Assembly: GCA_950106755.1 (NCBI GenBank)
Contig: OX467092.1
Coordinates: 8,184,001-8,248,000 of the forward strand
Direction of reading: 5' to 3'
Origin: Climacium dendroides
Taxonomy: Eukaryota > Streptophyta > Bryopsida > Hypnales > Climaciaceae
Length of the DNA: 64,000 bases
Translations under genes and position numbers: made by a program
The notes under the pieces: model-generated
Databases searched by the model: none
Told to the model about the DNA's origin: nothing
Seen by the model: the letters and a program-made list of their open reading frames with translations, nothing else
Part shown: one piece after another, positions 1 to 64,000 of the stretch
How positions within the stretch are numbered: position 1 is the stretch's first letter
Layout: each line of letters opens with the position of its first letter

Positions 1-79
1 GGAACCTACTTTCAAAATTGTACGTTATGTCAAGATTTTAGAGTTCTTTTGTGTTTTCTATCCGTGGTCAACGTGGATG
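1..79. other. Flanking host sequence left of the giant element
   Basis: Unique-looking sequence outside the left target-site duplication. No gene or repeat is seen in it. Confidence 0.4.
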
Positions 80-89
80 GGCCTCTAGT
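80..89 (+). repeat. Target-site duplication, left copy (GGCCTCTAGT)
   Basis: A perfect 10-bp match, in the same orientation, to 34613-34622. The sequence just inside it starts the left terminal repeat. Confidence 0.85.
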
Positions 90-189
90 GGGAAACTTAG
101 TAGTGTGAGCGTAGAGTAGAGAGCAGAGAGTAAAGAGCGGAAAATAGAGAGCGGAGAATTCAAATTTTTGTAATCAATTTTGATATAAA

Positions 190-398
190 AAGTACCTATT
201 ACCGTGGAATTAGGACTTATTTTAACCCAAATTAGTTTAAAATGTATCCAATTCTGTGGAATTTCAAAAAATGTTTGCCAAGATTTTAAGAAAAGTACCC
301 CAATGCCGTGGATTTTCAAAAAATATTTGCCGAATTTTTTTGAAATGCACCCTAATTCCGTGGAATTCTTACATCTAAATAAAACTAGTAGCAAGTAA
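190..398. repeat. 52-bp tandem array inside the left MULE terminus
   Basis: The core CCGTGG (once CTGTGG) recurs at 202, 254, 306 and 358, an exact 52-bp period, followed by AATTTCAAAAAAT-like and TTTGCC-like blocks. The matching inverted motif CCACGG occurs at 34311 and 34416 near the right end, 105 bp apart. Such arrays could bind the transposase; that role is inferred. Confidence 0.8.
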
Positions 399-3300
399 AA
401 CCTAAAGGCATTGACTACAGAATTTCTAATGAAGGACTTTGTAGAATTGGATTTTTATAGTGTAAGGATGCAATTAGGGCTGACGTCATCAAAACAAGTT
501 TACAATCAAACAGAAATTGAAGAAAAAGTATAAGGAGACTTGCAAAGATACACGTAAATAAAACCAAATTCCAACTCATATAAAATCCAAATCAAAACAA
601 AGTATAGGAGCTCAGGTCACTAAATCCAAAAGGCCCCATCAATGGCTAAAACTACCCCTATCCTCACCATGTTTAGCCTCTAGATATATGTAATCCAAAA
701 CACGCTTATTGAAACTACGAGCGCGAGTAGGGGTAGTGATGGTGCCTCCGCAAATTGATGTGCAATCCCACCAGCATATGAAGGGAGCTCAAATGCCTTA
801 GGAGGACTTGCAAACATGTTTGCAGTGAGGACATGAATTGGATTCTCCCTTGGAACTCTGAACAGTCAAGAAAAGTAAACAAATAAGTAGAAAGAAGAAA
901 CAAAGAATCATGGAGAAGAAAAAATTGCAAACAAACAAAGAAGAACACAAACAACAAACTTACGCACAGAGCAAATCGAAGTTGCGCTTTGCCATCTTCT
1001 TAGGAGGCGGAGCAAAAACGGATCCTCGCGGTTGGGCAATTTGATGGGAAGTAGTCTCTGGGTCAGGGTCTCTCATGGGGAAGAGGAGGGCATTGAAGAT
1101 GTCCAAATCCGCCTCGAGAGCCACAATATGGCGCTGAAGTGCGTGGCATGCAATAATGGAACCACCTAAAACATTTAGAACCAGATTGTGAGAAGTTGTA
1201 ACATAAAGAAATAAAGTAGTGGAAAGAAGAAGATTAAAAATTAAAGAGGTTGAAAACAAACCTAAACCGCATTGTCAATCCATCACAATGTCATCCTTGT
1301 CCGTGAGGGCGGAAAAAAGGATGGAAAAAAACTCGTGACGTTTCTCACGAGCACCTCTCCATGGCACGCCATCCTCCCTCATAGCTTGATTCTTTTCATT
1401 CGTGAAACTGTTGAGCCAACCATCCCTCTGGACATTGTAACCCATCTTATCAAAAGTTGTATTTCGTACCTTCAAAACGGAGTTGACCCGAGTTAACACT
1501 TTGATGAAGAACTTGCAAGTCTGAAAAAATGAACATGAGTGTATTTGTATCAATGAATCCACAAAATGCAACTGAATTTGCGGTAGAGTAGAGGGAAAAA
1601 AACTTACCACTCCCGTAGGAACCACGGGTGACTGAAGGTTGAGGTCATTCATGCCAAACCATTCTTCAGCCACGTAGAAGTTCATAGTGTGTGCCCAGTT
1701 GTGGATATCCCTTGATACATTAGGATCAGCGACATGAGTGAAGACAATGATGCCATCATCATGGAGGTTGGCATTTGCAAAGGCAAACAAAACCTTGAAG
1801 TATGAAGTAGACCGCTTGTTCCCAGTTGGCACATCATTGGAGTAGGTAGAAATCTGTGGCACACATAGGTTCTTGGGCACATCTGCAAAAAGCAGATCGA
1901 TATTCATGTAGACCTTCTCTTTGGCATCGGACTGAGTACGACCTGTTCCAACCTATGTAAAGAAATTGTTGTGAGAATTTGAATAAGTAAGAAAAATTGA
2001 ATTCTAGAAATAAGAATGAATGCAATAGAAAGAAATTGGATTCAAACCTTAGTTAGGAATTCTTGAATGCAGGTGTAGGTTGAATGATGATTTCTTGTCT
2101 TCATAAGGTGCTCAATGACCTCTACCATGTCCACATTCTCAATCAGAGTGAGTGTAGAGGGTTTTTCCAAGGAAGTGGCTGAAGTATCTGGTGCAATTGC
2201 CTTCCGCTTATGCGGCTCAGAGGGAATGGTGATGTCACTTTGAGAAAGAGCGGGGTCCGGGTCGATAGGAGCAATGGAAGGGATGAAGGATGGAATAGAG
2301 GAGGGAGCGGCGGAAGGACTTCCAACAACTGTAGTGTCGGGGGCAGAGGGAGGAGGTGCCAAAGCCTTGGAAGCAGAGCGAAGGGACATACGAGGTTGAG
2401 AAGTTTGGGTAACTGAGACTGTGCCAACCAACTTGCCCTTTTTGCCCTTAAGCACATTAACTAGCTTGGTTGCCTTCTCCTTCCCTTTATCCGTCATCTC
2501 CGCTTGTAGAGGCTCCAAGTCAGAAGGATGATTAAGCATCGGAGCTATAGCAGTCAACGAAGAGTGAAGTGCCACCTCAGAGGCAGGGATGAAACCCCTA
2601 GAATAATCGATGTACCAACCACAAGCCTTGAGGTGGGGATCTAGGTACTTGGCCACTTGTGTCTCCGTATACATGAATTGGTTAGACTCCAAATTCACCC
2701 AATCCTCCAAGTAAGGTGGTAGAAATGATGATGAAATAGCTTGTTTGGGAACAAGCTCTTGGAAGATGTACCTGAAACACAAGGCAAAGGTTAGTAAGGG
2801 AAGGGTGGAAGGAGGACAAGAATAGTAGGAAGAAGGTGCGGGATGCATGCAAACCTGTAAATTATACATTGTACAATCTGGCACCCACCAAATTCATTTA
2901 GGTTGGAGGCTTTGAAGAATCTCGGATCTGCATTGTCATCAAAGAACTGCTCAAAGGCCATGTCCAACAGAAAAATCCTTCAGCAGTCAACAAATTGTGC
3001 AGGTCGTAATACACCCATGGAGACATTCTAATCAATGGGTCGAGCAAAGCTTGACTCCATGGAAGCAAATTCCTCCACTACAGCGTGCTCCAACTGCATT
3101 ACCACAAATAAAAAGTAAGAATCCCAAATAATGATACAGAACAAATTTAAGAAGGGGAGAGCAATTAGAAAATGAACCTGAGCCCAGAAGGATGCTTTGT
3201 TTAGCCACACGTCAAGAATCCTCTCCTTAAGAGGCGCTATGGAGGGAAACTTGTTACCACCACGGACTATAGGGGAGGAATTCCACCACCGGAGCCAAGC

Positions 3301-5321
3301 GGTCTTGAAGCAAGGTTGGACGTTTGCTGTGGCAATCTTATGGAGCTTCTCAATTGTTATGTCAGGGACAACGTTGGTGGAGAAGTGTCGATCAATCTAG
3401 AGACAAGATCCATGGTTAAACATATGAAAAAGAATGTTGAAGTGGAATTTGACAAACTTGAAGAAGAGAGGAAGGAGAGGGTAACCTCGTCAAAGAATGC
3501 GGGCTCATGATACGAGTTTGCTACAGCAACGTACTTCTCAAAGTTCTTGGTACAAATAGACCTTCTAGCCTTCTCTTCAGTTGAAGTCATGGCCTTTCAA
3601 ATACCCATAGCAGTCCTTTAATTCACTGGTGTTGCATCCTTGTAAGCTAGAGCGGCAGCATCAACAGCAACCGAGATTTCCCTCTAGTAGTAGAAATGTT
3701 AGCCCATGCAAATTGCGAGAGTGACAACCAACAAGAGGAACAAGTAGATTAAGGATTACCTTGTACAGGAAGGAAACAAAGAAGTCCATCGTGAGAGGAT
3801 ACCATGTGGAAACCTTTGACTTGGCGGTAGCACATGCTTGGTAATCGTCCTTGGAAATTAGTCCACAAAAGCCTCTAAGGGTAAGGCACCAAAGATGCGG
3901 ATGCGGAGGTAGTCGTGGGGAAATATGCCACGACTTCTCCGTAGGATGAAACTTGTTGACATGGTGGTACCAAGTTGTGCGTCGATGGTTGCTTTCCCAA
4001 ACGAAAAACATCTTGCCAATCATGTGAGTGAGGTCCTCATCTTGCGCCATGAGAGAGTCAAATTGTTCACTAGCAGTCTTCCAGAGTGGACTCCATCCCG
4101 AGACGATATCCTCAGTGACATCCATACACTATAAGAAAACTGCGTTTGCCTGGACATCTAGCCAAAAACGACGTACGTCCGCAAAAACACAATACGTCGC
4201 AGAAGACGTTGGGGTGTCAGGCCGAAAAAGTGAAGATTTTGCTCTGATGTCTTCGATAGCATTGCTAGATTTCAGTCATAGCATACTGATGCTACGAAAA
4301 ACAATGATGCAATGTAAGACATCCAGGTGGACATCAGATGTTTCCAAGGATGTCCACAATAACATGTTCAGCCACGTCACCATCTTTGGTCAAACTTAGC
4401 TCAGAAGTTGATTTAGAATTTTCTTGCAGTCAAAGGTAAAGTGACTGCCCAAGGTTAAAAAGAGGACAACAGGCAGGTGGTGACTCCTAAAAGCTTATGT
4501 GGCATCTGATGTGGCGTGATGAGATGGAAATTGTGTGACGTGGCATGATAACGTGGAAATTGAGTGACGTAGACATGGGTGATGACGTGGCATGCCACGT
4601 CAACATACTTGGTCTATCCATGTTCCGATCTTGAATGTCTCCGTAGATGTCACAAGTGACGTACTAACGTCTACATTGACATCACTTTTGGCGTCGACAT
4701 TTTGTACTTACTACGAATGTAACTTCAAACCACATGCTATCCACTGTGCATTTCATTACGTCTGACTGGACGTGTGAATGTTGTGGAAGCAATTGTAGAT
4801 GTCTTCTTTGATGTCAAAATGACTATAGATGCATAACATGACTTTATGCCCAAGGTTGAATTTGCACATGATGCACGTCCTTCCTATGTAGTATAAAATG
4901 ACTTATGTGTTTACTTGGTTTAGGTTCATTTTTGGACTATTGAAGTCTTACATTTTGCGCACGTTCAACAAACTTCATTAGGATAAAATTCCACCCTATT
5001 CATATGATGTCACTTGCAGCACCAAGCAAGACAGACTCTACTACAAAAATGTCAAAATGCACGTTCAAGATGCAACGGGTTTACTTGAAAGACATGAACA
5101 TGCTGATGGCTTTGTATTTCTTAGACGTCCTACGTGACGTCAAAATGTTGGCACAGCAAATACATGTCAGTGATGTGAACACCCTATGTTTCCTCCTCAA
5201 ATGCAATGTCATCGCTAACTATGGCAACATACTCTCCACCATTGTCTACTGGTTGGCACACCGGGTCCACAACTTGTTGCAGTGGTTGTAGGCCATCGAA
5301 GTCCCTATCATTCACCAATTG

Positions 5322-5565
5322 CACCATATAAGAAAACTGTGTTTTTTCTGATGTCAAGCCAAAAACGTTGTACGTCCAGGATAACATCATACGTCTGAGA
5401 AAACATTGGGATGTCACGTCGACGAACGCTGGAAAAGTAGAGATTTTGGTTTGATGTTGTAGAAAGCATTGCTAAATTTCAGTCACATCATATTGGTGCT
5501 ATGAAAAACAATGATGCAATCTAAAACATTGTTGTGGACATCAGATGCTTTTTAAAATGTCTAGA
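5322..5565 (+). repeat. Second copy of a CACTA left end inside CACTA-1
   Basis: Begins CACCATATAAGAAAACTG and stays alignable to 4127-4350 for about 220 bp, including the stretches ATTTCAGTCA and ACAATGATGCAAT. It looks like the left end of a related CACTA copy inserted or duplicated inside the element. No matching right end was found. Confidence 0.75.
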
Positions 5566-5869
5566 AAAAATTTCAAAATGTTATAAGCTATATAGATTTA
5601 ATTTATATAACAAATTTATATAAATTAGATGAATGGATTTGTTATGAAAAAAGGTTTACAAAATCATATCAATATTATATTATATAAAAATATTTATTTT
5701 TAACTTAAAATTTAAATTCTAAATTTTATTAGTTTAAAATCATAAATTTTGCATCAAATTTTAATAATTTTTATTGCTATTTCACCTTCTTAACTTATTA
5801 TTTTCAAATCATTCATATCTAATGTGGGGTGATTTTCTAATGTTCTTGGACTTTGAAATATTTGACATC

Positions 5870-6110
5870 TTAACCCTTAAAAGACCAAGGCCTTTTTTTG
5901 CCGAAAAACATTGAAAATTGCCATTTCTGTAGCAAAGAGTAAAAGAAATTTTAATTTTTTTTCACATCTAACCATAGGATCTTACACCTAACAAGTAAAA
6001 AAATTATAGAAAAAATTTCAGAATTTTTGACCGCATAGATTTAAAGTGGAAAAAACAAGTTTTTTAGCGAATTGAGGGACTAGATTTTTTGACTTTGTAA
6101 AATTTTTGCA
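5870..6110 (-). repeat. Fragment of the TTAACCC-terminated repeat family
   Basis: Starts TTAACCCTTAAAAGACC. Read on minus it contains AGATCCTATGGTTAGAT and an AGAAATGGCAATTTT-like block, shared with the ends of the copies at 36037, 50307, 53411 and 60387. The far end was not found. Confidence 0.6.
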
Positions 6111-6988
6111 CTACAGAGTTTTGAGATTTAAATATTTATAGTAGAGAATTGAGTTGAGAGTTCAGGAAAATAAATAAAAAATAAAAAAAACTTAAATTTC
6201 ATTCTTAAGAAAATTGTTCAGTAGAAGTAGGTATGAGATAGAAGGAAAATCTAAAATATTAATATATTTTAGATGGAATTAAAATGCACTAATCCCAATG
6301 GCGAGATTGTTCTAACAAGTAAACTAAACCATGTGAAATTTTTATTTTCAAAAAATTGTAAAAATTGCATTCAAAAATGCATCCAACAAGTTATTTTTTT
6401 CAAGAAGCTGCTCTAATTGCCTAAAAAACAAAAATGTCCATAACTTTCTCATAACAAATCCAAATGAAATGAATCAGAGCTTTCCAGATAGACAAAAATA
6501 TAATCTACAATTGGAATTCCATGTTGGATGTATTGTTGTGTCATACTATATTGAACTTGGTGTTGCAAACAACCTAGATTTAAGAAATGTGACTTTATCA
6601 ATTAAATATTCAAGGAGACATCCCCATATATGTTGGAAATGACATGCAAATGTTCATTATGACATCATAAACAACAAATAAGATTTGTAGAAAATTTAGA
6701 AATTGTTGAAGCAAATGTTTAAAACAACATTGATGTGAATGTCTAATTTCATACTACAGATGTTCTTTTGAATGTTTACAATGACGTCGAAAAAAACATA
6801 ATTAAGACATATAAATGTTTTTTAAGACATCATTTCAGACATCATTGTATTTATATTGCTGCTTATATTTTAGTTTTGTATATCCCATATTGTTTGTCAT
6901 GCCTCCTACACCCCACTAATATAAAAGGCTTGTCTTTTCATTAGTTAATAAGTAGATTTTTGAGCCATTCAATATACTTGATAAATAT

Positions 6989-7165
6989 AGTGTATGGCAT
7001 ATTGTATGGTGTATTTTGTATGGCATGTTGTATATATTTTATATTTTGTATGGCATGTTGTATATATTTTGTATGGTATATTTTGTATGGCATATTATAT
7101 ATATTATATTTTGTATTGCATATGATATACCATATATTGCATATTTTATATTGTGTACAACATAT
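6989..7165. repeat. AT-rich minisatellite
   Basis: Degenerate tandem units of about 30 bp built from TTTTGTATGGCATGTTGTATAT. The long reading frames across it on both strands are by-products of the repeat. Confidence 0.8.
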
Positions 7166-8061
7166 TACTACATTGACAACATTAGAACGTCCAATACAAT
7201 GCATACATGCGTTCCAGGAGATGTCCCAAAAAATAAGTGTGTTCATAATTGCATCTCTTTCTACAAAGATCAAACAAGTGGACGTTGCCGCTGACATCCT
7301 ACAATGCAAGAAGCCATCTGCTACCCCAGCATGTACTTGTGCTGGCTTGTACAAGCAGACATCTCCTATGACAGGGTATGCTTGAAGAAGCATGCATGTG
7401 CAAACTCCATACGCTCGGATGGACATTTCAATCAGCATACAATTGTTTCACTTGACATCATTTAAGACACCTGGACGTCCACAGCAATGTCTTAGAAGAC
7501 ATCTTAAAATGCTAGGCAGACCAGGCAAGTGGCCCCCAAAAATGCCACGTCAACATCCGCGGATGCCATGTCAGTCAATTCCGTCAACACCGACGTGGCA
7601 TGCCACATCAATTACATGTCAGATGCCACATCATAGACGGGAAATGGATGAAAAAAATGACACTCTGGCTTTCCCGCGCCTAGGTGGCAGCTACATGTCA
7701 ACTCCTGAAGTTACCTGTTGATCGATATTTTTTTCAACATCACGATGCTGGGTAGGCAAATCTGATGCAACGTACCATGTTTTTGGCATATCTACAGCAG
7801 CACAAAGTGATTGGACATCAATCCAGACATAGAACGCGTCACGCGCGATGTCCGAGTGTCCAAATTGCGATGTTGCGACAAACACAGTTTTCTTATAGTG
7901 ACAACCTTGTCTTTGTTGTTGTAGATTGACACGTATAGGACGTAGTCACCGTCACGGTAGCCAATGACAAACTCATTCTCCAATAGCTGGACATCAACCT
8001 CGTTAATTGGCTGTACAGGAGGCAAGGTATGCATTCGACAAAGGGGAATACAAAGGCGGGA

Positions 8062-8087
8062 CTTATTTGTGGGTCTTATTTGTGGGT
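8062..8087. repeat. 13-bp tandem duplication in the methylase-like exon
   Basis: CTTATTTGTGGGT occurs twice in a row. A 13-bp duplication would shift the frame, yet the sequence on both sides reads well in one frame, so it may be ancestral or compensated. Confidence 0.6.
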
Positions 8088-8377
8088 CAAACTCGAAGGC
8101 GGTTAATAATTGCAGTGGAGTCAACCTTCTACTGCGCTTGGAGATGATTTTCTTCTATGTCTGGGTCAGCCTTTTCTACGGGTTCAGCATAACGTGGAAG
8201 AGGAGTCAGAGACTCTTGCCCCCCAACAACAATATCGTTGGCCACTGCTACAGAAAGTGGTACAAGTGACTCTGGAACCATAACAACCTCAGACGGAATA
8301 ATTTGAAAGGATTGTGAAATATCCATCTCCACGGATTCTTGCCAAAAAGAGGCATGAATTAGAACAAACATGCAAAG

Positions 8378-8872
8378 TAATAGAGAACCCGGCGGAACCG
8401 CGAGGTTAATTTGGGGTGGCCCAGAAGGCATGAAGATGGAAATCCTAATTTACATTGAAATGGCATAAACGACTTCAAGAAAAGGCGGAATCACAACTAA
8501 GCACAGAACTGCAAAACTACAAACTAAACAAAACTACAAAGCTACAAAATAAGCAATACTACAAAACTACAAAACTGCAAAATAAGTGAAACTGCAAAAT
8601 TACAAAATAAGCACAGAACTACTCAAAACGAACAAAACGAAGCAAGATAATGCAGCTCAAGAGAACCCCGGAGAATCGTGGGGTTCCTCAAAGAATGTTT
8701 AGTAGCATAGCGACTTGCAGCGAGTTTCTAATCCAAATATTGCTTCACCTTACAAACTTCACGACCAACACTAAAAATGGGTGAACAATGATGAAAGCGG
8801 ACAATTTCAAGCACGGCCAACAGTGTACACAATTGAATTGGAAGAACCCCGCGGTTCCGCGAGGTTCCCCCG
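8378..8872. repeat. GC-rich palindromes and ACTACAAAA simple repeat in an intron/gap
   Basis: Three variants of a GAACC-CCGCGG-TTCC-GCG-AGGTTC hairpin occur near 8386, 8662 and 8845. Between them (8500-8625) is a degenerate run of ACTACAAAA units. The stretch separates exons of the methylase-like gene and I see no coding sequence in 8660-9160. Confidence 0.5.
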
Positions 8873-10687
8873 AGTAGTGCCTCGAGCGTTACATGAAACC
8901 CTAACCGTAAGACTTTATTCTATACTAGTGCAAAACAAAAACCTAAGGGAAGGCGGCTCAAAAACACCCTCATGCAAGCTGAATCCAAATTGCAATGCAC
9001 AAATTCACAAAGCAAAGAAGTTGCAACTAACCTCAAGAGCTATGGACAACACCAGTAGAGTCACAGATTGCAATTGTGAAGCATATGAGGAATAGAAGCC
9101 CGCACACAACAAAGGAAACTTGTGCATTCATAGAAATTCAAAAAACCAAGAGCACTTGGTAGACTTACTGCAATTTCATTTAAGAATCTTTCTCCGCTTA
9201 TGCCCATTGGCGTCCCACTTGAGTTACCGTCCCCCTCCACATTGTGTCTCTTAAGCTCGCACCACCTCTCTCCAACTTTCTCTCCAACTACGCTGCACCT
9301 CGAGTAGCTTCTGTGCTTAGCAAGAACAGTGCTACAATCACGTGGCCTTCCAATGTCTTGTTCAGCTTGCGCCATCCCTTGCCCTACCGAGGCCTTGGCC
9401 ATAGCCTTAGTGGTTCTTTTTCCGCTTTTAGTATATGGTATAAAATTTTTACTTGAATGAGCCACGGTTTTGTTTCTCTCTAAATCTTGTCTTGGTGGCG
9501 GCTCTTGTTGGCTAAAATTCAATTGACTTGTCCCTTCATAAATATTCCGACTACCATCGCTATCTTCTTCTTCCTATTCACACATTTGACATGATTAGAG
9601 AATTTAAAAGCTATCGACTACAATTCAAATTACAATAATCAATAATCAATCATGCCATTGGGTCATATAATGATTGAGTTCAACTTACTTATTGTATTTA
9701 CAGAGTCTTCCCTTCTTTCTTCATTCAAATCAGTCTGAATTGAATTCGTATGCCGTTGCTTACTATTAGCCATTGCTCGTAAAGGTGAACTTGTGTACTC
9801 CGCTTCTTCTTCAATCGGCAGAAGGTTAAGAGCCCGAATCTTACACCCTGCCCTCCATGAACCACTTACTTCCTCGTCAACTGCCTCACTTAAGTCTAAA
9901 GGTGTCCCTCGTCCCTCTATACTTAGCAGCTCCTTCTTCAACTCGATTCGCCTCTTCTGCTTCGAGTTGGTAAAAGTCGTGCCGCCTCTTCTTTTCCTTT
10001 GCTTCCGCGGTGGATCAGCTGTAGAGACTATATTGTGACATGGTTCCTTCTTGTGTCTCACCAACCCTACAATGTCCCCACACCACCCTTGTACTCTCAC
10101 GACATCAAACAACCTTCACAGAAAATAATTCCTCACTAAAAAAATTCTCTCTACATAATGCTACTGCATGCCGTTTAGCCGTTTAGGGTTTCACGGTGTC
10201 TGATAGTTGTACACTATAACATTGCCATTAAAGAAATATTAAAACAATTTTAAATTAGGTTATTAAGGGTACCTCCAAAAAACAATTGGCGTCTGCAAGA
10301 TTCTCTTCTAAATTGACAAGGCGCTTCATTACTCTGTTCCATTCTTAATATGGCAACTATTCCAACTATATGGCATGATTGCTTGCCATTGCAAAAAGTT
10401 CATTATCTATTTGTTGCCTCCGCTCTAATTCAAAAAACTAATGCACATCAATTCTACCTGACTATTACGGTTGCCTGCTTTAAATGATGTCAATGGCTTT
10501 ACTAATGACTATGCTATCTAACACTTCAAATTCCTTCTAATTCTTTGTCAGAATCATAATTATTATGGGATCTATTAGTAGTTAGTGATCGATTATTCAT
10601 AGATAATTCATAATGTTCAAGCTCCGAGTTCCTCCTACATACTACCCCTATTTGCAAATTTTGAACTTGCTCCTCATTGTTGGTCAT

Positions 10688-10785
10688 CAAACTAGCTTTC
10701 CTCTCTTTCTATCTATTTCTTTTATTATAGTCCTTGATTGCATTGCCCTTTGGAGTCTACGCTTAGCTTTTCCTTCTTTTTGTCA
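10688..10785. promoter_or_regulatory. 98-bp divergent promoter region
   Basis: The methylase-like gene starts at ATG 10687 on minus and the MULE transposase at ATG 10786 on plus, leaving 98 bp between start codons. The gap is pyrimidine-rich on plus. No convincing TATA box is visible. A shared promoter is an inference from layout; untranslated exons could lie elsewhere. Confidence 0.4.
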
Positions 10786-13440
10786 ATGGCTTCATCCTCC
10801 ACTGTCCCTACAATGGCTGAAATGGCTGAGCTTCGTGCGCATGACTTTGGGGTCTCTATTCTTGTTCCTTTAGGTAAAGATGGATTTGCATTTGTCTCCG
10901 ACCTTCACCTTAGGATTAGATTCTCTTTGCAAGTGAGTACTATTTAGATTGAACGCGAGATTTTTGATCCTACTGTATCTTTGCTTTTCGAAACCATGTG
11001 TGAAAATTCTAGGCTTGTTGAGGATGGTTTGGGAGTTGGGTGCTGGCAAGTACAAAGTCTATAGGCTCACCAATTCTCAAATAGGGGTATCAACTGAAAT
11101 CCTTACCCCACTCCGATCGTCTACTTGCATGTTGAACACCCCTTTGGTAGTGAGAGTTAAAAGTGAGCCTGGTGTGCATTCAATCATTGATTTGTCAGAT
11201 TCTTCTAATGAAGATGTACTCACTCGCAACACTCACTTTACTCTTCTTGTTAATCCTACTCATTTGTTTGAGACTCCCACATTTGTCACCTAGTTTCCCT
11301 CTTGTCCTAAACCTTCAAATCTTTAAGCACCCTCTTCATCCAAACCTTCCTTCAGTATTGTTCAATGTTTACGTAGACTAGGTTCTATGCCTGGTAGTAA
11401 AAACATTCTCAAGAAATTAGATTATGATAGATTGAAAATTGAGGAAGTCAATCACCTCCCCCCACATTTTGATGGTATCCAAATGTTTGTCTTTCCTCCG
11501 GTTAGAGCCTTGTCTTCTCATACCAAAGCCAAATCTATGGAGGGCATGGACAAGCGATATGATGGCCATGTTTGGATCAAGACTCAGACCACCAACATTA
11601 GCAACAACCTTGGTCTTGCGTTTTGCTCATCAATTTGCGTTGGCCACCTTCAATGCCAGAATCAAAACTGCAATTATCTTCAACGTGCTCACCGAACCTC
11701 CATGGTGAATGATACCAACTTCCATGACTTTACCAAGGATCTCTTCTCTATTAATGGGCCCCCGCCAACCACCTCTACTCTTGTATGTAGCATTTGCAGT
11801 GAGCCCCCTAGGTGCCTTGAACTTTGCAACGCTAAGATCTTCTATGTCCACAGCAAGGAGTCTTCTCAACGAGGTTGCATTCATATTGGCAACCATCAGC
11901 ACCCTGTCATGGCTGGTGATTGCAAAGATAGCCGCAAGCGCATTGATGCGCTCATTGAAAAGCATGTCGAGAGGATACCCCAAGCCACACATAGCAAAAT
12001 TGTCCTTGCGGCCAGCAAAGACCTTGTAGGTGAGTTTCTCCTTCTCGATGATAATGATGCACATCAACTTCTTTCATTAGAAGAATTGGAGCCTGCATTG
12101 ATTGTTGCAAGGAATTGACCTCTTCTCACCTTCGCAACAAGGTTACAACCTTCAAATACTTGCGTAGATTAGGAGTCATGGATGGCATTGCTAAGCTTAG
12201 GGGAGTTAGCACTTGGGCCTACATTCAATGAAATCAGTTCCCAGGCCAAGGTGATGAAGCGGACAAAGTCTTCGTCTTCAAGATGTCTGAGGTTGGCCCC
12301 GATAGTGGAGTTGATTTGGTTCGGCGCATGTAACTAGGTGGGGATCTTAAACATACGTGGATCATGTTTGACCATGTTAAGCGCGTCTCCAAATGGACCA
12401 CCATGGCCTACCACGTTTACGATGGGATGTACCAATGCATCATGACCATTGCTTGCTGTGACTTCTAATCTGAAGACAAAGATGCCCAAGTGGTCTTCTG
12501 GCATAACCTCAACCATGTCATGGCTCGGCACGGAATCCCAAAGCCATATTTCAAAGGATTCATGGCGGATAGTGCAAGCCAATTGGAATGCCGTACGCAT
12601 TGTCTACGGCTCCGGAGATCCCAAGGTTCCAATCAAAGGGCGCGAGAGGACGTACTACTTCCATTGGACCCAGTCTTTGGAAAAGCACACCAAGCTATAT
12701 ATCAAGCATGACTTGCAAGACCAACACAAGCATCTCTGTCTCCAATATCGCGATGCCTCGTCTATACTAGAGGCAGAGACAAGGTACCTTGCTATCAAAG
12801 CATGGTGGGCATCATCAGAGTGCACCTCTGAGGATGGACTGAGGCATCTTCAACTCTGGCTAGCCTTCTGGCACTTCTGCTATCGACAATGGGGTGGCTT
12901 CGTAGAACTGGTATGTTTGTTGACTTATCACTAGATGTTTTCTTCTTCACTTCTTTTCTAACCTTCTCAATTTCTTATTCAATCTTTCTTTTGTGCAAGA
13001 GAAAATCATGACGGCCAAGGAGTTTGCATAGATGCCTAATTGCAACCTTGCCGAATCCATTCACAACAAATGGCTTCAAGCATCTGGCAACAAGGGTGGC
13101 GATCTCTATGTGGTGACTGTGAACGACTATATTCGAGCGTTCCTCCAAGTTGTGGCATACCATCAATTTCTAAAAGGTGGCATTGGCAAAGATGGCCCTA
13201 GCAAAGAAAAACTCAAACTTAGATGCGCTCAACGTCGGGCTCAATGAACTGCCGATCCAACTATGCTACAGAAAGTTCTCCTTGACATGCCTGGTGGAGA
13301 TGAATTTTGCACGCGCAATCCACATCTTGAGGGTAGTGAGGTCTTTGGATCACAAAAGCGCAAACCCGACACTCCTATTGGAGCCGATGAAGATTCTCAC
13401 CGCCCCGACACTGTCAATTTCTCTCGCCCGCATGTTAGTA

Positions 13441-13705
13441 CATCACAAAGTTTAGACCCTACAGTTTATCAACAATTATCGTGTGGTTACCATTGTTTCA
13501 TGGGTTCACACATTAATTACAATTTATTGCATCATTACAATGCATTACTTCGCATCGTTACAATGCATTACTTGCAATTGCATCATAAGGATGCGAAATA
13601 ATGCATCATAATGATGCGATAAATTGTAATTAATGCCCAAATCCTTGAAACAACAATAAACACACGATAATAGTTGACAAACCGTAGGGTCTAAACTTTG
13701 TGATG
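13441..13705. mobile_element. 265-bp foldback MITE with TA flanks
   Basis: The left arm begins CATCACAAAGTTTAGACCC and the right arm is its inverse ending at 13705. The arms are about 110 bp with scattered mismatches and pair around a short centre of GCATCAT/ATGCATTA repeats. TA dinucleotides (13439-13440 and 13706-13707) flank it, as in Tc1/mariner-derived Stowaway-type MITEs. It interrupts the transposase reading frame, which resumes downstream. Confidence 0.85.
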
Positions 13706-15149
13706 TAAGAGAAATACAAGATCTCATCCTACACCTCTACCTACAATTGTTGAAGAGTCCTCCCCAGTTGTGCAGGAGGTAGAGCCTCCTTCACCTACCG
13801 GATTGGATGTCCATCGCATCACAACCGTTCAAGAATCTAAAGTTAACGAGAAGTTGTGGCATATTGCTCGCCTTCCTTCACTAGAAGAAAACCCTGCTGA
13901 AGGTCATGTTTAGCCTTGATGTTTTCCCGTTTGGTGACCACATTTCCATGTCAATTCTAGTTGACAGTGGCCATCACGTTTACCAGTACGTTAGAACAAA
14001 TTATCCAGTGCATTTGAAACGTAACTGTTGAACAAGGCTATGTTGCGTCTTCATCTTGCTGTTAGACTCGTTTAGTGGAACAAAAACAGAACACAGAATT
14101 TGGGCAAGCTTTGCCATCGTGGACAATGACGTCCTCCAGGCAGTACATTCCGTCAGCATCTACAATACATGCACAACGATTTTCATTAAGAATTCATTTC
14201 TTTTTTATTTGTTGTGGATGACATCGTTATGTTCTGCTTGGAATCAATGCTTCACACGTGCTAATGAGGTCTGTCTTTTTTGAAAACTGAAATCCGTTTC
14301 TAACGTTGAATGTTGTTTACCAACGCTGTAGAAAGCGTTTTGTGGAACGCAACTATGTTTTCCTTAACATTGTTCTGTTAACAAGAAACACATTTCTTGT
14401 GTTCTACAAGACTCTGTAGTGTTCACTTATACATTGGCATTTATTACAATCCATTATGTAACAACGTGCATTCCGCAGCACATACAAGTTAAAGAATTTC
14501 TTGAACCACAGTCTTTCAAACTAACATCCATATGTCGTCGTCCAATTCGGAAAAAAAAATTACATTTTCATGATTTGACATGCATTCATTTTTCCTTATC
14601 CGAAACATGAAACAAGGCCCACACATCTTTTGACCAACAACAGCCTCTACGCTTCCGCAATGTATTGTAGACCTGTCAATTCAATTTTGGTACACATTTT
14701 GTACATAACAAAACTTTGATCATGCTCTCTTTGCAAATGCCTGCATCTATCACACAAATAAGTAAACCACGTCCTCTACTGAAATGCACACACATTGTTC
14801 ACAATGCATCAAGAGTTCAGAACAAAATGAAACATTGTTCCTACGCTTCATTTGATTTGCACAGAAATCATCATCAGTTGCCCATAATGCCAGCAGCATT
14901 TGTGAGTACTCACAGGTATAGACTTCCGAATAACAAACATTGAACTTCCTCTTGCAATGAAAACCTCTCTACCTTTCATTCCTTCTGTTCATGTCTAACA
15001 CATGCTTGTTTGTAAGACTATACAATATGGACGCCATGATTTGCAAGTTCCTTCATATCCTAGCCATTTCTTCTCCCTTCAACACAACATTAACAAAATT
15101 CATTCTAATCAAGCCTGAACTCTCAGCCCCTCATAGTCTTCATCCCTAC

Positions 15150-18100
15150 CTGAAGCCAGAATGTCTATCTCTGGCCTTGTTGCCATAGTGTTTGCACGGC
15201 GGCCTCGAACTTCCGTGCCATAGACAACCTTCCAATCCCCTCCAGAATTCAATCTTCTTTCCAAATCGTCCAAGAAGAACACTTGCTGACATTGCGTGGG
15301 AAATGCAAATGAGTAAGGTTCCAAAGGAAGGCAATTGGAAAAATTGGCCAGAGTGAAGCCATACTTGTCTCTCACAACAGATGCATTGCTTACTCTGAAC
15401 TTCGCTAGAACCCATGAACACACAAGTACAACACAACAATGACTGCGGTAGTTCAGTTCCAATATCTCTTGAATCTAGCCCACATATTCTTCAGTTTCCC
15501 ACTGACGAGCCTCATTACATGACCTCCCCCTATTCGGACACAACACTGACGCTGCTATTCCGCTGTCACAAGTAACTTTATCTGCCTCTGCACTCTGAAC
15601 ATGCAAGTGTATTCCATGAGCATACATTGCTCTATAAGAAGTAGCTTTCTTTTCAGGGAGTTGTGCGACTTCCATCACATCTCTAGATGGCTTGTTTGGG
15701 CCTTCTCTACCTTGCTGAACTTGCAAAGGCAACCACTTAGCAAATTTGGGCAGAGGCCTATACTCTTCTGGATATTTCATTTTGGCTTTCCGTCCATAGT
15801 GAAAAACAAATTCACGAGCAAAAGCCTGCCTGGCTTCAGCCCTTTCTTCACTTGCCCTTGTGTATTCTCTGCTTATAACACAACTAGTTAGTCACTTGCT
15901 CCCATGTGTGCTTCCTGTACTCCACTTGCATAACTAACAATTGTGATTCACAAGAATATGAACATCCAACATTTCGGTACTTGGGCTTCATTATATAGTA
16001 CAACACATTGCAGTGTTTTGATTACCAACACTTTCATTTAGTAAGAATCAAACACTGTCCTCTTACGTGTAACATGATTGTCAACACAATATTAATAGCA
16101 GAATATGCAGTTGCCTTCTACGTTCTCTCTTGCATAACATTGCTTATACAAAATACTTCTAACTAGACTGTAGAGGAAACTTTCACTCACCGTCTCCAGA
16201 CTTCCAAGTCTGCTGAATTCGATAGAACAAAATCATGTGCCCACCCCACAAACTGCTCAGAGATTTCACGTGACCAACCACTTCCTTGTAGCATTTCATC
16301 GTTCATTCTCTACTCCTCCTTATCATCCCATACATGACGACATGTTCCTTCAAAACGTTGCAGATACTCCGTACAGTAACCTAATGTCTCAGACATAGCA
16401 TAGCCCTCTGCCATGCTTGCTTCAGGTCTTGCATATGTTCTCACATACTCTTTCAAAGTTTTCATGTACCTCTCAATGGGATACATCCATCGACAATGAA
16501 CTGGTCTACAGAGATAGAGTTCCTGTACTAAATGAATCATCAAGTGAGACATAATGTCCATGAACGTAGGCGGAAACTCTTTCTCGATCATACAAAGTGC
16601 ATCAGCTGCATCCTTCATGTTAGCATCTCTATCGGCGATTTTGATTTCTCTGGCACATAAACGTCGGAATACTCGACTTACTTTCATGACTGCTTGTCGA
16701 ACTTCTTCACTGAGGACATTTCGCAATGCAAGTGGTAGTACCTGATCATATGTGCACACACAATTCAGCTGCTCATATTCTTATTCCTTTCGCTCACTTT
16801 TTTTTCGTATTTCAGCCCTCCAATACAAAAACTTCTGCACTATTGTAGCTATACATATTTGGAGTTCGGTTTGAACTACTTTTACTATACGTGTATCACT
16901 GTATGGAACATCATGTCGTCGTTGAACAAATGTGAATTTGGAATTTCTGTTCCACTACGTACTACTACTTGAACTCTTGAAGCGTTCTACTTGCAAACCA
17001 AACTTGTACAACAAATGAAAACGTTCTATACCATAGGAAGACCGGAACTTACTTGATGCATTAGAACATGGAAGTCATGTGACTTCAAATATCGTAGTTT
17101 CCCTTCTTCCAAACACTTGTGGATTGCACCCACGTAGTTGCTTGGGGTCTTCAGGTTCTTAATAATTTGCATCACTGTCACCTTCTCACTGCCATTCAAA
17201 ATATATGGAGCGGCAGGCATGTAGAAATTGTCTTTATTGTTTAGTGGAGGTGCCAGCCATAAGCCTTGTTGAACTTTCATAGTCTCCATATCTTGCCTAC
17301 TACCAATAGAATCCTTTCCTCCCCATACAGTCTTCAGAAAGTTTTCGCATAAGTTTTTCTCACAATGCATGGGGTCTAACAAATGTCGACACAAGAGTTT
17401 CTGTACTCATACAACCCACAATTTCCAGTGATTAGAAACTTCTGTGTTCCCCAGCACACATTGAGCATAGTGTCCACCAACTGTCCACCCAAACGACCCC
17501 AACTACTGAATTCCCTTCTTCTACTAATACTTTGCAGCTGCAGCTTCTATAATACATTGAAATTCTTGTGTTCATTATTCATGTTCTCCTGCAATACCTT
17601 CATTCATTCCAACAATGTTGTTTTCTCATTTTGTATCGGACATTACAGCAATTCTCAAAATAGAACGTCTTCGAATCCTCCTAACAGGAATCCAATTATG
17701 GAAATACTTCTCAACACATGATCACGTACATGTCCATAATTGAATTCCATGAACATGAATTCTTTCATCCAATTGACCCAACACAATTGATTGACATTCT
17801 TTAGCAGAACTTCCCTTCTGCACAACGCATTGCTTGCTGAAATTCTTACATTTCACGGATACCACATTTCAAGCCTTCCATATTGTATGTACATCTAGCA
17901 AACAAAATCGAACGTATGTTTCCATGTTGCCGCTACTTTGACTTCCGTTGCATCATATGTCATGTACTGTTTTCTCAAAAATAGCTTCGGTACCTATGTA
18001 CGTCTGTCGGTGCCTCCTTTTCTTATGAAAGAAAGCTACATGACAATGAAGACATAGAAAAGAATAAAAATTCGTGTACACATACTCAGAAACAAATCTT

Positions 18101-19833
18101 TCGAATACTTTTGATCTCAAGCCAGTACTTACTATCCAATATGGAAGTTCGTTCAGTGCACTTGAACGCTTCACTCCATGTTTATGAACGGGATTATCAT
18201 CAGTACCCTTCTTTCTTCCATTCGCTAAATATAATCTACGTTCCTCACCACACCTTCTTGTCTGCTCTACAGTCAGTCTTGTTAGAGTAGACCTCAACTC
18301 TACCTTGCCATCAAATTGTAGGTTCCTCCGATATGGATGGCTTCTGTGGGTCCACCTTCGGCTTCCTGCATATACAATTTTCCTACCCTTCGCGCGATTG
18401 TGAGCATCCACTTTGTTGCCAGATGTTGTTGCTCTCGCATCTGTTTCTGGCCCACAAACTGTGCAAGCTTTATACCCATGTGTACATAAGCCTGAAATTA
18501 AGCCATATCCTGGGTAATCAGATATGGTCCACATTAGAATGCCTCGCAAGGTGAAATGACGTGTCCCTACAGGTTTAGAGAAGTCCTGCATGGTCACTCC
18601 TATCCAAATTTGTTGCAGTTCTTCTATTAAAGGACGTATGAAAACATCAATGTTCTCATTTGTTGGTGACAACTTTCCGGACACTAGAATGCTCAACTAC
18701 ATAAAAAACCTTTTTGTCACCAAATACGGAGGCAAGTTGTAAATGAGCACCAACACTGGCCACGTAGAGTGATTGATACTATTGTGTGCAAAAGGATTCA
18801 CACCATCCAGTGACATTCCAAACCGCAAATTCCTTACTTCTTGTCCAAAGGAAGGATCTATAGTGGCATCCACATGCTTCCATGTAGGAGAGTCAGCAAC
18901 CGACTTCATGACACCGTCGTCTGTGTTCGGATGCTCATGATGAAACCGTAACAATTCAGCTATTGTTGGGGACCTGAACATTCGTTACAGCCTAGGGATT
19001 AGGAGAAAATGTCGTATCACTCTTGCTGGAATCACCTGTGATCCTTTTATAAATCTGGATTTCCCATAGCCCGGATTTGGACACTCCTTCAAATTTGTAT
19101 AACCTCCTTGGTATAGGACACACCCATTCGGACAAGTGTGTATGATGTTGTAGTTCAATCCTAGCTTCTTTATGATTCTTCTGGCCTCATAGTAAGAATG
19201 AGGAAGTTTGTTGCTTTTTGGCAACAATATTGTCGATAAATACTTGAACAACTCATCTATATAAGCATTACTCACACCATGTATCACTGCCATATTCATA
19301 AGCACAATTGTTGCAGATATAACGTTTATAGCGCTTCCTTTAAATATAGGACGTGTCGCTTCCTCATACAATTCATCCACTACCTCTGCCCCCTTCGGCA
19401 CAGCTTCTGGATCACTATCATGTTCTTCTGCATGTTGTGTGTCTTCACAAAGTCGGTCCCCTTCATCAAAAGCATCAAATAGTTTTTGCTAGATGTCATG
19501 ATAAGGATCCATGTGCTCTGCATACTCTGAACGTACCTGTACATCATCAAAGACATTTTCCATTGGCAATGTCTCCCCTTCCTCATTTATCCATATTCCT
19601 TCTTTAGGATACCCCTCCTCTGGGTCACCACCTACCATGGAGTGCAGGAGAAAAGGATCCCGCTTATTCACACGAAGATGCTCCTGTATGACTGTTACAT
19701 TATAACGACGACCTCCATGGCATTTCGTGCAAGGACAACGAAATGAATTGCATCCCGCCTCTCTTGCAATCCGTTGCTCCGTTTCAAAGATCAAATCTTG
19801 TAGTGGAATATATATACCTGTACGTCCTACCAT
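15150..19833 (-). pseudogene. TNP2-type CACTA transposase, decayed
   Basis: Four exons fit GT...AG borders and phase: 18133-19833, 17053-17400, 16191-16741 and 15150-15868; more may follow to the left. The N-terminus has a transposase-associated zinc motif (CPCTKC, residues about 33-38). Next comes the Transposase_21 core: RMFRSPTIAELLRFHH, FGMSLDGVNPF, STWPVLVLIYNLPP, then LDPMHCEKNLCENF in exon 2. Exon 3 matches DUF4218 (FPPTFMDIMSHLMIHLV, then RPVHCRWMYPIERYMK). Exon 4 matches DUF4216 (LELNYRS, DKYGFTLANF, QQVFFLDD). In-frame stops lie at 19489, 18985, 18697, 16310 and 15475, several where the family has Gln, consistent with C-to-T decay. It would recognise CACTA ends and cut them; this copy cannot be full length. 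Confidence 0.93.
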
Positions 19834-22800
19834 TCTAAGAATGTTAGCACCACTGAAGTGAACCTCTTCGTGTCAATCTTCTTCGCTGCAATTTCGGATT
19901 CCTTGTAGAAGAGCAGCGATAATTGTTGCTTCTCTGCCTCTAGAGCCAAAAAAATAGCACATAGAAATAGTACTACTTCTCTTTGAACAAAACCCTTGTA
20001 ACATTAGAAGAATCCAATTTTCTTAAGTAACCATTATTGATTCCCAATGTTGTAGACAATGCACCAGCAGCAACTCCTTCTCACGTTCCTATACATTCCA
20101 AACTTGCATGTCAGTATGTTCTAAGCATAAGATGACTACATTACAGGGCTTCCATGTCTTCTGTACACTGAAATAGCTTGTACATTCTGCACGTCTTTCT
20201 TTCTACAAATGAAAGTGAACATTCAAGTTTCTACATTTCTATTCACATATGTCAGCAGTTTGTTTTGCCTTTGTTATTCTTTGCATTGCTCAGTCCAACC
20301 GATGTCACTGCCTCATTGGCATGTACAATTCCACACAATGCAAAAATTTTCTATATATCTATCACACTAGGCTATCCTTCTTGTAGAGGAGAAACATATA
20401 TTGCTAGCTATAAGGAAAACATAGTTCAAGGAATTGCAGGACATACTCTTGTCCAGCAGTTTCTCCATTTCCAGAGAACTAGCAAGTACTGTTTGTTTCC
20501 TTAGTTTGAAAAGTATTCTATGAAATCAAAGTACAATGCTTTATTGCCCTTGTATTTCACCTTCCAGCACTTATCAAATTAGTATGTCTTCAATTCTGTT
20601 GTAAATGCATGAGTACCTTCATATGCCACTATTGCTTCACAACTAATTCCATCATCAACAACTCTTACTCAATATGAGCTTCTACCTATACGTGCAGAAA
20701 ATTAACATAAAGAAGTAGACATTGTTATTTCCCTCTAATTTTAGTGAAAGTCATTCTATTGAAATAGCATATACAGTTATTATCTAATGGAATTTCTTCA
20801 TTTCATGTTCCCAGTCCACATATGCTACACTCACAAATGTTTCATGCGCTAAGTATGAGACACTTACTGAATCATATATGTTGTCTACGTGGCACATTCA
20901 CACAATAGCACAGTCACGTGTACTACGCACTAGCTCGCGGTACCACCTTCTTCTGCAAAATCCCCATTCCACTTAGTTAACAATGATTTCATTTGAATAG
21001 TAAAATGTAACAGAATGCAATCTAAGCTCGTACTGCCTACAACTCTGACATTGGCTATGTTCAATATTATGTACATGAAAGAAAGGCATGCTTCAATACA
21101 GTGCCATTTGCATGAATCCTGGATTATTACGTGAAGAACGTATTGCAAAAATGACCAGGTTGTTTGCGTACATTCATTTATGCAATGTACCATTTCCTTG
21201 TCATGTTGTCGCAAACATGACTGATGCTTGAATTCCTGACCAGTCGACAAGCTGTTCTATTATGTAGGCAATTTCTAGAATTACAAATGAGTACTGAGAA
21301 ACCAGGAAAAGTGGCTACCATACCTTCTGCACCCTCTTCTCTGTGCTATACTTCAAGAAATGCATCCGGAAAAAATCCCCTACTCTGTGCATGAATACCT
21401 CACCAAACTACTAAGCACTTACAGAACTCCGTGGATCACTTCTCTGTTCAATGTTAAGTAACTGTCTTCTACATGGATTACCATTCACTGGAGGAAAAAG
21501 GAACGTGGATACACTGAAGATCTAAATTGCCTTCACGTATAATCCTTGACATTGTGGACCACGATTGCCTTCACACTTTGGAGTTCGGACCATCAGAACT
21601 TGCTATTCACCTGAAATTATTGCCAACTGTATACATAGAACCCGAACATCAAGGTCCGCCTCTGCGCACCCTCACAGTTACCGTTCTGACACGTGGCTCA
21701 CTACAGTGACCAGACAACGATCGCACTTTAGAAAAGCAGATCTGTATTTTCGCCATTAACGCACTTGTGTGCAGTAGTCGATTCCTTCATCCGCCAATGA
21801 TGAAGTGTGCATTAACATCGGAGGCGAAGGCAGACAATCTCACAGCATACGAGATCGAAAGAAACATCAGGAAGAAGACTCTACACAATGCAGTGCAATG
21901 AGACTTACTCGCTGCGGGATTTGCACAAGTAGCATCGTTGCGCCCTTTATTCTCCGCAGAAGATCGTCGTGCGCAACATGATCGCCAGAAGAAGAAGAGT
22001 CCAAAGCGGCCTGTGAAGAAGGTGGCACCTGCTGCACGGACTTACAGTCTCCGTCGAACAACAAGGTCGAGGAAATCAGATTGTGAGCAATCCAGTTCCG
22101 CAATCGTTGGCAAGACGTCTTCTGCGAAGGTGAGGAAGACATCCATGTTCTGCCGGAGCTTTCTTTTTTCTGGAAAACTACTCGATAGAGTAGGCCGTTC
22201 ACTTTCGACTGCGCTCTCTAAGAGTGGCCTACGTGTGCAGTGTCACCCCGAAGTAGGTTCAATTTCGCGCTCTGCCTACCGTCTTGTAGATGCCACATGA
22301 AGGAGCCTGGCACCGTCTGTAGGGTTTGCAATTGGACGTTCGGCACTTCAAATGTGAAGGTGCTGCTGCCCATGAACCGGCCAGAGTCCATCGTCTTCCT
22401 TGTGCAACCGCATGAGCTTCAGCAATTCGCATCTTAGTACTTTTTCAGGTTAGTTCTGAAGATCGTCCTCCCTACTAACTTCCGATGCTCACGCCAGGTA
22501 AATAGACCATATTTTACTCTCTAGGGTTTCACAATTTAGGTCGGCACATTTGTTTACTTGTATCGCAGCAGGCTATTGTTCCTGCACCGTCTTCCATATA
22601 GTTTGTGAACCCTAGGTTTTGTAGGCACGTACTCGATGTTTCCCACGAAGTGTTTCTGTACTTCAACAGCGGGATCCATGACATTGTTCAATGGTGACGA
22701 TGTGAAGGTGTTCTTGCGATTCTTTTTCTTTAGAGGTCAAGGTGCTCCAACATGGTAGGCGGTAGGAAATCTATTTCTGAACCATTGGATGAATTTTGTA

Positions 22801-23898
22801 AGGAAAAGATGTGGACAGCTTCATGTGGTAGTGTAGGATTGTATTTCATACCCCTTTGCAGGGCAAGGCAGAGGTCTTCGAAGAAATTTGGAACTCCACA
22901 GGTGAAGCTCCCGTTACGTGAAGGCTGTTTTAGAATTGCGCCTTCATGTACAACTGTCTCTGGTCGATTAGGCCTTCCAAGATTAGAAATGATCCACACT
23001 AGTTTGAAATGAAAGAATAACACAACTACATAAGCATTGAAGCACTACTAGAATATTTTGTTTTTCTGTTGTTTTGGTCGCGTTGATCCGGTCAAAATCT
23101 GACAGAAATTTGTTGATTTCAACAAATTTCTGTCAGATTTTGACCGGATCAACGTGACCAAAACAACAGAAAAATTAAATTTTCTAGTAGTGAAGGCAGG
23201 CTTTCTAGTTCAGAAAGTTATCCTCGACTACAGAGATTGGAAGGACCGAAATATTATACAGTTGAGTGAAATTCGTGTGGGACAACGTGAAACTCCGCAG
23301 TCACCTCAGAATCCATTGGATTTGCAATCGGAGGGGCTAAGTACTAATGGGGAGGATTCATGTTTTCAGCCGCAGATGTGTCTGTCGCAGTACATGTTGT
23401 CGAATTAGGTACCTGCATGCTCCATGTCCATGCATACCACACTTTCCTGTATTTGCAGGTACTACGGCACTAGTTTTGGTCTCCAATTCTGACCTGCGGG
23501 TTGCAGGGGATATCATTTCTGTTTTGCAATGATAAAGGACAATTCGAATGACGGTGGAAGTAGCCACAATATAGTGTCTTCTTGTAAAGCTCAAACATGG
23601 AGATTGGTTGGAATAGCGAACTCCTACTTGGAACGGGAAGCTGATGTCTTTCTTAGGTTCTCCGGTGACTTCACTACAATTTGCAATTTTGGATTGCTAT
23701 TGGGAACATACCAAGCTGCTCTAGTCCTTCCGAAGGTTCAATTTCACGTTGTCTTCATAGTTTTTTACAAAGAGAATGTACTATACTTCGATGACGATGT
23801 ACTCTTTTTGTAATAATGCATTCATTGACTTGCATGTTCAGCGGAACTCTTGCCCACGAGGTTTGCATTGACTAACCAGACTACACTCTCATGTGCAG
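19834..23898. other. Region between the divergent CACTA-2 genes
   Basis: No recognisable gene. A short, very basic reading frame at 21938-22129 ends at a plausible GTGAGG donor and could be a first exon of the plus-strand gene. Reading frames at 22752-23012 and 23529-23813 have no recognisable motif. The hairpin MITE at 23043-23193 lies here. Confidence 0.4.
23043..23193. mobile_element. 151-bp CACTA-type hairpin MITE
   Basis: Nearly the whole element is two inverted arms. It starts CACTACTAGAA and ends with the inverse, and meets at a centre of TTGATTTCAACAA. AAG flanks both sides (23040-23042 and 23194-23196), a 3-bp duplication as expected for CACTA. It is nested in CACTA-2. Confidence 0.93.
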
Positions 23899-26800
23899 CT
23901 TCAAGAGATTTTTAGGTCTTGGCCAAGAAGAGTAGGGAATAGCAGAATGAAGAACAAGCCAGCCGCATCGAAATTGAAGAAACCACAGTTGTCAGATCCG
24001 GAAGTGGAGGCTGACGAAGAGATGGAAGATGCGCTCTCTCCAAGCGCACATTTTCATGAGGAAAATCGTACGTCCTGTGAGTAACGGCCTGGTATTTTAG
24101 AAGACGAGGGTAGAGAGCTACCAAGATCAATTCGACCTCCAATTCGTGAAGGGGCACCGAGGCCAATGGAAGGTGGATACTGTCTTCCTCAGCCGGATAG
24201 TCGCCGTTGTTCAGAGTGGGTGGATGATTACCATTACCCATACGGACAATCATCCGATGGAATGTACTCCACTTCATTCAGATAGCCGTGGCCTCCTGCT
24301 CCACATGGCGGCCCAAGTAATTACGATGGACGTGGTCTGCCGTATGGCAGTGGAAGTAGGCAATATGATGGAGCACCCGAATTCCACGGCCCAAGAGGTA
24401 TTGCGTTCTTCCCATAGATGTTGTGCCTGTAGGATGTTCAGCAGCTTCATTGCGTCCATTGATCTGAGAAGCAGACGTTGTGGAGGTAATGCATTGTCGC
24501 TGAAACTTCCTTGTCTACTTCACCGTTTTTGTTCTGACGGTAGTTCTGGGTGGTCCATTCCTATCAAATATGGCTGCCGTGAATTGAGGGCAAATAGAAC
24601 TTGTTTATGCTCCTATGTGCCTACTATACTTCGCGACTGAGCTCTATACAATCCTGTTCATAATGTGTTTTTTCCATAGAAAACACAACTCCCCTACAAA
24701 TTGAAGAGAAGTGAGCAGAGGGACCCTCTGTAGAAGAATCCCTTTTGTTTGAATATGTGTGACAAAATGTAACTTGTTTCATTTCCTCCAATTCCGTAGG
24801 ACGACGCTTTGCGTACAGTGTCGCAGGTAACGTGTGAAATTCTGAACTTTTTGGTCAATCTGTAGCTTCCGGCGATTCCTCATTCAATTATTCTGAATTT
24901 CGTTTTCCACAACAGCAACAGTATTACAGTAATATAGTGTAGCTTCAAATGTAACAATGCGTAGTCCTTTGTCAACCATCCATCAATCAACAGGAGCTCA
25001 TTCTGTTGGCTGTGCAGAATTTTTCTATGACAGCCACAGAGGGGATTTCCAGAGACCGAGTCGAGAATATGAAGACCGACGTCAATATGATGAAGGTCGA
25101 TATGAACGACGGCCAGAGTTGCACTTACTCGATTTAGAGGGCACTACAGGGAAGCCACATCCCTACAGCAGCATATAAGGCAGCAACCCCCCTCCATCGT
25201 CCTCAGCCATTGTCGTGAATGAAGGTCGCGATGAAGGTAAGAGCAGTGTGTATGGAGAGGAACGTAAGAGGACTACACGTCGACCACTGTTCTTGAATAA
25301 GGAAGGATTTCCCAAAGGGAAAATGGCAGGCCTTCTCCATTCAGATATAGTATCTTTTGTGAAGGATATGAATCCAGCTGAGGGGTGGGAGAAAACAAAC
25401 GAACGATGCCAAGCAGAGATTGATAGACCGCGTTCATGTTGAGTATGAATTTTATGGCGATTCAAATATGTTGAGTGACAAGTATTTGCGGAAAACTGTG
25501 GGACAAGGCCTAACCAGCTTCAGGTACTACTTGAATCAACTAATTGACAAAGCAGCGAAGAAACCAGCAGACTTGAAGGAATCGTACTGGAAGGCATTGA
25601 AAGCGAAAAGAGAGAGTAAAGAGACCCAACAGAAATCTGAGTACATGGCGTCCATTGCGAGAGGGAGAGGGTCAAAGAACACTACGAAGAAAGTAATGCA
25701 AGAAGCTGTGCTTGTGCAGTTGGTGAGGACAAGCAATGCTCTTCTTTTTTCCATTTCTTCAGCATTTCCTTCTTAGTTTTCGATGTCTCTTATGCCGTAT
25801 ATGTCACGCAGGCAAAGGAAAAGCAACGAGAGCCCTACATTGAAGAAATTGAAGCCGCAGTGGAGAAAGAGTGGGTAGTGGTACAACAAGAAGCTATGGA
25901 AAAAAGGAGACAAAGAACATCAACGAAAGCAAACAACGCAGCAATGCAGTTGACAAAGGAGTTGACGAAGCGAGTAGCTGTATTGGAGGCGTTTATGACT
26001 GAGTGCGAGCCCGTTTTGAAATCTTGGAAGCGCATGAAATTCGAAGTGCAGGAGGAGGACCTGCCGAACAAGAGCCCAGCACACGTTGTCGATGTTGATG
26101 AGGAACCACTCCTACTCACTAAGGAGGCGCACGAGTCAGCAGAAGTTGTTGAAGAGGAAGTGGTGGTTGAGGTGGAAGGAACCCACGAAGATAGTGAGGA
26201 CGCAGACGGCAGCGACGAATGCAAGTCATCAGGTAACGAAGAGAGTAGTTCGGAGGAGGAGGACAACTCTGATGACAAGAAAATAGTTCCAGAGCCCGTA
26301 GCAACTACCGTAGTGGAGCCGGACGTGGAATTGGTTGCAGCTCCAGCAGCTGTTGTAGTCGCTGACCCACATGTGGCATGCAAGTCTGTTATACAGGAAG
26401 TGAAGTCGGTTGGACATCGTCAGTGTGAATTGCAGAAAGGGGTTACCCGACAAAGTGGACAACTCATAGGAAAAGCGAAGCAGGTACGCTTCCTATGTAA
26501 AGTGCTCAGAAGTAGTGATGCATTAGTTTGATGTAGAATACTGAAGAATGGGTCCACATTGATGAAGTTCATGCTGATGCATACTCTGGAAGTGTACAAT
26601 CTCTTGATTTTGTGGACTTAGGTTGTTGTACAGGGAAGGACCTCTGCTTGCTCTGCAGAGAAGCTTACGTAAGCTACAAAGGATATTGAAGTAAGCATAA
26701 CCAACCATGTCGTACTCTGTGCAACTAGAATATGTACTTTCAGGATATGCGTCTTCTTTGGATTTTCTGTATCTTAGAATGCATTGGTTGTGTATGAAAG

Positions 26801-27058
26801 AAAACACGCTTTGTTGCAGAGGGCGGTAGTTTTGGAGAAGAAAGATCCACCTGCCAGAGCTCCGAAGAGGCAGAAGATTGACGATGAAGGAGATGACGAC
26901 GTTGTATTATTGGACAACGACAAGACATTTGACAAAGGAAAGAATGCAAAAGGCAAAGGGAAGACCGGTAGAAGCAATCGGAAGACTATGAAACAAGCTG
27001 AGGTCAAAGGCCAAGGCAAAGGAGGAAAGGTATGTAGCCCACAATGTCTACCGTAATG
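23899..27058 (+). pseudogene. Ptta/TNPA-like second gene of CACTA-2, decayed
   Basis: Exons by splice borders: 23899-24397, about 24943-25722, 25812-26483 and 26778-27029. The first exon is basic/acidic then rich in P, G, Y and S (GGPSNYDGRGLPYGSG). The second has a basic stretch, then KYLRKTVGQGLTSFRYYLNQ and ESYWKALKAKRESKETQQ with KSEYMASIARGRGS, the W...S...R pattern of the Ptta/En/Spm transposase family (PF03004). The third has a coiled-coil-like start then a long Glu/Asp/Ser-rich tract. The fourth has an NLS-like APKRQK and a Lys/Gly-rich tail. Stops at 24079, 24284 and 25176 and a frameshift near 25430 break it. Its job in related elements is to bind subterminal repeats. It faces away from the TNP2 gene. 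Confidence 0.75.
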
Positions 27059-27672
27059 TGGACATGTGTGGAAGTGAGCACTTGCGATTCCCATGATCTG
27101 GTGAATGACAATCTTGAGATTGAAGTCCATGGTAATTCTCTTCCATTCTGTTTCATGTCTGCTTGCAAGACTGTCGATTAGGTTGTTGGGGAAAATTCTT
27201 GAAAACCCGTTTCTCCAAATTCCACATTAATGTTTTCATTGCGGAAATGCATAAATAAGTAGGACATAGGGATAGGACGTATGACTTTGTTCATGTTTTG
27301 AGTAGTCTTTCATGTATGAGTTTCTATGTTCTTCAAAATTACTGTAGCATAAGGTTCAACGATTAGGAACACCAAACAATACGCAGTGGATGTCCAGCAC
27401 ATCCTCTGACAATATGTTTGGTATGTTACAGAAAGCTAAGTGAGCTTGAAGCGTAATGGGGCGTTGGAAAGTGCCCAATGTAAGTTGTCACGCTCTTAGT
27501 GGGCCTTACCAAATGGAAGTCATTGTTGGTTCACGAGTTTCGAGAATTTGAAGTTCAATTCTGTATTCACAGGAGAGACGGGAATTTCTAGGCTCGATAA
27601 CCTTGAGAGGTTTCGGTGCCACATGCATCTGAAGAGAAATTAGGAACTGAAATAATTGATTGATGATGGCAA

Positions 27673-27960
27673 GTGATGACCGATGTGGTTGGGGAAGTTA
27701 TGTTGTTGGAAAATTTGGAACCAAGAAAATTATTGGGGACAAGTAATGTAGTTCACTCCGACTTTGACAAAGATGTAGTCCCTATGCCAGGTCGGTTACA
27801 GCAGAATTTGATACGCCTTTCTTTAAAGACAGTACATGCTTTGGATGCACCCCTTCCTTTTGTAGAATTTGACAGCAACGGAAAAGTGTTGTGCAGCACA
27901 TTGGGGCAAGCTTTCAGGAGGCGCTGCGATATATGGTGGCCGGCTCCACCTGGATTGTAG
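27673..27960 (+). other. Exon-like open frame, unrecognised
   Basis: About 95 codons including HALDAPLPFVEFDSNGK, with codon-like composition and no family I recognise. It lies between the Ptta-like gene and the ETO1-like fragment in CACTA-2 and could be a further captured exon or an extension of either. The surrounding 27060-29300 shows nothing else I can name. Confidence 0.3.
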
Positions 27961-29309
27961 AGATGCTAAGAGGCAGGCTTCATGGACAGGGAGGGCCAAT
28001 TTTTCGTAGTTCTATTTAAAAGTATTTCAACGAATTCTAATGGATTACAGACTTCAAACTGTTCTGTATGTATGTCGTCAAGGACTCTGGTGCATGCAAT
28101 GTTTTCTTGGCTGTACAAAAGTTGTGTACAAATGAGGTCCATTGAGTACATCATTTGCAATGGAGCAGAGCATGAAGGACTACAAATGTGGAAAGTATGT
28201 TAACAGGCCGCTTTGTTGTTCATTTAGGCCTACATATTGTTTGCTAAGAAATTCATGTCTGTATCACTGATTCAAGGCAGGACTAGCTCATCTTCAGCGG
28301 TAGAGGCATCCTATTCAAAAGCTAGTGTTGTAAATGATAGAGAACATGACTAATGATTAAAATTGTTTTGTGCCAGGTTCTGCAATACTAATCAGGTTAG
28401 AATGTTATGACGCAGTGGTATTTTCATGAATTCAGAGATTAGTTAGTAATCAAACGGGAAGGTTGGTTGGTCTTTGTTATGTTCGTGTGTGTTGATGAAT
28501 TAAGCGTATGAAGGTAGGAAAATCCCCTACTCTGCGGACATTCACTCAGCCTCTGTGGATGTTATGTAGAATGTTGGAATGTTGACGGTATACGATGCTG
28601 TAGACAAGGCAAGACTATCATGCTTTGTGTGTAGGTGATAGCAATTTTTTGTTTTCTCAACAAACCAACGTCGAGAAGGGAGACAGATTGACATGTGAAG
28701 ACTGTTTACCTTCCCTCAAATTCAATGTTGTACTCTTTGTACTTAGGCAGCTATAGATCTCGATTGGTGTGCCCAGACACGCATAACTGAAAGTCACCAT
28801 GTTTACAAATGATTAGGTAATTTGAATGAGGTTGTGTTGTCAGGAATGGGCCACAGAAGACATGCCTGTCATTTTATTCCTCTTATGTTTGTTGCTTTGA
28901 ATAGAATGTATTTGAGGTTGTTCAGAAGTTCTGCTGTGAACCTTCAATTTCTTTGGGGGGGTGCCAATTATACTTGATTAGTACATTGGTCACACCATCT
29001 TTTGCCCCTTCGTCTCTTGCTCGACCAATCTCTGAATACATCAGGTCAAACTCTGAGCTTCAGTATGATACGCAGTGGTGACAATGATTGAATTTGTGTT
29101 AATGCAGTATCTCATTGTCGAAATAGAGTGACCGTCCTATTGAACCTTACTTGAAGCTTGTACATTAGATTTGTACTGTAGCTGAGATGTACGTGCAGTA
29201 GGAGACAATAGCCGAAGAGGGCGAGGCCACATTTATTTGGGAACAATCTTCTGTGTTCTGAGGTCTTGTTGAGACCGAACTTTTCCAACGAAGCGGTCAT
29301 TGAGGTCGA

Positions 29310-31330
29310 GAGCACGCATTTTTGGTACACGAGGAGCTTCGGAAACGACATAGTCTTCAATTTGAATGGACAACAAGTCCAGTGGAATGGGCAGAGAATA
29401 TAGCGGACTTGTCAGTGGCCTTGTGTACCATGTTCAATGGTCATTTTGCAGGAGCTCTAATATCTCGGAATAGGTTATCCGGAAATGGCATGTCATTGAC
29501 AGGTATGAGGGTTGTAGACCACTTCAGTAAAATAGGCCGACTAACAGAACTTTCAACGAAGATGCTTTTGGAAATAGTATCTTCCGCACACTTGTTTAGC
29601 TGCGGGACAATGAAGGATGCTTTTCACCCAAAATGTAGCTACCTTGGTCCAAAGTAGGCATGACGTACTAACATTTCTGGAATATGTGTTACAGAAAGGT
29701 ACAGGAGCTTCAGCACGAGTTTGCTTGTAGGTGTACTTCCTCGAGCTTACCAACTCTCAGAAAATTCAACCTCCGATAATTTGTAAGTATTCATTCTACT
29801 TCCGAAGTGCAGGAACGACTTACAAGTGATGGTCTTCTTTTCTTTGCCTTGTACACCTTCTTAAGCTGAATTAGTGTTGAAGAGAGCATGTGTTGTAATC
29901 ATAATGTTGCTTTATTGTAGGGGCAGAGACGTTGTAGGTATGTGAAAGGCCGAAATCTTTGCCATTCCACCAACGAGTTTTCGTTTTGTTTGCTAGGAAA
30001 GAATATAATTGAGCTCTGGGATAATTCGAGGCTATTGTGGAGCAAGGACATGTTCACTCATGGAGTGCAGTAGTAAGAATTATAGCTCTGAAGGGTCTAT
30101 AGGCAGCTACATATGAATAAATTGCAGTTGTTGTTGCCAATTACAAATCCAAAGGGTGGATGATTCAGGGAACACCATTATATAGTGAGGAAAATGAAAA
30201 GATAGCAGGTCTAATCAAAGCTTCTGAGGTGGACGCAACCCTAACATATCCGTACAATTATTGTGTTGCCACTCCTCTGGATGAACTGAACGTGGAAGCT
30301 GTAATTATAGAGATGAAGAGGATCTTGGGATTCCACGGGACCTTTGAGTACTTTGAAGTGAGAGCTTCTTTCTGTGTAGGTCTTGAAGAATACGAAGGGG
30401 CAGTGCGGGATGTTCGGTCATTATTAGCACTGGACCCGTCGTACATGATGTATGTTGCCCGTCTGCGTACGACTGCATTCCGGAAATTGTGGAGTCAACA
30501 TGTGGAGCAGTGGTCGAAGGCCAATTGCTAAATGCACTTGTACTGCAGGTGGTCTTCGATGGATGATACTGGCTCTACAGGTGTGTTTCATAAAATGTTG
30601 GAATAGTATTCCACAATGGGCTTCTTTTGTTTCCGGTAGCCCCTTCTTTTCTTGCAGTATGTTTTAGCGTACTTTTCCCTTGGACTAAGTTCCGTTGCCT
30701 ACATCTTTTTTTAGATACAGGTATCGTTTTCTTGAATTTTCCTTCATTACAATGTGATGACCGTTCTTCTGCCATTTTGTTGCAAGAATTGCAGGGACCG
30801 TAACATCGTCATGCCTCAATACACTGTAGGAGTGCTTTATATTACAGTTATGCTTCTCATATATTGTCATGATTCCTCGTTAGGAAGGGGCACAGAAGCA
30901 ACTGCATTTTTTCCTTTTTTTGGCAAAAGACGTGGTCCTTCTCCATGTCGGATGCCAATGGAGTGTTCACCTCTGAATTGGTTTCTACAGCTTCTTTGTT
31001 AATGACTTCACAATTTGATTGAATTGATTGTGGACTGCTGTTTAGGTAGAATTGCCCTGAAGCACATATGCACAATCTCGGACTGGCATGGCATAATGCA
31101 GGTACTGACCACGAACGCCTCATTTGTGAAGGTTGGATCTTCTATGATGCAGGTAATTGTGAAGATGCTTTACAAGAGGCACAAGAATCTCTGGGTCATC
31201 AGTGATCATTTCAGGCTTTTCTCTTGCAAGCGTATGCTTTAGCAACTGATGAAGGGTCCATTGATGACCAGGAGAAAACAAGAATGGAAAAATGGATGGA
31301 TTACTGAATGCAAAAGTGCATCTAAATGGA
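29310..31330 (+). pseudogene. Captured ETO1-like BTB-TPR gene fragment
   Basis: Conceptual translation in shifting frames follows ETO1/EOL proteins, which are substrate adaptors targeting ACC synthases to CUL3 E3 ligases in ethylene control. At 29335-29640 is the BTB domain: NDIVFNLNGQQVQWNGQRI, then after a frameshift MFNGHF, LSGNGMSLTGMRVVDHFSK and LSTKMLLEIVSSAHLFSC. At 29640-29760 comes SRHDVLTFLEYVLQKG. At 30140-30640 is the TPR region: GWMIQGTPLYSEENEK, KASEVDATLTYPYNY, LEEYEGAVRDVRSLLALDP, QHVEQWSKANC, then RWSSMDD. At 31045-31300: HERLICEGWIFYDAGNC and SFQAFLLQAYALA. Stops and shifts occur throughout (30529, 30605, around 31212). Host genes carried inside CACTA elements are well known. 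It is on the same strand as the Ptta-like gene; chimeric transcripts are possible. Confidence 0.85.
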
Positions 31331-33199
31331 TTCTTTAATTGCAGCTGGAGGTGCAGTATTGTAGTTTTGCATTTCCTTGTCATGCTCTTGTCATGTTCCA
31401 ATTCGGGTGTAGGAGGTGCATAGTATAGGATCCTAGTTCAAAAGATAGAGCCCCTTGTGCTTCAAAAGATAGAATGACAAAATGAAGCAGTGCTTGCAAT
31501 GGCATGCACTGCATGCTGAATATGTAGGGTTACAGGAAATATTTAGGATAGCAGGAAATCATTTAGGGTTCCAAGACATTTCTAGGGTTACAAGCGTTGG
31601 GAATCATGTTCCCACTAACAGGGAAGTGCCAAGCACTCTGTTCAAGCGAACATACTTTTATGAAATGAAACAGTTCTTTATATTAATTTCTGTTAACATT
31701 CTCTCATGTATGTCAATGTTTTCTTGTTTGTGAACAAGATTAAACAGGAGGCAATCGAAGTTGTCGTGTTCATCAGAACACATTTGCATTAAATCATATT
31801 GTTCGAAATTATAGGTGCTGTTGAGCGTGACGTTGGAGAACATGAAATTTTTAGCTACAAATAATTATAACGTCTTCTGAATGCGAAATTATGTTTTTTG
31901 AAATAGGAAATTGTATTTCCGGGAACATGGTAGCGTTCGTAAGAGCATAACTACATCGTTTGAAACACAGTCGTTAATGTTGACCGACGCGTTAGGAAAG
32001 AATCCCATCTTGACATGTGGCAAGCGGGATCATAGGAGTCCACGTGGACAAGCATACTGCGCAACAGATGTCTGCCATCTAGTGCAAATTGTTCCACGTA
32101 GGCTACCTTATTATATCCAACCTCTTCGAAACACTAAAAGAAATTACACGTAGACAATGACAGCGTGGACAAACTGCGTTTCTCTAAACAATGTAAACAT
32201 TCACATGAACGCAAAAATAGGGACACAACGCTGGAATTCGGGCTCGTTCGGAACGCATTTCTCAACAGAATCCATATGATACTTCCCTGTTCGCCAAAAT
32301 CGTTTACAGAAACGTGTTTTTCGCGTTTGGAACCTGTTTTTTCCAGCACATTTTTCTTCTAGTGCTTGTAATTCTGGGAAGTCTTGTTGGGCTATGTACA
32401 CTATCACCAAGAAGAAATGCATTGCCAAAATTGTCTCCAATGGCAAGAGCACCCCTACCCCAACCTACTCTAGATTTTGGAACCAATACTCATTCACAAG
32501 ACCAAGATCCAAGAAGTTCTTCTTCTGCCCAGACGACATTGATCGTTGTGTCAAGGTCTCGCTTTGTAAGTGGGTGGATAATTTCTCTGTGGACCAAGAG
32601 AGACCTCCTATTCCTCCCATGTGGCCTGTGAAGTTGGGCACTAACCTCACTCGCCCGGAGATCTTGAAGCTTGAGAATGCCGGCTTTCAATTGCCACAAA
32701 AAGAACGGATCACTCCAACAACTTTGCTCCTCCCCTCGACCTCTCCGGTGTGGATGTTCCACACAATCTTGACTTTTACCCTATTTCAAGGCAGTCTAAG
32801 TCTACGCGACGCTCCACCTACGTACCATCAGCAAAACAAATGCAAATGATTGTGTCCGCTTGTGCTATGCAGGGAACCATCTTGAAAATAACAATGATTC
32901 CTCATCCCAGATTTGGATGTATTATCAATCTGCAGTCCAAACCTGCTCCAACACAATCAATTTACCAACTCACAGTGAGCTCCCTCCCTGATTGCACTTG
33001 CCCAGCCTTTAAAGACATGATTACCAAGTTCGGCTGCAAGAGACATTCGTTTCTACATTGTAAGCATTTGTACTTCCTCTTTGTCAAGGTCTCTAAGTTA
33101 GATCCAGAAGTGAACTTGTTCATTCACGCCCCAACTTTTAGCTTCAATGAGGTTAAATTCATTCTTGAAGGGGGCCTCTTGACACATTCTAACACCTAG

Positions 33200-34290
33200 A
33201 CTTGTTGCCGGCCTAGGATTACTTTGTCTTTTTATGGATGTGGTCATTTTTTGACCTCACATGTACTTGCTATCTACTCCTTTGGGAAATAAAATGTCAT
33301 GTTCTATGATTTTTATTCACCTCAAATCATTGAATTACAATAATTGTTACCATGTGTTTTTACACCATCTCACTCTGCATACTAACCCGTAAGCCTTTTA
33401 TTTCTTTTTCTCCACTTGATTTCCATTGTGCCAACCTCCTAGATGATTGTGACTTCCACTCATCACCCGATCTTGCTAAAATTGGATCTGGTCAAAATAA
33501 ACCAACATAGCTAATTGTCATTATTTCCTTAAACAGTAGGCAATGTGGCAATAATCTTTTCATCCTCTCATAAAACAACAAAGTCAGGACTTGAAGATTC
33601 CCCTATAACCTTGACCTTCTCTTTCATGTTGACTAAGGTGTCCTCACCATCCACCTCATTTGTCTTCCATTGAATGCCACATTCAAATCAACTACATCAT
33701 TCTAATCTCTATCTACACAAATTGTTCAATCTTCTTCCACTACATTTGCCAGCATCTTGAACTTCTCCACATATCATTGTCACTCCTCCTCCACCTCCAT
33801 ACTTGCGTGGACTGCAAGAATGGAGTCATCTTGTTGTCATCATAATACCATTTTGCAACACTCCTCTCACATTCTGACGATGGATTGAAAGGAACATAAG
33901 GATCTCCTAGACTTACTATGTCCCTGTCCCATCCTATGCCCTCAAATATGTCTCTCTCTCCTCTCCCATCCTAGGCATATTTTTCTACCTTCATATTATA
34001 GGACTATAAAAGTTGTGCTTATATATTGAACTCAAGGCAACTTTGTCAACTACAAAGAATAATCGATGTCATCAGAAATGTAGAGGATCAAATGGCCATA
34101 GCTATGATAATGACAAAAGTGATGGAATAAAAATGAAGCAAGTATATTGCCCAAGTTCCTACTTCCACTTGAGTCAATCTCAAAAATGCCAATCTCTTTG
34201 ATTCTTCCTTAATCCTAAAACAAATAAGTTCAATTTTGTGTTTCCCAAGTCTCTAATTAAATTACAAGTTTGCAAATTAGGACCTTCGTT
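33200..34290. other. 3' noncoding part of the MULE
   Basis: Follows the transposase stop and leads to the right terminal repeat. I see no gene. The reading frames at 33660-33845 and 34013-34201 are short and lack motifs. Confidence 0.5.
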
Positions 34291-34304
34291 GTTTTTTGGG
34301 CCCT

Positions 34305-34612
34305 CAAATTCCACGGTGATAGGTCACAGAAATTATCATTTTGCGTTACCTCGGTTTTAAATAAAATCAAAAGTTTGAAAATTTAGACGCCAATTGATTT
34401 TTTTGCCTTCTAAGTCCACGGTAATAAGTCATACAAATTCTCTATTTTCAAAAGAATCTTGAATATTCTTTAGAATATTCAAATATGTCAATAATAAAAT
34501 CTAAAAATGATAAAAAAAAAAAAACTATTTTTTTTCTAGACTCTCTTTGCTCTCCAAATGTATGCTCTCTGCTCTCTGTTCTTTGCTCACTGCTCACATA
34601 GCAGTGTCGTTC
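34305..34612. repeat. Right MULE terminus
   Basis: Contains CCACGG at 34311 and 34416 in inverted orientation to the left array, a perfect palindrome TTGAATATTC-TTTA-GAATATTCAA-like block near 34450, then a CTCTCTGCTCTCTG tract and GCTCACA matching the left end. The target copy 34613-34622 follows. Confidence 0.75.
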
Positions 34613-34622
34613 GGCCTCTAGT
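34613..34622 (+). repeat. Target-site duplication, right copy (GGCCTCTAGT)
   Basis: Perfect match to 80-89 in the same orientation. Confidence 0.85.
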
Positions 34623-36036
34623 TCCAGTTTCCAATGGAAATAGGCTCTTAGAATGATTGCTAGCTACATCTTTGTTGGAATGATTTTTTTTTGAGAGAAG
34701 TAAGGTCCAACAAATGCATAAGATTTTTGGTTCTCTATACAACTAACACTAAATAATATCATTAAATATTTAAATTGGATTTTTTTATTGACATGGCAAA
34801 GCTTTTGCACTTGTATTAAACTTTTTAATTTTGTAACTCCTAAATGAAACACCACACATTTGCTTTGCTACTCTAGAAAGATCTTTTTTCCATAAATGGA
34901 AATCTATGTATATTAACTTGCTAATCACCACATAGACAAAATTCAAATCCTTCTCCACATAAATATAGAGACTTGCATGTTTTGAACTTTAGCAAGATTA
35001 TTCAATGTCATGTTAAGATTCACCTTCAAAAAACAAAATGCAAGAACAAAATGCAAAAATAATTTTTCCTATAGTTTTTTGGTGGAATTTAAAGGCGATG
35101 CACCTGAAATCTAGTCAAAAATTCTTGCAACTCTTCACCACACAGTGTGTAGTCATTGGGCAATGATAAAAAAAAATTGTTCTCACTACAATGCAATTGG
35201 TAGTTGAATTGTGCAATTACTATGCAGTAATTGGCAACGATTGTTGGGCAGTTCTTGGATGTGTCTAGTGAATGTCCAATTTACTCTACTTCAATAGATG
35301 TAGGAATGGGGTGAGAATTGAAGGTGCTATACAATGTGCATTGTAATCCCAAAAAAAATTTGAAAAATTTGAAATAAACTAATATCCTCTATAGGCAATT
35401 TTTTTAATCTACATTTAAAAAAACATTCACTTTTAGGAGCTTCTAAAGCAACTCAAAAAATGCCTAAAAGAAGAAAAAAATTAAAATTATATATATAACT
35501 CTACTTAACAATTAAACTGAATAGGATAGATATTTATTATATGTTGTCTCGTATATTGTATGGTGTGGGTGGATTGCTAGTAGGAAGGCAAAAATAGAGA
35601 AAGACAAAAGAATGGGAACATGGAGAGATCAATTGGGGATTATAGTTTCATATTTTGCAAATTTATAAGTAACAGTATTGAATAAGTTTGTAGGCAATAA
35701 TTTTTTTGGAATAGTATGTGCAAAAAACCATCATTGGATCAATTCTAAAAGTACAAAGTTAATTTGACTTTGTATGAATAAGCTTGAAAATTCATAGCTT
35801 GTTCATACAAAGTCCAAAAAATGCATTTGAAGAAAATCTAGGATTTCCTTTCAACTATACCAAAATGAATATTTAATATGGTCTAAACTATATATCACAA
35901 GGAGATACTATTCAATATTAATTGTAGTAGTGGTGGTGTAACATTTGTAATATGCAAGGGTGGCAATGTTAAATTGGTCACACTAATTTTCATACTAACC
36001 AATTATTCACCCACACTAAATAACCTTTTTAGTGTA

Positions 36037-36611
36037 TTAACCCCTAAAGTCCTATTGTCCCTACAAGGGACAAAATGAATTTTAGGTAGGCTCCTATGAT
36101 CTGAATTTTTATTGAAACTTTTTCATAAGATAGAAAAACTTAAGAGCTTTCTAGGAATATCATTTTTATTTCAATTAGTGCCTAGGAGCAAAAGTTATGC
36201 CACAATAACCTCAAAATGGGGGAGACGGGGCAGCAAAAAAAATCCACAAAAAATTTTAATATTTTTTTTAATATTTTTTTTCTTGTAGATTATATTTTTT
36301 GTAAATGGGAAGATTTGATTAATTCCATTTGGGATTAGAGATTTGAAAGTTATGGAGCTTCTTGTTTTACAGGCGATCATAGTAACTTCTTGAAAGAAAT
36401 TTTTTTTTCACATTGAATGCTAATGTCTTTCAATCTATACAGTCATAAATCACAAAAAAATTATCATATGATCTAAGACAAGTTTAGAACAAGATCCTAT
36501 GGTTAGATTCTTAAAAATATTTTTTTAAATTTATTTTGTAGGTGATTGTAGTAGAAGTGGTAGTTTTGAGTGGTTTTGACAGAAAAATGACCATGGGACT
36601 TTAGGGGTTAA
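36037..36611. mobile_element. TTAACCC-family element, 575 bp, GTA flanks
   Basis: Ends are the perfect 16-bp inverted repeat TTAACCCCTAAAGTCC. GTA flanks both sides (36034-36036 and 36612-36614), a likely 3-bp target duplication. No coding content. The internal block near the right end (GATCCTATGGTTAGATTC) matches the fragment inside CACTA-1. Confidence 0.75.
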
Positions 36612-39433
36612 GTACCAACAAAAGCTTTGACAATTAAATAATAGGAACCTTGCTCAAAATCTTATTCAAATGCATTTAGGTATTGTTGTCTTGTTTGGTT
36701 CACCTTTTGACTTCATATAATTGAAAAAGCAACAACTAAATGACCATTCCAATGGACAATGGGAATTAATCTTTTCATTGCTCCCTTTTTTACCCAAGAC
36801 ATTAACTACAAAGTTTATTATTTTTCATAGAGAATCAAATTTGGAATAATCAAATCAAATACATAATTAAATCATATAATCTATTGCGAGAATGATAGAT
36901 TAACAATCACAAAATTAAGTAAGTATAAAATCGGGGGAAAAATTTACTTTTTAGCTTAACTAATGCAATAAAAGGGTCAATTCTACTTAACCCCATTCCA
37001 ATAAATCAAATCATTTTCAAATTTGCATCCATAAATTGTGGTTTGGGGATTCCCTTAGAATGGAAGATTTACAATGCCGTGTAGTACACTCTTTCAACAT
37101 AAAAAATGTTTACTAACTTGCATTGTTTGCAATTTTAGTAGAAAGTCTTGATTTGCTATAACATAGGTCCTTGTCAATTTTTGTGCATATTTTATTATAA
37201 GAAAAGATGAAAACTATGATTTTTAGGATTGGCCAAAATATATAAATTTGTAAAAGTCTTTACAAGGTTTAGTTAAATCAATTTATCTCAATTATTATTT
37301 CTATTTTCTGTACTTGATTTTTTTTAATGATAAAATAAAATTGTGAAGTTATCAACCTAATATAAAACAAGTTCTAAATTTTCATTATTTGTACTCAAAG
37401 TAATAATTTTTTCTCTATAAAATGGTTTTTTGACAAAGAAAAAACTTGGACCCTTGATTGACATTCAAATCTTAATAAGATAATATCATACTTGGTGGCT
37501 AGGATTTTTAAAAAATATTACTAAAACTACGTACTAAATTTTTTGGACTATTTTTATAAAAGAAAAGTTGTATAGAAAAATGAAATATTTATATTTTTGT
37601 CATACATCATATTAAATGTGAGAGTTTTAAATTATTTATTCAATAGGAAATGTTGAATTTGAATATTGGATATACAATAGTATACATCTAAAAGAAACCA
37701 TTGATAATTTAAGCATTGGTGATTTTCTTATACATTCAAAGAAGTCCATTGCCACCTTCTTCAAAGCTTTTATTTTTATGAAAAGTGATTCCAAAGAGAA
37801 TATATGCTACAAATATGTAGTCCACAACTATAAAGAATTAAAACTTTTTGTAATGGAAAATAGTTTTTTGAATGATGTTGTAGAATAGTATTGAGAGTAA
37901 ATTGAGTATTTTTTAATTCTCAAGGACAAGCCTATAACTACAGGAATGAATTTTCAAGTTCTTTCACTTTAATACTATTTGTTTTTGTATTTTTATATAT
38001 TTATTTTTCATATATGTAATTGGATGTCTTCAAGTCCTAAGAAATTCAGATTTTTATGTGAAAATTTGAAATTATTGAGATTTTTAAAGTAAAAAGTGAA
38101 GAAAATTCATATCTAATTCAAAATTAGCTCAAAAAAGCTGAAACATTCACTGCAATTGTATGCAATACATTGGAACATCACAGATTAAAATAGTTTACTA
38201 TGTCTAATAATTAGAAAATCAAGAGGCTATAATCCTAGGCGAGCAATCAGCAATGGTCTGCTTGGGGTATCCCAAAATGTTGTCTGAACTACAATGTTTT
38301 AGCTACCTACACTTGTAATATATCAAGAAAAAAAATCATCATGATCAAATAATTTTAAGAATTTTTAATGGATTTTTTAATTTAAAAAGTAAGTTTTGTC
38401 CGATGCACCTAGAAACCTCCAAAACAAGCATTTGGAATATCAAATAATTTTATTTTAATATCATTTTTTGAATATGACTTACATTAAGTGGTTCAATACA
38501 TAAAATAATTTAATTTGTTAACCAAAAATTAATAAATTGTGCACTATGATGCCTGCAAATCTAAAAATTCAACATTTTTTCTCACTTCTATGAAAAGATC
38601 CAAAAATTAAAGTTTTAAACAAAAAAAACTTATTAGGAATATACATCTTGATTCCATTGAGGTGCAGAATTTTTTTTTAAAATATTTAGGATCTTCTTAC
38701 TTGAATTAGTCAAACTTTGGATGTTTTAAACAAAAATAAGGTAATTAGTGTGTCCAAAAAGTAATACCCCAAGCCAACCATTGCCCCTGCCCAAACTTCA
38801 AAATAGGAATAGAAACTAGAGTTCATTAATTTCATTTCAATAGTTGGGCTTGAATTCAAAAAATAGCATTTTTTAGTTCAAATTCACTTCAAGAGCAAGG
38901 ACCTTCAAGTAGTCACAATACACTATCTAGTGATATGTAGATTAATCCCTAAATGCCCAAAGCACCAAATTTGGATGTCAAAAAAACTTTCAAGTTAAAT
39001 AAAACCTAACCAATTTACTACTTTTAGAAGTTTATATTTTTGAAAAATTCTTTTCGAAGTCTAGTTTTAGAATCAAAAATTTGATTTTGAAAATGATTGA
39101 TTATGATTTTTCTATTCAAGATTTTGTGCAAGGGTGTTCATTGCAATCTTGACTTTCCAAAATGTTGAGGGTTCTTAGAAATGAGCCTCAAATATACTAG
39201 ATCTTGGGGAAAAAATCACATTAGAAATTCATTTAAAAAAAATGTAGAGTAGATTTTGAGAAGCCAAAAATTGATTGGGGTTATACATATTTATTAGGCC
39301 CTCTATTCTCTTTTTTATTGGTGACCAACTTTTTAGATTTGACATGTGAAAAGAGGATTGAAAGACTTAAAATCACTTTTATAGTTTTAACACCCTCATG
39401 ATCAAACATTATAATCTTTCAATCCATAAGTGA

Positions 39434-39459
39434 TAGGTAGGTAGGTAGGTAGGTAGGTA
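39434..39459. repeat. (TAGG)6 microsatellite
   Basis: Six perfect TAGG units followed by TAT. Confidence 0.95.
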
Positions 39460-40413
39460 TTCCCTATGTGATCTCTAACATGTCTAGTTTAAACTTGTAC
39501 AGGTACAATACCAAAAAAATTTGATGCAACTTATCAAAATGTTGATTTTTTGTTCAATTTAGAGCAAATTCCTAAAAGTTCAAAACAAATCTTAGACATT
39601 TAATTAGAAGTTAAGCATTTTCAAAAGCATACAGCCAAGTCCCCTTACAAATTTGGATGAAAAAAAATATCCATCTTCTAGAGAGACTAATAAATGTCAT
39701 CCAAAAGCCATTTGGGGGCCCATTTCAGGGTTAAAACCCATACAAGATTATCTTGAATTTTCACTAATACCCAAGATGTCTTTCATAAAGGTCATGCAAT
39801 TTTTTTTTACAAACTACTTTTATCATTTTTATTATTTTTATTTGAACTTGTACTTTTATGTCCAATGCAATGCACGGTTGCACTTCGAACTACTACATGC
39901 CAGGTGCCCAGCACTACGATTCTGTATATCAACATTCTTTAGTGATATATAAAATAATATGTGTGTACCTTGTGGCAAGCATAGTACAAGCTATTTACAC
40001 CTCGAAGCTACCACACTCATCTTTACATAATAATCACCAGAAATAATTGTTCTTGCTGTCCAAATAATGGAACTGGTCATTCAGTCTGTAACCAGAACCG
40101 GCTTTATCTTTAGCTGTGAAACAAAGCTGAGTTTGGATTCCCTTAATCAATGGGGATCAAATGGTAGTCAACCGAAATAAAAATTCGTCCGAACAAGTGA
40201 CCGAATTTGAAGGGAAAAAACCGGCACAGTGTCCAAGAGGAAGCTGGCATCTAGAAGAAGGTGCACTAACTTCGTCTTCCTGTATACCGTAATGAACTTT
40301 AAAAAAAAAAAGTCTCAATGTAAGTTAAGAGCGCGGCTAAGTACTTGTCCTCGCTCCGCAATTATATAACAAAAGTTTAAGAGTCACGGCTTGTCGTCAT
40401 CGATCGAGCCCCA

Positions 40414-43400
40414 TCATCTTGTACAACCACAGTCCAGTGGAACATCTTCAGGCCATCCGTAATCGTTCAGGAGGATCAGGACCGTACCATTTGTCCATCC
40501 AAATCCAGTCTGAGAATTCAATCACCCAAACACAGTTCGCTCAGAAATCGTTGGACTCGTTTGATTCAAAACATCGTGCCTACACTTTTAAAAATAATTC
40601 CGCACTGGGTCACAACAATCGATCACCCTGAAAAAATCTCCTGAAAAAGTCGCTGGGAAGAAGTTGCAACAATCGAGTACAAGCGGAAAAAGTATTAAAG
40701 AGCCTACCTGGGTGGTATACTCGCCTCCACCACCAACCTCTCCACAGTACCGTGCGTCGTATTTTTCAAGCATGTGACCGCTGTTTAGGAAAGCCACGTA
40801 ATTGGATTGCAACCAGGCTCGCGTTATGGCCATGGCCATGGCTCTTGCTTTCCGCGATCCGGTCATCACCAGGCCCTCAATGATCATGTGCTGGATGGGA
40901 GCCCACGCATTTGGAAAGTCCCTGAAAATCAAATCACAACTTCAAAACCTTAGAAATTTGCTACTGGGCTCCAACATCTGCGAATCCAAACAATCGCTCA
41001 AGAAATTTGTTGGACCATGGTGGTGCAATTTGAGACCCACGTTAACCATGAAGTTACCCCGCGAAGTACTCAAGAATTCCACGATGTTGTGGAATGCAGT
41101 ACCTTCCATATCATGAAAGAAATGTCGGGTATGATTCAGTTTACTCTATTGGGACAGTTGGTTACCTATCTTGAAGCTCCCTAAATGATTGATTCCATCT
41201 TGTGGTTTAACTTATAATTTTCATCAACAATGAATAGCATATTTTGGTTTAGACGGGAGGTACAAACCATTGCTGTCCAGTCTCCATTAACGACGTTGCA
41301 ATTCCTGCAGGCAAAACTAGGCCTGAGGTGGAGAATGCCTCCACTACTTGTTCAATTCTTGAGTCTCCTGTAGAGAATTGACACCAGATCTCTGATGTCA
41401 GTAAAGATGTCGAGAAATCTCACTTGTGAAGCTCAAGCACAAAGTAATAAACAGCCAAGTACAATGAAAAAGGGGAGAACCACTAGCTAGTGTAATATGA
41501 GCCAATTTATTTTCCTAATACTGATGTCAACTCGAAATTAAACGCAAAATCCTGAGCAATGTTTCGGAAAGAAAATGTCTTCAAAAATAAATGTACACAA
41601 AAAAACCGAAACATATCAATGAAAAACAGTTAATAAAAACGACCATGGGGTGGTTTGGCTAAAAAAATTTCATGAACACTGAACCAGTGAATGCAGGAGG
41701 CAAAATGACCTGGGGGGAATATGCTGCACCACAAAGGTACAAAGTTTGATGCATATACATTCTGGTTCAACCTGCTGCTGTCCCACACGTACCAGCTCTG
41801 CAACAAAGACAGAAGAAATTCCACATAAATTCACCAGAACAAGCGACGGACGGACAAAAAAGTTCATTTGGATGAGAGCGCTCATCAAGGGTTTTAGGGT
41901 TTAAGGGTTTAGGGCTTAAGCTTTGTTATCAAATCCCAATGTGATCACATTCAGCAGGTTGAACTTGTGATCATATTGAGCAGGAGAGTTCCGGATTCTA
42001 GCCAACAAGTAAGTAGACCACATGTTTGCATCAAAACTTGGACTTGAATCCACAACTTTGTATGAACAAGGAGATCCGTTACCTTTCGCATCTCAACCTT
42101 TTGCAAAGGGAGCCAGTAGTCTAACCACTGTCCCATACTTCCGCTCCAGAGGATGGCCTCAAAGGCTCGTCTTCGAGCATCCGCAGCCCTGGTGAAGTGC
42201 TTTGATACTGAAACGTTGTTCAAAGCTTTGGCCAAGAAGGCAACATCACACTCCATCTGAGGGAGGAAAAGGAGCAACACTATTAGAGAAGAAATCACAA
42301 GCAATCACCATGCGAGCATGAGTTATGGTATGCTCAAAATAAAGCTCAAAGCGCCGACACCAATATGATATAATGACGATATATGTATTCAAACATATAG
42401 TAGTGCAAATTACATTCAATTTCGTTGATTGTTTTCCATTGACCGCATTATAAAGTGTATTGTAAGCATACACTGAAGAGTTTCTGTCTCGGGAGAAGTC
42501 TGTCTCGCATACCTGAAGAAGGAATGCATTGAGGTCCACTGGAATGATTGAAGACGTCTTCATGGTACACAAATTCTCCTCATCCCTGGCACACCCAAAC
42601 CCGGCGATGCCACAAATTTGAAAACTAATGTTTACTTCCAAGAGAGAATGATCCTTCAAACATCAATTTCATTAACCTTGCGGAATTCCATGATATCGGC
42701 ACTTTTCACGGCTCAAGATTGGAAACATAAATCTATATATACCAGTCAAAAGCTTTGTGCACATGAATGGATGTCACAATTCTTTGGTGCCCAGTATTGC
42801 ACCGTTTTAATGAATTAATGGTTTCAATAATGGTCAAAGTGGTTTCCCCCTGTTGAATTATTGTAGAAGAAAATTCATACATGGTGATAAGAGAAAAATG
42901 ATTTCACGAGATTTTGGCTCTTGAACCCAAAGTGATCTCTCCACAGTTCTATTCATGTTTCAAACATCACCCTTAGATGTGTTTTAAAATGTTTTTAAAG
43001 CCAGAAATAGCTCAGGTTGCAAATTTTCCTCATGAGTGAGGAGAAATTTTCAACAAGCTTTGATCAGTTCAAATGCTTACCCCATCCATCTTGAACTGAA
43101 ATCCCACCCGGACTCAGCGCCAGTAGCAATCTCACGGTACAGCTGCTGTTGCTTCATCTTGCTGAAGCCTTCTGCAATACCTTTATCCTGAACATTCAAG
43201 ACCCCAACCCTATAAATTTACATGTTCAAATGAACATTGAATCAGGGTTAGAAATATCTGAAATTCCAGGCTGGAATCAGGAGCCTAATATATCTCATTT
43301 TCATCTACACGTGAAGAAATGAACCCCTCCCTGAATAAAATGGTCAAAAAGTGGTCAAAGCAGAAATTATTCAGGAAGCTTCAAGAAAATAACCAACATC

Positions 43401-46400
43401 TTATACCAATTAAAAAAACGTTTTGGAAGCTACTATGCAATTGACTACCGGCATTGACTTCCAAAGCAATTTTCTATATTTAGCTCAACCACTTCAAGAG
43501 AAACTCCTAATTGTCGAAATGGTCAAAAATGGTTGCTTATTGCTTAAATATCTTCAGAAGGAGACGAAATTCATCATTTAAGAAACTTCGATAGAATATG
43601 TTCTCAAAGAAGAAAGAGGAACTAACTTATGCACTTACATTTTTTACATTTTGTTTTTGAAAGTCACTGTAATTGACTAGACTTGTAACTGAGTAGACTT
43701 TCTATTTCTAGTTCATCACTTTGGGACTTACAATGGTGGAGCATTCCGGTCGAGGCTGGTCCCAATGAGCCCCGTAGCGGCTGAGCCGATGCATACGGCC
43801 TTGGCTATCCCGAATCTCGACTTCATGAGGCTCTGCACAAGTCACCCAAAAATCAAAACCCGATGGGAAAAAAAAATCACACCAAATTCAGCTTCCCAAT
43901 TTTGAGACTGAAAACCAAACTCAACTAATGTTCAACACTAGCTTGAGACTTAGAAAAAAAAACAAGCAAATTGCAGCTTCTACTTGTTTTCTCAAGGATA
44001 GTTATGTATCGTTTTTTCAACTAAAACTCGTTCCCTTGGTGTGCCATGCGTTACCAAATTAAATTCCTCAATCTTTAAAAGTCACGGTGTTTTTGAAAAT
44101 ACACTGAAGAGCTAGCCTCAGGGTCTAGCTGTGAGGTTTAAGGATTAAGGAGTGGAGAGGTCGGCAAAATCTCACTACAGGGAAACATGGCAAAGTCCAT
44201 TGCTCACACGAGAGAAATCCAAAGAATCCACAGTGCAACTACGGAGTTTCACAGCTTAAGACTGGGATTTCAGGCACTATTCCAGAGTTGCACTGTGGAT
44301 TTAGGTCTCTGGATTTTCGAATTTCTCGGGAGTGTAGCCCTGGCATGACATTTTAGATCAGAGCTTGCACAGAGCTCGGTACAGGAATCGGTACAGGGGA
44401 AGGGAAAGAAAACGAAGGTCGACTCACCAGAGGTCCAGAACTCATATTCTTGTAGCAGAAGCGGCAGCGCCCTAGCCGCCAAACTGAGATCCCCGGTTTC
44501 GGCAAAGATTGCGCGCACCATCCTGCTGAGAAATGGAGGCTGGCTACCATCCACACCAAAAATACACACACAAACACGCTTAGACGCCCACATCTCGGGA
44601 CACAGAACGATGCTCGATCAACCCTCCACCAATTCCTCAAAACTATGTCGAGTACAATTGTTTGTATTGGGAGCCAGGATACTCCACCAAGAATGAGGTA
44701 CAAGACCACTACCAACCTGCGATTCTCGTAATATGTTCGTGTGCCATTCGGAACAAACCCATGCGTTTGCACTATCGATAAGAAATTGTCCACCATTCCC
44801 GCTGCTGTCTCCGTCATTTTGCTCGCAAGTAAACCCCTGCTCTCAACCAGGACAGAACAGCCCTCAGACACAATCTCAGAATCCGAAGATTGAAATTTCA
44901 GAAATTTCATGAAAAGGAACTGCCTGTCCATTGTGGTGGGAGCAACACGAAGATTGGAAAAGAACTGAAATTTCAGAAATTTCAGAAACTTCGCCACCTC
45001 GATTGCTCTCACTGCAACGTGCAGGCAGCAAAGGAGAGCAATCGCTTTTAGAATGGGTGGGGTGGGAGTGGAGGGCTAGCAACGATTTCAGCAAAATGTT
45101 CTAATCATTTAAACAAGCATGTTCCAGAACGTTGCTAACCTCAAATTCTAATTGGCTGAAAACAAGCAATTCCTTTGACACCTCGTCCCATCATACAATG
45201 CAGAACGAAATTGCAAAATGCATTGGATGCTGCAGTTTCGAATGTGTGTGAGGATTGCAAGCCTTTTGAAGGCGGCCCTGTTGAGAACATTAGACGGTAC
45301 CTGATGACCCAGTAGCTGTCCCAGTAGTAAACCTCCCGGAAGCGTTCCCCGGGCACCACGAACGGGTGCTTGAGGGGCAGCAACGTGTGGCGGTCGGGCT
45401 CGCGCTCCACATCGGGAGAGACGAGGCGCGTCAGGGACGGCCACAGCGAGTGCACTTGCAGGGCCCAGGTGCGCGCCGCCGCGTTTCTAACTTTCGGAAG
45501 AAACTCCGAGGGATCCGCGTCGTAATCCACTGGTGTGTGCGCCACCAAGTCACTCCCCGCTTCATAAAAATACTCACGGAGAAATCCCTTGAGCTTCTCT
45601 GCAACAACATCAAATATATCAGCCGTCCGATCAGCAAGATCAATGCTTCGCTAGTCCAAAACCTGCGCTGGTTCAGCATTCAGAGAGATTTTCGCAACTG
45701 CTTCTCTGAATCATCGAATCAGCACGATCCTTGCACACTTCCGCAATTCGAAGTTACACCATGGAAAAAAGAGACAGATCTCGCAAAAATGCCCTCAGAT
45801 TCTCTGCAACAGCAATCATATCCACTAGCTACCACGATCACTGCACACGATCTCCGTAATTTGATATACGTCTCCGCAAATTCTAAACGCCAGGAAAAAC
45901 GGGTTTAGAATATGAGAGATCTCTCAGAAAAAAGCCCTTCCTGTACTCTGCAACGTCAAACTAGTTAGCCTAGTACGATCAATGCAGCGCTCAGCAAATC
46001 TAGAAACCAGAAGAGCAGGTCCAGAGCTAAGAGACCTTTGCAATTACGGTTTCAAATCAAATCAGTTCGACTAGTTATTCCACACCTCCGCCATTCGAAA
46101 TACAGGTTCAGAAGCAGAGGGATCGCGCCAAAAAAACTCCGATTCTCTGCAAAGCCAAATTAGTTGACCTCGTACGATCAATGCACACAACCTCAAATCT
46201 TAACCCCCGAAAAGCAGGTCCAGAGCTGAGAGATCCTCGCAAATACGGATTCAAATGAGATCAGTTTGACTAAGTTAACACGATCACTGTACGTTTCTGA
46301 AAATTCTACACACCCCAGGAAACAAACTCCGGAGATTTTTCGGCCCTAATATAGCACGGCGTCGTCTACATCGTGAACCACGTCCATCCTGTTCTTCCGT

Positions 46401-47606
46401 TCCAGGAAGAACGGTGTTTCTAAAAGTGGATGCCTACTGCATTTAATGCCGTCCTAGGGCGCTCCAACTAGAGTCTTGGTTCGCTCTTATCTGCAACGTA
46501 AGGACAACCCAGCTCGAGACGCCTCGTGTCAACCGCGAGATAATCTCGCATGCAGTTGCCATAACCAGACAGCAGAGAATTCATGGGGGGAGTTGACGAT
46601 CACTTTCCCCAGCAGTTACACGAGAAATAAGTTCCGGGACTTGCGTAACTACCGATCGATCGACCGCAATTGCACGTTGTACAGATCGATCGAATTCATG
46701 ACATTGTCCAATCCTTTCTTCTACTCAAATCTAACTAACCGACTTCGATCAAACTCGTACAGCTCCGCCATTAGCTACCTCGACCTTCTGCAACAAACTT
46801 GGCAGTGGAAGTAGAAGTCGAGAAGCCGCGTACATGGCCCGACTAGCTAGTTGACCATGGACAAGCTCGACCAATGACGCCGCACGCTGACTACTGTTAC
46901 ATCAACGAAGTACGGGAAACAGAGCCTCCATGCAAAGGGGAAAAGGAAAGAAAAAACAACGATTCACCAAACGACTAATAACGGACTCTAGAAGTCTAGT
47001 CAAATAATCACGACCCACACTTCCGTCAATGCATGGAGATCCATATCTACAGAATTGCTAGCTAGTGGATCCACCAATCGACCTCCACTCCACTCCACTA
47101 GTGCCTATAACATATCAATAGCTCGCTCGCCTCGGAATCTCCGCCCTCCGGCACGGCCGAACTTGCTATTACTCTAGAGGGAAAAAAAATCTTGGCGGTG
47201 ATATGACCACGATCGAAAGTATGTCTACGATTTCTTTATATATACCTGGCGACACGGTCCCGGTGCTGGGCGCCCTTGGTAAGGCGCGGAACGCCGCTAT
47301 CGTCACGTCCAAGTTGCTCTTGAGCGGCAAGTCCACATACTCCTTGGGATCGAACTCCGTTCCATCGTGCGTCGTCGTATTACCACTCCCACTCCCATCG
47401 CCCACCACGAAGCTCTCCATCGCAGTCGCCTGCAAGTCCATCAGTAAACACAGAAGCTCCCCAGCTCTATCATCGTCCTCATCCTCCACCGCCCCACAAT
47501 CACTCGTATCCCACTCTTCGTCACAAACCCCACGATGAGGATCCAAGTCCACGACCTTGGACGCGTCGTCGTCTTCGCGCAACCTCTCCGGCAAGCTGAA
47601 CCCCAT
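40414..47606 (-). CDS. TRE1: Trehalase (GH37), 12 exons, 615 aa
   Basis: Trehalase splits alpha,alpha-trehalose into two glucoses. Exons, 5' to 3': 47606-47246, 45598-45301, 44836-44717, 44543-44428, 43832-43732, 43187-43081, 42585-42513, 42256-42083, 41797-41710, 41367-41268, 40921-40708 and 40509-40414. All have GT...AG introns and a continuous phase, giving 1848 nt. Family landmarks: FDPKEYVDLPLK (exon 1), signature 1 PGERFREVYYWDSY (residues 203-216; the family has PGGRF, so here G becomes E), FVPNG, FWTS, the catalytic-acid block ESGWDFSSRW (357-366), TSSIIPVDLNAF, signature 2 QWDFPNAWAP (512-521), EKYD (565-568) with the catalytic Glu, GGGGEY (576-581) and GFGWTNG near the end. Length is normal for plant trehalases. 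I see no signal peptide; the N-terminus is acidic. No stops or shifts, so it looks functional. Intron 1 (1.65 kb) holds repeats of the exon-2 acceptor. Confidence 0.96.
41887..41914 (+). repeat. Interstitial telomere-like repeat
   Basis: About four degenerate TTTAGGG units (AAGGGTTTTAGGGTTTAAGG...) in the trehalase intron between exons 8 and 9. The unit is the plant telomere repeat, also known as a telo-box when short. Confidence 0.8.
44213..44319. repeat. Hairpin in a trehalase intron
   Basis: AATCCACAGTGCAACT (44225-44240) pairs perfectly with 44286-44301, and the pairing extends imperfectly outward (GAGAAATCC... with its inverse). The loop is about 45 nt. It lies between exons 4 and 5, 108 bp from exon 4. 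It could be a small foldback element. Confidence 0.6.
45595..46260 (-). repeat. Degenerate tandem copies of the exon-2 splice acceptor in trehalase intron 1
   Basis: The true acceptor GTTGCAG|AG (exon 2 begins at 45598) recurs as GTTGCAGAGAA (near 45805), GTTGCAGAGTA (near 45950) and TTTGCAGAGAA (near 46150). Each is followed by sequence like the first exon-2 codons (GGGCATTTTTGCGAG and similar). A second motif, AGCAGGTCCAGAGCT, repeats at about 46016 and 46215. Spacing is about 205, 144 and 199 bp. Confidence 0.7.
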
Positions 47607-47744
47607 GACTACTCCTCCTGCTACTGCTGGCTAGCAAAAACAAAGGTATGGTACGGGTGGAACGATCGATCGATCAACGGTGGGTGAAGCTCATGAACTG
47701 GGGTGACGAAACGGAAGAGGGGATGATTGAGGCGGGGTTGGGGG

Positions 47745-47752
47745 TTTATATA
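47745..47752 (-). promoter_or_regulatory. TATA box of the trehalase gene
   Basis: TATATAAA on minus, 139 nt upstream of the ATG at 47606, which would give a 5' leader of roughly 110 nt. The strongest TATA match near the start codon. Confidence 0.6.
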
Positions 47753-50306
47753 ATGCGAGGGTCAAGCGTGGCTGGGTGGCAGGGCAGTTAATAAGTTACT
47801 AAGTAAGTTCGATGGTCAGCCGGGCGTGGGGGAGGGGCGGAGAATTGTTGGGTCGGTTGTTTTTATTTTAAAATTAGTAGTTTGAAGTTTTGCTTCTTTT
47901 TTGTTTTACTTGTTTTTTTAGAGAAAGAAATACAGTGGAAGTTTGAGGAAGGAGCAAGAGACGGAGGGGCATCCGGGTCGGTAATTCCGGGGAATGCGCC
48001 GTCGCGGCGCTCGCCGGATTGAAGGGTGGTTAACGAACTACCCCGGCCACCACTTCCCGTCCCGGGGACGCCGATGGGGGCGGAATTGCGACTGACGCGC
48101 GTCGACAGCGGCCACCGTCGCAAGCGCGGGCGTCGGTGACCGTGTCGAAATTGGCCCGTAAGCAGGGTTTTTCTTCTTCATTTGTTTTATGGAGGGCAGC
48201 GATCTTGACTGGAGTGACGAAGCTATTGACATCCATGGAAATGGATCAAACTTGCAATATATGGATAGAATTTATGTATTCATCCAAAAGAGTGTACATT
48301 CGTCCAAAATAGAATGATATGTCCCAAAATATGATAGCAATTTAGCAATTTCATCCATTGAAAAAAAATATATCTAACCAAATATTCCCTATAAAAAATT
48401 TGCATCTCTTTTCAACAAAAATTTACTCAAAAAAAATCATTTCCCACAAGTAGCCATTTTAATATTAGGTTTCATTTTATTTTGGGTGGAAATAGAATGG
48501 ACAGTTTGGTGCAAATTCTAGAGTGGACAAAGTACAAACTAAATGCAACATAGTTTATAGAAGAAGTTAACCCTGAATCTTGTAAGGACGTTGCAGACTA
48601 GAGTGGTCCAACCTATGACATAGAATCTTTTTATGTATGATACCAATGCATATGTTCATCTTTGGAATTTTGTGCAAAAAGGGAAAATCTTGCACGTGTA
48701 ATAGTTCAACCTCTAATGAGTGCTTTCATTTGGGGGGACATGGTTTACTCCATATCAAACATGATGATTTTCATGGTGATTGAAACATCTTTATAGGATT
48801 AAACAACATTCTCTTTCTTAGTGGGCAATATAAAAGGGAATCCAAAATCTCCTTGAAGCAAGGCATGGGTCTATTGCTTGTCCAAAGTTTGTACAATTAG
48901 GGCATGCAAAAATTAATAGTGACTTATACTATGACTTTATAGCCTAAATGTAGTTCTTGGCAAACTATTTTCACTATAGAAGTGGATCCCCTAGGTTTAA
49001 CCCTTAAAAAACATGTATGTGACCATGGAAATAACCCCTACTAGCATTGTGTGAATAATTAGTTTTAAAAATCATAAAGCACTCATTAGAAGTCAAACTA
49101 CTAAACAAGACCTTCCTTTTCCATACAAAATTTTGAGGATGGATAGTTGCATTTCTATCCTACACACAAATACTTTTTGTCATTCATCAACTAGAAAATG
49201 GTTGCAGTGTCATTTATGGGTTAATCATCCCAAACAAAATCCAAAAACCAAGTCGAATGGGTCAAGCCTATTGTTTAAAGGTTAGCTTTAGAAGGCCCTA
49301 GAGTAGTCAATAGATGACTTTCATGAATGTTGTAGAAATGAAGAATGCACCCATTGGTTCAAAATCTCATTATATTTGGCAAATTATCTTGATGGAGAAT
49401 ATCATAAAAATGGTGTCATTCCACAACTTTAGAGTTCTCACAATTCAAACCAAGGAGTCTAAAATACAAAAATGTCCTAAAAGTCTGAAATCTACATCTA
49501 TTCTAAATGGCACTTTTATATTTCAAATTGCACAATCTAAAATTTGTATTTGTCCTAACTTTTTGAGATCAATGAAATTGTTCAAGATTTCTCAAATCTA
49601 TACCTATCCCAAATGGCGCTTTTACAGTTCAAACCAAGCCATTTAGAATTGGCATATGGAATTCCACCATTTTAATGAAATTCATCATATTAATGATATT
49701 TTTTTCTTATCAAGTTAAGGAAAGTATAAATTCTTTCAATGTATATGAAAAGAAGACTCATACATGACCTCCTGGGAATGATAATTGTTTTTCACTTAAG
49801 TAGACAAATGAAAGTCGTCTTTCTAAAATCTCTAAAGTCTTAATTTATCATGTTTATGATTGATTGAGTACATGAAATTTTGTCCACACTGGGTCCCATG
49901 ATTATATTCTAAAATGACAAGATAAGTAACACTAGTATTACATATCTTGCCTGAAACAAAGATTCAATATATAAGTCTAAGAGTTTAATGAAAAGGTAGC
50001 AAGGAAATTAAAAAGGAATAAATTAAATAGATTTTGGAGAAGGGCTAAAATGTAGATAGCATAGAAGAAATTAGGGAGAAAGTATAATTAGTACATTAAA
50101 AAAAAACACGGGGCCCTCATGAAGGTTGCTAGACTATGGATCATCAATTTGATGTGGTTGAATTATATATTTATATATACATATATATAATTCTTTTATT
50201 TAGCCACATCATATTGTTGGTTTAGAGTCTTACAAGGCCCTATTATTTTTCTAATGGTTTGTAGGAGGGAAGTATTACTTGAAATAAATAGCATGGATAT
50301 TTATTG
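47753..50306. other. Intergenic region upstream of trehalase
   Basis: A GC-rich block (47940-48240, rich in CG) follows the promoter and then AT-rich sequence. No gene supported. A repeat at about 48980-49224 is similar to 59790-60050. Confidence 0.45.
48980..49224 (+). repeat. Dispersed repeat, copy 1
   Basis: Shares an ordered set of blocks with 59790-60050, among them AGTTGCATTT, CACTCATTAGAAGT and ACAAAATTT. It starts TTAACCCTTAAAA and ends GGGTTAA, like the TTAACCC family. Confidence 0.5.
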
Positions 50307-51207
50307 TTAATCCCTAAAGGACCAAACTACATTTTTTGGGCAACATAGTGATTTGGGGCAACTCTGAAGTTTTTATCTTTTTTCTTTGAAATTTTCACAC
50401 AACATGTACCCTAGGAGTAGCTTTAAGACCTAACAATTTTTATAACTTTTGACTACATGGTTAAAAAGTTATTGTATGACATGTAATTTTCATTGCTCAA
50501 TGAGCAACTTGGATAACAAAAAAACTTCTTTAAAAATCATTTTTTTAAGAAATAAAAATCTGAAATACATGGAAAACTTTGGATCATTTTATTTTGATTA
50601 ATGAGATGAAAATTATGAGGAGTTTTAATTGTGGGTAGTTATGGAATCTCTACTCTAAGATAAACTTTAAAGTCCTTTATTTAACTCAATTTTCAATATT
50701 TTTGGAAATAAATAAAATTGTTACATAAACATTGTTTATTTCAACATTACAACCATTGAAATTGGGATTTTCCAAGTTCATAACTAAATTCTCAACAATT
50801 TAGTATTTTGAATCATTCTCTACTTCTTTGTACTTACCCTTTTTTTTCAATATGTTGTACAATTCCAAATGATCTAAAATTCTTTAAGCATGTAGCCAAC
50901 TTGTCTTGAAGAATTAATCTAAAGAATTACAACCATTTTGGACATTTTTTCATAAAGATTTGATTTTGTGAAGTGCAGTTGCTCGGAAGTTTGCAGGGCC
51001 AAAAAAAGGATTCTTGTTACTTCAAATGCTAATATCTTGCAATTTATACAATGAAAATTTTCGAAATTTTTCCCACACAAGATCCTACAAGATCCTACAA
51101 TTACATGTGTCTAAAAATAATCTTTTAAAAAAAATTTGATACTTGTACTAAAAATGGCAGTTTTGGAGTGTTTTTGTTGAAAACATAGTCAAAAACCTTT
51201 AAGGGTT
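50307..51207. mobile_element. TTAACCC-family element, about 900 bp
   Basis: Starts TTAATCCCTAAAGGACC and ends with the inverse CCTTTAAGGGTTAC. The interior matches the copy at 60387, for example TATGGAATCTCTACTCTAAG and AGAAATGGCAGTT-like blocks. No clear target duplication. Confidence 0.65.
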
Positions 51208-52131
51208 ACAGGGGTCATGAAGAATGGGTAAAGGTTGTTGATTTTCAACTCTAAAACCTATTCAAAAGACCTTTAATATAAAACACTCCTGGCTTGGGCA
51301 TGGGTGTACTCAGATACTCTCTTTTCAGCAATTAGGTCTTCCTTTCATTTGCTCCCAAAGGAAAGTACTAAAATTATACAGTACAACACTTCGGTTCCGC
51401 TGGGAATTCTACCGTCTATTTTAAATCCAGCGGATGGAAAGTCTCATCAATCTCCGTCCCCAAAATCTCACTTTGTATTGAAAAAAGTAGAATAGATTTA
51501 TTGGTAAACTATTCGCACGAGGAAAATTGCAGTGAGACTCCGGCAGTCCGGCTGATTTTTACAGACAGACTAATTCTGAGGTAACAGTAATTCCCACTTG
51601 TAATTGGGTGCTCTCCTCGTGTCAGTCCTTGTCAGTCGTATTTTCAGCAGGGGTCAGTCTATTTTGAAAGTTTATATTTATACTGACTGCCTGACCTGTG
51701 TGTCAGTTCCAGGTGCGTGCCAGCCACCGTCCTTGTGTACCGCCCCAGCCAGTCATTTGTTTTAGCAATTGGAATCTGGCGACATTAACACTGGCGGAGC
51801 TCTGGCAACACTGGAATGAGTGCTGGAATGAAATCAATGAATGTTTCGGGATAGAGTCCTTGAATATTCCGGAATGGTTCAAAGGGTGGTGAAATGGTGA
51901 TCAAATTATACAGTTGGAGGATTGGATCGATCGGGGGGAAGAAGGGGATGAAGTGCCCCAATTAAGTTATCGATCGACACTGATAGCAACTGAGCATGCT
52001 TATCATTGGGAAACCTAATTTCTAGTTTCGAAATATTGTGGGTGGATGTATCGATTCGAAATCAACACTAGGCTCCCCGAGGCTCTCACATTCAATTGTT
52101 TCAATCTTGTGACATCAACACCGAAGTCTTC

Positions 52132-52617
52132 TTAATCTGTGGCATTTATCACCAAAATTAATGGGTATCGCGTTGCGGGCAGCGTTGATTCCGGGTGCAC
52201 AAGGTTCATCAAATAAAACATTGTTCCATGATGAATTTCATTTTGAAGGTTTCGGTCAGTAGATTTGTGTGCAACATGGTTCCGCTTTACGGGGAGTCTC
52301 CCTGGCCCCTGCAAGCAAGTCTGCACCCGATGCTTCGCTTCATTCACGCTGGTCTGGGCCTCTGGGGGGTCAAGTTCTTCCCCGTCTTCCTCTTCATGCA
52401 GACATTTATGACTGCAATAAACAAGTCCCATCAGTGCGGAGGAAAGTACAATAACACCCAGTCCAGGCAGGACTGGTTCCAGAGTAGTGATTGAGATGAA
52501 GTTACTAACTTCATAACTTTCCTTGGGAGGACTAAAACTGAGCCTGAAATCCGGTGGTGAATGGAGGTCCGTCAAGTCTGACTTCAAGCGCCGAATTTCC
52601 TCAACAGACGGTTCAGT
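52132..52617 (-). other. Possible exon of an unrecognised membrane protein
   Basis: After a good acceptor (TTATGCAG at 52618-52625) the minus strand is open for about 160 codons: TEPSVEEIRRLKSDLTDLH, then one hydrophobic stretch LPGLGVIVLSSALMGLVYC likely to span a membrane, then an acidic EEEDGEELDPPEA. A donor and upstream exons were not settled, and the region 51300-53100 has higher GC than its surroundings. No family recognised. Confidence 0.35.
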
Positions 52618-53410
52618 ACCTGCATAATATTAGAAATGGCTGCCATGTGTTGGACCTCCGTCACGGCTGGCACGCCAACGCTGCCAATGCTGCAAAGGAC
52701 CTGGGATCATTCCCTTCTGCGGGACTGTTCAAGGCAGGAGCAGTCGAAAAGTCATATTATAAGAAGAACTGACGAAGGTGCGTGCCGCATTTCTTTCTGT
52801 TATTGGGCGTCACCAGTTGCAGTACACCACCTGGAGTGACTGGGGGGGTCTCACTGCACGTCTGGTACTGGCCTGGTGTGAAACAACGGGAACAGTTCAG
52901 TTGTTGCCAGAATTGAGGAACAGCCAGACGGACGGAGTTTTCAATTCTTGCATGGGTTTTTTGTTTTTCTTCCTGCTGCTCTGGCTTGGTCGAACCCCGA
53001 CAGTGATGAGTGAGGTGTTTGCTTAACCCTCCAACTGAGGACGCCGGGAACACTTCAGTGTCTTCCTTGCAGGACGCTAAACCCCGCTAAACTCGGGGAA
53101 AAAGGCAGGAATTTTTTTATTCTTCACATATGAAAAAATTTGTAAATTTTGAATTCATATTTCCCTAAACCCAAATTAGGTAGGTGAGGTCAAGAATACA
53201 CCCTAAACACAACACAAAGTAGGGGGCAAGATTTTACTTTTATCCCAGAGAACTTACATTTTTACTTTAGTAGTCCCACTTCACAAGACAGATTTAGCGT
53301 CTTTGGAATCTTGTACAGGAGTTTGAGTGTTCTTGTTGTTGTTTTTAAATAAATGATGCACATGATACAAGGAAGGACAATTTTTGGATGACCAACCCGT
53401 CCTTTTTGGG

Positions 53411-54343
53411 TTAACCTCTAAAGGAAGGTTTAGGGTTTTGGATTGGGTTCTAAAAACTTAAAGCAAGTTCCTGTGGTATCATATTCTACAATGATTTTTG
53501 AAACTTCTTTTTGAAGTAAGAGAATGTGCTTACTTTGGGGGAATATAATTATGATCAGATTCGCTACCCATGGGTAAAAAAAAATTTTGCCCTCCTCAAC
53601 TCAAAATGTTTGACTCTAAAAGGAAAAAATAACCCTCAAAAAATAAATATTTTAACTTTTTAATTTTCTTTCTGTACAAATTATGTTCATCTCTACGTGG
53701 TAAACTTTGGTTCATTCAATTTGAATCAAACATGTAAAAGTTATGGAGTGTCTTGTTTTCCTGGCAATCAAGGCATCTTCTTGCAAAAATATAGTATAGG
53801 ATTCATTTCTAAGCTCAATTGTCATAGTTGATCAAAAGGAAAGTTCTATTGATTATTTGGTTGTAGATTACTTGCTACTACAATCTCACCATTAGGATTG
53901 ATACGTTTCAATTTAATTTTAGAACTACATGTGATTTAATTTTTTCCTTTCATCTTATACTTAATAATTCTTTTAAGATGGAATTTTTTTTTCAAAAATC
54001 TTTGATTTTTTTCCCCTTAAATCTTGAATTCAATTCTCCACTAAAAATATTTAAACCTCAAAATTTTATAGTACAAAAAAAAATTTAGTTAAGAAGATTC
54101 AAGGTTTGAAAACCTAAGATTGCTAGGTTCTAAAATAACTTCCTTATTTTGAATACTAATGTCTTACAATCTACATTGTCAAAGTTTTTGAAATTTTTTC
54201 CTCACATTTTCATACAAGTCTTATGCAAGATCCTACAATTGTATATGAAAAAATTTATTTTTTGCATTGTAGCTCTTTGCACTAGAAATGGTAATTTTGG
54301 AATATATTTTTATTAGACATAGTCATTAACCTTTACAAGTTAA
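53411..54343. mobile_element. TTAACCC-family element, degraded
   Basis: Starts TTAACCTCTAAAGGAAGG and ends CCTTTACAAGTTAA. The right-end block AGATCCTACAATTGTATATG and CACTAGAAATGGTAATTTTG matches the other copies. No clear target duplication. Confidence 0.55.
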
Positions 54344-56796
54344 TTGGCCCTAAATAAGTGCAGACTAGCACTTGGAGTTGACTAAGACAAAACAAATATC
54401 AAAATTCTACTTAGATGTGTGCAATAGTTGCAAGAGGAAACTGCATTGTTAACAAACAAAATTTGGGAGGAGGCCCATAAAAGGGGGGGGGGAGTAAGTT
54501 TTCAACTTCAAAGAAATTGTTTTGACATTGGACTTGAACTCTTTGGTTCAACAATCAACAAGGCAAGACTACTAAAGTGTAGTTTCTCCCTACTAACATG
54601 GAAGTAAAAATATCATGAAATGCAAGGGAGGCAATTCTAACTCTAAAAAAATTTAAAATTTCATTTTCCATTCCAACTCACCAAAGAAGTTTGCCCCAAA
54701 AGCAATTACATTTAGTATACAAATGATGAATGTTTTCAAGAGCTAGTATGGGAGCTTTATAAAATGGATGAAGTGCATTTCAATACATTATAAAAGCTAA
54801 TTTTATCTACTTAGCTATGTGAATGGCTTGGCCAATAGATGTTTCGTGACTTTTGTCCAATATTTGAATTGGTTAATGTCTAGAAATTGAGTATGCATTT
54901 AATCTAAGCATTTGAATTTGTCTAGTGGGATATATCACCTTGTTTTGCATACAAATTTCAATTTTGAATGAACTCATTACCAACTTCTAACTTCCCTAGC
55001 TCTTTTTATATACCTTCAATGCTTGAATTGATTAAAAAAATCAAATTTGTAGAGGTCCAATTAGTCAAAGAGATAAAATGTACTCCATTTGGTAATTTAA
55101 CCCTAATAAGACATTACAAGCTCCACAAACATTTTAAAAGTGAAAACCTAAATTTTCACATACGTTTTATTTAAATTTCTTTTTAACTCAACTAAAAAAT
55201 GTAGCTCCAATAATCGACTTTTTATTCCATTTGAATGTTTTCAAAAAATTTAAGATTGTAGTTTTTGTGACATTTTGAAAGCTTAAAATACACCACTTTT
55301 GAACTTCTTAAAAAGTGTGAGTTCAAATAATATATAAATTACACCATGATGTTTGTCACTATTATTTTCAATGTTTTAAAATCTCATACCGGCACTCTTT
55401 TAAGCATTTTTATAATTACTATGAATTTTTCAAAGAATTTTCTTAAAGAATCATATAAAATTCAATTTGATGTTATTCATTATGAAAAAATGAGATGAAA
55501 TTTTAGACATATATTACTTTTTGTGAAAATATCAATTTTTTGGAATGTGTATTCTAATGTAGAAATCTAATGAAGTTTGACTAGTGTATATATGTATGTA
55601 TGTATATATATTTATTATGTGTGTGCGCGTGCACGCACGCATAAAAAACTATAGTTGACCTTAAAAGGATAATCAATATCAATCAAACACATTAGTTGAC
55701 TCTTAAAATGGATCAATCCATTTCTAGAATAGCCATTTTTTAAATTGAATAATGTAAAGAGTTACTTAAATTTGGACTCATTCTTGAAAGAATCAAATTA
55801 GCTATCTAATGTATTGGGGGATGTAGCAAGGAGTCATTGGAAAGCAAAATTCTAACCAATGAAGTGGAAGTACGTGTTTATAGGCCCTAGAATCATAATT
55901 ATTGTGCCACCCAATGTTTGTAAGACTAGGCCTAGCCTTTGGGATGGGAAAGAGATTGTTAGAGACTTTTGGCACACTTTTAGAAGCAACACATAGCAAG
56001 CTATGTGAATAACATCTTGGAAAAAAAAATTGAAAAATGTTTGAAGTGAAAGTGTAGTAGGTTGGACAATGATGTTTCTTGGAATTCTAATGGATTCCTA
56101 GGCTACATTGTTTGTGGCCCTTTTCAATGAGTTTTCCAATAGTAAATTAGACTTGGAACGGCATTGCCCTTCTCCTTTTCTTAACTCTATCTGGCCTTGA
56201 ATACAACTATTGGAATACACATCTTGCACTTGGATTTGATCCTTTAAAAAAGAAAAAAATCCTATTGTGTGTTTATTCTTGTGTGCTTTCACTCTACCAT
56301 ATTCAATCTTGAATTTTGGCTTTAGATTGGTAACAATTTTTCCATTTATCTCATAAATTCTGAAATTTGACAATGAAATGGTTACTATTATAAGACCATT
56401 TTTTTCATTCATTTTTTGTCTTAAAAATACAAGACTTCTTTATACACATGTGGAACTTTTTTACCTTGAGAATGAACATAGGATGCCAAATTTCTAAAAC
56501 ATTAGGTGTCCAAAAAATCCATTCAAAGCAAAATTTCAATTGTGCCAAAATATTGATTTTCTTGAAGTACCCTTCACTTTTATGTTACAATCTTGCAATC
56601 TACAACTTAAATTAAAACCAAACTTTGTAAAGATGATAAAGATTTGGCTTTCTACAAGCCCCTCCGGTGAATTTTACCTAAAAATGACTCATCTTACTTT
56701 GAGCTTCAATCCTTTGTAATTTACAACATCAAGATCCAAAACACCTTGAAAGTGGCTTAAAATTTTTAAGGGTTAATATTGTTTTGCATGTACTTA
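54344..56796. other. AT-rich intergenic sequence
   Basis: No gene seen. The frames at 54968-55174 and 56098-56412 are short, AT-driven and lack motifs. Confidence 0.4.
55585..55641. repeat. TATG/TA and GTGC microsatellite
   Basis: TATATGTATGTATGTATATATA followed by an alternating GTGTGTGCGCGTGCACGCACGC tract (purine/pyrimidine alternation, able to form Z-DNA). Confidence 0.9.
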
Positions 56797-57294
56797 GGGA
56801 CACTTCACACTATGACCATCCAAGTCGAGAGGCCATGGGATTGAGTGGGCAAACAAACTTTGTTGAGAATCCAAAGAAAAGAGCAATAAATAAACAACAA
56901 ATAATAGGAATTGGAGCCTTTGGCCAGCCATAGTGTGAAGCCTCCAAAGGCCAAACCCAAAGTCCAAACCCTTAGCAATAAATTCCCATGGCCTCTCAAC
57001 TTGAACAACCATAGTGTGAAGGCCAAGTCAAAGTCCAAACTCTTAGCAATCTAATGGTTGAGGTCTTGTCATAAATTCATCCACAGTTTGGATTTTCATT
57101 TCTAACCAACCCAAACTTCGTCGCCATGTAACCAATTTTTTTTTGCAACGTAGGTAGTTGGAGGGCGTTGGCCTTTGGACTTGTGCCTTTTAGTGTGAAG
57201 GGTCGAGAGTCTCAACTCTTGGTTTCTTGAAACCTGATTGGTGGAAACCCCCAACCTTTCAACCTTGGGCCATTATTGTAGTGTGAAGTGGCCC
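56797..57294. mobile_element. Foldback repeat with CACTTCACACTA ends
   Basis: Left end GGGACACTTCACACTA; right end inverse TAGTGTGAAGTGGCCC. A 38-nt arm at 56803-56840 pairs with 56984-57021 with few mismatches, and a third TAGTGTGAAG copy lies near 56931. No confident target duplication, so the superfamily is open. Confidence 0.55.
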
Positions 57295-59789
57295 TTCCTT
57301 TACCGCCATTTTTCCTACTCTAATATCGTAGTTTGAACCTAGGATTGATCTTATCCCTTTCCATCATTGAGAGTTACAAATATTCTTGTGTCTTTGCTTT
57401 CAAAGTGCATCATTATTAGGATGGGACTCCCTCCCCATGGATGCACGATGGAGGTAAGGAATCCCCTCTTTTTGCATCCATGTGTTGACATTTCTAAGTT
57501 GGTTTCAGGGGACATGTGGGGAATATTCTCTACTCTTTTGGAGGATGTTGGAAACAGAGTTAGCCTTTTATTCAGGTAAGCTTATCAACATTGCAACCCC
57601 AACTACCCATTCCAAGAGCCTCAGTCTTTGCATGATTGAGTGCACGCCCAAATCCTCTTCGCAAGCACAGCTGCAGTTAGTACCGTACTCTCGTTCCTTA
57701 ATAGACAGTGTGAAATGAATTCCATTCTGAAATGATTGTGATTGAAATGTTCACCCGGAACTGAAAGATTTGGGGGTGCCTTACTTGTGTCTTAAGTTAA
57801 AAGAAATAAAATAAAAAGTGGGGAGAGGCAAATCATGATTGCAACATGGTTTTGGTACCCCAAAAAACTGCCACTTTTTGCTGATGTATCTAGTTACTAT
57901 TCTTAAATGGGTCTTTGTATAGTTGTTATTATTTAACTGGTCAAACTTTCATATTTTATTGTTGACACTTGAAAGGACATTCTGATCAATGCTTTTGCGT
58001 GTGTGGGAGGCAAAATTTCACCAAACCTTGACTTCCCTCCAATTTAATGCAATGGCATGCTATCAAGAAGACATGAGCTATAGTAAAAAAATAGCATTGG
58101 TTCTAATGCATTGACAAGGAATTTCATTAAAATGATCATTATTCCGTGGTGAATGAAATGAGGTAAATAGTGGTGGTAGAAATTTAGTCTCTTACCAAGC
58201 GAGATCCAACAAGAGATGTCACTCCCAATTTGGATCATTATTACGTTGTCCACATGTCCAAGAAGCTACAAAATGGTCATGCATTTGAACATGTTATAGT
58301 TAAGATGTTCAAATGAAAGATGGTAATCGTTGAATTATCAATCCAATAATGAATGGCTTATAATATTTTAATATATAATTTATATTTTAGGATTCAAATA
58401 TGGTGTTACATATACGATTTCTACAATCCTTTTAGAGTTAAGCAAAACCAATGAACATGAACAAGTTTTTTTGATGCATTGTACGTCATTTTGCCTCAAA
58501 ATGCATTGACTTTTATAATGCATTCATCTAAGCAAGTCAAAATGGTTGGGCTATAATATTATTAACTTCTGAATGATGTGGAATTAGAATTAAGAATACT
58601 ATCAATGAAAGCACATTAAAAAAATGCAAAAAATAAAAACAATGAAACTTGGAGTTTGGAAATTAGACAATCAAAATATATCCTATTTGAAACAAATTAA
58701 ATGAAAAAGAATTATAGAAGCCACAACAAATCATGCTTAATTTTTTTTTCCGAACAATCCAAAAAACATTAGTATGGCTTCAGCCACGTCAAATAAAACA
58801 TCAACATCAATGATAGTATCAACTTGTTTTTACAGTACCATGCCAATGTTTTTTGCAACGTATATAAAAATCTACCTTTCAAGGACCAATTGCCCCTTGA
58901 TATTTTTATGTTTTGTTAGACATTGTATGTTAGTGGTCAAATTCTTGCAAAAATGCGAGTTTTTTTTATAGTAAAAGGATTGAAATTGGGTTGAAAAATC
59001 ATGATTTTATAACTCCAAGGAACACTACATTGTAGTGTAGACACATGACAAAAGGTTCATTCATTAATTATTGTGCAAATTGAAAGGATGCTTTGAGATC
59101 ACCATTGGAGTTGTATAGAGAGTTCAATGAATCACATCAGAATTCAAATTGATGAGAATAGTCTCCCCTAGAGACAATAATAGAAAGCTATAAATTTTTG
59201 TTTTGACCACCTATAATGTGAACTTTTGATTAAAAAAAAATGACCAAAATACATGTAGAAAAATCTCTAATTTTCCATTCTATTTCAACAAAAACAATTG
59301 TAAATCTAATTGGCCTAACTAGAGGCAATGACTACTGGTATGACAATAAATCATCCTACCTTAAGTCTTATCTCGTATTTCCCCCTCCATAATGGAAACT
59401 CTAAAAAAAATTATTATTAACTTCTTAAGTATGATGATGGATTTTGCAATTAGATACTCCACTATGACAATTGTTGATTGCCCCAAGTTCATATATAACA
59501 TTTAATAGAATGTATTGTCATTGCCTTGGCTCTATAGTAGATAGTGTGAAATATTTCACATTCAATAGTACTACATCGATTGCTAAGTGGATAGGTGGAG
59601 GTTCAATGCGATGAGCATGAAGGCTATTGAATGTTATGTACTCCAATTATAACCTCCTTATAGGAACATTTATGTTTTCAAATTGAAAACTTGCTCTTCT
59701 TTAGATTTAACCTTTAAAGAACAAACCTATTTAAAGGGATATGGTTGTAGGGTCAAACCTAAATTTACATAGTTCTTGATTTTAATATT
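57295..59789. other. Intergenic sequence
   Basis: No gene supported. The frames at 57367-57579, 58044-58253 and 58774-58971 are short and without recognisable motifs. Confidence 0.4.
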
Positions 59790-60050
59790 TAAAGGATAGA
59801 CTAGTGACAATGGAAATCATCCATGTTGGGTATCATGTAAATCATTGGTTAAAAAAATCTAAAGGTACTCACTAGAAGTTGAACTAGTGCAGAAGATCTC
59901 TACTTTTCACACAAAATTTGGAAGATGAATAGTTGCATTTTTATCCCGTATGCAACTATTCATCTTCCAAATTCACGTAAAAGGATTTTTTGTGATTTAT
60001 CAACCAAAAAACAATTTCATCATCCTTTATGGAATAAATGTCTTAGAATT
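59790..60050 (+). repeat. Dispersed repeat, copy 2, with perfect hairpin
   Basis: Related to 48980-49224. At 59915-59938 and 59950-59973 two 24-nt arms (starting AATTTGGAAGATGAATAG) are perfect inverses with an 11-nt loop. The right arm is absent from copy 1. Confidence 0.7.
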
Positions 60051-60386
60051 TGACTAAAAAAATGTATTTATAATCATTTAATTTTTAATTTAATTTTTTT
60101 ATTAAATGATTAAATTATAGTTTTGTTACACTTTGAAGGTAACATCTTGAAACTTAAAATACATCACTTTTGAACTATCTATGTTAGTGTGAACTCAAAA
60201 AATACACCAATTAAAGTATTGGATTCAATTGAAAAATCCACATTTCTATCAAATAAAACATTCATTCTTGGAATTTTTTCTTCTTCTTCATCCTTATGTT
60301 TGCACACATTGAGCTCAATTTTTCAACAAATTTTCGATATCTTATAGGTTGAATTGCTTAAGTTATCATAAATAGGCACTTCTACC

Positions 60387-61111
60387 TTAACCCTTAAAAG
60401 ACGGATTGGTAACCATGGACCTACTGGTTCTTTAGATTTATTTATATGTGGAAAGCTTTGAACCATTATATTTCGATTAATGAGATGAAAGTTATGAGGA
60501 GTTCTAGTTTGTGAGTAGTTATGGAATCTCTACTCTAAGATAAACTTTGAAGTCTTCTATTTAACTCAGTTTTCAATATTTTTGGAAAAATAAATAAAAA
60601 CATTAGGTGTAGATTGTTTATTACAATCATTGCAACCATTGAGGATTGTCATTTTTCAATTCCATAAATAAATGGTTGACAATTTAGTATTTTGAACCAT
60701 TATCTACATCTCTCAACTTATTATTTTTTTTCCTATATGTTGTACAATTCCAAATGATCTAAAAATTTTCGAGTATGTAGCCAACTTGCTTTGAAAAGTG
60801 AATCCAAAGAGTAACCATCACTTTGAACAATTTCTCATTCAAGTGTGACCTTGTGAAGTGTAGCTGCCCGATTTTTTGTAGGGTCAAAAAAGGATTATTA
60901 TCACTTCAATCACTGATATCTTGCAATCTACATGGTAGAAATTTCTGAAATTTCTACTACATCTTCTCAAACTAGCATACTACAAAACCTTCCAATTACA
61001 TGTGTCCAAAAATGATTTTTTCTTTTCTTTCTAAAATTTGATACTTGGAATAGAAATGGCAGTTCTGGAGCATTTTTGGTGAAAACATAGTAAAAAACTT
61101 TTACGGGTTAA
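60387..61111. mobile_element. TTAACCC-family element, 725 bp, ACC flanks
   Basis: Starts TTAACCCTTAAAAGAC and ends with an inverse TTTTACGGGTTAA. ACC flanks both sides (60384-60386 and 61112-61114), a likely 3-bp target duplication. The interior is clearly related to the 50307 copy. Confidence 0.75.
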
Positions 61112-61530
61112 ACCCATAGTATGCATATTAGTTCACGTCATCTGACACTCACACAGTTTTCATTAAAAATATCAAATGAATTGAGTATCTGAGTCTTCTT
61201 AGTTACAGGATACATCTAGTGACAGAATGTGCCTAGGTTCTGTTTGCTGGAAATCGGTCTGTGAATATGCTGAAGTTACTGTGGACATGCCCTGAAGGCA
61301 AGGGCATGGTCGGCCTCATCGCAATTGGCTTACAATTTTGGCCATTGGCTACTATTATCAGTTCAGGCCTTCAGGGAGTACTTAAAAACAAGTGGGGTTG
61401 CGTTTAACTTCATTTGAGATCAAAGCTTCTATAGTGATGTCACTTCGTCAATGAAAATACTAAGCATTCATTCATGTACGAGAAACAGAAATTTGATTAC
61501 TGAAAAAGAGAGCTGGCCTTGGGGGAGGTC

Positions 61531-61797
61531 GCGCTTATAGTTGTATGACAAGCCTCTCGCACAGGTTTAAGCAAGGGTGAAAGTAAAAAAAAAAAAACTA
61601 TTTTGTGTCGTGTTGATTCTTTTCTCTACACCTGTCTTTGCTAATTAGGGGCATCTGATGGCAAATATGAACTCCAAATTTTGCAAAAAACAAATTGTGC
61701 AGCAAATAAAAGGTTCCTGCATTTTCCCCAAGAGTACTAAAACACTGGGGAAAACCACGTCCGCAAGAGGCTTGTCATACAACTATTAGCATGACCC
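61531..61797. mobile_element. 267-bp MULE-type MITE with 11-bp target duplication
   Basis: TGGGGGAGGTC is repeated perfectly at 61520-61530 and 61798-61808. The ends carry the inverted repeat TAGTTGTATGACAAGCCTCT. Target-site length fits Mutator-type elements. No coding content. Confidence 0.85.
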
Positions 61798-62124
61798 TGG
61801 GGGAGGTCCCATTCCCATCCCCCACTTACAACAGTTCCAAAGACTACACTTATCAATGCTCGTTGAAATCTTTTATTGGGCTTGGTTGTTGTTCTTGGTT
61901 CTTTTTTCTTAATGCAATGGCTCATCCCATTTGTTCAAAAAATGAATGAACAAACAAATAAATAAACCTTTTTCTGGTAAAATAAATTCCTTGTCTGGCT
62001 ACTTCAATCAGTTCAGTTCCTTTTTTGACTCCATGTTTATGGTACTGAATTTTGGTTTTTTCAAAAGATGATCAGTCATTGTCCTCCTTCCTTCTGGTTG
62101 TAAGTTTGTTTCTGGAGTAGTTAC

Positions 62125-62138
62125 CCACACACACACAC
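62125..62138. repeat. (CA)7 microsatellite
   Basis: Alternating CA run followed by a T tract. Confidence 0.9.
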
Positions 62139-62259
62139 CTTTTTTTTTCTCCTTGGGAAACACATGGACGATTTCCATGGAGTAGTTAACTTTTTCACCA
62201 AGGTTGTTCCCATCCGCTGCTCTTGCTCAAACTTCAAGGTGATCTGATCAGACAGCCTT

Positions 62260-62299
62260 CCTGCTCCTGCTCCTGCTCCTGTTCTTGCTCCTGTTCCTG
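62260..62299. repeat. CTGCTC hexanucleotide repeat
   Basis: About seven CTGCTC/CTGTTC units in a row. Confidence 0.9.
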
Positions 62300-62493
62300 T
62301 AGAGTGTGCAGACTTTCTGCTGCCTGCGCCGCCCATGAATCAAATTATTTTTTTCAATTCCGCTGTGACTGCTGTTCAGCCGGTGGACGGATTCCCTTGA
62401 ATAATAAGTTCAGCTTATGTCTTTCTGATGTACCCGGATGCTTCCGTGGGTTCCATCTCTCGTCACTTTCGCCTCCCCCGTGCTGTGGCAACT

Positions 62494-62513
62494 AACTTAA
62501 CTTAACTTAACTT
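62494..62513. repeat. TTAAC pentanucleotide repeat
   Basis: Four AACTT units in tandem. Confidence 0.9.
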
Positions 62514-62559
62514 TGTCTGGCGTAGCGTAGTATCGCTTCGCTTAGCTAGGCCCCCAAAC

Positions 62560-63050
62560 TCAGTCATTGGGGGGGCTCCCTTCCCCAACTCTGGCAACTG
62601 GTGCAGCCTCGATCATGCATGAATGGGGAATATGCACATTCCGGATTTGCATCACGGAGGGAGGGGGAGGCCTCAATCGAGCTCGACTCAGCGAAGGAAT
62701 GGGTCGGACGGAAGGAGAGCGAGCTGGGTCAGGTCTGGTCCAGTCCGTCAGTCGTCACCACCAAATGGAATGTCTGTCTGATTCCTCCAATCTCCACCAT
62801 CCACACTTGCGTACGAAGAAAGCTAAATTCAAAAAAACGGGCGTGGACTTTGCGAGGAGAGTCCTCCAATTGTGGAGAAAACCCCACATTCGATGAGGGA
62901 AACGACCGTATTGGTATTGGAAGTGGACATGACAGAAGAAGAGTTGCATTGTGGATTGATGCAAACTATTGTATCGAGTTTTTCGTTGTTGTTTTCGGGG
63001 GGCGCAAATTGAGGGTACATGATGTATTGTGTGGCTTATTATAAGAACGT
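62560..63050 (+). other. GC-richer block with overlapping open frames, not assigned
   Basis: Open frames exist in two phases on plus (62567-62896 and 62601-63044) with no motif I recognise. Base composition differs from the AT-rich surroundings, so a promoter or first exon of a gene beyond the window is possible. Confidence 0.25.
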
Positions 63051-63580
63051 GCATTAGTATCTAGGATTAAATATAGTGTAATTTAATGGAGCTCGTGAGA
63101 ATAGGTATAGGGGTACATTCCAAATACCAAGACATGGACACATATACATGTCAAGGTTGCAGTACTTCCAAATTAAGGGATGCCCGACATTAGTAGTAAT
63201 CAATCATTGGATGTTTCATTACTCGCTAACCACTTTCATTCCATTCATTGTCGGATGTTCTACAAAGAATAAATGTCATTATTTGGGGAATGAAGTACAA
63301 GTCAAAGGAAACGGATTTAATACTAGGGGGATGAAATGTCACCTCTGATTTGCAATAATGTTTTATTTACCATTCCCATAGGTGATTAAGACACACTTGT
63401 ATGTACATACCATTCTCCTTGTATGGACCCAAAGTAGAATGGTTTCAAATCCAATCATGGGTGAACGATTTATCACATTCTTACTCAATGTTTATTGCAA
63501 AAGTGAAAGCGCACAACTAACAAGTCTATGCAACTCAATTTGGCAAGCAATTTGGAACTTCCTTTCACAATCCATACTTT

Positions 63581-63706
63581 GACGAAGTGTGTGAAATTGA
63601 CAAAGTGTGTGACGAAGTGTGTGACAAAATTGACGAAGTGTAACAAAGTGTGACCAAATTGATGAAGTGTAATGAAGTATGTGAAAGTATGTGAAATTAT
63701 GTGAAA
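63581..63706. repeat. Degenerate GACGAAGTGTGT tandem repeat
   Basis: About ten units of 9-14 bp built on GAAGTGTGT/AAAGTGTG. It produces artificial open frames on minus. Confidence 0.85.
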
Positions 63707-64000
63707 TTGCACCATTTCTACTTGTTTGTGAATACAACGTTTTCATAAATTTGCATAGCAATGTCCAAAAACATCACATACTTCATGCAACACTCTCATC
63801 CATATTTTATAAGTTTCACTAAAAAAATCAAGTCAATTGGCAATTTCTTGCACCTTCAAATTCATCTTTATATTATAGAACACATATTCTACATTATGAG
63901 CTAAAATGTGTTCAACTCCCCTTAGAAGGAGTTGCATTTATAGTAAGGAAGTCTTGGAACATTAACCCCTAAATGCCCAAGGGGACCAAAAGTGTCCTCA

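Follow-up and report, generated by a model that had tools for sequence, protein, structure and literature searches.

The closest described arrangement is that of the Ectocarpus transposon Sola1-1, in which a protein combining a ParB-like part with a methyltransferase is encoded opposite the transposase; the published account mentions green and red algal transposons likewise and cites Iyer 2011 and Petroll 2025 (PMC12477816). Among Mutator-like elements (MULEs), second genes are known from VANDAL, with VANC, and from MuDR, with mudrB, and VANC leads to hypomethylation (PMC6446971). No methyltransferase-like second gene was found described there, and no word of that paper's main text begins with "methyl". 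Other element types bear DNA-modifying enzymes: retrotransposons of Symbiodinium and Klebsormidium carry cytosine DNA methyltransferases, DIRS elements carry Dam-like adenine enzymes, and DNA transposons with a DNA methyltransferase are mentioned from marine viruses (PMC5890265). They resemble the element described here in being transposons, DNA transposons included, that carry the gene of a DNA-modifying enzyme, and differ in element type and, for the cytosine enzymes, in belonging to an unrelated methyltransferase fold family.

The moss locus shares with Sola1-1 an opposite-strand gene for a methyltransferase-related protein of the N4mC/N6mA type, here with a putative ParB-like part, and of similar length (1104 amino acids in the alga, PMC12477816; 1096 in our spliced model from copy c1). 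The alga's element belongs to the Sola superfamily (PMC12477816), whereas here we find MULE-like ends, 10-bp duplications and a SWIM-like transposase. Dozens of loci in one genome are involved in the moss, with motif IV read as D[VI]PE, and the likeness between the two systems is one of description. A preliminary description of the moss locus knew of no MULE family with such a second gene. Among MULEs, our search of papers readable without subscription found none carrying a methyltransferase-like second gene; for transposons at large the statement is too wide, the algal Sola1-1 equivalent having been published (PMC12477816). What is new here is the MULE-like setting, the scale and the altered motif.

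The stretch analysed (hereafter the window) comprises 64,000 nucleotides of the Climacium dendroides genome, with the following features:

90..34612, no strand: the composite element, reduced to about 12.0 kb when the three nested inserts are removed
80..89, no strand: left target-site duplication GGCCTCTAGT, a direct repeat read in the window
34613..34622, no strand: right target-site duplication GGCCTCTAGT, a direct repeat read in the window
90..149, plus strand: left terminus, a degenerate terminal inverted repeat with 35 of 60 ungapped matches to the right end, recurring at nine loci
34553..34612, minus strand: right terminus, a degenerate terminal inverted repeat, present in copies c1, c34a and c34b
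202, 306 and 358 (span 202..364), plus strand: inward-pointing subterminal CCGTGGA motifs
34310 and 34415: inverted counterparts (reverse complement) of CCGTGGA, pointing inward from the right end
966..8326, minus strand: gene 2 (methylase-like), multi-exon, split by the first CACTA-like element and broken in the window copy
8326-7876 and 4128-3856, minus strand: N-terminal coding part of gene 2, ParB-like by motif only, with the first CACTA-like element in between
1608..1952, minus strand: gene 2 exon with motif IV, DVPK at 1872-1883 in the window copy
1263..1520, minus strand: gene 2 exon with PWRGAREK and motif I, reading DIVMD-stop-QCGL, with an in-frame TGA at 1275-1277
966..1163, minus strand: gene 2 exon after motif I, GSIIACHALQRHIVALEAD
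11228..12910, plus strand: first large coding block of the transposase
13008-13880 and 32365-33196, plus strand: second coding block of the transposase, interrupted by the hairpin insert and the second CACTA element
4127-7900, no strand: nested CACTA-like element 1, within gene 2; empty site in six sister copies
13879-32364, no strand: nested CACTA element 2, within the transposase; empty site in four sister copies
about 13441-13704, no strand: nested hairpin (MITE-like) insert, missing from four sister copies

Positions 90 to 34612 were confirmed to form a single mobile element, old and broken, which measures 11,994 bp once its three inserts are taken out. When the host genome (412.6 Mb) was searched with the left end, nine loci were found, counting the window; seven other full-length matches are 92–95% identical to it, and a split match on contig C40 is 89–90% identical. 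At four loci including the window, spread over contigs C1, C34 and C41, the copy runs from one end to the other, and exact 10-bp duplications, all different, flank three of them (GGCCTCTAGT, TGGATTTGGG and CTTTAGTACT), while c34a has no exact 10-bp duplication at its flanks. The preliminary description had taken a 10-bp repeat and inverted ends to bound one element, which is borne out by these sister copies; among them are copies with both genes, the same ends and different duplications. For the window termini abutting the 10-bp repeat, none of 3000 pairs of stretches drawn at random from the window equalled the inverted match; in c1 the termini match at 37 of 60 positions. Taken alone, a 10-bp repeat is weak proof at this locus, as window positions 1-600 and 33901-35200 have seven ten-mers in common. 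Both CACTA elements and the hairpin insert are absent from the corresponding points of sister copies. The first CACTA-like element is flanked by unequal triplets (ATA versus ACA), and the second carries tnp2 (PF02992) and has CTT on both sides.

Both genes of the element, broken as they are in the window, were kept in seven of the nine left-end copies (two of the seven by position, as the transposase of c2 and c3 was assigned from position and 88% identity), so that the methylase-like gene does travel with these termini; the finding named beforehand as refuting the element, copies of this gene that are never linked to its ends, did not turn up. Gene 2 of the window copy is interrupted by 6 stops over 879 alignable codons, and motif I holds one of these; for the transposase the count is 7 over 1044 codons. 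Between c1 and c34b, the two best-preserved copies, dN/dS was 0.32 over gene 2 as a whole, 0.28 over the methylase part and 0.33 over the transposase; comparisons of c2 and c3 with the other copies were left out, since their stretches matched other, distant transposases nested there. Purifying selection (dN/dS about 0.3) has therefore acted on both genes. Within the seven blocks of c34b tested across the two genes, no stop was found in 887 codons of gene 2 or in 1044 codons of the transposase. The preliminary description also had the two genes diverge from a 98-bp gap (10688-10785), which was not supported: both c1 and c34b have GTG in place of the ATG on which this gap depends, and pooled pN/pS between that ATG and the conserved gene was 0.91 and 0.87 (by a simpler count) versus 0.55 for conserved exons. 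An additional 5' coding part at 8.5-10.7 kb, with the 98-bp gap as divergent promoter, was rejected for showing no conservation as coding sequence; a start of gene 2 near 8326 is more probable.

The association of the two genes extends beyond this family (family A). Element B, a distant family of 15.2 kb nested in copy c2, has a transposase and a methylase-like gene head-to-head as in family A, an exact 10-bp duplication (CAAGTGACTC), inverted ends whose match none of 3000 random pairs equalled, and an unoccupied site in the sister copy c1. A related transposase lies within 20 kb of 45 of the 59 listed methylase-like loci, compared with 1.25% of random positions, and by coordinates 41 of the 59 are head-to-head with it. 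At least five families, with identities of roughly 27–48%, carry gene 2. Transposase and gene 2 thus insert as one unit with 10-bp duplications, and the pair recurs in distant families, in agreement with the earlier claim that one element carries both. We consider it reasonably probable that these elements constitute an autonomous-type MULE-like family, in which the transposase is accompanied by an accessory protein roughly 1,100 amino acids long, with an N-terminal part that is ParB-like at the level of a motif and a C-terminal domain derived from an N4/N6 amino-methyltransferase, that would act on element DNA. Some of the linkage data count against this interpretation: copies c37 and c40 have no transposase within the 20 kb of sequence examined, 4 of the 59 listed loci have both genes on the same strand, for 72 of the 117 transposase loci listed, no methylase match on the list lies within 20 kb, and in c3 a nested, distant transposase has no methylase-like gene within 5.6 kb upstream. 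Some transposase families may lack gene 2.

Assignment of the element as MULE-like is partly supported, by 10-bp duplications (within the 8–11 bp range of MULEs) in three of four complete family-A copies and in element B, by inverted ends that are degenerate in the window and in element B, and by motifs. Some MULE families have no terminal inverted repeats. The transposase carries two conserved aspartates (D279 and D345, P0111 numbering), which might belong to a DDE catalytic fold, and, near 32990-33070 at its C-terminus, a CxC..CxH arrangement visible by eye, which is the form of the SWIM motif. Pfam gave no SWIM match for a spliced transposase model or for element B, and no MULE or other transposase family for the former; nor was any MULE, SWIM or other transposase family matched among 41 sequences (the window frame and 40 relatives), which weighs against the proposed family. 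The MULE membership named in the preliminary description is carried by the duplications, the degenerate ends and the motifs, and Pfam does not recognise the transposase as MULE.

Gene 2 shows a weak but consistent relationship to N4/N6 amino-methyltransferases, in line with the multi-exon protein with an N6/N4 methylase-like end described before. For the distant relatives F1, F2 and F3, Pfam ranked PF01555 (N6_N4_Mtase) first (E-values of 1.2e-4, 1.6e-4 and 0.043), and the nine members of the alignment matched five PHROG families at E ≤0.1, all of them methyltransferases. CcrM and DpnA were matched weakly, as was an adenine methyltransferase of a phage, and the 249-residue C-terminal domain recovered 109 homologues at E ≤10, the worst at 2.6e-12. 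For the stitched window protein (residues 70-998), none of 7286 candidates from a protein database qualified as a homologue at E 0.001. Against the methyltransferase-derived accessory protein count a best PF01555 score of 22.5, under the curated cut-off of 26.7, the lack of any Pfam methyltransferase match for either element B or the spliced model of family A, a profile search against solved structures that retrieved no methyltransferase, and a poor AlphaFold model of the methylase frame (pLDDT 61.4, pTM 0.42), whose input includes two stretches taken for translated introns. The ParB-like assignment of the N-terminal part comes from a motif (GNHR in c1 and c34b, DGNHR in element B) that is conserved between families A and B at 41% identity; Pfam gave no ParB match for this part, which likewise counts against the proposal.

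With the beta-class enzymes (CcrM, DpnA; PF01555), gene 2 shares weak profile similarity and motif order, as motif IV precedes motif I in this class. The catalytic motif of beta-class amino-methyltransferases is (D/N/S)PP(Y/F/W), and in place of it all five families read (A, B, F1, F2 and F3, with one locus each for the last four) have D[VI]PE; within family A, DVPE is found in four of eight readable copies, and motif I is DWQCGxG. The same motif IV was seen in 28 of the 47 homologues, out of 109, that fit the search pattern, and PPY, PPF or PPW in none, in a count that is lenient, as the pattern needs an alanine before the aspartate and the homologues were picked by similarity. This altered motif argues against ordinary catalysis by the predicted product. 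Given the conserved D[VI]PE at motif IV, we think it somewhat more likely that the domain binds DNA or a cofactor, or has a changed chemistry, than that it is a canonical DNA methylase. In the accessory protein that we propose, the putative ParB-like part would bind the element's own DNA, with the subterminal CCGTGGA motifs as candidate sites, and the C-terminal domain would act there through its methyltransferase-like fold, possibly by a changed chemistry, for example in anti-silencing or in assisting transposition in cis. More tentatively, the partner, kept through several old families with its D[VI]PE fixed, may have lost methylation of the usual kind and have been repurposed to recognise the ends and shield the element from silencing or steer transposition, Sola and MULE-like elements having acquired it independently as a general accessory module.

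Alternatively, the accessory protein could be an active N6-adenine or N4-cytosine methyltransferase that marks its own element and protects it or opposes silencing, D[VI]PE being a working variant. We regard this as a possibility, though not the leading one: beta-class motif order, purifying selection, the matches to known enzymes and a motif I nearer the usual form in F2 and F3 fit with it, and the D[VI]PE read in five families and the homologues in which PPY, PPF and PPW are missing do not. For amino-methyltransferase chemistry, one would not expect the aromatic residue to be lost. Capture of gene fragments is frequent in MULEs and CACTA elements, so gene 2 might also be a passenger, a host or bacterial fragment picked up once in the manner of the Pack-MULEs, which are among the elements named in PMC12477816, and having no role; this is very improbable, being largely refuted by its recurrence in at least five diverged families, mostly head-to-head with a transposase, and by selection together with the stop-free blocks of c34b. 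That chance or an assembly artefact placed a methylase-like gene between unrelated ends, as the window alone might allow with a 10-bp repeat that is one of its seven shared ten-mers, is ruled out for practical purposes by the sister copies on three contigs with their different duplications and by element B with its empty site.

The accessory-protein interpretation bears on whether transposons bring their own DNA-marking or anti-silencing tools. As tens of loci in this one genome, belonging to several families, hold the two-gene module, and as some copies are well preserved and one empty site is clean, the question is directly testable in this moss, and the conserved but changed catalytic motif of a methyltransferase-like domain would be of interest to enzymologists.

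The 10-bp direct repeat and inverted ends that the preliminary description placed around the element at 90-34612 were found at those positions in the sequence. Seven ten-mers are common to both flanks in the window, so the 10-bp repeat alone is not beyond chance; 35 of 60 positions agree between the element ends, a score equaled by none of 3000 random pairs. In the host assembly (412.6 Mb, 123 contigs; window at C41:8184001-8248000), the left end was located at nine loci, window counted, and 20 kb were retrieved at each of the other eight. Four copies of this family (family A) run end to end: the window copy, c34a and the following two.

c1, 12,761 bp, end to end
c34b, 12,680 bp, end to end

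Full-length copies with shared ends and target duplications, named in the preliminary description as a confirming check, were recovered, with exact, mutually different 10-bp duplications in three of the four; none was detected at the flanks of c34a. The insertion points of two CACTA elements (CACTA-1, 4127-7900; CACTA-2, 13879-32364) and a hairpin insert (~13441-13704) are uninterrupted in six, four and four sister copies, respectively, so the window copy is a ~12-kb element to which three younger inserts were added. It lacks ~0.2 kb near 3910 and ~0.5 kb near 9038, both present in sister copies.

Pfam identified tnp2 (PF02992, E 1.3e-30) and DUF4218 (4.8e-31) in CACTA-2 and, weakly and under cut-off, a transposase-associated domain (0.0037). 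CACTA-2 also includes a hairpin at 23043-23192 with CACTA-like ends and 74-bp arms that are 95% complementary. An open frame of CACTA-2 (30121-30528), without any match in Pfam, looks like part of an ETO1-like plant gene, perhaps captured. In the c34a transposase (C34, ~13047762-13051496), at a site different from that in the window, sits an element resembling CACTA-1, with 90.5% identity to window 4125-7903. Minus-strand open frames at ~45144-47630 resemble exons of a trehalase gene, which would put a likely host gene at most ~10 kb from the element.

The proposal that a transposase and a methylase-like gene (gene 2) share one element held in seven of the nine family A copies. Both genes were found in the window, c1, c34a, c34b and c35; in c3 the transposase starts beside gene 2 and resumes past nested elements, and in c2 it lies past nested elements; in both it is on the expected strand (88% identity), its position suggesting that it belongs to the same copy as gene 2. 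No transposase was found in the 20 kb retrieved for c37 or c40. For a distant transposase that is nested in c3, no gene 2 was found in the 5.6 kb upstream.

Independent demonstration that the two genes move as one unit comes from element B, a distant two-gene family represented by a 15.2-kb insert in c2 (5065-20227 of the retrieved stretch, C2:40657246-40672408). It is flanked on each side by CAAGTGACTC, its target site is unoccupied in c1 and, with one difference, in c34b, and its termini resemble each other better than any of 3000 random pairs. Its gene 2 lies head to head with a transposase that is 48-62% identical, over three pieces, to that of family A. Gene-2 identities to family A are 41% (ParB-like part), 27% (middle part) and 27% (methylase-like part, 41% to F3, a further distant family). 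Breaks are visible in both genes.

Searching the host genome with the gene-2 protein produced at least 151 matches (76 of 2489 candidates scored), and manual merging of the matches listed gave 59 loci, including nine of family A and excluding the element B gene. The transposase search produced at least 200 matches (117 of 1716 candidates scored) and supplied 117 loci. Among the matches listed, a transposase lies within 20 kb at no fewer than 45 of the 59 gene-2 loci, a lower bound because two of the remaining 14, the window and c2, have transposases established separately; random positions on the same contigs, with estimated lengths for C38 and C39, gave 1.25%. At those 45 loci, again among the matches listed, the transposase is upstream on the opposite strand in 41 and downstream on the same strand in four. 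The same-strand loci (C34:13715566, C35:15633202, C34:29321421 and C41:23341848; transposase ~5.6 kb downstream) perhaps belong to one subfamily whose gene order is different. At 72 of the 117 transposase loci there was no gene-2 partner among the matches listed, which says nothing for or against families without gene 2, as the gene-2 locus list is incomplete. Seven transposase matches within 0.61 Mb (C38:16100331-16705657), all 533-aa frames with near-equal scores, are perhaps a segmental array.

Comparison of c1 with c34b gave dN/dS values of 0.32 for gene 2, 0.28 for its methylase part and 0.33 for the transposase; pooling all copy pairs, decayed copies included, gave pN/pS of 0.55 (gene 2) and 0.52 (methylase part). 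With query peptides from c1 and c34b, and counting the matched exons only, c34b showed no stop across 887 gene-2 codons in seven exon blocks or 1044 transposase codons in two blocks; the 5' part of its transposase does have a visible early frame break. The gene pair is jointly mobile, retained and under selection.

Assignment of the transposase to the MULEs stood in part: the length of the target duplications, the element ends, two conserved Asp residues and a C-terminus resembling a SWIM finger count in its favour, and against it no Pfam transposase family appeared in a scan of 41 transposase sequences. No Pfam domain was present among the best 120 of 308 database relatives. On these sequence features we call it MULE-like rather than a MULE.

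The spliced gene-2 model from c1 comprises 1,096 aa. Its N-terminal part (GNHR in A, DGNHR in B) is reminiscent of ParB-like domains, for which Pfam gave no confirmation. The C-terminal domain presents, in order, (L)LFADVPEN (motif IV-like), LHDxx, W(F/W)G(M/I)N, PWRGxREK and (G/D)D(I/V)xxD(W/C)xxxxG (motif I-like), where LFADVPEN and (G/D)D(I/V)xxD are what we take to be motifs IV and I. In A and F1 a stretch resembling the post-motif-I helix of amino-methyltransferases follows motif I, and element B departs from the set in places. The AlphaFold model of the window gene-2 frame was poor overall, its best part being a beta-alpha-beta-alpha-beta arrangement at residues 18-99 (blocks 51-100 at pLDDT 82-92).

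Profile evidence links this protein to methyltransferases weakly in family A (window model, 0.15) and more clearly in distant relatives. All five PHROG families matched are methyltransferases, and PF01555 was detected in three distant relatives (E 1.6e-4, 1.2e-4 and 0.043), under the curated cut-off; other weak matches were CcrM (0.01), DpnA (0.07) and a phage adenine methyltransferase (0.09). Profile search of the c1 spliced model gave no match, Pfam no methyltransferase for element B gene 2, and comparison of the gene-2 profile with solved structures no methyltransferase. At motif IV, A, B and F3 carry DVPE, and F1 and F2 carry DIPE (B, F1, F2 and F3 being one locus each). Within family A, four of nine loci have DVPE, four, including the window (DVPK), are one step away, and c37 is unreadable with the pattern. 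The pattern fitted 47 of the 109 environmental homologues: 28 of these have D[VI]PE, two look spurious, and PPY, PPF or PPW occurs in none of the 47. The test is a lenient one, since a pattern was used and homologues were picked by similarity. As the altered motif IV is conserved, we lean towards a repurposed methyltransferase fold; an active enzyme is a serious alternative.

The preliminary description knew of no MULE family with such a second gene. Transposons with a gene of this kind are already on record: PMC12477816 describes for Ectocarpus Sola1-1 an accessory protein that agrees with gene 2 in its length, its strand relative to the transposase and its proposed domains. PMC5890265 covers retrotransposons with methyltransferases and mentions DNMT-encoding DNA transposons in marine viruses. 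What this analysis adds is a carrier that is MULE-like, a count of loci and families, the movement of both genes together and the change in the motif. The gene-2 protein would bind the element's own DNA and act in cis.
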